Source: Sipunculus nudus
Taxonomy: Eukaryota; Annelida; Sipuncula; Golfingiida; Sipunculidae
Direction: 5' to 3'
Length of the DNA: 64,000 nucleotides
Assembly: GCA_026874595.1 (NCBI GenBank)
Contig: CM049314.1
Span: forward strand, 30,575,729-30,639,728
Numbering within the stretch: the first letter of the stretch is position 1; each line of letters starts with the position of its first letter. Positions 1 to 64,000 of this stretch are shown in pieces. The position numbers and the translations under genes were made by a program. A model generated the notes under the pieces. The model saw nothing but the letters and a program-made list of their open reading frames with translations, was not told the origin of the DNA and searched no databases.

Positions 1-698
1 TGGTCTCAATCTTGAGTCACTTTGTCTGTGTGTCCGTCTGTTTCTCAGTTGTCCTCAAATTCGCTTGCTTGCCGGTTCTTGCGTCTCACATATAGCATTC
101 TACAGGCCACAGTTTTGAAAGAATCCTTTTGAAACTATTACATCTTATGTCTTACACTAATATCTCGAAACCGATTTTTCATTTTCCAGAATTGGCCGCT
201 AGGGGGCGGTGCACTCAAACTTGCACAACATATCATTTTTTGGCCATATCTCCAAAACTATTAACCTCATTTACATAAATTATAGCTTATTATCTTCCTC
301 TTAGGTTTCTTCATAACATGATTAAGTCATCTGTTCTCAATCTTGGGTCAGTTTGTTTGTCTGTTTGTCAGTTGTCCTCAATTTCGCCTGCTTCCTGGTT
401 CTTGCGTCTCACATGTAGCATTCTACTGGCCACAGTTTTGCAGGAATCGTTTTGTAAATTACACTTGTCATATATCGTGATGATATGTGGAAGTCCTATG
501 TTTATTTTTCAAATAAGTCAAAGGTCAAGGTCAAGGTGATCAAAATATATCAAAATCTTATTTTCTTTAGAACTTTGTTAATATTGCTTCTTTCTTCACA
601 AACTATGGATTATTTTCTTTCACTTTGACACTGCTCGTTCATCTGACTAATTTTACATCATTTCCGGCAAGCGCGTGACCTCAGGTCATCTAGTTTGT
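1..698 (+). repeat. A and B modules, near-identical copy of 6191-6888
   Basis: An A monomer (CTCF-like motif at 194-211) is followed by a B module ending in CTAG at 690-693. The segment matches 6191-6888 with only a few substitutions, for example near positions 131, 172 and 343. The match stops at the TGTT/TGTC tract. The 6,190-bp offset suggests a larger duplicated block in the left part of the array. Confidence 0.85.
330..693 (+). mobile_element. B module with predicted element 3' end
   Basis: The module starts with a diverged A-like sequence (TTCTTGCGTCTCACATGTAG) and contains AAAGGTCAAGGTCAAGG. It ends with TTTCCGGCAAGCGCG, the palindrome TGACCTCAGGTCA and CTAG. A short hairpin just before CTAG is the 3' end layout known for Helitrons (CTRR). 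The same end recurs once per 1.75-kb unit. Assignment to Helitron/Helentron is inference; the recurrence is seen directly. Confidence 0.5.
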
Positions 699-872
699 TT
701 GTTGCTTGCCGGAAATCTTCGATTTCTGCAAGCAGGTTGGTCAGTCGCGGATGTCTGTTTGTCTGTTTGTTGCTTGCCGGAAATCTTCGATTTCGGCAAG
801 CATGTTCGTCAGTTGCGTATGTCTGTTTGTCTCTTTGTTTGTTTGTTTGTTTGTTTGTTTGTTTGTTTGTTT
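699..872 (+). repeat. Hairpin minisatellite (2 copies) and (TTTG)n tract
   Basis: There are two tandem copies of a unit of about 75 bp, TTGCTTGCCGGAAATC - TTC - GATTTCTGCAAGCA plus GGTTGGTCAGTCGCGGATG, each ending in TGTTTGTC. The second copy has GGCAAGCATG, giving a near-perfect long stem. A pure TTTG run of about 45 bp follows. Open frames here (runs of S-V-C-L-F-V) are only the tetranucleotide read as codons. Confidence 0.85.
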
Positions 873-1208
873 GTCACGACTCTCCAGGTCACACTTTTGC
901 ATCAATCAACTTGAAACTTACAGGCTTGATTGACAAACCGATTTCTAGGTGCCCTATTGTTTTTGGTCAACATTGCGCCAAGGTCAAGGGTCAAGGTCAC
1001 GACAGGTATGGTTAACGGTTTTTGCACTATAACTTCGCCATAAATAGGCTTATCCACTTCTGCAATAGCTCATTTTTTTCGTCATCACCTGGCCTTTCTT
1101 TTGACATGTAGCTTACTTAAATTTGCCGTTACCATGGTTACATTTTTTGGGCAAAAATCACGGAAATTGGAAATAACACGACCATTTTTTGTAACTTTGT
1201 CAGTTTTT
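873..1208 (+). repeat. Diverged C module of the left edge
   Basis: This is recognisable as module C by the GGTCACACTTTTGCATCAATC stretch, the AAGGTCAAGGGTCAAGGTCA half-site cluster (about 969-995) and GTTACCATGGTTAC at 1128-1141. It is clearly older than the C modules of the central array. It leads directly into the 148-bp satellite, in the place where other C modules carry a single copy of the homologous segment. Confidence 0.75.
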
Positions 1209-2392
1209 AAGCTAGGCAGATCTAGTTTTCGGCATTTTGTTCCACATGACCAGCTTGACACGACAGAACTGAAAGTCACGCCAAATCTCGCGCCATATCT
1301 CGTCAAACGAGAAAAAACGAGACTTCGCGGAAATGCTTATAACTCGGCGACTTTTACAGCTAGACAGGTCTGGTTTTCAGCATTTCGTTCCACCAAAGAA
1401 GCTTGACACGACAGAGCTGCAAGACAGGCCAAATCTCGCACCGTATCTCGTCAAACGAGAAAACACGGGATTTCACGGAAATGCTTATAACTGGGCCAGT
1501 TTTACAGCTAGACACGTCTGGTTTTCGGCATTTAGTTCCACTAGACCAGCTTGACACGACAGATATGTAAGTGCCGTTACCATGGTAACATTTTTTGGGC
1601 AAAAATCATGGAAATTGGAAATAACACGACCATTTTTTGTAACTTTGTCAGTTTTTAAGCTAGGCAGATCTAGTTTTCGGCATTTTGTTCCACATGACCA
1701 GCTTGACACGACAGAACTGAAAGTCACGCCAAATCTCGCGCCATATCTCGTCAAACGAGAAAAAACGAGACTTCGCGGAAATGCTTATAACTCGGCGACT
1801 TTTACAGCTAGACAGGTCTTGTTTTCGGCAGTTCGTTCCACCAAACAAGCTTGACACGACAGAGCTGCAAGACAGGCTAAATCTCGCACCGTATCTCGTC
1901 AAACGAGAAAACACGGGATTTCACGGAAATGCTTATAACTGGGCCAGTTTTACAGCTAGACACGTCTGGTTTTCGGCATTTAGTTCCACTAGACCAGCTT
2001 GACTCGACAGATATGCAAGTCTGGCAAAATCTCGCACCGTATCTCGTCAAACGAGAAAACACGAAATTTCACGGAAATGCTTATAACTCGGCCAGTTTTA
2101 CAGCTAGACAGGTCTGGTTTCCGGTATTTCCTTCCACATGACCAGCTTGACACGATAGATGTGCAAGTCAGGCCAAATCTCGCACCCTATCTCGTCAAAC
2201 GAGAAAACACGAGATTTCACGGAAATGCTTAGAACTCGGCGAGTTTTACAGCTAGACAGGTCTAGTTTTCGGCATTTCATATCATTTGGCCAGCTTGACA
2301 TGACAAACCTGAAAACGTCTCACTGCTTCTTGTCAAACGAGATTAACGGGATTTCATGAAAAAATTTTGAACTTGGTCCCTTTTACACTAGA
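1209..2392 (+). repeat. 148-bp satellite, first tract (about 7 copies)
   Basis: The words CAGCTAGACA and TCGTCAAACGAG recur at 148-bp spacing (CAGCTA at 1357, 1505, 1805, 1953, 2101, 2249). Each monomer carries TCTCGTCAAACGAGA, a palindrome with 6-bp arms and a CAA loop. An interruption at about 1571-1660 re-inserts the GTTACCATGGTAAC and CATTTTTTGGGCAAAAATCA portion of module C, so 1572-1880 repeats 1125-1432. The monomer is homologous to a segment present only once in ordinary C modules (for example 7240-7370). Confidence 0.9.
1576..1589. promoter_or_regulatory. RFX X-box-like perfect palindrome
   Basis: GTTACCATGGTAAC is a perfect 14-bp palindrome and fits the RFX X-box consensus (GTNRCC, short spacer, RGNYAC). 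The same form is at 4773-4786. Central modules have the palindrome GTAACCATGGTTAC (for example 7157-7170, 8937-8950), and c2 modules have GTTACCATGGTTAC (10577-10590). There is one per C module, always about 150 bp after the AGGTCA cluster. Confidence 0.4.
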
Positions 2393-2552
2393 AAGATATG
2401 TAGCTGTTAAAGGTCAGCATGCATAAATAAACATATTATCCGTTTCTGCTGCCCCCACAATGTTGCTCATTCATATGACTGTTTCTACATGCATCTCTGT
2501 CTATCTGTCTGTATCTTTTCCATTTCCGGCAAGCGCGTGACCTCTGGTCATC
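2393..2552 (+). repeat. Short linker with element-end variant
   Basis: This linker repeats at 4326-4490. It contains TTTCCGGCAAGCGCGTGACCT and CTGGTCATCTTG, in which the usual CTAG terminus reads CTTG. An A/B backbone is lacking between this end and the preceding satellite. Confidence 0.6.
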
Positions 2553-2810
2553 TTGTTGCTTGCCGGAAATCTTCGATTTCGGCAAGCATGTTCGTCAGTT
2601 GCGTATGTCTGTTTGTCTTTTTGTTTGTTTGTTGCTTGCCGGAAATCTTCGATTTCGGCAAGCATGTTCGTCAGTTGCGTATGTCTGTTTGTCTCTTTGT
2701 TTGTTGCTTGCCGGAAATCTTCGATTTCGGCAAGCATGTTCGTCAGTTGCGTATGTCTGTTTGTCTCTTTGTTTGTTTGTTTGTTTGTTTGTTTGTTTGT
2801 TTGTTTGTCA
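2553..2810 (+). repeat. Hairpin minisatellite (3 copies) and (TTTG)n tract
   Basis: There are three copies of the TTGCTTGCCGGAAATCTTC unit, all of the GATTTCGGCAAGCATG subtype. In this subtype the two halves pair over about 14 bp with a single-base bulge. Spacers between copies are TGTTTGTC/TTTG runs of differing length. A TTTG run follows. Confidence 0.88.
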
Positions 2811-3142
2811 CGACTCTCCAGGTCACACTTTTGCATCAATCAACTTGAAACTTACAGGCTTGATTGACAAACCGATTTCTAGGTGCCCTATTGTTTTTGG
2901 TCAACATTGCTCCAAGGTCAAGGGTCAAGGTCACGACAGGTATGGTTAACGGTTTTTGCACTATAACTTCGCCATAAATAGGCTTATCCACTTCTGCAAT
3001 AGCTCATTTTTTTCGTCATCACCTGGCCTTTCTTTTGACATGTAGCTTACTTAAATTTGCCGTTACCATGGTTACATTTTTTGGGCAAAAATCACGGAAA
3101 TTGGAAATAATACGACCATTTTTTGTAACTTTGTCAGTTTTT
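2811..3142 (+). repeat. Diverged C module, second copy
   Basis: This is a copy of 877-1208 at an offset of 1,934 bp with only scattered base changes (for example GCTCCAAGG for GCGCCAAGG near 2909). It carries GTTACCATGGTTAC at 3062-3075 and the AGGTCA half-site cluster. Confidence 0.85.
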
Positions 3143-4325
3143 AAGCTAGGCAGATCTAGTTTTCGGCATTTTGTTCCACATGACCAGCTTGACACGACAG
3201 AACTGAAAGTCGCGCCAAATCTCGCGCCATATCTCGTCAAACGAGAAAAAACGAGACTTCGCGGAAATGCTTATAACTCGGCGACTTTTACAGCTAGACA
3301 GGTCTGGTTTTCGGCATTTCGTTCCAACAAACAAGCTTGACACGACAGAGCTGCAAGACAGGCCAAATCTCGCACCGTATCTCGTCAAACGAGAAAACAC
3401 GGGATTTCACGGAAATGCTTATAACTGGGCCAGTTTTACAGCTAGACACGTCTGGTTTTCGGCATTTAGTTCCACTAGACCAGCTTGACACGACAGATAT
3501 GCAAGTGCCGTTACCATGGTTACATTTTTTGGGGGCAAAAATCATGGAAATTGGAAATAACACGACCATTTTTTGTAACTTTGTCAGTTTTTAAGCTAGG
3601 CAGGTCTGGTTTCCGGCATTTCCCTTCCACATGACCTGCTTGACACGACAGAACTGAAAGTCACGCCAAATCTCGCGCCATATCTCGTCAAACGAGAAAA
3701 AACGAAACTTCGCGGAAATGCTTTTAACTCGGCGACTTTTACAGCTAGACAGGTCTGCTTTTCGGCATTTCGTTCCACCAAACAAGCTTGACACGACAGA
3801 GCTGCAAGACAGGCTAAATCTCGCACCGTATCTCGTCAAACGAGAAAACACGGGATTTCACGGAAATGCTTATAATTGGGCCAGTTTTACAGCTAGACAC
3901 GTCTGGTTTTCGGCATTTAGTTCCACTAGACCAGCTTGACTCGACAGATATGCAAGTCTGGCAAAATCTCGCACCGTATCTCGTCAAACGAGAAAACACG
4001 AAATTTCACGAAAATGCTTATAACTCGGCCAGTTTTACAGCTAGACAGGTCTTGTTTCCGGCATTTCCTTCCCCATGACCAGCTTGACACGATAGATGTG
4101 CAAGTCAGGCCAAATCTCGCACCCTATCTCGTCAAACGAGAAAACACGAGATTTCACGGAAATGCTTATAACTCGGCGAGTTTTACAGCTAGACAGGTCT
4201 AGTTTTCGGCATTTCATATCATTTGGCCAGCTTGACATTACAAACCTGAAAACGTCTCACTGCTTCTTGTCAAACGAGATTAACGGGATTTCATGAAAAA
4301 TTTTGAACTTGGTCCCTTTAACACT
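3143..4325 (+). repeat. 148-bp satellite, second tract (about 7 copies)
   Basis: This tract has the same organisation as 1209-2392. TCGTCAAACGAG occurs near 3234, 3382, 3685, 3834, 3982, 4130 and 4268, with an identically placed interruption carrying GTTACCATGG at 3510. The two tracts therefore arose by duplication of a block of about 1.93 kb after the 148-bp expansion. Confidence 0.9.
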
Positions 4326-4489
4326 AGAAAGATATGCAGCTGTTAAAGGTCAGCATGCATAAATAAACATATTATCCGTTTCTGCTGCCCCCACAATGTT
4401 TCTCATTCATATGACTGTTTCTACATGCACTCTCTGTCTATCTGTCTGTATCATTTCCATTTCCGGCAAGCGCGTGACCTCTGGTCATC

Positions 4490-5059
4490 TTGTTTGTTTG
4501 TCTGTCTGTCTGTCTGTCTGTGTACTCTCTACAGGCCACAATTTTCCAGCAATTGCTTTCAAACTTATACAGCTAGTAGACAAGCAAAAGTCCTGGAGGC
4601 CTATTGTTTTTGGGCATTATAGGTCAAATGTCAAGGTCAAGGTCATCAAAAGTATACAAAACGGTTTTTTGTTCATATCTGTGTTAATATTGGTCGTATC
4701 TACTTCAACAGTAGCTCATTTTAATCGTCATTCCAAGGCCTGTCTTCTGGTGTGTAGCTGACTCAATTTGCGGTTACCATGGTAACGCATTTTTGGGGAA
4801 AAGTGCTGATATTTTTCTAAATTTGTCAGTTTTAAAGCTACAGAGGTCTAGTTTTTTTGCTTCAGGTAGCATTCACCTAGTACTACAAGATTCTATTAAG
4901 AGTCTCGCAATATCTCGTATAATATCTCGTCAAACGAGATATTTCGAGATTTCAGTAATCTTGCCCTGGAGGCCACAGTTTTGCAGGAATCTTTTTGAAA
5001 CTGGCATATCTTAAGTCCTACACTATTATCTCGAAATCAATTTTTCATTTTTTTAATTC
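4490..5059 (+). repeat. C module, old subtype c0
   Basis: The module begins with (TGTC)n and contains GGTCAAATGTCAAGGTCAAG, the perfect palindrome GTTACCATGGTAAC (4773-4786) and the TCGTCAAACGAGATATT palindrome. Its diagnostic variants (GCATTATAGGTCAAATG, TGTTCATATCTGTG, CTACTTCA) are shared with 53029-53599 at the other edge of the array and not with the central units. Confidence 0.82.
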
Positions 5060-6480
5060 GGCCGCTAGGGGGCGCTGGGTGCAAACCTCTCCAACATATC
5101 ATGTTTTGGCAATATCTCCAAACTTATAAGCCTCAATTACAAAAACTATAGTTTATTTTTTTCCTCTAAGTCTTCTTCATGAACTCGGTTAGTCATCTGG
5201 TCTCAATCTTGTGTCACTTTGTCTGTGTGTCCGTCTGTTTCTCAGTTGTCCTCAAATCCGCTAGCTTGCCGGTTCGTTCGTCTCACATATAGCATTCTAC
5301 AGGACACAGTTTTGAAAGAATCTTTTTAAAACTATTACATCTTATGTCTCACACTAATATCTCGAAACCGATTTTTCATTTTCCAGAATTGGCCGCTAGG
5401 GGGCGGTGCACTCAAACTTGCACAACATATCATTTTTTGGCCATATCTCCAAAACTATAAACATCATTTACATAAACTATAGCTTATTTTCTTCCTCTGG
5501 GTCTTTCAAAAAACCTGGTGTATTCATTTGGTCTCAATCTTGAGTCACTTTGTCTGTGTGTCCGTCTGTTTCTCAGTTGTCCTCAAATCCGCTTGCTTGC
5601 CGGTTCTTGCGTCTCACATATAGCATTCTACAGGCCACAGTTTTAAAAGAATCCTTTTAAAACTATTACATCTTATGTCTTACACTTATATCTCGAAACG
5701 GATTTTTCATTTTCCAGAATTGGCCGCTAGGGGGCGGTGCACTCAAACTTGCACAACATATCATTTTTTGGCCATATCTCCAAAACTATAAACCTCATTT
5801 ACATAAACTAAAGCTTATTTTCTTCCTCTGGGTCTTTACAAAAACCTGGTGTATTCATTTGGTTTCAATCTCGAGTCACTTTGTCTATGTGTCCGTCTGT
5901 TTCTCAGTTGTCCTCAAATTCGTTTGCTTGCCGGTTCCTGCGTCTCACATATAGCTTTCTTCAGGCCACAGTTTTGAAAGAATCCTTTTAAAACTATTAC
6001 ATCTTATGTCTTACACTAATATCTCGAAACGGATATTTCATTTTCCAGTATTGGCCGCCAGGGGGCGGTGCACTCAAACTTGCACAACATATCATTTTTT
6101 GGCCATATCTCCAAAACTATAAACATCATTTACATAAACTATAGCTTATTTTCTTCCTCTGGGTTTTTCCAAAAACCTGGTGTATTCATTTGGTCTCAAT
6201 CTTGAGTCACTTTGTCTGTGTGTCCGTCTGTTTCTCAGTTGTCCTCAAATTCGCTTGCTTGCCGGTTCTTGCGTCTCACATATAGCATTCTACAGGCCAC
6301 AGTTTTGAAAGAATCCTTTTAAAACTATTACATCTTATGTCTTACACTAATATCTCGAAACGGATTTTTCATTTTCCAGAATTGGCCGCTAGGGGGCGGT
6401 GCACTCAAACTTGCACAACATATCATTTTTTGGCCATATCTCCAAAACTATTAACCTCATTTACATAAATTATAGCTTAT
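5060..6480 (+). repeat. Tract of 331-bp A monomers
   Basis: GGCCGCTAGGGGGCG recurs at 5060, 5391, 5722, 6053 and 6384, exactly 331 bp apart. Each monomer holds TTGAGTCACTTTGTC, GTTCTTGCGTCTCACATA, a conserved CACAGTTTTGAAAGAATC, the CTCF-like motif and GGCCATATCTCCAAAACTAT. This is the purest A tract in the window and gives the cleanest monomer length. Confidence 0.93.
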
Positions 6481-6883
6481 TATCTTCCTCTTAGGTTTCT
6501 TCATAACATGATTAAGTCATCTGTTCTCAATCTTGGGTCAGTATGTTTGTCTGTTTGTCAGTTGTCCTCAATTTCGCCTGCTTCCTGGTTCTTGCGTCTC
6601 ACATGTAGCATTCTACTGGCCACAGTTTTGCAGGAATCGTTTTGTAAATTACACTTGTCATATATCGTGATGATATGTGGAAGTCCTATGTTTATTTTTC
6701 AAATAAGTCAAAGGTCAAGGTCAAGGTGATCAAAATATATCAAAATCTTATTTTCTTTAGAACTTTGTTAATATTGCTTCTTTCTTCACAAACTATGGAT
6801 TATTTTCTTTCACTTTGACACTGCTCGTTCATCTGACTAATTTTACATCATTTCCGGCAAGCGCGTGACCTCAGGTCATCTAG
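6481..6883 (+). repeat. B module
   Basis: This is near-identical to 291-693. It carries the AAAGGTCAAGGTCAAGG cluster near 6709 and ends TTTCCGGCAAGC - TGACCTCAGGTCA - CTAG, with CTAG at 6880-6883. Confidence 0.85.
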
Positions 6884-7462
6884 TTTGTCTGTCTGTCTGT
6901 CTGTGTACTCTCTACAGGCCATAATTTTAAGGCAATTGCCTTATAACTTATACAGCTGGTAGACAAGCAAAAGTCCTCGGGGCCTATTGTTTTTGGGCAG
7001 TACAGGTCAAAGGTCAAGGTCAAGGTCATCAAAAGTTCTCAAAACGGTTTTTTCTTCATATCTTTGTCACTATTAGTCGTATCTTCTTCAAACATAGCTC
7101 ATTTTAAACGTCATTCCAAGGCCAGTCATCTGGTGTGTAGCTGACTCAAATTTGCCGTAACCATGGTTACGAATTTTTGGGAAAAAGTCATGATATTCTG
7201 AAATAAGGGGTCTTATTTTTCTAACTTTGTCAGTTTTAAAGCTAGAGAGGTCTAGTTTTTTGCATCAGGTAGCATTTAACAAGTACTGCAAGATTTTATT
7301 AAAATTCTCGCGATATCTCGTACAATATCTCGTCAAACGAGATATTTCGAGATTTCAGTAATCTTGCCCTGAAGGCCACAGTTTTGCAGGAATCTTTTTG
7401 AAACTGACATATTGAAAATCCTACACTATTATCTCGAAAACAATTTTTCATTTTTTTAATTC
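6884..7462 (+). repeat. C module, subtype c1, without block D
   Basis: The module opens with (TGTC)n directly after CTAG. It has AGGTCAAAGGTCA at 7004-7016, GTAACCATGGTTAC at 7157-7170 and a 10-bp-arm palindrome (arms 7324-7333 and 7337-7346, loop CAA). The sequence is almost the same as the c1 modules of the central array (for example 8660-9240), but it follows a B module instead of block D. It may be the ancestral arrangement. Confidence 0.85.
7324..7346. repeat. Conserved 10-bp-arm palindrome of module C
   Basis: AATATCTCGT-CAA-ACGAGATATT is a perfect inverted repeat with a 3-base loop. It recurs in most C modules, and its core is in every 148-bp satellite monomer. It is broken by single changes in some copies, for example TCGTCAAAGGAG in c3 (12501, 17633) and TCGTGAAACGAG in c5 of copies 2 and 3 (21119, 30102). 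Confidence 0.7.
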
Positions 7463-7970
7463 GCCCGCTAGGGGGCGCTGGGTGCAAACCTCTCCAACAT
7501 ATCATGTTTTGGCAATATCTCCAAAATTATAAGCCTCAATTACAAAAACTATAGTTTATTTTTTTCCTCTAAGTCTTCTTCATGAACTCGTTTAGTCATC
7601 TGGTCTCAATCTTGTGTCACTTTGTCTGTGTGTCTGTTTCTCAGTTGTCCTCAAATCCGCTTGCTTGCCGGTTCTTGCGTCTCACATATAGCATTCTACA
7701 GGCCACAGTTTTGAAAGAATCTTTTTAAAACTATTACATCTTATGTCTTACACTAATATCTCGAAACGGATTTTCCATTTTCCAGAATTGGCCGCTAGGG
7801 GGCGCTGCACATGACCCTCACACACATATCATCATATTGGCCATATCTCTAAAACCCAAAGACTCAATTACATAAACCATAGCTTATGTTCTTCGTCTGA
7901 GTCTTCTCCATAACCTGGTTAAGTCATCTGGTCTCGGTCTTGTGTCACTTTGTCAGTATGTCCATATAAA
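7463..7970 (+). repeat. A monomers leading into the central array
   Basis: CTCF-like motifs lie at 7463-7480 (GCCCGCTAGGGGGCGCTG, one substitution in the usual GGCC) and 7790-7807. From about 7555 the sequence matches the end of the supra-unit (21672-22087), so this is the left border of the high-identity central array. Confidence 0.8.
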
Positions 7971-8377
7971 CGGAGGGAAACCTGAATGCACAGAGTCATG
8001 CAGGAATGCACGATGACACGCGTTTTAGTAAGACAAAGACTCGTGTAGGTATGAGCGACAATCAGCGCAGTTTGCTCGTTTTGTGTAGGTCCATCGGGCC
8101 AAATGCCAATTCAGGCCCGCAGCCGACGGGATGAATTAATTGGCGTAGCGGGGACCACGGCCATTTCCTGGTAAAAACTTGGGAATAAATATACCGGACG
8201 GGCTGACCATTTTCTCAGGGCCATAGGAATGTCACCATTCCAGTGTGCCCTCAGACCTGGTCAGACCTGGTCAGACCTAAAACGCGTGCCTGCACATCTG
8301 TGCGCATGCAGGTGATTGCTGTCCAAAGTTTCGGTCGGTGAGTCCTTCAGGAAAGGACCCGAACGGTTTTTTTTTTT
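7971..8377 (+). other. Block D1, copy 1: GC-rich hairpin block ending in a T tract
   Basis: This 407-bp block is unlike modules A-C. It holds inverted repeats CGGGCC/GGCCCG (8095-8100 and 8114-8119), GGAATG/CATTCC (8226-8231 and 8236-8241), CCTGCA/TGCAGG (8289-8294 and 8307-8312) and GTCCTT/AAGGAC (8342-8347 and 8353-8358), then an 11-base T run. A hairpin followed by T run resembles an RNA polymerase III stop. It could be a captured host fragment or a small RNA gene. No canonical A/B-box pair was found. Function unknown. Confidence 0.6.
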
Positions 8378-8690
8378 AATTGCTCGCCGGAAATCTTCCA
8401 TTTCTGCAGGCAGGTTGGCCAGTCGCAAATATCTGTTTATTGCTTGCCGGAAATCTTCGATTTCTGCAAGCAGGTTGGTCAGTCGCGGATGTCTGTTTGT
8501 CTGTTTGTTTGTTTGTTGCTTGCCGGAAATCTTCGATTTCTGCAAGCAGGTTGGTCAGTCGCGGATGTCTGTTTGTCTGTTTGTTTGTTGCTTGCCGGAA
8601 ATCTTCGATTTCTGCAAGCAGGTTGGTCAGTCGCGGATGTCTGTTTGTCTGTTTGTTTGTTTGTTTGTCTGTCTGTCTGTCTGTGTACTC
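8378..8690 (+). repeat. Hairpin minisatellite, 4 copies, plus TGTT/TGTC tract (copy 1, D1)
   Basis: Four tandem units start with TTGCTTGCCGGAAATCTTC (the first reads TTGCTCGCCGG), then GATTTCTGCAAGCAGG and TTGGTCAGTCGC. TGTTTGTC spacers of different lengths separate them, and (TGTC)n leads into module C. The half-sites TGCTTGC/GCAAGCA and AAATC/GATTT make each unit a hairpin. Confidence 0.9.
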
Positions 8691-9763
8691 TCTACAGGCC
8701 ATAATTTTAAGGCAATTGCCTTATAACTTATACAGCTGGTAGACAAGCAAAAGTCCTCGGGGCCTATTGTTTTTGGGCAATACAGGTCAAAGGTCAAGGT
8801 CAAGGTCATCAAAAGTTCTCAAAACGGTTTTTTCTTCATATCTTTGTCACTATTAGTCGTATCTTCTTCAAACATAGCTCATTTTAAACGTCATTCCAAG
8901 GCCAGTCATCTGGTGTGTAGCTGACTCAAATTTGCCGTAACCATGGTTACGAATTTTTGGGAAAAAGTCATGATATTCTGAAATAAGGGGTCTTATTTTT
9001 CTAACTTTGTCAGTTTTAAAGCTAGAGAGGTCTAGTTTTTTGCATCAGGTAGCATTTAACAAGTACTGCAAGATTTTATTAAAATTCTCGCGATATCTCG
9101 TACAATATCTCGTCAAACGAGATATTTCGAGATTTCAGTAATCTTGCCCTGGAGGCCACAGTTTTGCAGGAATCTTTTTGAAACTGACATATCGTAAGTC
9201 CTACACTATTATCTCGAAACCAATTTTTCATTTTTTGAATTCGGCCGCTAGGGGGCGCTGGGTGCAAACCTCTCCAACATATCATGTTTTGGCAATACCT
9301 TCAAAATTATAAGCCTCAATTACATAAACCATAGCTTATTTTCTTCCTCTGAGTCTTTCCAAAATCCTGGTGTAGTCATTTCGACTCAATCTTGAGTCAC
9401 TTTGTCAGTGTGTCCGTCTGTTTCTCAGTTGTCCTCAAGTCCGCTTGCTTGCCGGTTCTTGCGTCTCACATATAGCATTCTACAGGACACAGTTTTGAAA
9501 GAATCCTTTTAAAACTATTACATCTTATGTCTTACACTAATATTTCGAAACCGATTTTTCCTTTTCCAGAATTGGCCGCTAGGGGGCGCTGCACATGACC
9601 CTCACACACATATCATTATATTGGCCATATCTCTAAAACCTAAAGACTCAATTACATAAACCATATCTTATGTTCTTCGTCTGAGTCTTTTCCATAACCT
9701 GGTTAAGTCATCTGGTCTCGGTCTTGTGTCAATTTTTCAGTATGTCCATATAAACTTTATAAA

Positions 9764-10168
9764 CGGAGGGAAACCTGAATGCACAGAGTCATGCAGGAAT
9801 GCACGATGACACGCGTTTTAGTAAGACAAAGACTCGTGTAGGTATGAGCGACAATCAGCGCAGTTTGCTCGTTTTGTGTAGGTCCATCGGGCCAAATGCC
9901 AATTCAGGCCCGCAGCCGACGGGATGAATTAATTGGCGTAGCGGGGACCACGGCCATTTCCTGGTAAAAACTTGTGAATAAATATACCGGACGGGCTGAC
10001 CATTTTCTCAGGGCCAAAGGAATGTCACCATTCCAGTGTGCCCTCAGACCTGGTAAGACCTGGTCAGACCTAAAACGCGTGCCTGCACATCTGTGCGCAT
10101 GCAGGTGATTGCTGTCCAAAGTTTCGGTCGGTGAGTCCTTCAGGAAAGGACCCGAACCTTTTTTTTTT
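9764..10168 (+). other. Block D2, copy 1
   Basis: The block differs from D1 at only about three internal positions (TTGTGAA for TTGGGAA, GCCAAAGG for GCCATAGG, TGGTAAGACC for TGGTCAGACC). All four hairpins and the T run are kept. A 71-codon frame is open on the minus strand (9904-10119), but it shows no recognisable domain. Confidence 0.6.
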
Positions 10169-10289
10169 CAATTGCTTGCCGGAAATCTTCCATTTCTGCA
10201 GGCAGGTTGGCCAGTCGCAAATCTCTGTTTATTGCTTGCCGGAAATCTTCGATTTCTGCAAGCAGGTTGGTCAGTCGCGGATGTCTGTT

Positions 10290-10324
<35 letters not shown>

Positions 10325-10326
10325 GT
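10169..10326 (+). repeat. Hairpin minisatellite, 2 copies, plus TGTC tract (copy 1, D2)
   Basis: Two units lie between D2 and module c2, followed by about six TGTC repeats. D2 contexts have two units throughout and D1 contexts have four, so the copy number is a fixed feature of each unit type. Confidence 0.9.
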
Positions 10327-13300
10327 ACTCTCTACAGGCCACAATTTTCCAGCAATTGCTTTCAAACTTATACAGCTGGTAGAAAAGCAAAAGTCCTGGA
10401 GGCCTATTGTTTTTTGGCAATATAGGTCAAAGGTCAAGGTCAAGGTCATCAAAAGTATACAAAACGGTTTTTTCTTCATATCTTTGTTACTTTTAGGGAT
10501 ATCTTCTTCAAACATAGCTCATTTTAAAGGTCATTCCCAGGCCTTTCTACTGGTGTGTAGCTCTTTCAAATTGGCCGTTACCATGGTTACGAATTTTTGG
10601 GAAAAAATCATGATATTCGAAAATCTGGGGTCTTATTTTTCTAACTTTGTCATTTTTAAAGCTAGAGAGGTCTAGTTTTTTGCATCAGGTAGCATTTTAC
10701 AAGTACTGCAAGATTTTATTAAAAGTCTCGCGATATTTCGTATAATATCTCGTCAAACGAGATATTTCGAGATTTCAGTAATCTTGCCCTGGAGGTTACA
10801 GTTTTGCAGGAATCTTTTTGAAACTGACATATCGTAAGTCCTACACTATTATCTCGAAATCAATTTTTCATTTTTTTAATTCGGCCGCTAGGGGGCGCTG
10901 GGTGCAAACCTCTCCAACATATCATGTTTTGGCAATATCTCCAAAACTGTGAGCCTCAATTACATAAACTATAGCTTATTTTCATCCTCTGAGTCTTTCT
11001 GAATCCTGGAGTAGTCATTTCGACTCAATCTTGAGTCACTTTGTCAGTGTGTCCGTCTGTTTCCCAGTTGTCCTCAAATCCGCTTGCTTGCCGGTTCTTG
11101 CGTCTCACATATAGCGTTCTACAGGACACAGTTTTGAAAGAATCCTTTTCAAACTATTACATCTTATGTCTTACACTATTATCTCGAAACGGTTTTTTCA
11201 TTTTTCAGAATTGGCCGCTAGGGGGCGGTGCACTCAAACTTGCAAAACATATCATTTTTTGGCCATATCTCCAAAACTATAAACCTAATTTACATAAACT
11301 ATAGCTTATTTTCTTCCTCTGGGTCTTTAAAAAACCTGGTGTATTCATTTGGTCTCAATCTTGAGTCACTTTGTCTGTGTGTCCGTCTGTTTCTCAGTTG
11401 TCCTCAAATCCGCTTGCTTGCCGGTTCTTGCGTCTCACATATAGCATTCTACAGGCCACAGTTTTGAAAGAATCCTTTTAAAACTATTACATCTTATGTC
11501 TTACACTAATATCTCGAAACCGATTTTTCATTTTCCAGAATTGGCCGCTAGGGGGCGGTGCACTCAAACTTGCACAACATATCATTTTTTGGCCATATCT
11601 CCAAAACTATAAACCTCATTTACATAAACTACAGCTTATTATCTTCCTCTGAGGTTTCTTCATAACATGATTAAGTCATCTGTTCTCAATCTTGGGTCAT
11701 TTTGTCAGTATGTTTGTCTGTTTGTCAGTTGTCATCAATTTCGCCTGCTTCCTGGTTCTTGCGTCTCACATGTAGCATTCTACTGGCCACAGTTTTGCAG
11801 GAATCGTTTTGTAAATTACACTTGCCATATATAGTGATGATATCTGAAAGTCCTATGTTTATTATTCAAATAAGTCAAAGGTCAAGGTCAAGGTGACCAA
11901 AATATATCAAAATCTTATTATCTTTAGAACTTTGTTAATATTGCTTCTTTCTTCACAAACTATGTATTATTTTCTTTCACTTTGACACTGCTCGTTCATC
12001 TGACTAACTTTACATCATTTCCGGCAAGCGCGTGACCTCAGGTCATCTAGTTTGTCTGTTTGTCTGTCTGTCTGTGTACTCTCTACAGGCCACAATTTTG
12101 CAGCAATTGTCTTTAAACTTATACAGCTGGTAGACAAGCAAAAGTCCTCGGGGCCTATTGTTTTTGGGCAATACAGGTCAAAGGTCAAGGTCAAGGTCAT
12201 CAAAACTTCTCAAAATGGTTTTTTCTTCATATCTTTGCCACTATTAGTCGTATCTTCTTCAAACATAGCTCATTTTAAACATCATTCCAAGGCCAGTCAT
12301 CTGGTGTGTAGCTGACTCAAATTTGCCGTAACCATGGTTACGAATTTTTGGAAAAAAGTCATGATATTTAAAAAAAAGGGGCCTTATTTTTCTAACTTTG
12401 GCAGTTTTACAGCTAGAGAGGTCTAGTTTTTTGCATCAGGTAGCATTTAACAAGTACTGCAAGATTTTATTAAGGTCTCGCGATATCTTGTATAATATCT
12501 CGTCAAAGGAGATATTTCGAGATTTCAGTAATCTTGCCCTGGAGGTCACAGTTTTGCAGGAATCTTTTTGAAACTGACATATCGTAAGTCCTACACTATT
12601 ATCTCGAAACAATTTTTCCATTTTTTGAATGCAGCCACTAGATGGCGCTGTATGCAAACCTCCCCAACATATCATGTTTTGGCAATATCTCCAAAACTGT
12701 GAGCCTCAATTACATAAACTATAGCTTATTTTCTTCCTCTGAGACTTTTCTAAATCCTGGTGGAGTCATTTTGACTCAATCTTGAGTCACTTTGTCAGTG
12801 TGTCCGTCTGTTTCTCAGTTTTCATCGAATTCGCCTGCTTACCGGTTATGGCGTCTCACATATAGCATTCTACAGGCCACAGTTTTGAAAGAATCCTTTT
12901 AAAACTATTACATCTTATGTCTTACACTAATATCTCGAAACAGATTTTTCATTTTCCAGAATTGGCCGCTAGGGGGCGGTGCACTCAAACTTGCATAACA
13001 TATCATTTTTTGGCCATATCTCCAAAACTATAAACCTCATTTACATAAACTATAGCTTATTTTCTTCCTCTGGGTCTTTCAAAAAGCCTGGTGTATTCAT
13101 TTGGTCTCAATCTTAAGTCACTTTGTCTGTGTGTCCGTCTGTTTCTTAGTTGTCCTCAAATCCGCTTGCTTGCCGGTTCTTGCGTCTCACATATAGCATT
13201 CTACAGGCCACAGTTTTGAAACAATCCTTTTAAAACTATTACATCTTATGTCTTACACTAATATCTTGAAACAGATTTTCATTTTCCAGAATTGGCCGCC

Positions 13301-14139
13301 AGGGGGCGGTGCACTCAAACTTGCATAACGTATCATTTTTTGGCCATATCTCCAAACTATTAACTTCATTTACATAAATTATAGCTTATTATCTTCCTCT
13401 TAGGTTTCTTCATAATATGATTAATTCACCTGTTCTCATTCTCGGGTCAGTATGTTTGTCTGTTTGTCAGCTGTCCTCAATTTCGCCTGCTTCCTGGTTC
13501 TTGCGTCTCACATGTAGCATTTTACTGGCCACAGTTTTGCAGGAATCGTTTTGTAAATTACACTTGTCATATATCGTGATGATATCTGGAAGCCCTATGT
13601 TTATTATTCAAATAAGTTAAAGATCAAGGTCAAGGTGATCAAAATATATCAAAATCTTATTTTCTTTAGAACTTTGTTAATATTGCTTCTTTCTTCACAA
13701 ACTATGGATTATTTTCTTTCACTTTGACACTGCTCGTTCATCTGACTAACTTTACATCATTTCCGGCAAGCGCGTGACCTCAGGTCATCTCGTTTGTCTG
13801 TCTGTCTGTCTGTGTACTCTCTACAGGCCACCATTTTAGGGCAATTGCCTTTAAACTTATACAGCTGGTAGACAAGTAAAAGTCCTGGAGGCCTATAGTT
13901 TTTGAGCGATATAGGTCAAAGGTCAAGGTCAAGGTCATCAAAACTTCTCAAAACGGTTTTTTCTTCATATCTTTGTCGCTATTAGGCGTATCTTCTTCAA
14001 ACATAGCTCATTTTAAACGTCATTCCAAGGCCCGTCATCTGGTGTGTAGCTGACTCAAATTTGCCGTAACCATGGTTACGAATTTTTGGGAAAAAGTCAT
14101 GATTTTCGAAAATAAGGGGCCTTATTTTTCTAACTTTGG

Positions 14140-14290
14140 CAGTTTTACAGCTAGAGAGGTCTAGTTTTTTGCATCAGGTAGCATTTAACAAGTACTGCAA
14201 GATTTTATTAAAATTCTCGCAATATCTCCTATAATATCTCGTCAAACGAGATATTTCGAGATTTCAGTAATCTTGCCCTGGAGGCCACAG
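14140..14290 (+). other. Mosaic c4/c1 recombination junction
   Basis: Left of about 14160 the sequence is c4-type (GGGGCCTTATTTTTC, TTTGGCAGTTTTACAG). GATTTTATTAAAATTCTCGC is c1-type, AATATCTCCTATAATATC is c4-type again, and CAGTAATCTTGCCC onward is c1-type. The alternation shows the switch was not a single clean crossover. Confidence 0.75.
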
Positions 14291-14892
14291 TTTTGCAGGA
14301 ATCTTTTTGAAACTGACATATCGTAAGTCCTACACTATTATCTCGAAACCAATTTTTCATTTTTTGAATTCGGCCGCTAGGGGGCGCTGGGTGCAAACCT
14401 CTCCAACATATCATGTTTTGGCAATACCTTCAAAATTATAAGCCTCAATTACATAAACCATAGCTTATTTTCTTCCTCTGAGTCTTTCCAAAATCCTGGT
14501 GTAGTCATTTCGACTCAATCTTGAGTCACTTTGTCAGTGTGTCCGTCTGTTTCTCAGTTGTCCTCAAGTCCGCTTGCTTGCCGGTTCTTGCGTCTCACAT
14601 ATAGCATTTTACAGGACACAGTTTTGAAAGAATCCTTTTAAAACTATTACATCTTATGTCTTACACTAATATTTCGAAACCGATTTTTCCTTTTCCAGAA
14701 TTGGCCGCTAGGGGGCGCTGCACATGACCCTCACACACATATCATTATATTGGCCATATCTCTAAAACCTAAAGACTCAATTACATAAACCATATCTTAT
14801 GTTCTTCGTCTGAGTCTTTTCCATAACCTGGTTAAGTCATCTGGTCTCGGTCTTGTGTCAATTTTTCAGTATGTCCATATAAACTTTATAAA

Positions 14893-15298
14893 CGGAGGGA
14901 AACCTGAATGCACAGAGTCATGCAGGAATGCACGATGACACGCGTTTTAGTAAGACAAAGACTCGTGTAGGTATGAGCGACAATCAGCGCAGTTTGCTCG
15001 TTTTGTGTAGGTCCATCGGGCCAAATGCCAATTCAGGCCCGCAGCCGACGGGATGAATTAATTGGCGTAGCGGGGACCACGGCCATTTCCTGGTAAAAAC
15101 TTGTGAATAAATATACCGGACGGGCTGACCATTTTCTCAGGGCCAAAGGAATGTCACCATTCCAGTGTGCCCTCAGACCTGGTAAGACCTGGTCAGACCT
15201 AAAACGCGTGCCTGCACATCTGTGCGCATGCAGGTGATTGCTGTCCAAAGTTTCGGTCGGTGAGTCCTTCAGGAAAGGACCCGAACCGTTTTTTTTTT
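14893..15298 (+). other. Block D2, copy 2
   Basis: This is a D2-type block in the chimeric copy 2. It is preceded by CATATAAACTTTATAAA, the 8-bp-longer left flank of D2-type blocks. The hairpins and a 10-base T run are intact. Confidence 0.6.
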
Positions 15299-15419
15299 CA
15301 ATTGCTTGCCGGAAATCTTCCATTTCTGCAGGCAGGTTGGCCAGTCGCAAATCTCTGTTTATTGCTTGCCGGAAATCTTCGATTTCTGCAAGCAGGTTGG
15401 TCAGTCGCGGATGTCTGTT

Positions 15420-15454
<35 letters not shown>

Positions 15455-15456
15455 GT
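15299..15456 (+). repeat. Hairpin minisatellite, 2 copies, plus TGTC tract (copy 2, D2)
   Basis: This has the same structure as 10169-10326, following the D2 block of the second supra-unit. Confidence 0.9.
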
Positions 15457-18400
15457 ACTCTCTACAGGCCACAATTTTCCAGCAATTGCTTTCAAACTTA
15501 TACAGCTGGTAGAAAAGCAAAAGTCCTGGAGGCCTATTGTTTTTTGGCAATATAGGTCAAAGGTCAAGGTCAAGGTCATCAAAAGTATACAAAACGGTTT
15601 TTTCTTCATATCTTTGTTACTTTTAGGGATATCTTCTTCAAACATAGCTCATTTTAAAGGTCATTCCCAGGCCTTTCTACTGGTGTGTAGCTCTTTCAAA
15701 TTGGCCGTTACCATGGTTACGAATTTTTGGGAAAAAATCATGATATTCGAAAATCTGGGGTCTTATTTTTCTAACTTTGTCATTTTTAAAGCTAGAGAGG
15801 TCTAGTTTTTTGCATCAGGTAGCATTTAACAAGTACTGCAAGATTTTATTAAAAGTCTCGCGATATTTCGTATAATATCTCGTCAAACGAGATATTTCGA
15901 GATTTCAGTAATCTTGCCCTGGAGGTTACAGTTTTGCAGGAATCTTTTTGAAACTGACATATCGTAAGTCCTACACTATTATCTCGAAATCAATTTTTCA
16001 TTTTTTGAATTCGGCCGCTAGGGGGCGCTGGGTGCAAACCTCTCCAACATATCATGTTTTGGCAATATCTCCAAAACTGTGAGCCTCAATTACATAAACT
16101 ATAGCTTATTTTCATCCTCTGAGTCTTTCTGAATCCTGGAGTAGTCATTTCGACTCAATCTTGAGTCACTTTGTCAGTGTGTCCGTCTGTTTCCCAGTTG
16201 TCCTCAAATCCGCTTGCTTGCCGGTTCTTGCGTCTCACATATAGCGTTCTACAGGACACAGTTTTGAAAGAATCCTTTTCAAACTATTACATCTTATGTC
16301 TTACACTATTATCTCGAAACGGATTTTTCATTTTCCAGAATTGGCCGCTAGGGGGCGGTGCACTCAAACTTGCAAAACATATCATTTTTTGGCCATATCT
16401 CCAAAACTATAAACCTAATTTACATAAACTATAGCTTATTTTCTTCCTCTGGGTCTTTAAAAAACCTGGTGTATTCATTTGGTCTCAATCTTGAGTCACT
16501 TTGTCTGTGTGTCCGTCTGTTTCTCAGTTGTCCTCAAATCCGCTTGCTTGCCGGTTCTTGCGTCTCACATATAGCATTCTACAGGCCACAGTTTTGAAAG
16601 AATCCTTTTAAAACTATTACATCTTATGTCTTACACTAATATCTCGAAACGGATTTTTCATTTTCCAGAATTGGCCGCTAGGGGGCGGTGCACTCAAACT
16701 TGCACAACATATCATTTTTTGGCCATATCTCCAAAACTATAAACCTCATTTACATAAACTACAGCTTATTATCTTCCTCTGAGGTTTCTTCATAACATGA
16801 TTAAGTCATCTGTTCTCAATCTTGGGTCATTTTGTCAGTATGTTTGTCTGTTTGTCAGTTGTCCTCAATTTCGCCTGCTTCCTGGTTCTTGCGTCTCACA
16901 TGTAGCATTCTACTGGCCACAGTTTTGCAGGAATCGTTTTGTAAATTACACTTGCCATATATAGTGATGATATCTGAAAGTCCTATGTTTATTATTCAAA
17001 TAAGTCAAAGGTCAAGGTCAAGGTGACCAAAATATATCAAAATCTTATTATCTTTAGAACTTTGTTAATATTGCTTCTTTCTTCACAAACTATGTATTAT
17101 TTTCTTTCACTTTGACACTGCTCGTTCATCTGACTAACTTTACATCATTTCCGGCAAGCGCGTGACCTCAGGTCATCTAGTTTGTCTGTTTGTCTGTCTG
17201 TCTGTGTACTCTCTACAGGCCACAATTTTGCAGCAATTGTCTTTAAACTTATACAGCTGGTAGACAAGCAAAAGTCCTCGGGGCCTATTGTTTTTGGGCA
17301 ATACAGGTCAAAGGTCAAGGTCAAGGTCATCAAAACTTCTCAAACTGGTTTTTTCTTCATATCTTTGCCACTATTAGTCGTATCTTCTTCAAACATAGCT
17401 CATTTTAAACATCATTCCAAGGCCAGTCATCTGGTGTGTAGCTGACTCAAATTTGCCGTAACCATGGTTACGAATTTTTGGAAAAAAGTCATGATATTTA
17501 AAAAAAAGGGGCCTTATTTTTCTAACTTTGGCAGTTTTACAGCTAGAGAGGTCTAGTTTTTTGCATCAGGTAGCATTTAACAAGTACTGCAAGATTTTAT
17601 TAAGGTCTCGCGATATCTTGTATAATATCTCGTCAAAGGAGATATTTCGAGATTTCAGTAATCTTGCCCTGGAGGTCACAGTTTTGCAGGAATCTTTTTG
17701 AAACTGACATATCGTAAGTCCTACACTATTATCTCGAAACAATTTTTCCATTTTTTGAATGCAGCCACTAGATGGCGCTGTATGCAAACCTCCCCAACAT
17801 ATCATGTTTTGGCCATATCTCCAAAACTGTGAGCCTCATTTACATAAACTATAGCTTATTTTCTTCCTCTGAGACTTTTCTAAATCCTGGTGGAGTCATT
17901 TTGACTCAATCTTGAGTCACTTTGTCAGTGTGTCCGTCTGTTTCTCAGTTTTCATCGAATTCGCCTGCTTACCGGTTATGGCGTCTCACATATAGCATTC
18001 TACAGGCCACAGTTTTGAAAGAATCCTTTTAAAACTATTACATCTTATGTCTTACACTAATATCTCGAAACAGATTTTTCATTTTCCAGAATTGGCCGCT
18101 AGGGGGCGGTGCACTCAAACTTGCATAACATATCATTTTTTGGCCATATCTCCAAAACTATAAACCTCATTTACATAAACTATAGCTTATTTTCTTCCTC
18201 TGGGTCTTTCAAAAAGCCTGGTGTATTCATTTGGTCTCAATCTTAAGTCACTTTGTCTGTGTGTCCGTCTGTTTCTTAGTTGTCCTCAAATCCGCTTGCT
18301 TGCCGGTTCTTGCGTCTCACATATAGCATTCTACAGGCCACAGTTTTGAAACAATCCTTTTAAAACTATTACATCTTATGTCTTACACTAATATCTTGAA

Positions 18401-21400
18401 ACAGATTTTCATTTTCCAGAATTGGCCGCCAGGGGGCGGTGCACTCAAACTTGCATAACGTATCATTTTTTGGCCATATCTCCAAACTATTAACTTCATT
18501 TACATAAATTATAGCTTATTATCTTCCTCTTAGGTTTCTTCATAATATGATTAATTCACCTGTTCTCATTCTCGGGTCAGTATGTTTGTCTGTTTGTCAG
18601 CTGTCCTCAATTTCGCCTGCTTCCTGGTTCTTGCGTCTCACATGTAGCATTTTACTGGCCACAGTTTTGCAGGAATCGTTTTGTAAATTACACTTGTCAT
18701 ATATCGTGATGATATCTGGAAGCCCTATGTTTATTATTCAAATAAGTTAAAGATCAAGGTCAAGGTGATCAAAATATATCAAAATCTTATTTTCTTTAGA
18801 ACTTTGTTAATATTGCTTCTTTCTTCACAAACTATGGATTATTTTCTTTCACTTTGACACTGCTCGTTCATCTGACTAACTTTACATCATTTCCGGCAAG
18901 CGCGTGACCTCAGGTCATCTCGTTTGTCTGTCTGTCTTCCTGTGTACTCTCTACAGGCCACCATTTTAGGGCAATTGCCTTTAAACTTATACAGCTGGTA
19001 GACAAGTAAAAGTCCTGGAGGCCTATAGTTTTTGAGCGATATAGGTCAAAGGTCAAGGTCAAGGTCATCAAAACTTCTCAAAACGGTTTTTTCTTCATAT
19101 CTTTGTCGCTATTAGGCGTATCTTCTTCAAACATAGCTCATTTTAAACGTCATTTCAAGGCCCGTCATCTGGTGTGTAGCTGACTCAAATTTGCCGTAAC
19201 CATGGTTACGAATTTTTGGGAAAAAGTCATGATTTTCGAAAATAAGGGGCCTTATTTTTCTAACTTTGGCAGTTTTACAGCTAGAGAGGTCTAGTTTTTT
19301 GCATCAGGTAGCATTTAACAAGTACTGCAAGAATTTTTCATAAGTCTCGCAATATCTCCTATAATATCTCGTCAAACGAGATATTTCGAGATTTCAGTAG
19401 TCTTGTCCTGGAGGCCACAGTTTTGCAGGAATCTTTTGGAAACTGACATATCGTAAGTCCTACACTATTATCTCGAAACCATTTTTCCATTTTTTTAATG
19501 CAGCCGTTAGGTGGCGCTGTATGCAAACCTCCCCAACATATCATGTTTTGGCCATATCTCCAAAACTGTGAGCCTCAATTACATAAACTATAGCTTATTT
19601 TCATCCTCTGAGTCTTTTCTAAATCCTGGTGTATTCATTTGGTCTCAATCTTGAGTCACTTTGTCTGTGTGTCCGTCTGTTTCTCAGTTATCCTCAAATT
19701 CGCTTGCTTGCCGATTGTTGCGTCTCATATATAGCATTCTACAGGCCACAGTTTTGAAAGAATCCTTTTAAAACTATTACATCTTATGTCTTACACTAAT
19801 ATCTCGAAACCGATTTTTCATTTTCCAGAATTGGCCGCTAGGGGGCGGTGCACTCAAACTTGCACAACATATCATTTTTTGGCCATATCTCCAAAACTAT
19901 AAACATCATTTACATAAACTATAGCTTATTTTCTTCCTCTGGGTCTTTCCAAAAACCTGGTGTATTCATTTGGTCTCAATCTTGAGTCACTTTGTCTGTG
20001 TGTCCGTCTGTTTCTCAGTTGTCCTCAAATTCGCTTGCTTGCCGGTTCTTGCGTCTCACATATAGCATTCTACAGACCACAGTTTTGAAAGAATCCTTTT
20101 CAAACTATTACATCATATGTTTTACACTAATATCTCGAAACCGATTTTTCATTTTCCAGAATTGGCCGCTAGAGGGCGGTGCACTCAAACTTGCACAACA
20201 TATCATTTTTTGACCATATCTCCAAAACTATTAACCTCATTAACATAAACTTTAGCTTATTATCTTCCTCTGAGGTTTTTTCCATAACATGATTAAGTCA
20301 TTTGTTCTCAATCTTGGGTCAGTTTGTCAGTATGTTTGTCTGTTTGTCAGTTGTCCTCAATTTCGCCTGCTTCCTGGTTCTTGCGTCTCACGTGTAGCAT
20401 TCTACTGGCCACAGTTTTGCAGGAATCGTTTTGTAAATTACACTTGTCATATATCGTGATGATATCTGGAAGTCCTATGTTTATTATTCAAATAAGTCAA
20501 AGGTCAAGGTCAAGGTGATCAAAATATATCAAAATCTTATTTTCTTTAGAACTTTGTTAATATTGGTTCTTTCTTCACAAACTATGGATTATTTTCTCTC
20601 ACTTTGACACTGCTGGTTCATCTGACTAACTTTACATCATTTCCGGCAAGCGCGTGACCTCAGGTCATCTAGTTTGTTTGTTTGTCTGTCTGTGTACTCT
20701 CTACAGGCCACAATTTTGCAGCAATTGCTGTCAAACTTACACAGCTGGTAGATAATCAAAAGTCCTGGAGGCCTATTGTTTTTGGGCAATATAGGTCAAA
20801 GGTCAAGGTCAAGGTCATCAAAACTTCTCAAAACGGTTTTTTCTTCATATCTTTGTCACTATTAGTCGTATCTTCTTCAAACATAGCTCATTTTAAACGT
20901 CATTTCAAGGCCTGTCATCTGGTGTGTAGCAGTCTCAAATTTGCCGTAACCATGGTTACGAATTTTGGGGGAAAATCATGATATTCGAAAATAAGGGGCC
21001 TTATTTTTCTAACTTTGGCAGTTTTACAGCTAGAGAGGTCTAGTTTTTTGCATCAGGTAGCATTCAACAAGTACTGCAAGACTGATTTATAAGTCTAGCG
21101 ATATCTCGTATAATATCTCGTGAAACGAGATATTTCGAGATTTCAGTAGTCTTGCCCTGGTGCCACAGTTTTGCTGGAATCTTTTTGAAACTGACATATC
21201 ATTGGTCCTACACTATTATCTCGAAAAGTTTTTCTATTTTCTGAATGCGGCCACTAGGGGGCGCTGTATGCAAATCTCCCTAACATACCATGTTTTGGCC
21301 ATATCTCCAAAACTGTAAGCCTCAATTACATAAACTATAGCTGATTTTCTTCTTCTGGGTCTTTCCAAACACCTTGTGTATTCATTTGGTCTCAATCTTG

Positions 21401-22087
21401 AGTCACTTTGTCTGTGTGTCCGTCTGTTTCAAAGTTGTCCTCAAATCCGCTTCTTTGCCGGTTCTTGCGTTTCACATATAGCATTCTACAGGGCACAGTT
21501 TTGAAAGAATCCTTTTAAAACTATTATATCTTATGTCTTACACTAACATCTCAAAACCGATTTTTCCATTTCCAGAATTGGCCGCTAGGGGGCGGTGCAC
21601 TCAAACTTGCACAACATATCATTTTTTGGCCATATCTCCAAAACTATAAATCTCATTTACATAAACTATAGCTTATTTTTTTCCTCTAAGTCTTCTTCAT
21701 GAACTCGTTTAGTCATCTGGTCTCAATCTTGTGTCACTTTGTCTGTGTGTCTGTTTCTCAGTTGTCCTCAAATCCGCTTGCTTGCCGGTTCTTGCGTCTC
21801 ACATATAGCATTCTACAGGCCACAGTTTTGAAAGAATCTTTTTAAAACTATTACATCTTATGTCTTACACTAATATCTCGAAACGGATTTTCCATTTTCC
21901 AGAATTGGCCGCTAGGGGGCGCTGCACATGACCCTCACACACATATCATCATATTGGCCATATCTCTAAAACCCAAAGACTCAATTACATAAACCATAGC
22001 TTATGTTCTTCGTCTGAGTATTCTCCATAACCTGGTTAAGTCATCTGGTCTCGGTCTTGTGTCACTTTGTCAGTATGTCCATATAAA

Positions 22088-22494
22088 CGGAGGGAAACCT
22101 GAATGCACAGAGTCATGCAGGAATGCACGATGACACGCGTTTTAGTAAGACAAAGACTCGTGTAGGTATGAGCGACAATCAGCGCAGTTTGCTCGTTTTG
22201 TGTAGGTCCATCGGGCCAAATGCCAATTCAGGCCCGCAGCCGACGGGATGAATTAATTGGCGTAGCGGGGACCACGGCCATTTCCTGGTAAAAACTTGTG
22301 AATAAATATACCGGACGGGCTGACCATTTTCTCAGGGCCATAGGAATGTCACCATTCCAGTGTGCCCTCAGACCTGGTCAGACCTGGTCAGACCTAAAAC
22401 GCGTGCCTGCACATCTGTGCGCATGCAGGTGATTGCTGTCCAAAGTTTCGGTCGGTGAGTCCTTCAGGAAAGGACCCGAACGTTTTTTTTTTTT
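22088..22494 (+). other. Block D1, copy 2
   Basis: This is a D1-type block (left flank CCATATAAA). It carries the TTGTGAATAAAT variant otherwise typical of D2, which suggests exchange between D1 and D2 blocks. It ends in a 12-base T run. Confidence 0.6.
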
Positions 22495-22803
22495 AATTGC
22501 TCGCCGGAAATCTTCCATTTCTGCAGGCAGGTTGGCCAGTCGCAAATATCTGTTTATTGCTTGCCGGAAATCTTCGATTTCTGCAAGCAGGTTGGTCAGT
22601 CGCGGATGTCTGTTTGTCTGTTTGTTTGTTTGTTGCTTGCCGGAAATCTTCGATTTCTGCAAGCAGGTTGGTCAGTCGCGGATGTCTGTTTGTCTGTTTG
22701 TTTGTTGCTTGCCGGAAATCTTCGATTTCTGCAAGCAGGTTGGTCAGTCGCGGATGTCTGTTTGTCTGTTTGTTTGTTTGTTTGTCTGTCTGTCTGTCTG
22801 TGT
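22495..22803 (+). repeat. Hairpin minisatellite, 4 copies, plus TGTT/TGTC tract (copy 3, D1)
   Basis: Four hairpin units follow the D1 block, with the same TGTTTGTC spacer pattern as 8378-8690. Confidence 0.9.
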
Positions 22804-23880
22804 ACTCTCTACAGGCCATAATTTTAAGGCAATTGCCTTATAACTTATACAGCTGGTAGACAAGCAAAAGTCCTCGGGGCCTATTGTTTTTGGGCAATAC
22901 AGGTCAAAGGTCAAGGTCAAGGTCATCAAAACTTTTCAAAACGGTTTTTTCTTCATATCTTTGTCACTATTAGTCGTATCTTCTTCAAACATAGCTCATT
23001 TTAAACGTCATTCCAAGGCCAGTCATCTGGTGTGTAGCTGACTCAAATTTGCCGTAACCATGGTTACGAATTTTTGGGAAAAAGTCATGATATTCTGAAA
23101 TAAGGGGTCTTATTTTTCTAACTTTGTCAGTTTTAAAGCTAGAGAGGTCTAGTTTTTTGCATCAGGTAGCATTTAACAAGTACTGCAAGATTTTATTAAA
23201 ATTCTCGCGATATCTCGTACAATATCTCGTCAAACGAGATATTTCGAGATTTCAGTAATCTTGCCCTGGAGGCCACAGTTTTGCAGGAATCTTTTTGAAA
23301 CTGACATATCGTAAGTCCTACACTATTATCTCGAAACCAATTTTTCATTTTTTGAATTCGGCCGCTAGGGGGCGCTGGGTGCAAACCTCTCCAACATATC
23401 ATGTTTTGGCAATACCTTCAAAATTATAAGCCTCAATTACATAAACCATAGCTTATTTTCTTCCTCTGAGTCTTTCCAAAATCCTGGTGTAGTCATTTCG
23501 ACTCAATCTTGAGTCACTTTGTCAGTGTGTCCGTCTGTTTCTCAGTTGTCCTCAAGTCCGCTTGCTTGCCGGTTCTTGCGTCTCACATATAGCATTTTAC
23601 AGGACACAGTTTTGAAAGAATCCTTTTAAAACTATTACATCTTATGTCTTACACTAATATTTCGAAACCGATTTTTCCTTTTCCAGAATTGGCCGCTAGG
23701 GGGCGCTGCACATGACCCTCACACACATATCATTATATTGGCCATATCTCTAAAACCTAAAGACTCAATTACATAAACCATATCTTATGTTCTTCGTCTG
23801 AGTCTTTTCCATAACCTGGTTAAGTCATCTGGTCTCGGTCTTGTGTCAATTTTTCAGTATGTCCATATAAACTTTATAAA

Positions 23881-24286
23881 CGGAGGGAAACCTGAATGCA
23901 CAGAGTCATGCAGGAATGCACGATGACACGCGTTTTAGTAAGACAAAGACTCGTGTAGGTATGAGCGACAATCAGCGCAGTTTGCTCGTTTTGTGTAGGT
24001 CCATCGGGCCAAATGCCAATTCAGGCCCGCAGCCGACGGGATGAATTAATTGGCGTAGCGGGGACCACGGCCATTTCCTGGTAAAAACTTGTGAATAAAT
24101 ATACCGGACGGGCTGACCATTTTCTCAGGGCCAAAGGAATGTCACCATTCCAGTGTGCCCTCAGACCTGGTAAGACCTGGTCAGACCTAAAACGCGTGCC
24201 TGCACATCTGTGCGCATGCAGGTGATTGCTGTCCAAAGTTTCGGTCGGTGAGTCCTTCAGGAAAGGACCCGAACCGTTTTTTTTTT
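23881..24286 (+). other. Block D2, copy 3
   Basis: This is a D2-type block. The T run (10 bases) is followed directly by GCTTGCCGG, without the CAATT linker seen in the other D2 copies, a small deletion at the block border. Confidence 0.6.
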
Positions 24287-24402
24287 GCTTGCCGGAAATC
24301 TTCCATTTCTGCAGGCAGGTTGGCCAGTCGCAAATCTCTGTTTATTGCTTGCCGGAAATCTTCGATTTCTGCAAGCAGGTTGGTCAGTCGCGGATGTCTG
24401 TT

Positions 24403-24437
<35 letters not shown>

Positions 24438-24440
24438 GTA
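24287..24440 (+). repeat. Hairpin minisatellite, 2 copies, plus TGTC tract (copy 3, D2)
   Basis: There are two hairpin units. The first abuts the T run of D2 directly because the CAATT linker is missing. Confidence 0.9.
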
Positions 24441-26745
24441 CTCTCTACAGGCCACAATTTTCCAGCAATTGCTTTCAAACTTATACAGCTGGTAGAAAAG
24501 CAAAAGTCCTGGAGGCCTATTGTTTTTTGGCAATATAGGTCAAAGGTCAAGGTCAAGGTCATCAAAAGTATACAAAACGGTTTTTTCTTCATATCTTTGT
24601 TACTTTTAGGGATATCTTCTTCAAACATAGCTCATTTTAAAGGTCATTCCCAGGCCTTTCTACTGGTGTGTAGCTCTTTCAAATTGGCCGTTACCATGGT
24701 TACGAATTTTTGGGAAAAAATCATGATATTCGAAAATCTGGGGTCTTATTTTTCTAACTTTGTCATTTTTAAAGCTAGAGAGGTCTAGTTTTTTGCATCA
24801 GGTAGCATTTAACAAGTACTGCAAGATTTTATTAAAAGTCTCGCGATATTTCGTATAATATCTCGTCAAACGAGATATTTCGAGATTTCAGTAATCTTGC
24901 CCTGGAGGTTACAGTTTTGCAGGAATCTTTTTGAAACTGACATATCGTAAGTCCTACACTATTATCTCGAAATCAATTTTTCATTTTTTTAATTCGGCCG
25001 CTAGGGGGCGCTGGGTGCAAACCTCTCCAACATATCATGTTTTGGCAATATCTCCAAAACTGTGAGCCTCAATTACATAAACTATAGCTTATTTTCATCC
25101 TCTGAGTCTTTCTGAATCCTGGAGTAGTCATTTCGACTCAATCTTGAGTCACTTTGTCAGTGTGTCCGTCTGTTTCCCAGTTGTCCTCAAATCCGCTTGC
25201 TTGCCGGTTCTTGCGTCTCACATATAGCGTTCTACAGGACACAGTTTTGAAAGAATCCTTTTCAAACTATTACATCTTATGTCTTACACTATTATCTCGA
25301 AACGGATTTTTCATTTTCCAGAATTGGCCGCTAGGGGGCGGTGCACTCAAACTTGCAAAACATATCATTTTTTGGCCATATCTCCAAAACTATAAACCTA
25401 ATTTACATAAACTATAGCTTATTTTCTTCCTCTGGGTCTTTAAAAAACCTGGTGTATTCATTTGGTCTCAATCTTGAGTCACTTTGTCTGTGTGTCCGTC
25501 TGTTTCTCAGTTGTCCTCAAATCCGCTTGCTTGCCGGTTCTTGCGTCTCACATATAGCATTCTACAGGCCACAGTTTTGAAAGAATCCTTTTAAAACTAT
25601 TACATCTTATGTCTTACACTAATATCTCGAAACGGATTTTTCATTTTCCAGAATTGGCCGCTAGGGGGCGGTGCACTCAAACTTGCACAACATATCATTT
25701 TTTGGCCATATCTCCAAAACTATAAACCTCATTTACATAAACTACAGCTTATTATCTTCCTCTGAGGTTTCTTCATAACATGATTAAGTCATCTGTTCTC
25801 AATCTTGGGTCATTTTGTCAGTATGTTTGTCTGTTTGTCAGTTGTCCTCAATTTCGCCTGCTTCCTGGTTCTTGCGTCTCACATGTAGCATTCTACTGGC
25901 CACAGTTTTGCAGGAATCGTTTTGTAAATTACACTTGCCATATATAGTGATGATATCTGAAAGTCCTATGTTTATTATTCAAATAAGTCAAAGGTCAAGG
26001 TCAAGGTGACCAAAATATATCAAAATCTTATTATCTTTAGAACTTTGTTAATATTGCTTCTTTCTTCACAAACTATGTATTATTTTCTTTCACTTTGACA
26101 CTGCTCGTTCATCTGACTAACTTTACATCATTTCCGGCAAGCGCGTGACCTCAGGTCATCTAGTTTGTCTGTTTGTCTGTCTGTCTGTGTACTCTCTACA
26201 GGCCACAATTTTGCAGCAATTGTCTTTAAACTTATACAGCTGGTAGACAAGCAAAAGTCCTCGGGGCCTATTGTTTTTGGGCAATACAGGTCAAAGGTCA
26301 AGGTCAAGGTCATCAAAACTTCTCAAACTGGTTTTTTCTTCATATCTTTGCCACTATTAGTCGTATCTTCTTCAAACATAGCTCATTTTAAACATCATTC
26401 CAAGGCCAGTCATCTGGTGTGTAGCTGACTCAAATTTGCCGTAACCATGGTTACGAATTTTTGGAAAAAAGTCATGATATTTAAAAAAAAGGGGCCTTAT
26501 TTTTCTAACTTTGGCAGTTTTACAGCTAGAGAGGTCTAGTTTTTTGCATCAGGTAGCATTTAACAAGTACTGCAAGATTTTATTAAGGTCTCGCGATATC
26601 TTGTATAATATCTCGTCAAAGGAGATATTTCGAGATTTCAGTAATCTTGCCCTGGAGGTCACAGTTTTGCAGGAATCTTTTTGAAACTGACATATCGTAA
26701 GTCCTACACTATTATCTCGAAACAATTTTTCCATTTTTTGAATGC

Positions 26746-26763
26746 AGCCACTAGATGGCGCTG
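26746..26763 (+). promoter_or_regulatory. Variant CTCF-like motif (c3 type)
   Basis: AGCCACTAGATGGCGCTG differs from the array consensus at several positions, yet all changes (CCACTAG, GATGGCGC) fit variation tolerated in known CTCF sites. It recurs at 12633, 17763 and 42969. The c4 modules have another variant, AGCCGTTAGGTGGCGCTG (19502, 28485, 35721, 44708). Confidence 0.45.
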
Positions 26764-29700
26764 TATGCAAACCTCCCCAACATATCATGTTTTGGCCATA
26801 TCTCCAAAACTGTGAGCCTCATTTACATAAACTATAGCTTATTTTCTTCCTCTGAGACTTTTCTAAATCCTGGTGGAGTCATTTTGACTCAATCTTGAGT
26901 CACTTTGTCAGTGTGTCCGTCTGTTTCTCAGTTTTCATCGAATTCGCCTGCTTACCGGTTATGGCGTCTCACATATAGCATTCTACAGGCCACAGTTTTG
27001 AAAGAATCCTTTTAAAACTATTACATCTTATGTCTTACACTAATATCTCGAAACAGATTTTTCATTTTCCAGAATTGGCCGCTAGGGGGCGGTGCACTCA
27101 AACTTGCATAACATATCATTTTTTGGCCATATCTCCAAAACTATAAACCTCATTTACATAAACTATAGCTTATTTTCTTCCTCTGGGTCTTTCAAAAAGC
27201 CTGGTGTATTCATTTGGTCTCAATCTTAAGTCACTTTGTCTGTGTGTCCGTCTGTTTCTTAGTTGTCCTCAAATCCGCTTGCTTGCCGGTTCTTGCGTCT
27301 CACATATAGCATTCTACAGGCCACAGTTTTGAAACAATCCTTTTAAAACTATTACATCTTATGTCTTACACTAATATCTTGAAACAGATTTTCATTTTCC
27401 AGAATTGGCCGCCAGGGGGCGGTGCACTCAAACTTGCATAACGTATCATTTTTTGGCCATATCTCCAAACTATTAACTTCATTTACATAAATTATAGCTT
27501 ATTATCTTCCTCTTAGGTTTCTTCATAATATGATTAAGTCACCTGTTCTCATTCTCGGGTCAGTATGTTTGTCTGTTTGTCAGCTGTCCTCAATTTCGCC
27601 TGCTTCCTGGTTCTTGCGTCTCACATGTAGCATTTTACTGGCCACAGTTTTGCAGGAATCGTTTTGTAAATTACACTTGTCATATATCGTGATGATATCT
27701 GGAAGCCCTATGTTTATTATTCAAATAAGTTAAAGATCAAGGTCAAGGTGATCAAAATATATCAAAATCTTATTTTCTTTAGAACTTTGTTAATATTGCT
27801 TCTTTCTTCACAAACTATGGATTATTTTCTTTCACTTTGACACTGCTCGTTCATCTGACTAACTTTACATCATTTCCGGCAAGCGCGTGACCTCAGGTCA
27901 TCTCGTTTGTCTGTCTGTCTGTCTGTGTACTCTCTACAGGCCACCATTTTAGGGCAATTGCCTTTAAACTTATACAGCTGGTAGACAAGTAAAAGTCCTG
28001 GAGGCCTTTAGTTTTTGAGCGATATAGGTCAAAGGTCAAGGTCAAGGTCATCAAAACTTCTCAAAACGGTTTTTTCTTCATATCTTTGTCGCTATTAGGC
28101 GTATCTTCTTCAAACATAGCTCATTTTAAACGTCATTCCAAGGCCCGTCATCTGGTGTGTAGCTGACTCAAATTTGCCGTAACCATGGTTACGAATTTTT
28201 GGGAAAAAGTCATGATTTTCGAAAATAAGGGGCCTTATTTTTCTAACTTTGGCAGTTTTACAGCTAGAGAGGTCTAGTTTTTTGCATCAGGTAGCATTTA
28301 ACAAGTACTGCAAGAATTTTTCATAAGTCTCGCAATATCTCCTATAATATCTCGTCAAACGAGATATTTCGAGATTTCAGTAGTCTTGCCCTGGAGGCCA
28401 CAGTTTTGCAGGAATCTTTTGGAAACTGACATATCGTAAGTCCTACACTATTATCTCGAAACCATTTTTCCATTTTTTTAATGCAGCCGTTAGGTGGCGC
28501 TGTATGCAAACCTCCCCAACATATCATGTTTTGGCCATATCTCCAAAACTGTGAGCCTCAATTACATAAACTATAGCTTATTTTCATCCTCTGAGTCTTT
28601 TCTAAATCCTGGTGTATTCATTTGGTCTCAATCTTGAGTCACTTTGTCTGTGTGTCCGTCTGTTTCTCAGTTATCCTCAAATTCGCTTGCTTGCCGATTG
28701 TTGCGTCTCATATATAGCATTCTACAGGCCACAGTTTTGAAAGAATCCTTTTAAAACTATTACATCTTATGTCTTACACTAATATCTCGAAACCGATTTT
28801 TCATTTTCCAGAATTGGCCGCTAGGGGGCGGTGCACTCAAACTTGCACAACATATCATTTTTTGGCCATATCTCCAAAACTATAAACATCATTTACATAA
28901 ACTATAGCTTATTTTCTTCCTCTGGGCCTTTCCAAAAACCTGGTGTATTCATTTGGTCTCAATCTTGAGTCACTTTGTCTGTGTGTCCGTCTGTTTCTCA
29001 GTTGTCCTCAAATTCGCTTGCTTGCCGGTTCTTGCGTCTCACATATAGCATTCTACAGACCACAGTTTTGAAAGAATCCTTTTCAAACTATTACATCATA
29101 TGTTTTACACTAATATCTCGAAACCGATTTTTCATTTTTCAGAATTGGCCGCTAGAGGGCGGTGCACTCAAACTTGCACAACATATCATTTTTTGACCAT
29201 ATCTCCAAAACTATTAACCTCATTAACATAAACTTTAGCTTATTATCTTCCTCTGAGGTTTTTTCCATAACATGATTAAGTCATTTGTTCTCAATCTTGG
29301 GTCAGTTTGTCAGTATGTTTGTCTGTTTGTCAGTTGTCCTCAATTTCGCCTGCTTCCTGGTTCTTGCGTCTCACGTGTAGCATTCTACTGGCCACAGTTT
29401 TGCAGGAATCGTTTTGTAAATTACACTTGTCATATATCGTGATGATATCTGGAAGTCCTATGTTTATTATTCAAATAAGTCAAAGGTCAAGGTCAAGGTG
29501 ATCAAAATATATCAAAATCTTATTTTCTTTAGAACTTTGTTAATATTGGTTCTTTCTTCACAAACTATGGATTATTTTCTTTCACTTTGACACTGCTGGT
29601 TCATCTGACTAACTTTACATCATTTCCGGCAAGCGCGTGACCTCAGGTCATCTAGTTTGTTTGTTTGTCTGTCTGTGTACTCTCTACAGGCCACAATTTT

Positions 29701-30231
29701 GCAGCAATTGCTGTCAAACTTACACAGCTGGTAGATAAGCAAAAGTCCTGGAGGCCTATTGTTTTTGGGCAATATAGGTCAAAGGTCAAGGTCAAGGTCA
29801 TCAAAACTTCTCAAAACGGTTTTTTCTTCATATCTTTGTCACTATTAGTCGTATCTTCTTCAAACATAGCTCATTTTAAACGTCATTTCAAGGCCTGTCA
29901 TCTGGTGTGTAGCAGTCTCAAATTTGCCGTAACCATGGTTACGAATTTTGGGGGAAAATCATGATATTCGAAAATAAGGGGCCTTATTTTTCTAACTTTG
30001 GCAGTTTTACAGCTAGAGAGGTCTAGTTTTTTGCATCAGGTAGCATTCAACAAGTACTGCAAGACTGATTTATAAGTCTAGCGATATCTCGTATAATATC
30101 TCGTGAAACGAGATATTTCGAGATTTCAGTAGTCTTGCCCTGGTGCCACAGTTTTGCTGGAATCTTTTTGAAACTGACATATCATTGGTCCTACACTATT
30201 ATCTCGAAAAGTTTTTCTATTTTCTGAATGC

Positions 30232-30249
30232 GGCCACTAGGGGGCGCTG
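30232..30249 (+). promoter_or_regulatory. Best CTCF-like match (c5 type)
   Basis: GGCCACTAGGGGGCGCTG has A at the position where most A monomers have G, which brings it closest to the known CTCF core. The same word is at 21249, 37468 and 46455. It is followed by TATGCAAAT, an octamer-type (POU) word, 2 bases downstream. Confidence 0.5.
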
Positions 30250-31070
30250 TATGCAAATCTCCCTAACATACCATGTTTTGGCCATATCTCCAAAACTGTA
30301 AGCCTCAATTACATAAACTATAGCTGATTTTCTTCTTCTGGGTCTTTCCAAACACCTTGTGTATTCATTTGGTCTCAATCTTGAGTCACTTTGTCTGTGT
30401 GTCCGTCTGTTTCAAAGTTGTCCTCAAATCCGCTTCTTTGCCGGTTCTTGCGTCTCACATATAGCATTCTACAGGGCACAGTTTTGAAAGAATCCTTTTA
30501 AAACTATTATATCTTATGTCTTACACTAACATCTCAAAACCGATTTTTCCATTTCCAGAATTGGCCGCTAGGGGGCGGTGCCCTCATATTTGCACAACAT
30601 ATCATTTTTTGGCCATATCTCCAAAACTATAAATCTCATTTACATAAACTATAGCTTATTTTTTTCCTCTAAGTCTTCTTCATGAACTCGTTTAGTCATC
30701 TGGTCTCAATCTTGTGTCACTTTGTCTGTGTGTCTGTTTCTCAGTTGTCCTCAAATCCGCTTGCTTGCCGGTTCTTGCGTCTCACATATAGCATTCTACA
30801 GGCCACAGTTTTGAAAGAATCTTTTTAAAACTATTACATCTTATGTCTTACACTAATATCTCGAAACGGATTTTCCATTTTCCAGAATTGGCCGCTAGGG
30901 GGCGCTGCACATGACCCTCACACACATATCATCATATTGGCCATATCTCTAAAACCCAAAGACTCAATTACATAAACCATAGCTTATGTTCTTCGTCTGA
31001 GTCTTCTCCATAACCTGGTTAAGTCATCTGGTCTCGGTCTTGTGTCACTTTGTCAGTATGTCCATATAAA

Positions 31071-31477
31071 CGGAGGGAAACCTGAATGCACAGAGTCATG
31101 CAGGAATGCACGATGACACGCGTTTTAGTAAGACAAAGACTCGTGTAGGTATGAGCGACAATCAGCGCAGTTTGCTCGTTTTGTGTAGGTCCATCGGGCC
31201 AAATGCCAATTCAGGCCCGCAGCCGACGGGATGAATTAATTGGCGTAGCGGGGACCACGGCCATTTCCTGGTAAAAACTTGGGAATAAATATACCGGACG
31301 GGCTGACCATTTTCTCAGGGCCATAGGAATGTCACCATTCCAGTGTGCCCTCAGACCTGGTCAGACCTGGTCAGACCTAAAACGCGTGCCTGCACATCTG
31401 TGCGCATGCAGGTGATTGCTGTCCAAAGTTTCGGTCGGTGAGTCCTTCAGGAAAGGACCCGAACGGTTTTTTTTTTT
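31071..31477 (+). other. Block D1, copy 3
   Basis: The block appears identical to D1 copy 1 in the parts compared, including TTGGGAATAAAT and the 11-base T run. Confidence 0.6.
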
Positions 31478-31786
31478 AATTGCTCGCCGGAAATCTTCCA
31501 TTTCTGCAGGCAGGTTGGCCAGTCGCAAATATCTGTTTATTGCTTGCCGGAAATCTTCGATTTCTGCAAGCAGGTTGGTCAGTCGCGGATGTCTGTTTGT
31601 CTGTTTGTTTGTTTGTTGCTTGCCGGAAATCTTCGATTTCTGCAAGCAGGTTGGTCAGTCGCGGATGTCTGTTTGTCTGTTTGTTTGTTGCTTGCCGGAA
31701 ATCTTCGATTTCTGCAAGCAGGTTGGTCAGTCGCGGATGTCTGTTTGTCTGTTTGTTTGTTTGTTTGTCTGTCTGTCTGTCTGTGT
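31478..31786 (+). repeat. Hairpin minisatellite, 4 copies, plus TGTT/TGTC tract (copy 4, D1)
   Basis: Four hairpin units lie in the D1 context, arranged as in copies 1 and 3. Confidence 0.9.
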
Positions 31787-32863
31787 ACTCTCTACAGGCC
31801 ATAATTTTAAGGCAATTGCCTTATAACTTATACAGCTGGTAGACAAGCAAAAGTCCTCGGGGCCTATTGTTTTTGGGCAATACAGGTCAAAGGTCAAGGT
31901 CAAGGTCATCAAAACTTCTCAAAACGGTTTTTTCTTCATATCTTTGTCACTATTAGTCGTATCTTCTTCAAACATAGCTCATTTTAAACGTCATTCCAAG
32001 GCCAGTCATCTGGTGTGTAGCTGACTCAAATTTGCCGTAACCATGGTTACGAATTTTTGGGAAAAAGTCATGATATTCTGAAATAAGGGGTCTTATTTTT
32101 CTAACTTTGTCAGTTTTAAAGCTAGAGAGGTCTAGTTTTTTGCATCAGGTAGCATTTAACAAGTACTGCAAGATTTTATTAAAATTCTCGCGATATCTCG
32201 TACAATATCTCGTCAAACGAGATATTTCGAGATTTCAGTAATCTTGCCCTGGAGGCCACAGTTTTGCAGGAATCTTTTTGAAACTGACATATCGTAAGTC
32301 CTACACTATTATCTCGAAACCAATTTTTCATTTTTTGAATTCGGCCGCTAGGGGGCGCTGGGTGCAAACCTCTCCAACATATCATGTTTTGGCAATACCT
32401 TCAAAATTATAAGCCTCAATTACATAAACCATAGCTTATTTTCTTCCTCTGAGTCTTTCCAAAATCCTGGTGTAGTCATTTCGACTCAATCTTGAGTCAC
32501 TTTGTCAGTGTGTCCGTCTGTTTCTCAGTTGTCCTCAAGTCCGCTTGCTTGCCGGTTCTTGCGTCTCACATATAGCATTCTACAGGACACAGTTTTGAAA
32601 GAATCCTTTTAAAACTATTACATCTTATGTCTTACACTAATATTTCGAAACCGATTTTTCCTTTTCCAGAATTGGCCGCTAGGGGGCGCTGCACATGACC
32701 CTCACACACATATCATTATATTGGCCATATCTCTAAAACCTAAAGACTCAATTACATAAACCATATCTTATGTTCTTCGTCTGAGTCTTTTCCATAACCT
32801 GGTTAAGTCATCTGGTCTCGGTCTTGTGTCAATTTTTCAGTATGTCCATATAAACTTTATAAA

Positions 32864-33268
32864 CGGAGGGAAACCTGAATGCACAGAGTCATGCAGGAAT
32901 GCACGATGACACGCGTTTTAGTAAGACAAAGACTCGTGTAGGTATGAGCGACAATCAGCGCAGTTTGCTCGTTTTGTGTAGGTCCATCGGGCCAAATGCC
33001 AATTCAGGCCCGCAGCCGACGGGATGAATTAATTGGCGTAGCGGGGACCACGGCCATTTCCTGGTAAAAACTTGTGAATAAATATACCGGACGGGCTGAC
33101 CATTTTCTCAGGGCCAAAGGAATGTCACCATTCCAGTGTGCCCTCAGACCTGGTAAGACCTGGTCAGACCTAAAACGCGTGCCTGCACATCTGTGCGCAT
33201 GCAGGTGATTGCTGTCCAAAGTTTCGGTCGGTGAGTCCTTCAGGAAAGGACCCGAACCGTTTTTTTTT
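32864..33268 (+). other. Block D2, copy 4
   Basis: This is a D2-type block with a 9-base T run and all four inverted repeats intact. It is followed by the CAATTGCTTGCCGG linker. Confidence 0.6.
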
Positions 33269-33389
33269 CAATTGCTTGCCGGAAATCTTCCATTTCTGCA
33301 GGCAGGTTGGCCAGTCGCAAATCTCTGTTTATTGCTTGCCGGAAATCTTCGATTTCTGCAAGCAGGTTGGTCAGTCGCGGATGTCTGTT

Positions 33390-33424
<35 letters not shown>

Positions 33425-33425
33425 G
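33269..33425 (+). repeat. Hairpin minisatellite, 2 copies, plus TGTC tract (copy 4, D2)
   Basis: Two hairpin units lie in the D2 context, upstream of the chimeric c2/c3 unit. Confidence 0.9.
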
Positions 33426-34121
33426 TACTCTCTACAGGCCACAATTTTCCAGCAATTGCTTTCAAACTTATACAGCTGGTAGAAAAGCAAAAGTCCTGGA
33501 GGCCTATTGTTTTTTGGCAATATAGGTCAAAGGTCAAGGTCAAGGTCATCAAAAGTATACAAAACGGTTTTTTCTTCATATCTTTGTTACTTTTAGGGAT
33601 ATCTTCTTCAAACATAGCTCATTTTAAAGGTCATTCCCAGGCCTTTCTACTGGTGTGTAGCTCTTTCAAATTGGCCGTTACCATGGTTACGAATTTTTGG
33701 GAAAAAATCATGATATTCGAAAATCTGGGGTCTTATTTTTCTAACTTTGTCATTTTTAAAGCTAGAGAGGTCTAGTTTTTTGCATCAGGTAGCATTTAAC
33801 AAGTACTGCAAGATTTTATTAAAAGTCTCGCGATATTTCGTATAATATCTCGTCAAACGAGATATTTCGAGATTTCAGTAATCTTGCCCTGGAGGTTACA
33901 GTTTTGCAGGAATCTTTTTGAAACTGACATATCGTAAGTCCTACACTATTATCTCGAAATCAATTTTTCATTTTTTGAATTCGGCCGCTAGGGGGCGCTG
34001 GGTGCAAACCTCTCCAACATATCATGTTTTGGCAATATCTCCAAAACTGTGAGCCTCAATTACATAAACTATAGCTTATTTTCATCCTCTGAGTCTTTCT
34101 GAATCCTGGAGTAGTCATTTC

Positions 34122-34162
34122 GACTCAATCTTGAGTCACTTTGTCAGTGTGTCCGTCTGTTT
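34122..34162 (+). other. Clean c2/c3 unequal-exchange junction
   Basis: Sequence through CATTTCGACTC is specific to the A monomer after c2 (compare 25134). Sequence from TTTCTCAGTTTTCATCG is specific to that after c3 (compare 26925). The 41 bp between are the same in both parents. The result is loss of 1,747 bp, exactly one basic unit. Confidence 0.85.
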
Positions 34163-37100
34163 CTCAGTTTTCATCGAATTCGCCTGCTTACCGGTTATGG
34201 CGTCTCACATATAGCATTCTACAGGCCACAGTTTTGAAAGAATCCTTTTAAAACTATTACATCTTATGTCTTACACTAATATCTCGAAACAGATTTTTCA
34301 TTTTCCAGAATTGGCCGCTAGGGGGCGGTGCACTCAAACTTGCATAACATATCATTTTTTGGCCATATCTCCAAAACTATAAACCTCATTTACATAAACT
34401 ATAGCTTATTTTCTTCCTCTGGGTCTTTCAAAAAGCCTGGTGTATTCATTTGGTCTCAATCTTGAGTCACTTTGTCTGTGTGTCCGTCTGTTTCTTAGTT
34501 GTCCTCAAATCCGCTTGCTTGCCGGTTCTTGCGTCTCACATATAGCATTCTACAGGCCACAGTTTTGAAACAATCCTTTTAAAACTATTACATCTTATGT
34601 CTTACACTAATATCTTGAAACAGATTTTCATTTTCCAGAATTGGCCGCCAGGGGGCGGTGCACTCAAACTTGCATAACGTATCATTTTTTGGCCATATCT
34701 CCAAACTATTAACTTCATTTACATAAATTATAGCTTATTATCTTCCTCTTAGGTTTCTTCATAATATGATTAAGTCACCTGTTCTCATTCTCGGGTCAGT
34801 ATGTTTGTCTGTTTGTCAGCTGTCCTCAATTTCGCCTGCTTCCTGGTTCTTGCGTCTCACATGTAGCATTTTACTGGCCACAGTTTTGCAGGAATCGTTT
34901 TGTAAATTACACTTGTCATATATCGTGATGATATCTGGAAGCCCTATGTTTATTATTCAAATAAGTTAAAGATCAAGGTCAAGGTGATCAAAATATATCA
35001 AAATCTTATTTTCTTTAGAACTTTGTTAATATTGCTTCTTTCTTCACAAACTATGGATTATTTTCTTTCACTTTGACACTGCTCGTTCATCTGACTAACT
35101 TTACATCATTTCCGGCAAGCGCGTGACCTCAGGTCATCTCGTTTGTCTGTCTGTCTGTCTGTGTACTCTCTACAGGCCACCATTTTAGGGCAATTGCCTT
35201 TAAACTTATACAGCTGGTAGACAAGTAAAAGTCCTGGAGGCCTTTAGTTTTTGAGCGATATAGGTCAAAGGTCAAGGTCAAGGTCATCAAAACTTCTCAA
35301 AACGGTTTTTTCTTCATATCTTTGTCGCTATTAGGCGTATCTTCTTCAAACATAGCTCATTTTAAACGTCATTCCAAGGCCCGTCATCTGGTGTGTAGCT
35401 GACTCAAATTTGCCGTAACCATGGTTACGAATTTTTGGGAAAAAGTCATGATTTTCGAAAATAAGGGGCCTTATTTTTCTAACTTTGGCAGTTTTACAGC
35501 TAGAGAGGTCTAGTTTTTTGCATCAGGTAGCATTTAACAAGTACTGCAAGAATTTTTCATAAGTCTCGCAATATCTCCTATAATATCTCGTCAAACGAGA
35601 TATTTCGAGATTTCAGTAGTCTTGCCCTGGAGGCCACAGTTTTGCAGGAATCTTTTGGAAACTGACATATCGTAAGTCCTACACTATTATCTCGAAACCA
35701 TTTTTCCATTTTTTTAATGCAGCCGTTAGGTGGCGCTGTATGCAAACCTCCCCAACATATCATGTTTTGGCCATATCTCCAAAACTGTGAGCCTCAATTA
35801 CATAAACTATAGCTTATTTTCATCCTCTGAGTCTTTTCTAAATCCTGGTGTATTCATTTGGTCTCAATCTTGAGTCACTTTGTCTGTGTGTCCGTCTGTT
35901 TCTCAGTTATCCTCAAATTCGCTTGCTTGCCGATTGTTGCGTCTCATATATAGCATTCTACAGGCCACAGTTTTGAAAGAATCCTTTTAAAACTATTACA
36001 TCTTATGTCTTACACTAATATCTCGAAACCGATTTTTCATTTTCCAGAATTGGCCGCTAGGGGGCGGTGCACTCAAACTTGCACAACATATCATTTTTTG
36101 GCCATATCTCCAAAACTATAAACATCATTTACATAAACTATAGCTTATTTTCTTCCTCTGGGCCTTTCCAAAAACCTGGTGTATTCATTTGGTCTCAATC
36201 TTGAGTCACTTTGTCTGTGTGTCCGTCTGTTTCTCAGTTGTCCTCAAATTCGCTTGCTTGCCGGTTCTTGCGTCTCACATATAGCATTCTACAGACCACA
36301 GTTTTGAAAGAATCCTTTTCAAACTATTACATCATATGTTTTACACTAATATCTCGAAACCGATTTTTCATTTTTCAGAATTGGCCGCTAGAGGGCGGTG
36401 CACTCAAACTTGCACAACATATCATTTTTTGACCATATCTCCAAAACTATTAACCTCATTAACATAAACTTTAGCTTATTATCTTCCTCTGAGGTTTTTT
36501 CCATAACATGATTAAGTCATTTGTTCTCAATCTTGGGTCAGTTTGTCAGTATGTTTGTCTGTTTGTCAGTTGTCCTCAATTTCGCCTGCTTCCTGGTTCT
36601 TGCGTCTCACGTGTAGCATTCTACTGGCCACAGTTTTGCAGGAATCGTTTTGTAAATTACACTTGTCATATATCGTGATGATATCTGGAAGTCCTATGTT
36701 TATTATTCAAATAAGTCAAAGGTCAAGGTCAAGGTGATCAAAATATATCAAAATCTTATTTTCTTTAGAACTTTGTTAATATTGGTTCTTTCTTCACAAA
36801 CTATGGATTATTTTCTTTCACTTTGACACTGCTGGTTCATCTGACTAACTTTACATCATTTCCGGCAAGCGCGTGACCTCAGGTCATCTAGTTTGTTTGT
36901 TTGTCTGTCTGTGTACTCTGTACAGGCCACAATTTTGCAGCAATTGCTGTCAAACTTACACAGCTGGTAGATAATCAAAAGTCCTGGAGGCCTATTGTTT
37001 TTGGGCAATATAGGTCAAAGGTCAAGGTCAAGGTCATCAAAACTTCTCAAAACGGTTTTTTCTTCATATCTTTGTCACTATTAGTCGTATCTTCTTCAAA

Positions 37101-38306
37101 CATAGCTCATTTTAAACGTCATTTCAAGGCCTGTCATCTGGTGTGTAGCAGTCTCAAATTTGCCGTAACCATGGTTACGAATTTTGGGGGAAAATCATGA
37201 TATTCGAAAATAAGGGGCCTTATTTTTCTAACTTTGGCAGTTTTACAGCTAGAGAGGTCTAGTTTTTTGCATCAGGTAGCATTCAACAAGTACTGCAAGA
37301 CTGATTTATAAGTCTAGCGATATCTCGTATAATATCTCGTCAAACGAGATATTTCGAGATTTCAGTAGTCTTGCCCTGGTGCCACAGTTTTGCTGGAATC
37401 TTTTTGAAACTGACATATCATTGGTCCTACACTATTATCTCGAAAAGTTTTTCTATTTTCTGAATGCGGCCACTAGGGGGCGCTGTATGCAAATCTCCCT
37501 AACATACCATGTTTTGGCCATATCTCCAAAACTGTAAGCCTCAATTACATAAACTATAGCTGATTTTCTTCTTCTGGGTCTTTCCAAACACCTTGTGTAT
37601 TCATTTGGTCTCAATCTTGAGTCACTTTGTCTGTGTGTCCGTCTGTTTCAAAGTTGTCCTCAAATCCGCTTCTTTGCCGGTTCTTGCGTCTCACATATAG
37701 CATTCTACAGGGCACAGTTTTGAAAGAATCCTTTTAAAACTATTATATCTTATGTCTTACACTAACATCTCAAAACCGATTTTTCCATTTCCAGAATTGG
37801 CCGCTAGGGGGCGGTGCCCTCATATTTGCACAACATATCATTTTTTGGCCATATCTCCAAAACTATAAATCTCATTTACATAAACTATAGCTTATTTTTT
37901 TCCTCTAAGTCTTCTTCATGAACTCGTTTAGTCATCTGGTCTCAATCTTGTGTCACTTTGTCTGTGTGTCTGTTTCTCAGTTGTCCTCAAATCCGCTTGC
38001 TTGCCGGTTCTTGCGTCTCACATATAGCATTCTACAGGCCACAGTTTTGAAAGAATCTTTTTAAAACTATTACATCTTATGTCTTACACTAATATCTCGA
38101 AACGGATTTTCCATTTTCCAGAATTGGCCGCTAGGGGGCGCTGCACATGACCCTCACACACATATCATCATATTGGCCATATCTCTAAAACCCAAAGACT
38201 CAATTACATAAACCATAGCTTATGTTCTTCGTCTGAGTCTTCTCCATAACCTGGTTAAGTCATCTGGTCTCGGTCTTGTGTCACTTTGTCAGTATGTCCA
38301 TATAAA

Positions 38307-38713
38307 CGGAGGGAAACCTGAATGCACAGAGTCATGCAGGAATGCACGATGACACGCGTTTTAGTAAGACAAAGACTCGTGTAGGTATGAGCGACAATCA
38401 GCGCAGTTTGCTCGTTTTGTGTAGGTCCATCGGGCCAAATGCCAATTCAGGCCCGCAGCCGACGGGATGAATTAATTGGCGTAGCGGGGACCACGGCCAT
38501 TTCCTGGTAAAAACTTGGGAATAAATATACCGGACGGGCTGACCATTTTCTCAGGGCCATAGGAATGTCACCATTCCAGTGTGCCCTCAGACCTGGTCAG
38601 ACCTGGTCAGACCTAAAACGCGTGCCTGCACATCTGTGCGCATGCAGGTGATTGCTGTCCAAAGTTTCGGTCGGTGAGTCCTTCAGGAAAGGACCCGAAC
38701 GGTTTTTTTTTTT
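38307..38713 (+). other. Block D1, copy 4
   Basis: This is a D1-type block with TTGGGAATAAAT and an 11-base T run. It is followed by four hairpin-minisatellite copies as in the other D1 contexts. Confidence 0.6.
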
Positions 38714-39022
38714 AATTGCTCGCCGGAAATCTTCCATTTCTGCAGGCAGGTTGGCCAGTCGCAAATATCTGTTTATTGCTTGCCGGAAATCTTCGATTTC
38801 TGCAAGCAGGTTGGTCAGTCGCGGATGTCTGTTTGTCTGTTTGTTTGTTTGTTGCTTGCCGGAAATCTTCGATTTCTGCAAGCAGGTTGGTCAGTCGCGG
38901 ATGTCTGTTTGTCTGTTTGTTTGTTGCTTGCCGGAAATCTTCGATTTCTGCAAGCAGGTTGGTCAGTCGCGGATGTCTGTTTGTCTGTTTGTTTGTTTGT
39001 TTGTCTGTCTGTCTGTCTGTGT
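38714..39022 (+). repeat. Hairpin minisatellite, 4 copies, plus TGTT/TGTC tract (copy 5, D1)
   Basis: Four hairpin units lie in the D1 context of the last supra-unit. Confidence 0.9.
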
Positions 39023-40099
39023 ACTCTCTACAGGCCATAATTTTAAGGCAATTGCCTTATAACTTATACAGCTGGTAGACAAGCAAAAGTCCTCGGGGCC
39101 TATTGTTTTTGGGCAATACAGGTCAAAGGTCAAGGTCAAGGTCATCAAAACTTCTCAAAACGGTTTTTTCTTCATATCTTTGTCACTATTAGTCGTATCT
39201 TCTTCAAACATAGCTCATTTTAAACGTCATTCCAAGGCCAGTCATCTGGTGTGTAGCTGACTCAAATTTGCCGTAACCATGGTTACGAATTTTTGGGAAA
39301 AAGTCATGATATTCTGAAATAAGGGGTCTTATTTTTCTAACTTTGTCAGTTTTAAAGCTAGAGAGGTCTAGTTTTTTGCATCAGGTAGCATTTAACAAGT
39401 ACTGCAAGATTTTATTAAAATTCTCGCGATATCTCGTACAATATCTCGTCAAACGAGATATTTCGAGATTTCAGTAATCTTGCCCTGGAGGCCACAGTTT
39501 TGCAGGAATCTTTTTGAAACTGACATATCGTAAGTCCTACACTATTATCTCGAAACCAATTTTTCATTTTTTGAATTCGGCCGCTAGGGGGCGCTGGGTG
39601 CAAACCTCTCCAACATATCATGTTTTGGCAATACCTTCAAAATTATAAGCCTCAATTACATAAACCATAGCTTATTTTCTTCCTCTGAGTCTTTCCAAAA
39701 TCCTGGTGTAGTCATTTCGACTCAATCTTGAGTCACTTTGTCAGTGTGTCCGTCTGTTTCTCAGTTGTCCTCAAGTCCGCTTGCTTGCCGGTTCTTGCGT
39801 CTCACATATAGCATTCTACAGGACACAGTTTTGAAAGAATCCTTTTAAAACTATTACATCTTATGTCTTACACTAATATTTCGAAACTGATTTTTCCTTT
39901 TCCAGAATTGGCCGCTAGGGGGCGCTGCACATGACCCTCACACACATATCATTATATTGGCCATATCTCTAAAACCTAAAGACTCAATTACATAAACCAT
40001 ATCTTATGTTCTTCGTCTGAGTCTTTTCCATAACCTGGTTAAGTCATCTGGTCTCGGTCTTGTGTCAATTTTTCAGTATGTCCATATAAACTTTATAAA

Positions 40100-40504
40100 C
40101 GGAGGGAAACCTGAATGCACAGAGTCATGCAGGAATGCACGATGACACGCGTTTTAGTAAGACAAAGACTCGTGTAGGTATGAGCGACAATCAGCGCAGT
40201 TTGCTCGTTTTGTGTAGGTCCATCGGGCCAAATGCCAATTCAGGCCCGCAGCCGACGGGATGAATTAATTGGCGTAGCGGGGACCACGGCCATTTCCTGG
40301 TAAAAACTTGTGAATAAATATACCGGACGGGCTGACCATTTTCTCAGGGCCAAAGGAATGTCACCATTCCAGTGTGCCCTCAGACCTGGTAAGACCTGGT
40401 CAGACCTAAAACGCGTGCCTGCACATCTGTGCGCATGCAGGTGATTGCTGTCCAAAATTTCGGTCGGTGAGTCCTTCAGGAAAGGACCCGAACCGTTTTT
40501 TTTT
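40100..40504 (+). other. Block D2, copy 5
   Basis: This is a D2-type block with one private change (CCAAAATTTCGG for CCAAAGTTTCGG near 40456) just before the terminal hairpin. The 9-base T run is intact. Confidence 0.6.
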
Positions 40505-40625
40505 CAATTGCTTGCCGGAAATCTTCCATTTCTGCAGGCAGGTTGGCCAGTCGCAAATCTCTGTTTATTGCTTGCCGGAAATCTTCGATTTCTGCAAGCA
40601 GGTTGGTCAGTCGCGGATGTCTGTT

Positions 40626-40660
<35 letters not shown>

Positions 40661-40661
40661 G
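40505..40661 (+). repeat. Hairpin minisatellite, 2 copies, plus TGTC tract (copy 5, D2)
   Basis: Two hairpin units lie in the D2 context of the last supra-unit. Confidence 0.9.
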
Positions 40662-43600
40662 TACTCTCTACAGGCCACAATTTTCCAGCAATTGCTTTCA
40701 AACTTATACAGCTGGTAGAAAAGCAAAAGTCCTGGAGGCCTATTGTTTTTTGGCAATATAGGTCAAAGGTCAAGGTCAAGGTCATCAAAAGTATACAAAA
40801 CGGTTTTTTCTTCATATCTTTGTTACTTTTAGGGATATCTTCTTCAAACATAGCTCATTTTAAAGGTCATTCCCAGGCCTTTCTACTGGTGTGTAGCTCT
40901 TTCAAATTGGCCGTTACCATGGTTACGAATTTTTGGGAAAAAATCATGATATTCGAAAATCTGGGGTCTTATTTTTCTAACTTTGTCATTTTTAAAGCTA
41001 GAGAGGTCTAGTTTTTTGCATCAGGTAGCATTTAACAAGTACTGCAAGATTTTATTAAAAGTCTCGCGATATTTCGTATAATATCTCGTCAAACGAGATA
41101 TTTCGAGATTTCAGTAATCTTGCCCTGGAGGTTACAGTTTTGCAGGAATCTTTTTGAAACTGACATATCGTAAGTCCTACACTATTATCTCGAAATCAAT
41201 TTTTCATTTTTTTAATTCGGCCGCTAGGGGGCGCTGGGTGCAAACCTCTCCAACATATCATGTTTTGGCAATATCTCCAAAACTGTGAGCCTCAATTACA
41301 TAAACTATAGCTTATTTTCATCCTCTGAGTCTTTCTGAATCCTGGAGTAGTCATTTCGACTCAATCTTGAGTCACTTTGTCAGTGTGTCCGTCTGTTTCC
41401 CAGTTGTCCTCAAATCCGCTTGCTTGCCGGTTCTTGCGTCTCACATATAGCGTTCTACAGGACACAGTTTTGAAAGAATCCTTTTCAAACTATTACATCT
41501 TATGTCTTACACTATTATCTCGAAACGGATTTTTCATTTTCCAGAATTGGCCGCTAGGGGGCGGTGCACTCAAACTTGCAAAACATATCATTTTTTGGCC
41601 ATATCTCCAAAACTATAAACCTAATTTACATAAACTATAGCTTATTTTCTTCCTCTGGGTCTTTAAAAAACCTGGTGTATTCATTTGGTCTCAATCTTGA
41701 GTCACTTTGTCTGTGTGTCCGTCTGTTTCTCAGTTGTCCTCAAATCCGCTTGCTTGCCGGTTCTTGCGTCTCACATATAGCATTCTACAGGCCACAGTTT
41801 TGAAAGAATCCTTTTAAAACTATTACATCTTATGTCTTACACTAATATCTCGAAACGGATTTTTCATTTTCCAGAATTGGCCGCTAGGGGGCGGTGCACT
41901 CAAACTTGCACAACATATCATTTTTTGGCCATATCTCCAAAACTATAAACCTCATTTACATAAACTACAGCTTATTATCTTCCTCTGAGGTTTCTTCATA
42001 ACATGATTAAGTCATCTGTTCTCAATCTTGGGTCATTTTGTCAGTATGTTTGTCTGTTTGTCAGTTGTCCTCAATTTCGCCTGCTTCCTGGTTCTTGCGT
42101 CTCACATGTAGCATTCTACTGGCCACAGTTTTGCAGGAATCGTTTTGTAAATTACACTTGCCATATATAGTGATGATATCTGAAAGTCCTATGTTTATTA
42201 TTCAAATAAGTCAAAGGTCAAGGTCAAGGTGACCAAAATATATCAAAATCTTATTATCTTTAGAACTTTGTTAATATTGCTTCTTTCTTCACAAACTATG
42301 TATTATTTTCTTTCACTTTGACACTGCTCGTTCATCTGACTAACTTTACATCATTTCCGGCAAGCGCGTGACCTCAGGTCATCTAGTTTGTCTGTTTGTC
42401 TGTCTGTCTGTGTACTCTCTACAGGCCACAATTTTGCAGCAATTGTCTTTAAACTTATACAGCTGGTAGACAAGCAAAAGTCCTCGGGGCCTATTGTTTT
42501 TGGGCAATACAGGTCAAAGGTCAAGGTCAAGGTCATCAAAACTTCTCAAAATGGTTTTTTCTTCATATCTTTGCCACTATAAGTCGTATCTTCTTCAAAC
42601 ATAGCTCATTTTAAACATCATTCCAAGGCCAGTCATCTGGTGTGTAGCTGACTCAAATTTGCCGTAACCATGGTTACGAATTTTTGGAAAAAAGTCATGA
42701 TATTTAAAAAAAAGGGGCCTTATTTTTCTAACTTTGGCAGTTTTACAGCTAGAGAGGTCTAGTTTTTTGCATCAGGTAGCATTTAACAAGTACTGCAAGA
42801 TTTTATTAAGGTCTCGCGATATCTTGTATAATATCTCGTCAAAGGAGATATTTCGAGATTTCAGTAATCTTGCCCTGGAGGTCACAGTTTTGCAGGAATC
42901 TTTTTGAAACTGACATATCGTAAGTCCTACACTATTATCTCGAAATAATTTTTCCATTTTTTGAATGCAGCCACTAGATGGCGCTGTATGCAAACCTCCC
43001 CAACATATCATGTTTTGGCCATATCTCCAAAACTGTGAGCCTCAATTACATAAACTATAGCTTATTTTCTTCCTCTGAGACTTTTCTAAATCCTGGTGGA
43101 GTCATTTTGACTCAATCTTGAGTCACTTTGTCAGTGTGTCCGTCTGTTTCTCAGTTTTCATCGAATTCGCCTGCTTACCGGTTATGGCGTCTCACATATA
43201 GCATTCTACAGGCCACAGTTTTGAAAGAATCCTTTTAAAACTATTACATCTTATGTCTTACACTAATATCTCGAAACAGATTTTTCATTTTCCAGAATTG
43301 GCCGCTAGGGGGCGGTGCACTCAAACTTGCATAACATATCATTTTTTGGCCATATCTCCAAAACTATAAACCACATTTACATAAACTATAGCTTATTTTC
43401 TTCCTCTGGGTCTTTCAAAAAGCCTGGTGTATTCATTTGGTCTCAATCTTAAGTCACTTTGTCTGTGTGTCCGTCTGTTTCTTAGTTGTCCTCAAATCCG
43501 CTTGCTTGCCGGTTCTTGCGTCTCACATATAGCATTCTACAGGCCACAGTTTTGAAACAATCCTTTTAAAACTATTACATCTTATGTCTTACACTAATAT

Positions 43601-46600
43601 CTTGAAACAGATTTTCATTTTCCAGAATTGGCCGCCAGGGGGCGGTGCACTCAAACTTGCATAACGTATCATTTTTTGGCCATATCTCCAAACTATTAAC
43701 TTCATTTACATAAATTATAGCTTATTATCTTCCTCTTAGGTTTCTTCATAATATGATTAATTCACCTGTTCTCATTCTCGGGTCAGTATGTTTGTCTGTT
43801 TGTCAGCTGTCCTCAATTTCGCCTGCTTCCTGGTTCTTGCGTCTCACATGTAGCATTTTACTGGCCACAGTTTTGCAGGAATCGTTTTGTAAATTACACT
43901 TGTCATATATCGTGATGATATCTGGAAGCCCTATGTTTATTATTCAAATAAGTTAAAGATCAAGGTCAAGGTGATCAAAATATATCAAAATCTTATTTTC
44001 TTTAGAACTTTGTTAATATTGCTTCTTTCTTCACAAACTATGGATTATTTTCTTTCACTTTGACACTGCTCGTTCATCTGACTAACTTTACATCATTTCC
44101 GGCAAGCGCGTGACCTCAGGTCATCTCGTTTGTCTGTCTGTCTGTCTGTGTACTCTCTACAGGCCACCATTTTAGGGCAATTGCCTTTAAACTTATACAG
44201 CTGGTAGACAAGTAAAAGTCCTGGAGGCCTATAGTTTTTGAGCGATATAGGTCAAAGGTCAAGGTCAAGGTCATCAAAACTTCTCAAAACGGTTTTTTCT
44301 TCATATCTTTGTCGCTATTAGGCGTATCTTCTTCAAACATAGCTCATTTTAAACGTCATTCCAAGGCCCGTCATCTGGTGTGTAGCTGACTCAAATTTGC
44401 CGTAACCATGGTTACGAATTTTTGGGAAAAAGTCATGATTTTCGAAAATAAGGGGCCTTATTTTTCTAACTTTGGCAGTTTTACAGCTAGAGAGGTCTAG
44501 TTTTTTGCATCAGGTAGCATTTAACAAGTACTGCAAGAATTTTTCATAGGTTTCGCAATATCTCCTATAATATCTCGTCAAACGAGATATTTCGAGATTT
44601 CAGTAGTCTTGCCCTGGAGGCCACAGTTTTGCAGGAATCTTTTGGAAACTGACATATCGTAAGTCCTACACTATTATCTCGAAACCATTTTTCCATTTTT
44701 TTAATGCAGCCGTTAGGTGGCGCTGTATGCAAACCTCCCCAACATATCATGTTTTGGCCATATCTCCAAAACTGTGAGCCTCAATTACATAAACTATAGC
44801 TTATTTTCATCCTCTGAGTCTTTTCTAAATCCTGGTGTATTCATTTGGTCTCAATCTTGAGTCACTTTGTCTGTGTGTCCGTCTGTTTCTCAGTTATCCT
44901 CAAATTCGCTTGCTTGCCGATTGTTGCGTCTCATATATAGCATTCTACAGGCCACAGTTTTGAAAGAATCCTTTTAAAACTATTACATCTTATGTCTTAC
45001 ACTAATATCTCGAAACCGATTTTTCATTTTCCAGAATTGGCCGCTAGGGGGCGGTGCACTCAAACTTGCACAACATATCATTTTTTGACCATATCTCCAA
45101 AACTATAAACATCATTTACATAAACTATAGCTTATTTTCTTCCTCTGGGTCTTTCCAAAAACCTGGTGTATTCATTTGGTCTCAATCTTGAGTCACTTTG
45201 TCTGTGTGTCCGTCTGTTTCTCAGTTGTCCTCAAATTCGCTTGCTTGCCGGTTCTTGGGTCTCACATATAGCATTCTACAGACCACAGTTTTGAAAGAAT
45301 CCTTTTCAAACTATTACATCATATGTTTTACACTAATATCTCGAAACCGATATTTCATTTTTCAGAATTGGCCGCTAGAGGGCGGTGCACTCAAACTTGC
45401 ACAACATATCATTTTTTGACCATATCTCCAAAACTATTAACCTCATTAACATAAACTTTAGCTTATTATCTTCCTCTGAGGTTTTTTCCATAACATGATT
45501 AAGTCATTTGTTCTCAATCTTGGGTCAGTTTGTCAGTATGTTTGTCTGTTTGTCAGTTGTCCTCAATTTCGCCTGCTTCCTGGTTCTTGCGTCTCACGTG
45601 TAGCATTCTACTGGCCACAGTTTTGCAGGAATCGTTTTGTAAATTACACTTGTCATATATCGTGATGATATCTGGAAGTCCTATGTTTATTATTCAAATA
45701 AGTCAAAGGTCAAGGTCAAGGTGATCAAAATATATCAAAATCTTATTTTCTTTAGAACTTTGTTAATATTGGTTCTTTCTTCACAAACTATGGATTATTT
45801 TCTTTCACTTTGACACTGCTGGTTCATCTGACTAACTTTACATCATTTCCGGCAAGCGCGTGACCTCAGGTCATCTAGTTTGTTTGTTTGTCTGTCTGTG
45901 TACTCTGTACAGGCCACAATTTTGCAGCAATTGCTGTCAAACTTACACAGCTGGTAGATAATCAAAAGTCCTGGAGGCCTATTGTTTTTGGGCAATATAG
46001 GTCAAAGGTCAAGGTCAAGGTCATCAAAACTTCTCAAAACGGTTTTTTCTTCATATCTTTGTCACTATTAGTCGTATCTTCTTCAAACATAGCTCATTTT
46101 AAACGTCATTTCAAGGCCTGTCATCTGGTGTGTAGCAGTCTCAAATTTGCCGTAACCATGGTTACGAATTTTTGGGGAAAATCATGATATTCGAAAATAA
46201 GGGGCCTTATTTTTCTAACTTTGGCAGTTTTACAGCTAGAGAGGTCTAGTTTTTTGCATCAGGTAGCATTCAACAAGTACTGCAAGACTGATTTATAAGT
46301 CTAGCGATATCTCGTATAATATCTCGTCAAACGAGATATTTCGAGATTTCAGTAGTCTTGCCCTGGTGCCACAGTTTTGCTGGAATCTTTTTGAAACTGA
46401 CATATCATTGGTCCTACACTATTATCTCGAAAAGTTTTTCTATTTTCTGAATGCGGCCACTAGGGGGCGCTGTATGCAAATCTCCCTAACATACCATGTT
46501 TTGGCCATATCTCCAAAACTGTAAGCCTCAATTACATAAACTATAGCTGATTTTCTTCTTCTGGGTCTTTCCAAACACCTTGTGTATTCATTTGGTCTCA

Positions 46601-46880
46601 ATCTTGAGTCACTTTGTCTGTGTGTCCGTCTGTTTCAAAGTTGTCCTCAAATCCGCTTCTTTGCCGGTTCTTGCGTCTCACATATAGCATTCTACAGGGC
46701 ACAGTTTTGAAAGAATCCTTTTAAAACTATTATATCTTATGTCTTACACTAACATCTCAAAACCGATTTTTCCATTTCCAGAATTGGCCGCTAGGGGGCG
46801 GTGCACTCAAACTTGCACAACATATCATTTTTTGGCCATATCTCCAAAACTATAAATCTCATTTACATAAACTATAGCTT

Positions 46881-47621
46881 ATTTTCTTCCTCTGGGTCTT
46901 TCCAAAACCTTGTGTATTCATTTGGTCTCAATCTTGAGTCACTTTGTCTGTGTGTCCGTCTGTTTCTCAGTTGTCCTCAAATTCGCTTGCTTGCCGGATC
47001 TTGCGTCCCACATAAAGCACTCTACAGGGCACAGTTTTGAAAGAATCCTTTTAAAACTATTACATCTAATGTCTTACACTAATATCTCGAAACCGATTTT
47101 TCATTTTCCAGATATGGCCACTAGGGGGCGGTGCACCCAAACTTCCACAACATATCATTTTTTGGCCATATCGCCAAAACTATTAATCTCATTTACATAA
47201 ACTATAGCTTATGTTCTTCTTCTGAGGTTTCTCCATCACATGATTAAGTCAACTGGTCTCAATCTTGGGTCAGTTTGTCAGTATGTTTGTCTGTTTTTCA
47301 GTTGTCCTTAATTTCGCCTGCTTCCTGGTTCTTGCGTCTCACATATACCATTCTACTGGCCACAGTTTTGCAGGAATCGCTTTGTAACTTACACTTGTAA
47401 TATTTCGTAACGATATCTGGAAGGCCTATGTTTATTATTCAAATAAGTCAAAGGTCAAGGTCAAGGTGAGCAAAACGTATCAATTTTTTTTTCTTCAGAA
47501 CTTTGTTAATATTCATCCTATTTTTACAAACTAGGGATTATTTTCTTTCACTTTGGCATTGCTCATTCATCTGACTAACTTTACATCATTTCCGGCAAGC
47601 GCGTGACCTCAGGTCATCTAG
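46881..47621 (+). repeat. Diverged A and B modules right of the young array
   Basis: An A monomer with GGCCACTAGGGGGCGGTG at 47116-47133 is followed by a B module ending in CTAG at 47618-47621. Many private changes against the central modules (for example CTTTGTAACTTACACTTGTAA and TTCATCCTATTTTTAC) show this is an older copy. Confidence 0.85.
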
Positions 47622-47799
47622 TTGCTTGCCGGAAATCTTCGATTTCGGCAAGCAGGTTGGTCAGTCGCGGATGTCTGTTTGTTGCTTGCCGGAAATCTTC
47701 GATTTCTGCAAGCAGGTTGGTCAGTCGCGGATGTCTGTTTGTTGCTTGCCGGAAATCTTCGATTTCTGCAAGCAGGTTGGTCAGTCGCGGATGTCTGTT

Positions 47800-47842
<43 letters not shown>
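47622..47842 (+). repeat. Hairpin minisatellite, 3 copies, plus (TGTC)n
   Basis: Three units follow CTAG directly, with no block D between. The first has the GATTTCGGCAAGCAGG form, the other two GATTTCTGCAAGCAGG. Here GCTTGCCGGAA begins 2 bases after a CTAG end, and TTCCGGCAAGC lies about 20 bases before that end, so the two form an inverted pair around the junction. Confidence 0.9.
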
Positions 47843-49567
47843 GTACTCTCTACAGGCCACAATTTTCCAGCAATTGCTTTCAAACTTATACAGCTGGTAG
47901 AAAAGCAAAAGTCCTGGAGGCCTATTGTTTTTGGGCAATATAGGTCAAAGGTCAAGGTCAAGGTCATCAAAAGTATACAAAACGGTTTTTTCTTCATATC
48001 TTTGTTACTTTTAGGGATATCTTCTTCAAACATAGCTCATTTTAAAGGTCATTCCCAGGCCTTTCTTCTGGTGTGTAGCTCTTTCAAATTGGCCGTTACC
48101 ATGGTTACGAATTTTTGGGAAAAAATCATGATATTCGAAAATCTGGGGTCTTATTTTTCTAACTTTTTCATTTTTAAAGCTAGAGAGGTCTAGTTTTTTG
48201 CATCAGGTAGCATTTAACAAGTACTGCAAGATTTTATTGAAAGTCTCGCGATATCTCGTATAATATCTCGTCAAACGAGATATTTCGAGATTTCAGTAAT
48301 CTTGCCCTGGAGGTTACAGTTTTGCAGGAATCTTTTTGAAACTGACATATCGTAAGTCCTACACTATTATCTCGAAATCAATTTTTCATTTTTTTAATTC
48401 GGCCGCTAGGGGGCGCTGGGTGCAAACCTCTCCAACATATCATGTTTTGGCAATATCTCCAAAACTGTGAGCCTCAATTACATAAACTATAGCTTATTTT
48501 CATCCTCTGAGTCTTTCTGAATCCTGGAGTAGTCATTTCGACTCAATCTTGAGTCACTTTGTCAGTGTGTCCGTCTGTTTCTCAGTTGTCCTCAAATCCG
48601 CTTGCTTGCCGGTTCTTGCGTCTCACATATAGCGTTCTACAGGACACAGATTTGAAACAATCCTTTTCAAACTATTACATCTTATGTCTTACACTATTAT
48701 CTCGAAACCGATTTTTCATTTTCCAGAATTGGCCGCTAGGGGGCGGTGCACTCAAACTTGCACAACATATCATTTTTTGGCCATATCTCCAAAACTATAA
48801 ACCTAATTTACATAAACTATAGCTTATTTTCTTCCTCTGGGTCTTTCAAAAAACCTGGTGTATTCATTTGGTCTTAATCTTGAGTCACTTTGTCTGTGTG
48901 TCCGTCTGTTTCTCAGTTGTCCTCAAATCCGCTTGCTTGCCGGTTCTTGCGTCTCACATATAGCATTCTACAGGCCACAGTTTTGAAAGAATCCTTTTAA
49001 AACTATTACATCTTATGTCTTACACTAATATCTCGAAACGGATTTTTCGTTTTCCAGAATTGGCCGCTAGGGGGCGGTGCACTCAAACTTGCACAACATA
49101 TCATTTTTGGCCCTTTCTCCAAAACTATAAACCTCATTTACATAAACTACAGCTTATTATCTTCCTCTGAGGTTTCTTCATAACATGATTAAGTCATCTG
49201 TTCTCAATCTTGGGTCAGTTTGTCAGTATGTTTGTCTGTTTGTCAGTTGTCCTCAATTTCGCCTGCTTCCTGGTTCTTGCGTCTCACATGTAGCATTCTA
49301 CTGGCCACAGTTTTGCAGGAATCGTTTTGTAAATTACACTTGCCATATATAGTGATGATATCTGAAAGTCCTATGTTTATTATTCAAATAAGTCAAAGGT
49401 CAAGGTCAAGGTGACCAAAATATATCAAAATCTTATTATCTTTAGAACTTTGTTAATATTGGTCCTTTCTTCACAAACTATGTATTATTTTCTTTCACTT
49501 TGACACTGCTCGTTCATCTGACTAACTTTACATCATTTCCGGCAAGCGCGTGACCTCAGGTCATCTA

Positions 49568-49568
<1 letters not shown>
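47843..49568 (+). repeat. Basic unit of the right edge (C, A x3, B)
   Basis: Module C has AGGTCAAAGGTCA at 47942. Three A monomers have motifs at 48401, 48731 and 49062. The B module ends in CTAG at 49565-49568. The module sequence is c2-like, so this unit is related to c2 but lacks block D. Confidence 0.87.
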
Positions 49569-49609
<41 letters not shown>

Positions 49610-51331
49610 GTACTCTCTACAGGCCACAATTTTCCAGCAATTGCTTTCAAACTTATACAGCTGGTAGACAAGCAAAAGTCCTCAGGGCCTATTGTTTTTG
49701 GGCAATATAGGTCAAAGGTCAAGGTCAAGGTCATCAAAAGTATACAAAATGGTTTTTTCTTCATATCTTTGTTACTTTTAGGGATATCTTCTTCAAACAT
49801 AGCTCATTTTAAAGGACATTCCCAGGCCTTTCTTCTGGTGTGTAGCTCTTTCAAATTGGCCGTTACCATGGTTACGAATTTTTGGGAAAAAATCATGATA
49901 TTCTGAAATAAGGGGTCTTATTTTTCTAACTTTGTCATTTTTAAAGCTAGAGAGGTCTAGTTTTTTTGCATCAGGTAGCATTTAACAAGTACTGCAAGAT
50001 TTTATTAAAAGTCTCGCGATATCTCGTATAATATCTCGTCAAACGAGATATTTCGAGATTTCAGTAATCTTGCCCTGGAGGTTACAGTTTTGGTGGAATC
50101 TTTTTGAAACTGACATATCGTAAGTCCTACACTATTATCTCGAAATCAATTTTTCATTTTTTCAATTCGGCCGCTAGGGGGCGCTGGGTGCAAACCTCTC
50201 CAACATATCATGTTTTGGCAATATCTCCAAAACTGTGAGCCTCAATTACATAAACTATAGCTTATTTTCATCCTCTGAGTCTTTCTGAATCCTGGAGTAG
50301 TCATTTCGACTCAATCTTGAGTCACTTTGTCAGTGTGTCCGTCTGTTTCTCAGTTGTCCTCAAATCCGCTTGCTTGCAGGTTCTTGCGTCTCACATATAG
50401 CGTTCTACAGGACACAGTTTTGAAAGAATCCTTTTCAAACTATTAAATCTTATGTCTTACACTATTATCTCGAAACAGATTTTTCATTTTCCAGAATTGG
50501 CCGCTAGGGGGCGGTGCACTCAAACTTGCACAACATATCATTTTTTGGCCATATCTCCAAAACTATAAACCTAATTTACATAAACTATAGCTTATTTTCT
50601 TCCTCTGGGTCTTTCAAAAAACCTGGTGTATTCATTTGGTCTCAATCTTGAGTCACTTTGTCTGTGTGTCCGTCTGTTTCTCAGTTGTCCTCAAATCCGC
50701 TTGCTTGCCGGTTCTTGCGTCTCACATATAGCATTCTACAGGCCACAGTTTTGAAAGAATCCTTTTAAAACTATTACATCTTATGTCTTACACCAATATC
50801 TCGAAACGGATTTTTCATTTTCCAGAATTGGCCGCTAGGGGGCGGTGCACTCAAACTTGCACAACATATCATTTTTTGGCCATATCTCCAAAACTATAAA
50901 CCTCATTTACATAAACTACAGCTTATTATCTTCCTCTGAGGTTTCTTCATAACATGATTTAGTCATCTGTTCTCAATCTTGGGTTAGTTTGTCAGTATGT
51001 TTGTCTGTTTGTCAGTTGTCCTCAATTTCGCCTGCTTCCTGGTTCTTGCGTCTCACATGTTGCATTCTACTGGCCACAGTTTTGCAGGAATCGTTTTGTA
51101 AATTACACTTGTCATATATCGTGATGATATCTGGAAGCCCTATGTTTATTATTCAAATAAGATCAAGGTCAAGGTGATCAAAATATATCAAAATCTTATT
51201 TTCTTTAGAACTTTGTTAATATTGCTTCTTTCTTCACAAACTATGGATTATTTTCTTTCACTTTGACACTGCTCGTTTATCTGACTAACTTTACATCATT
51301 TCCGGCAAGCGCGTGACCTCAGGTCATCTAG
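49569..51331 (+). repeat. Basic unit of the right edge (C, A x3, B)
   Basis: About eight TGTC repeats open the unit. The half-site cluster is at 49709, A motifs are at 50169, 50499 and 50830, and CTAG is at 51328-51331. The B module has lost several bases of the AAAGGTCAAGG cluster near 51160. Confidence 0.87.
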
Positions 51332-53029
51332 TTTGTCTGTTTGTCTGTCTGTGTACTCTCTACAGGCCACAATTTTGCAGCAATTGCTTTTAAACTTACA
51401 CAGCTGATAGACAAGCAAAAGTCCTCGAGGCCTATTGTTATTGGGCGACATAGGTCCAAGGTCAAGGTCAAGTTCATCAAAACTTCTCAAAACGGTTTTT
51501 TCTTCATATCTTTGTAACTGTTAGTGGTATCTTCTTCAAACATAGCTCATTTTAAACGTCATTCCCAGGCCTTTCTTCTGGTGTGTAGCTCTTTCAAATT
51601 TGTCGTAACCATGGTTACGCATTTTGGGGAAAAAGTCATGATATTCTGAAATAAGGGGTCTTATTTTTCTAACTTTGTCCGTTTTAAAGCTAGAGAGGTC
51701 TAGTTTTTTGCATCAGGTAGCATTTAACAAGTACTGGAAGATTTTATTAAAAGTCTTGCGATATCTCGTATAATATCTCGTCAAACGAGATATTTCGAGA
51801 TTTCAGTAATCTTGCCCTGGAGGCCACAGTTTTGCAGGAATCTTTTTGAAACTGGCATATCTTAAGTCCTACACTATTATCTCGAAATCAATTTTTCATT
51901 TTTTTAATTCGGCCGCTAGGTGGCGCTGTATGCAAACCTCTCCAACATATCGTGTTTTGGCAATATCTCCAAAATTATAAGCCTCAATTACAAAAACTAT
52001 AGTTTATTTTTTCATCTAAGTCTTCTTCATGAACTCGTTTAGTCATCTGGTCTCAATCTTGTGTCAATTTGTCTGTGTGTCCGTCTGTTTCTCAGTTGTC
52101 CTCAAATCTGCTTGCTTGCCGGTTCTTGCGTCTCACATATAGCATTCTACAGGACACAGTTTTGAAAGAATCCTTTTAAAACTATTACATCTTATGTCTT
52201 ACACTAATATCTCGAAACCTATTTTTCATTTTCCAGAATTGGCCGCTAGGGGGCGCTGCACTCAAACTTGCACAACATATCATTTTTTGGCCATATCTCC
52301 AAAACTATAAACCTCATTTACATAAACTATAGCTTATTTTCTTCCTCTGGGTCTTTCCAAAATTCTGGTGTATCCATTTGGTCTCAATCTTGAGTCACTT
52401 TGTATGTGTGTTCGTCTGTTTCTCAGTTGTCCTCAAATTCGCTTGCTTGCCGGTTTTTGCGTCTCACATATAGCATTCTACAGGCCACAGTTTTGAAAGA
52501 ATCCTTTTAAAACTATTACATCTTATGTCTTACACTAATATCTCGAAATCGATTTTTCATTTTCCAGAATTGGCCGCCAGGGGGCTGTGCACTCAAACTT
52601 GCACAACATATCATTTTTTGGCCATATCTCCAAAATTATTAACCTCATTTACATAAACTATAGCTTATTCTCTTCCTCTGAGGTTTTTACATAACATGTT
52701 TACGTCATCTGTTCTCAATCTTGGGTCAGTTTGTCAGTATGTTTGTCTGTTTGTCAGTTGTCCTCAATTTCGCCTGCTTGCCGGTTCTTGCGTCTCACAT
52801 GTAGCATTCTACTGGCCACAGTTTTGCAGGAATCGTTTTGTAAATTACACTTGTCATATATCGTGATGATATCTGGAAGTCCTATGCTTATTATTCAAAT
52901 AAGTCAAAGGTCAAGGTCAAGGTGATAGAAATATATCAAAATCTTATTCTCTTTAGAACTTTGTTAATATTGGTTCTTTCTTCACAAACTATATCATTTC
53001 CGGCAAGCGTGTGACCTCAGGTCATCTAG
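51332..53029 (+). repeat. Basic unit of the right edge with shortened B module
   Basis: Module C is diverged (GGTCCAAGGTCAAGGTCAAG near 51452). A motifs are at 51911 (GGCCGCTAGGTGGCGCTG), 52241 and 52572. The B module lacks about 55 bp between CACAAACTAT and ATCATTTCCGGC near 52992. CTAG is at 53026-53029. Confidence 0.85.
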
Positions 53030-54437
53030 TCTGTTTGTTTGTCTGTCCGTCTGTCTGTCTGTGTACTCTCTACAGGCCACAATTTTCCAGCAATTGCTTT
53101 CAAACTTATACAGCTAGTAGACAAGCAAAAGTCCTGGAGGCCTATTGTTTTTGGGCATTATAGGTCAAATGTCAAGGTCAAGGTCATCAAAAGTATGCAA
53201 AACGGTTTTTTGTTCATATCTGTGTTAATATTGGTCGTATCTACTTCAGCAGTAGCTCATTTTAATCGTCATTCCAAGGCCTGTCTTCTGGTGTGTAGCT
53301 GACTCAATTTGCGGTCACCATGGTAACGCATTTTTGGGGAAAATCGCTGATATTTTTCTAAATTTGTCAGTTTTAAAGCTACAGAGGTCTAGATTTTTGC
53401 TTTAGGTAGCATTCACCTAGTACTACAAGATTCTATTAAGAGTCTTGCAATATCTCGTATAATGTCTCGTCAAACGAGATATTACCAGATTTCAGTAATC
53501 TTGCCCTGGAGGCCACAGTTTTGCAGGAATCTTTTTGAAACTGACATATCGTAAGTCCTACACTATTATCTCGAAATCAATTTTTCATTTTTCGAATTCG
53601 GCCGCTAGGGGGCGCTGGGTGCAAACCTCTCCAACATATCATGTTTTGGCAATATCTCCAAAATTATAAGCCTCAATTACAAAAACCACAGTTTATTTTT
53701 TTCCTCTAAGTCTTCTCCATAAACTCGTTTAGTCATCTGGTCTCAATCTTGTGTCACTTTGTCTGTGTGTCCGTCTGTTTCTCCCTTGTCCTCAAATCCG
53801 CTTGCTTGCCGGTTCTTGCGTCTCACATATAGCATTCTACAGGCCACAGTTTTGAAAGAATCTTTTTAAAACTATTACATCTTATGTCTTACACTAATAT
53901 CTCGAAACCGATTTTTCATTTTCCAGAATTGGCCGCTAGGGGGCGGTGCACTCAAACTTGCACAACATATCATTTTTTGGCCATATCTCCAAAACTATTA
54001 ACCTCATTTACATAAACTATAGCTTATTATCTTCCTCTGAGGTTTTTTCAGAATATGATTAAGTCATCTGTTCTCAATCTTGGGTCAGTTTGTCAGTATG
54101 TTTGTCTGTTTGTCAGTTGTCCTCAATTTCGCCTGCTTCCTGGTTCTTGCGTCTCACATGTAGCATTCTACTGGCCACAGTTTTGCAGGAATCGTTTTGT
54201 AAATTACACTTGTCATATATCGTGATGATATCTGGAAGTCCTATGTTTATTATTCAATAAGTCAAAGGTCAAGGTCAAGGTGATAAAAATATATCAAAAT
54301 CTTATTTTCTTTAGAACTTTGTTAATATTGGTTCTTTCTTCACAAACTATGGATTGTTTTCTTTCACTTTGACACTGCTCGTTCATCTGACTAACTTTAC
54401 ATCATTTCCGGCAAGCGCGTGACCTCAGGTCATCTAG
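53030..54437 (+). repeat. Last unit of the array, c0 subtype
   Basis: This unit is C (c0 subtype, matching 4490-5059), A x2 (motifs at 53600 and 53931) and a full B. It ends at CTAG 54434-54437. Position 54438 onward is not array sequence. The module C start CTGTCTGTGTACTCTC is absent after this end. Confidence 0.88.
54408..54437 (+). mobile_element. Terminal 3' end of the array: palindrome plus CTAG
   Basis: TTCCGGCAAGCGCG is followed by TGACCTCAGGTCA and then T-CTAG. After it the sequence becomes unique (TTTGTTTTTCAGTTCAGG). The host base following CTAG is T. Helitrons characteristically end in CTRR preceded by a small hairpin and are followed by T. The signature fits, but the stem is short (5 bp around a 3-base loop). 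Confidence 0.5.
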
Positions 54438-57050
54438 TTTGTTTTTCAGTTCAGGTGACATGATGGGGATGATGTCATTACTGTCATTGTCACAGAACAT
54501 GGACTTTGTCATAGTTTCATGTTGACAAGGCTCAAAGCATGTTTTATATTTTCATTCAGCAAATTCCATTCCTTGGGGGGGGGGGGACGTTTTCTTTAAT
54601 CTGTAAAGATGTAAACAGTAAGATTTGGTAGCCCTACAGTCAGTCGTTGTCTTTGTATATGTTTATTTCGGACATCTATGAGGGCATTGAATTTAAGATA
54701 TAGCGGGATTTAAAGGATGAAGCCCCATCAAAAGGCAGATGGGGGAGGGGGGGAGCTATTATGTTTACAAAATTCATTTATATGATTTAATTTGCTACAT
54801 AAGGCAGCAAACAGAACAACTTTGCAGAACAATTCTGACCCCCCCCCCCCCCGCCCCGATAAAAGATTCTTAATTTTGATATTCAGAAAGTTACCAAACA
54901 TAAGTTCAAGCCTTTGCGGCATTTTTTAAAGATAAAATTATGAGAATTTCATTTGTTTTTAGCTGTTTAGGAAATCAAGTTTTTTTTATTATAATATTAT
55001 CCGCTGTCCTGATCATATGAAATTATTATAAAAAAATCTGTAATTAAGAGGTGTCTGAGAATGTTGAAAATACCTTTTCATCAGTCCATAAAAATTGGGG
55101 TAGTAGGTACATGCAAACAGATTCATTTTATGATTCTATATTTTATAGTTTACTGAGCTATTTATCTTTTTTTTTCTCCTACTCGGGTGGGGGGGGGGGA
55201 TGGGGGGATTCCCGTTATTTCCTGTAATAGGATAATTATCATAAACGGATGCACTCTCAGCATTATATTTTGCATGGATATTAGGCCTATTACTATTGTA
55301 TAATATATGGTCTATCATTTAAGTATATATTATTGTCATTATGGATATTTAATCTATCTATATATTTTGGTCTATCATTACTTTCAACACATTTATATTT
55401 GATGATTTAAAATAACAGTTGTGTATACAATTAAGTTTCACCAGCTGTTGACTAAGTCCTCCGGACTCTATCCGATCATCTTTGTCGAATGTTCACGTCT
55501 TTTGTAGAGATCACGCGATCAGTTGAGAAAAATTCTTCCTGGTATTAGACGTCTGCTCCCAAAAGTTTAATGTGACGTCATAAATTTACGCCATAATAGA
55601 TCCGCAAGTAGCGTTCGCAGGTCCCGTCAGGGTACAAAATAGTTTTACTCTTCACCAACAGATAGCGCCTACTACCGGGCCCTCACGTATTTTTTTTATT
55701 TATTTTAACTTCTCCGGAGGCGCCTTTCATCTACTTTCCAGATCAACGTTAATAACACCCCCAGACAAATAAATTACAATTTAAATTATGATTTTAAACA
55801 AGAAATTTCAAGTGAACATTCTTAAATTACATTTTATGATTTAAATATAGTTCCCTGCTGTTTCCTGTTCTTTATCTTTCACAACAGTCACAGAGACTTT
55901 TTTAAATTATGTTTTCCATGTTTTATTAAGGATGACTTTCTGTGAGTACACCTCACCATGATATGTACATGCAGCCTGGTTAAAGCATGGTTTGTGTAAA
56001 TAACTCTGTGAGTATATAGAGATTATAATTATGAGTCTTTGCCTGTTGCAGTTGAAGGGATTGTGTGCATCAATACAAAAAAATCCTAAACTAAAAGTTT
56101 CTCCATGTGTTACAATTTATTCAATCTATTTTCACTTATTTATTTGACATGTATTGATGCATGGTATCACATATAATTATTATTGTAGCCCTTTATTAAA
56201 CCATTTTCTGCTCCATCCTCTCATATTTATTTTTCCTCTTCTTAATTTATCTCATAAAATCCCCTTTTCTTGTTAAAAATACAAATATAACCCCTGTAGA
56301 AAAGGGCCTAAAATATTGGACAGAATATACTCCACCGGTCTGTATGTGTGTGTATCTTTTGTCAGGTCGTAGAGTTAGTTGTCACGCAAACAACTAAACT
56401 GCATGTGCTGCCGTCTGTGGCGGACATCGGTACTGAGGTATGGATCATTCATGCCAGGTGATGCCTCAGTCTTGACAGGCTATTAAATTGACCTATTAAC
56501 ATTCCAGGTGTGCTAAATATACAAGAAGTATAGTGTTTTCTCCTTAGGATATTAAGGTTTGCGCCAATATTTCCTGATAATTTCATTTGGTTACTCCTGT
56601 CCAAATTTTGAAAAAAAAAAATTCACCGGACGCTGATAGTGGGGCAAATATAAACATATATATGTGGTCGCAAAATGAACCATTTGCGTGAGGTAATGCA
56701 CATCTTACTAGTATTAAAATGTTTATGTAACTTTAAGCCTCAATTCTTCACTTCTGCTTGTCCTCAAGTACCTTTTGTATAGAGCTCACGGTGATGCTGT
56801 ATCAGTTGGCATGGAGATTGCACGGTTAAATTTATTGTATGTTCTATATAAATAATTTTCAGTTCACTTGTTTATTGTGACGTAGATTTGCTGAAACCTC
56901 TGTACACTCGGCAGTAAACTCAGTTAATATAGCCATATCATGCCCTAAATAGCCCCGCCATATAAATCAAATGTTGACAGTGTTAAAATATACGAAGACT
57001 TTAATGACAAATTTGAACCTATCTTTAGGGTACAATTGATGCCCAATGTA
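54438..57050. other. AT-rich flank, no gene recognised
   Basis: This is the first unique sequence after the array. Open frames are short and contain homopolymer-coded runs. There are long G or C runs (54575-54586, 54741-54753, 54839-54852, 55187-55206) and one full CRE-type palindrome TGACGTCA at 55573-55580. A somewhat GC-richer patch lies at 55440-55730. I see no splice-consistent coding exon. Confidence 0.6.
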
Positions 57051-57058
57051 GCTGTAAG

Positions 57059-57083
57059 TATATATATATATATATATATATAA

Positions 57084-57117
<34 letters not shown>
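57059..57117. repeat. (TA)n then (TG)n microsatellite
   Basis: About 12 TA repeats (57059-57082) lead through AAATATATA into about 13 TG repeats (57091-57117). Open frames over it (Y-I and C-V runs) are artefacts. Confidence 0.95.
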
Positions 57118-57121
<4 letters not shown>

Positions 57122-57127
57122 ATCAGA

Positions 57128-57300
57128 CATGGGGTATTCGTATTCTGTATTCGTACTCATTTTATTCGAATACAGATATTTTCAGTATTCGTATTCGAAT
57201 ACATTTGTAAAAAGTACAAAAGCATTTGTATTTGTATTTAAATACATTGCAGAAGTATTCACATTCATGAATATTTTTCATGAATACATGCAGTATACAT
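57128..57300. repeat. ATTCGAATAC-rich self-complementary tract
   Basis: Repeated words TATTCGTATTC, ATTCGAATAC and TTTGTATTTGTATTTAAATAC are followed by CATTCATGAATA and TTCATGAATAC. The segment is rich in short palindromes. Similar tracts occur at ends of some DNA transposons, but no terminal repeats or target duplication could be fixed here. Confidence 0.45.
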
Positions 57301-57444
57301 TAATGTTTTTTACCTTTTGTCCTTTATCCATTTGGAAAATGTGTCATTATTAGTGTGACTCCTGGGATAATTTGTCCTCTCTTAAGAGGGGATGTGTTAC
57401 AGGGTGACATAACAGCGGACCGAACTGTCTCGCTAGCGAAGCTT

Positions 57445-57515
57445 GCTTTACTGGCGAAGAGGTTGGAACGCCGGACATGTGCGCCACGGAAATGGGTTTC
57501 GAGACCGGGATTGGC
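57445..57515 (+). pseudogene. tRNA-like fragment, possible SINE head
   Basis: TGGCGAAGAGG (57452-57462) fits the pol III A box (TRGCNNARYGG type, one mismatch). GTTTCGAGACC (57496-57506) fits the B box GGTTCGANNCC with one mismatch. The 33-bp gap is that of a tRNA gene. The acceptor ends do not pair, so this is not an intact tRNA. It may be the head of a tRNA-derived SINE or a tRNA pseudogene. Confidence 0.35.
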
Positions 57516-57899
57516 CCAGTATTTTCCCTGCACAATTTGTCTTCGTAACACTCAGCACATTTACCAAACCGAATATCACATACACAGCAAACCGAGCAGT
57601 TAATGTAATATTACATGAATCGCAAGATGAATACGTGAATTGGAAGTTTGATTTTACAATGACAAATTTTAAATCACACTCTTTTTTAAAAGTTTTACAA
57701 CAATGGAATAGTTTGTGTTACTTTGCTGGGCATGGTTCTGGAACATTAACTGTGCAGGGTTGAGCGAGGGATACAAAGATTTTTGCTGAGTGGGGTCGAA
57801 TGTGGGTTGACATAAGCAGAGTAGTAACTTAATAGTTTAAATGTGATTTTAAAATGGAAAACTTATTAATGTAACATTAATGAATTTATATATAGAGAG

Positions 57900-58640
57900 T
57901 ATATATAGGCACCAGCCCTTCCCAAGCTGTTATGATGGACGGTAGAACATCAGGTCCATATACTTTTACGACGGAGGTCCCCAGGGCTCCGTTTAAGACC
58001 TCTATTGTTCACTAATTATTTACAATCTCATATATTATCAGTACATGGCTGTTCTTTTCATAATTATGCGGATGACTTTGAACTGTCAATAAGTAGTCAA
58101 CCAGGTGATTTTAGCGCTGCCGAGTTTCAGCATACAGGGTTGTATTGAGAATGTACTGTCATGAATGACCAGCAACAAGTTTAAAGTGAATCCGCTAAGG
58201 CTGAAGTTATGCCTGCCGTCTAGGGATGGTTGACAGTCAGTTTATAAGCGTTGGTGTCCGCACTGTTCCTCTTAAAAATCCCGTGAAGTATGTCGATATA
58301 ATATTTCATCTGAACCTTTCACTGCATGATTATATCAGTAGTATATGTCATGTGCCTTTCTCGAGCCCCGCCCTTAATTTACATCCGGCGTTCTTCTCTA
58401 CTAACACGTGCAGTCAGCTCCTTTCCGCCAAAGGAATATCTCGCCTAAATTACTGTATTTAATTTATTACTGTGTTTCCTGCAGAGCAAGTCTCGAGGCT
58501 GCAGATAGTTCAGAATAATACTACAAGCCTCATTCGATGGCTCACTTCAATCATATTTGTGCGAATAACTGATTACCTATCGAACTCTGCGTACGCTGGT
58601 GGAAGTACCAAATTGTAATATGAAAGCTGGTGAACGTTTT
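57900..58640 (+). pseudogene. Decayed non-LTR retrotransposon reverse transcriptase (CR1/L2/Jockey-like)
   Basis: The frame at 57942-58143 encodes a stretch ending NYADDFELSIS. The YADD catalytic block is at 58065-58076, preceded by a damaged counterpart of the PQGS-GPLLF motif (57975-58005). A second frame (58226-58459) ends in SRLNYC, matching the family's SRLDYCN block. A third piece at 58499-58546 reads LQIVQNNTTSLIRWLT and a fourth at 58573-58617 begins LPIEL, both as in the C-terminal part of these elements. The pieces lie in three frames with stops between, so the copy is dead. The 5' part and endonuclease were not seen. Confidence 0.75.
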
Positions 58641-58650
58641 GTTGCAGAAT

Positions 58651-58679
58651 CCACAACTGTGATAAGATCACAGTTGTGG
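58651..58679. repeat. Perfect 13-bp-arm hairpin
   Basis: CCACAACTGTGAT - AAG - ATCACAGTTGTGG is an exact inverted repeat. It lies just 3' of the recognisable LINE fragment and may belong to the element's tail region or be an independent fold. Confidence 0.8.
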
Positions 58680-60114
58680 CCCTGACCTGTACACTGTGGC
58701 CGTGTGATGGGGAAATTCTAGACGGAACCAAAAAACTCTAAAAGTGCTAAATATACAAATCAAAATACATCCGATCGTGTCTTTGGTGGTAAATAAGTCA
58801 TTCTGGTAACATTACCACATTCTTACCTTAATATTTTAATGAAACATTATCCCCGAGGTGCTTGTAATCCCGCCATGATTTAAACATACCAAACTGTAGG
58901 AACTTTTTGTGAGCAGACGTTGATGGACTGTTACCCTGCAAAATCCCCTATTAACGCCCACTTTTCCCCGTTCAAACAGGGATAATATCGGAGCGGGGTC
59001 CCAGTCTAAATCCCGTCGCACAGGACTGTGGGATACTTCATACAATCATGGCGACTTCTTATCCATGTAAACATTAGGTTTCTTGTAAAATTATGGATGT
59101 GTAAGGAAATTGAGCATTACAGTGGTGCAACATTCTTTCAGAAGTTTTATACAATACCTAAAGTCAACGAACAGGTAATTATTTTATGTTGACACCGGAT
59201 AAAAGGTCACTTATACGATTCCGAAGGGTCCCCCTATTCGGAACCATACACGGTTTAAACTGTAGGGCCGAACTCAAGACGTTGATGGAGAGGAGCAGAG
59301 CGAATCGGAATAAAGCGTCTTGGGACGAGACAAGTGAACGTTTATTTCCTTTCTTGGCCCAAACGGCTGGAAATCGCTTTCTACTAAACTTAGAAAATAA
59401 ATCCCAGACTCTCACATCAATTTAAAAACAATTTAAAAACATATCTCCCCGGCAGGCCTTTGGTCATTAATATGTATCATTTGTTTTTCTTAATTCAGTT
59501 ACAATATATAACCCGCGAGAGATGGTGAGAAAGGAAAGGTTGCTTAGTTAGAGGCCCAGGGAGTATATTTCCATTAAATTGTTATTTGTATGTGGGTATG
59601 AGTGTGTGTGTCTGCGGTGTTTGTGTGTGGTCTTTCTATTTGTTTACGAAAAACTAACCACCCAGCTTTCAATCGGAAAATGACACCCAAAGAAAAATTA
59701 AGCGTATCGTCAATACGTATTGCGTATCGCTTTAAGTGTATTACAATGCGTATTGTACCTGAATAGGCTCACATATACCAAGCTCTAAACTTTTGCCCAC
59801 CTTCACCTGTAAAACATCTCACGGTTTTTCGGCAGATACGCGAACACACGACGCGTGCTCTGTTGAGTCCGGACCAAAGAAGCCGGTAAAATTGCTAAGC
59901 TTAGCTTGCGAATCGAACATATCAATTACATAACCACAAGGATTACATTTAGAAGATGATATTTGCAACTTATAAACCTAGACGCGCATATTCCCAATAT
60001 AAAGTTTAACAAGTTACAAAGAATTGAATCTTTGGATTTTCCAGTTAATATCCAAAGTTTGAAGTAAAACAAATAGTATAGCCGACAACACGTGAACCAC
60101 CTTCCTCTCAATAT
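58680..60114. other. Flank without recognised gene
   Basis: Two modest frames exist, one at 58836-59045 (minus) and one at 59186-59425 (plus, 79 codons). The second overlaps an equally open minus frame. Neither shows a motif I recognise, and no splice context supports them. A TG-rich stretch lies at 59595-59630. Confidence 0.5.
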
Positions 60115-60130
60115 GGGGGGGGGGGGGGGG
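60115..60130 (+). repeat. G homopolymer (16)
   Basis: Sixteen consecutive G. It is one of several G or C runs in the flank (also 62759-62770, and a C-rich stretch at 63701-63726). Such runs are prone to sequencing-length error. Confidence 0.9.
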
Positions 60131-60288
60131 ACACCCCTTTTCATAACCTACCCTCCTGTATACCTGTAATTAACTTTCCAATTTAAGTTCGCTTTAGATT
60201 TAATTCATATAGGTAAAAAAACTGGTGTATTAGATATTTCATGGGCTAAAAGAAGTCATCTTTTACAGAACTAGAATCACCGTTCATA

Positions 60289-60308
60289 TAGGAATGCAAG
60301 TCTCCGCC
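60289..60308 (+). repeat. Dispersed repeat fragment, copy 1
   Basis: TAGGAATGCAAGTCTCCGCC recurs with one change at 61824-61843. Both are followed by a GTGGG-TGC-CC stretch and preceded by CTAGAA, suggesting two diverged copies of a short interspersed repeat. Confidence 0.5.
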
Positions 60309-60519
60309 ATGTGAGGGTCCCCATCGTGGGGTGCGCCAGAATATGTGTTAGCATTCACTTATTCGGTCCATACTCTTAGATTCTAATTGATTCTTCTTTG
60401 GCTAATTCCCGAATTACCCTGAAAATATCTTGGTATTCCGTTCATGATTGCGTGAGGTATGTTGTGAATAATCACACAAACAAAAAGTGTTAATCCCGAG
60501 GTAACTGCAAGTGTCCCTC

Positions 60520-60623
60520 ATGAAATCAACATCACCTGAAATCAACATCGCTTCACCTGAAATCAACATCGCTTCACCTGAAATCAACATCACTTCACCT
60601 GAAATCAACATCGCTTCACCTGA
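60520..60623 (+). repeat. 21-bp minisatellite
   Basis: ACCTGAAATCAACATCGCTTC is repeated about four times with one G-to-A change in one unit, after a truncated first unit. The 21-bp period keeps a frame open (S-P-E-I-N-I-A on the plus strand), but no surrounding coding evidence exists. Confidence 0.9.
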
Positions 60624-61667
<1,044 letters not shown>

Positions 61668-61823
61668 GCTCACAGCTTTTTTTATAAATGCTTGTATGCT
61701 GTTAGCCCATGAATTGGTACAACAACCCAGTCTGATGAATTAATCAGGTCAATATGCTAGCTGTAATAATCTTAAGTTTTAAGAAAAAAAAAGGAAACAT
61801 GATATACTAGAACTATGCATTCT

Positions 61824-61843
61824 TAGGAATGCAAGCCTCCGCC
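61824..61843 (+). repeat. Dispersed repeat fragment, copy 2
   Basis: TAGGAATGCAAGCCTCCGCC matches 60289-60308 at 19 of 20 positions. Confidence 0.5.
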
Positions 61844-64000
61844 TCCTTATTGTGGGATGCTCCCAAACCCACAGTTATTCATTTTATCAGCTATACTCCC
61901 TTGTTCATTCGTGCATAAGTGATTGATGAAGTTCCTGAATCCGGATCATGAGTCACTCTCACACCAAAATCTAATAAAGGAAATTAAAAATAAAAATAAT
62001 TTGAACTTATTCTTCAATTGATGGATTCAATATATCATTATAAATTAAAGGGTTGCTACCTAAAGAATCTGTTCCCCATCCACCGCTCCCGCTCTCTCTC
62101 TCTCTTATTTCTTTGAAAAAACGTAAATGGACCAACAATGCACAGCAACTATATTATAAGATAGCCAATTTAAATCAGTAAAGATTTGATTTATAAAAGC
62201 CGGTGAGCTTTAATAGGACTTTAATCTGGATATCATACTATAGGTTCGCTGTTGTATATTATCAGTAGATAAACATACGTTTACCTTAATAACATACACG
62301 ATAAAACATTAAATTGATGATAATGATTATAAGAAAAGTAACTCAGGTCATCAAAATGTGTGCATGATTGTATATGCACAACTTGGTTACTACATAGTAA
62401 TTTGTAATTCAAGATTGCCAAACAGACTGTAATAAAACTGCATTAATACTTCTTGTTCATTGTTTGATAAATCAAGGCGTATCAAGAATTTGTAAAGGGG
62501 ATAATTTTTACCCAGGAAGACTAATAATAAAACATAAAACAGGTCCCCTGATCCATAGAGGGAGGGGTCCAGGCCAGAAAAATCGATCGTCGGGTTATCA
62601 CCCTGAAAAAAATTGTTGTCGCTCAGTAGGAGGAGGTCCGTACTTCCTGCACCCCTCCCTTCTTAAGGGGCTTGGAGGTTGTCCTTAAGGGATGTTGGAG
62701 GCTGTGCTTAAGTGGTGCGGGAGGCTGCTCAGAGTTTTTAGGAGCTGTTCCTTTTTCAGGGGGGGGGGGGTAGATCTGCCGGTACTCTTGTGCATTGCCC
62801 TCTAACATTTCTCAGCAAACAAGGTGGGACTGAACCTCCATGCAACTGAACAAGTCAGTATACGTAATTTTGTAATATTTGCAAATTTGGAAACATCTAT
62901 AAATGTATCAGAGTAAAAATAATATCAAATTGGTTTACTAAGTCTTATTATTATTCTCTCCTATGATTCGTTGAATCATTCGAGATGTAGAAGGAATACT
63001 AAGCAACATTTAGATTAAACTTATATTATACTACCCATGAGTATAGTTCATACCCTGCAGAAGATATTATAGATAAGTAGGCCTTGAGCGATTAACCATG
63101 TTGAGACCCTGTTTTTTTTTAATATCGACCACCATATAAATCATTGCAGCCAATTATTTATAATTTGGTGTTATTATTTTAGAATATTTTTAGACTGTTA
63201 TTATGCCCGTAGACAGACCATTTTACCCAAAAGAATACTGGATATATCTACTGGTTTGTCGTTGCCATTCTAACCTTTTATGAGTTACGCAATAATGGGT
63301 CAGGTTAAATGCAAGTTTAACTTAAGGAACATCATATCATTTAACGATGTTAATTATTCCACCCATATGCCCTTCAATATATCAAATCTCAAATTACAAG
63401 CGGGGTATTCGACTCAAGCGAGTACGACACAACGAGGATTCACTGTGTATTGCTTTGGAGTATGAGAATATGGTTATATATAAAGCACATGGGATAAAAA
63501 GTTACTCGTTCTGGATGAACATTTTAACTTTCCGCAAAACACTAGAATATATGTATATACTGCATGTGCAAATTACAAAATTACAAAAATGAAGTATAGT
63601 TGGAATTATATCCAGGGAATTGCTTTGTATAGATTCTATTTGATGTGATTGTGTACAATTGTGTTTGAAATGTGTATCGTATGAAGTACCCTGCATCACC
63701 CCCTCCCCCTCGCCCCCCAACCCCCACGGGCCCTGTTGTTCTAAAATCAGTTGGGCTATAAATAACTAGATATAGATGATTTGCACGGTTTACGGAAAAC
63801 ACAACACAAAAGCAAATAAATAAATAAAATTTAAGAATTTATTTTCTTTGTTTTACCGGGCACTACATTCTCAGTATAAAAAAATTAATGTACACGAAAA
63901 TAGTTCCCTTAAAGTCACACACGAAATCAGTTAATTTTAACAGAACTCTTATCGGCCCATATGCAATGACTTTAAGATGATTTGAGAGTGTATAGCAATA
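61844..64000. other. Flank without recognised gene
   Basis: The sequence is AT-rich with a short TCTC run (62093-62105), a G run at 62759-62770 and a C-rich stretch at 63701-63726. A purine-rich patch at 62540-62790 has short frames on both strands with no identifiable domain. I see no RNA gene. Confidence 0.5.

What the first reader, a model, noticed from the sequence alone, without database searches (positions are those of the whole stretch)
194..53948. About 80 same-strand CTCF-like motifs in a satellite: a possible invertebrate DXZ4-type architectural array
Each 331-bp A monomer carries an 18-base word almost equal to the animal CTCF core, always on the + strand. The c3, c4 and c5 variants (CCACTAGATGGCGCTG, CCGTTAGGTGGCGCTG, CCACTAGGGGGCGCTG) change only in ways known CTCF sites tolerate. 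The human DXZ4 macrosatellite is an established precedent for a tandem CTCF-binding repeat. Dozens of co-oriented sites in 50 kb would be expected to act as a strong one-sided loop anchor or boundary. Binding and function are inference.
Basis: partly seen in the sequence, partly recalled or inferred. Interest (0 to 1): 0.82.

Follow-up and report, generated by a model that had tools for sequence, protein, structure and literature searches.

The report
Jumping-DNA array packed with CTCF-like sites
A 58,000-base stretch of an unnamed animal genome is a head-to-tail pile-up of what looks like a rolling-circle mobile element whose repeats each carry a near-perfect copy of the sequence that the genome-folding protein CTCF recognises, so this element may be seeding the host genome with ready-made folding sites; binding itself has not been measured.

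Summary
In detail: 80 CTCF-like sites of at least 16.5 bits, all on the + strand, exactly one in each of 80 A monomers. The array exceeds the window: 89 monomers in 30 blocks. The host has a CTCF gene whose fingers 3-5 match human CTCF at the contact positions, and its genome holds 4,264 CTCF-consensus words against 41 for the reversed control. So the word is a plausible CTCF site. But the object is not a DXZ4-like single locus. Its spacers contain the termini of a non-autonomous Helentron (HINE): 5' subterminal inverted repeat plus partner, GTCT-type microsatellite, central tandem repeats, 3' subterminal repeat, palindrome, CTAG before a T run. The exact 3' end occurs 397 times genome-wide, the commonest CTCF word 967 times. 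The array is a head-to-tail concatemer; same-strand sites follow from that. Conservation is mixed: matrix-critical columns are unusually constant inside the array, but not among dispersed copies. Best reading: a transposon that disperses and amplifies CTCF-type sites; binding and boundary activity are inferred. New variant of a known kind.

The parts
1..54437 (+). Window part of a head-to-tail array of non-autonomous Helentron-like (HINE) units; whole array runs from window -4555 (first 5' module) / -3686 (first A monomer) to 54437
   Evidence: array modules in order; contiguous locus L026 gives the upstream part
193..211 (+). First CTCF-like site in the window (TGGCCGCTAGGGGGCGGTG, 25.2 bits)
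53930..53948 (+). Last CTCF-like site in the array
104..425 (+). A monomer, last of a block of 5 that begins at -1220; CTCF-like site inside
428..748 (+). A' module: A-related, the CTCF box replaced by an AGGTCAAGGTCA-type box
   Evidence: alignment shown for sister copies
664..693 (+). 3' end of a HINE unit: 3' subTIR, palindrome TGACCTCAGGTCA, TCTAG
702..2555 (+). Second HINE family (148/448-bp central repeats), no CTCF site, in the array, copy 1
   Evidence: solitary related copy at L030:1879-3640
2556..4492 (+). Second HINE family, copy 2, directly head-to-tail with copy 1
4970..6615 (+). Block of 5 A monomers, 5 CTCF-like sites
6618..6905 (+). A' module with nuclear-receptor-like box
6854..6883 (+). 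HINE 3' end
7373..7965 (+). Block of 2 A monomers (second one truncated; unit lacks its 3' end)
8380..8619 (+). 5' subTIR + inverted partner (GCTTGCCGGAAATC TTC GATTTCTGCAAGC and variants), 4 repeats, then TGTC/TGTT microsatellite
8937..8950 (+). X-box-like palindrome GTWACCATGGTWAC in the B module (name recalled); one search shows one before each A block
9153..9749 (+). Block of 2 A monomers
10172..10263 (+). 5' subTIR + partner, 2 repeats
10793..11782 (+). Block of 3 A monomers
12021..12050 (+). HINE 3' end
12543..13523 (+). Block of 3 A monomers (c3-type site CCACTAGATGGCGCTG at 12635)
13763..13792 (+). HINE 3' end (CTCG variant)
14282..14878 (+). Block of 2 A monomers
15923..16912 (+). Block of 3 A monomers
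17673..18653 (+). Block of 3 A monomers
19412..20404 (+). Block of 3 A monomers (c4-type site at 19504)
21162..22082 (+). Block of 3 A monomers (c5-type site at 21251)
23270..23866 (+). Block of 2 A monomers
24906..25895 (+). Block of 3 A monomers
26656..27636 (+). Block of 3 A monomers
28395..29387 (+). Block of 3 A monomers
30145..31065 (+). Block of 3 A monomers
32253..32849 (+). Block of 2 A monomers
33893..34872 (+). Block of 3 A monomers
35631..36623 (+). Block of 3 A monomers
37381..38301 (+). Block of 3 A monomers
39489..40085 (+). Block of 2 A monomers
41129..42118 (+). Block of 3 A monomers
42879..43859 (+). Block of 3 A monomers
44618..45610 (+). Block of 3 A monomers
46368..47355 (+). 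Block of 3 A monomers
47592..47621 (+). HINE 3' end joined directly to the next 5' subTIR at 47622: head-to-tail junction of two units
48311..49300 (+). Block of 3 A monomers
50079..51069 (+). Block of 3 A monomers
51821..52811 (+). Block of 3 A monomers
53510..54170 (+). Block of 2 A monomers, end of the array
54408..54437 (+). Terminal HINE 3' end of the array, then TTTGTTTTT and DNA without array modules

Best explanation
The array is a head-to-tail concatemer of a non-autonomous rolling-circle transposon (a HINE, the small form of a Helentron). A full unit is built as 5' inverted-repeat modules, a GTCT-type microsatellite, a B module, two to five 331-bp central repeats (A), an A-related module, then a 3' subterminal repeat, a palindrome and CTAG; some inner units lack the 5' modules or the 3' end (anatomy shown; the rolling-circle origin follows from the family). 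Every A repeat in the array carries one CTCF-type site in the element's forward direction (shown). The host has a CTCF gene with the same core-reading fingers and its genome is rich in the same motif (shown), so the sites are most likely bound wherever the copy is accessible (inferred). Each insertion then brings in a small same-direction cluster of sites, and tandem copying turns it into 89 sites in 58 kb. Under the usual cohesin rule (recalled: forward sites stop cohesin arriving from the right, so loops extend to the right) such a cluster would act as a one-sided loop anchor (inferred). The site probably spreads because it travels with the element, not because the host selected this locus (inferred).
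For: Element identity: common 5' and 3' ends at array edges and dispersed copies with differing flanks; the 13-nt 5' GCTTGCCGGAAAT is the exact reverse complement of 3' ATTTCCGGCAAGC; ordered modules and 23 3' ends, 2 of them of a second family; the same substructures define oyster Cg_HINE elements (PMC7492417, passages); 397 exact 20-nt 3' ends against 0 reversed; 143 Helitron_like_N matches in the host, open frames up to 2,426 aa, 0 of 14 control genomes. CTCF reading: 80 of 80 monomers; host CTCF gene E 4.9e-109, best PDB hit CTCF 368 bits against 243 for the best other protein, contact residues 4/4 identical in fingers 3, 4, 5 (human fingers recalled); CCASYAGRKGGCRSY 4,264 against 41 reversed and the G-at-6 form used by most A monomers, CCGSYAGRTGGCRSY, 2,332 against 33; of the 100 places listed, 80 do not have the HINE-like word form (whether they lie in repeats was not tested). 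DNA not picked for the motif: 14 sites against 1 reversed in 152.6 kb, 3 of the 14 in the CTCF gene locus L009. Of the first 100 of 923 A places picked by their flanks and not by the site, all on C1, 99 score 14 bits or more and 93 score 20 or more.
Against: No binding, accessibility, methylation or contact data. Conservation of the site is not special among dispersed copies: 188 of 312 windows have as few or fewer changes, critical columns 88 of 312; among 100 copies on C1 changes do not avoid informative columns (rho 0.03), and observed changes are milder than random ones only weakly (P 0.04, or 0.12 when transitions and transversions are matched); decayed copies mostly lose it. Fingers 6 and 7 match human at only 1/4 and 2/4 contact positions. 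No autonomous partner with the same ends was found at 3 of 143 Helitron places, each read only in part. 70 of 80 sites hold two CpGs and 10 hold one, which could be methylated; array CpG o/e equals the flanks (0.73 against 0.74-0.75). No empty-site test.
Confidence: 0.62

Rival explanations
1. Silent passenger: the HINE array is young, neutral, packed as heterochromatin or methylated; the CTCF-like word is an inherited piece of the element and is rarely or never bound. (Shares the element identity with the best explanation; odds of the rivals overlap in part and do not sum to 1.)
For: Substitutions in 100 C1 copies ignore matrix information; dispersed-copy ranks 188 and 88 of 312; decayed copies mostly lose the word; another HINE family is nested in the same place.
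Against: Inside the array the matrix-critical columns are 3rd lowest of 312 offsets in diversity; of 7 divergent sister copies 6 still score 16.2-22.3 bits, one 13.4; the host genome is rich in the same word; CpG not depleted relative to flanks.
Confidence: 0.28
2. DXZ4-type architectural macrosatellite: a locus-specific host boundary maintained for its CTCF sites.
For: 89 co-oriented sites in one place; host CTCF present; DXZ4 precedent of same-polarity CTCF sites in a tandem repeat (PMC6985041 section 6).
Against: The unit is a dispersed transposon: 397 exact 3' ends genome-wide, the 100 listed on C1-C5, and 967 exact site words, the 100 listed all on C1; AT-rich, YY1 words tried absent. Conservation of this locus between species was not tested.
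Confidence: 0.08
3. The box is read by a different C2H2 zinc-finger protein from the host's large expanded clusters, for example a transposon-silencing factor, and resembles CTCF sites for that reason.
For: The CTCF-finger query gave 320 matches (a lower bound), many close together on C16, C7, C9, C11.
Against: In the array the variable columns of the box are those that the CTCF matrix tolerates (not so among C1 copies), and the same word occurs at loci without A monomers (14 looked at) and is enriched genome-wide.
Confidence: 0.07
4. Chance resemblance of one ancestral monomer to the CTCF matrix, with no biological meaning.
For: All 80 copies descend from one monomer, so only one event needs explaining; one of 30 shuffled windows held a 21.2-bit site.
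Against: Expected about 9e-7 sites of 25.1 bits per monomer; sister families with divergent flanks carry different high-scoring forms.
Confidence: 0.02

Closest known systems
Cg_HINE / pearl non-autonomous Helentrons of oysters (PMC7492417, passages read)
   Same: 5' subTIR with complementary partner, 4-nt microsatellite such as GTCY, short array of central tandem repeats, 3' subTIR followed by palindrome, oligo-T insertion, tandem copies often truncated at 3'.
   Different: Central repeat is 331 bp (oyster clusters predominantly 140-180 bp), carries a CTCF-type box in every array copy, a sister module has an AGGTCAAGGTCA box in its place, and units form a 58-kb concatemer. 'Insulator' does not occur in that paper, and it is not among papers holding both Helentron and CTCF (none).
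DXZ4 macrosatellite (PMC6985041, section 6 read)
   Same: Tandem repeat with CTCF sites of one polarity.
   Different: DXZ4 is an X-linked macrosatellite with 3-kb CpG-rich units and paired CTCF/YY1; here a dispersed transposon, AT-rich, 331-bp repeats, YY1 words tried absent.
Mammalian TE-borne CTCF sites (PMC9902604 abstract and outline; PMC7520972 and PMC8136502 listing only; rodent B2 SINE recalled)
   Same: Mobile elements that spread CTCF sites through a genome.
   Different: The best-known cases are retrotransposons (recalled); here a rolling-circle DNA transposon that brings several co-oriented sites and can concatemerise.
DINE-1 / HINE satellites of Drosophila (recalled, and mentioned in the passages of PMC7492417)
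   Same: Helentron central repeats that also occur as satellite arrays.
   Different: No CTCF box known to me (recall).

Membership tests
HINE (non-autonomous Helentron) | 5' subTIR with complementary inverted partner | tested here: met
   GCTTGCCGGAAATC-TTC-GATTTC(T/G)GCAAGC
HINE (non-autonomous Helentron) | Microsatellite in the left module, mostly 4-nt units | tested here: met
   TGTT/TGTC/GTCT arrays
HINE (non-autonomous Helentron) | Central tandem repeats | tested here: met
   2-5 A repeats per block
HINE (non-autonomous Helentron) | 3' subTIR followed by a palindrome at the 3' end | tested here: met
   ATTTCCGGCAAGC...TGACCTCAGGTCA TCTAG; 23 in the array (2 of them the second family), and same or diverged forms in L023, L030, L037, L038, L039, L040
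HINE (non-autonomous Helentron) | Insertion at oligo-T without target duplication | tested here: inconclusive
   CTAG/CTTG followed by TTT at the dispersed ends L023, L030, L037, L038 and at the array end, and 5' ends preceded by T-rich DNA in several copies; empty sites not compared
HINE (non-autonomous Helentron) | Autonomous Helitron/Helentron (Rep) in the host | tested here: met
   143 PF14214 matches, long open frames; Helitron and Helentron types were not told apart
HINE (non-autonomous Helentron) | Autonomous partner with the same ends | tested here: inconclusive
   not found at 3 of 143 places, each read only in part
CTCF binding site | High score with the CTCF matrix above shuffled background | tested here: met
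   (matrix recalled)
CTCF binding site | Host CTCF with conserved core-reading fingers | tested here: met
   (fingers 3-5 identical at contact positions; 6-7 only 1/4 and 2/4)
CTCF binding site | Occupied by CTCF in vivo | not testable with these tools
   no ChIP data
CTCF binding site | More conserved than the adjacent monomer | tested here: inconclusive
   (array: critical columns yes, whole window only moderately) against 64, 91, 120 (other copies: no)
DXZ4-type macrosatellite | Macrosatellite at one locus | tested here: not met
DXZ4-type macrosatellite | Paired CTCF and YY1 sites in each unit | tested here: not met
   0 of 80 for GCCATNTT, AANATGGC and AAGATGGCGGC (words recalled); the 5-base core GCCAT alone is in 57 of 80
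DXZ4-type macrosatellite | Orientation-dependent domain boundary | not testable with these tools
   no Hi-C

The most novel reading that the evidence does not exclude
A rolling-circle transposon family has become a main vehicle for spreading CTCF sites in this animal: hundreds of insertions, each delivering a co-oriented cluster, with concatemers such as this one forming instant strong one-sided loop anchors; its modules carry the CTCF box or, at the same place, nuclear-receptor-type words, and an X-box-type word besides, making it a mobile regulatory cassette.
Probability: 0.3. Interest if true: 0.78.

Novelty: new variant of a known kind. Interest (0 to 1): 0.52.

Why it matters
TE-spread CTCF sites are established in mammals (PMC9902604, abstract); whether invertebrate genome folding is rewired in the same way is open, and directional CTCF logic is hardly documented in spiralians (PMC10658182, passages: no motif directionality identified in the squid study). 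An element that multiplies co-oriented sites by tandem copying would give natural cluster-size series (2, 5, 89 sites) inside one genome to test how site number and direction set loop strength. No paper in the library searched holds both 'Helentron' and 'CTCF'; 'Helitron' with 'CTCF binding site' gave 2 papers, neither about this by title and abstract start.

Tried and rejected
DXZ4-type locus: rejected as identity because the unit is a dispersed transposon. Chance match: rejected. Selection on every copy: not supported. Plain satellite: replaced by HINE because of shared ends. Search for an autonomous partner's ends: L044, L045 and L046, each only part of a Helitron place, gave none. Rfam: no match in the window at the gathering score. 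Control window for conservation (1,900 places) mixes a sister family, and 17 of the 100 listed rows came without letters, so it was not used as a rate comparison. A third control window, the word CCACTAGGGGGCGCTG and the count of CCGSYAGRGGGCRSY did not complete, so the HINE share of all CTCF words is unknown. A DNA-similarity search for the monomer did not complete, nor was a host-identity search. The paper PMC3491479 is not held. Of the 24 exact CCACTAGATGGCGCTG places, 4 are in the window, 14 were looked at and 6 were not fetched.

Full report
What was checked. The CTCF matrix (MA0139.1, counts recalled) gives 80 + strand and no - strand sites at 12 bits or more in the window; all 80 score at least 16.5 bits. 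Thirty shuffled windows held on average 0.57 sites of 14 bits or more on both strands, at most 2; the best single one reached 21.2 bits. The A monomer search lists 81 rows; 80 hold exactly one site, and the 81st is a tail cut by the window start. The named variants are there. The same-strand arrangement is not separate evidence: it follows from head-to-tail repetition.

Where it lies. Fetching upstream DNA shows that the array begins before the window: 89 A monomers in 30 blocks, first A at window -3686, last ending at 54170. Upstream of it a NACHT-LRR reading frame stops at L026:5336, about 110 bases before the first terminal module; beyond the window a copper monooxygenase-like frame lies on the other strand.

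What it is. The spacers between A blocks are not random. Reading array edges and dispersed copies side by side shows shared ends with differing flanks: a 5' module GCTTGCCGGAAATC-TTC-GATTTC(T/G)GCAAGC and a 3' end ATTTCCGGCAAGC...TGACCTCAGGTCA-TCTAG followed by TTT. The 5' 13-mer is the exact reverse complement of the 3' subterminal 13-mer. In order, a full unit reads: one to six 5' modules, TGTT/TGTC microsatellite, B module, A x 2-5, A' module, 3' end. Some inner units lack the 5' modules or the 3' end. [quoted passage not shown] The host has 143 Helitron_like_N matches with open frames up to 2,426 aa; 0 of 14 control genomes do. The exact 20-nt 3' end occurs 397 times (257 forward, 140 reverse, control 0); the 100 places listed lie on C1 to C5. 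So the array is best read as a concatemer of a mobile element. A second HINE family with 148-bp repeats sits in it twice (window 702-4492), and a related copy stands alone at L030:1879-3640.

Is the word a CTCF site for this host? At helix positions -1, 2, 3 and 6, fingers 3, 4 and 5 are identical to human; finger 6 keeps 1 of 4 and finger 7 keeps 2 of 4. The consensus CCASYAGRKGGCRSY occurs 4,264 times against 41 for the pattern read backwards. Most A monomers have G instead of A at position 6; that form, CCGSYAGRTGGCRSY, occurs 2,332 times against 33. Part of both counts comes from HINEs; of the 100 listed places, 20 have HINE-like words and 80 do not, in 42 distinct words, though the 80 were not tested for lying in repeats. 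Of 24 exact CCACTAGATGGCGCTG places, 4 are in the window; 14 others were looked at (L001-L006, L029-L036) and none has it inside an A monomer; some of these loci are related to each other, and L030 holds a HINE of the second family elsewhere. In 152.6 kb of DNA not picked for the motif there are 14 sites of 14 bits or more against 1 in the reversed sequence; 200 column-permuted matrices gave 1.4 on average and 8 at most; 3 of the 14 lie in the CTCF gene locus L009. I take this as good evidence that CTCF-type words are in use in this genome.

Is the word kept by selection? Mixed. In the array 45 of 312 windows are less diverse than the 19-bp window and 55 have fewer changes on a tree, so it is not the most conserved stretch; for the 12-, 14- and 7-base cores 62, 85 and 17 windows have fewer changes. 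But the 8 columns with at least 1 bit of matrix information rank 3rd lowest of 312 in diversity, with 3 changes against a median of 11. With 44 further copies (35 from other places, 9 from the array's upstream part L026) added to 23 array representatives, 188 of 312 windows have as few or fewer changes, and 88 of 312 for the critical columns; within the stretch covered by all copies, 29 and 12 of 77. In 7 divergent sister copies the window ranks 63 and the critical columns 19 of 151; in 10 decayed copies 156 and 118 of 312. Scores of 65 copies average 22.4 against 17.0 (at most 18.5) when the same number of differences is placed at random, but shared ancestry inflates this, and L037-L043 were fetched because they hold the exact word. 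In the first 100 of 923 places picked by their flanks and not by the site, all on C1, 67 are unchanged, 99 score 14 bits or more, 93 score 20 or more; changes do not avoid informative columns (rho 0.03), and their cost is lower than random only weakly (P 0.04; 0.12 with transitions and transversions matched). So most of these copies carry a working-looking site, without clear purifying selection on each copy; youth may explain it.

How it most likely works. Inferred: where accessible, host CTCF binds the A repeats; an insertion gives 2-5 co-oriented sites, the concatemer 89. By the convergent rule (recalled) sites on the + strand face loops to the right, so the array should stop cohesin coming from higher coordinates. 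CpG content gives no sign of special methylation (o/e 0.73 against 0.74-0.75 in flanks), but the CpGs of the site (two in 70 of 80, one in 10) could be methylated and block binding.

An unexpected detail. The A' module is homologous to A over positions 2-272, but at the place of the CTCF box it has words such as AAAGGTCAAGGTCAAGGTGATC; the B module has the same kind of box and a GTWACCATGGTWAC palindrome. By recall these resemble nuclear-receptor half-sites and the RFX X-box. The element looks like a set of related modules in which the protein-binding box has been exchanged. No matrix test was made for these two.

Known and new. HINEs with satellite-like repeats are known in oysters; TE-borne CTCF sites are known in mammals (PMC9902604, abstract and outline). 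The combination was not found: 0 papers with 'Helentron' and 'CTCF', 2 with 'Helitron' and 'CTCF binding site', not about this by title and abstract start; searches for CTCF with satellite or tandem repeats in molluscs or bivalves gave nothing on point by title and abstract start. The library holds open-licence papers only. I file the element as a probable HINE with open features (empty sites, autonomous partner), the box as a predicted CTCF site, and reject membership in the DXZ4 kind.

Noticed in passing
window 13527-13812 and sister A' and B modules: A-related modules in which the CTCF box is replaced by tandem AGGTCA / TCAAGGTCA words (nuclear-receptor-like, recalled), plus a GTWACCATGGTWAC palindrome (X-box-like, recalled) in the B modules.
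   Followed up: partly
window 702-4492; L030:1879-3640: A second HINE family with 148/448-bp central repeats and no CTCF site, twice in tandem inside the array; a related copy stands alone elsewhere.
   Followed up: partly
G000 C16, C7, C9, C11: Many closely spaced C2H2 zinc-finger reading frames (320 matches to the CTCF-finger query, a lower bound).
   Followed up: no
G000 C1:64.7-67.7 Mb: HINE copies are dense here; within this stretch the listed copies are mostly on - up to about 65.65 Mb (with + at 65.26 Mb) and on + from 65.95 to 67.64 Mb; further along C1 the few listed are on -.
   Followed up: no
L026:3399-5336: NACHT-LRR (NLR-like) frame ending about 110 bases before the array.
   Followed up: partly
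L027:28-618 (-): Copper type II monooxygenase C-terminal frame beyond the window's right end.
   Followed up: no
L006:1498-1550: Two CTCF-like sites 34 bases apart on the same strand (22.7 and 15.5 bits) at a locus without similarity to the array.
   Followed up: no
L037:316-476; L040:341-644, 3011-3149, 4468-4603: Further divergent A-like families carrying other CTCF-like forms (TAGCCACCAGGGGGCGTGG, TAGCCGCCAGATGGCGCTG).
   Followed up: partly
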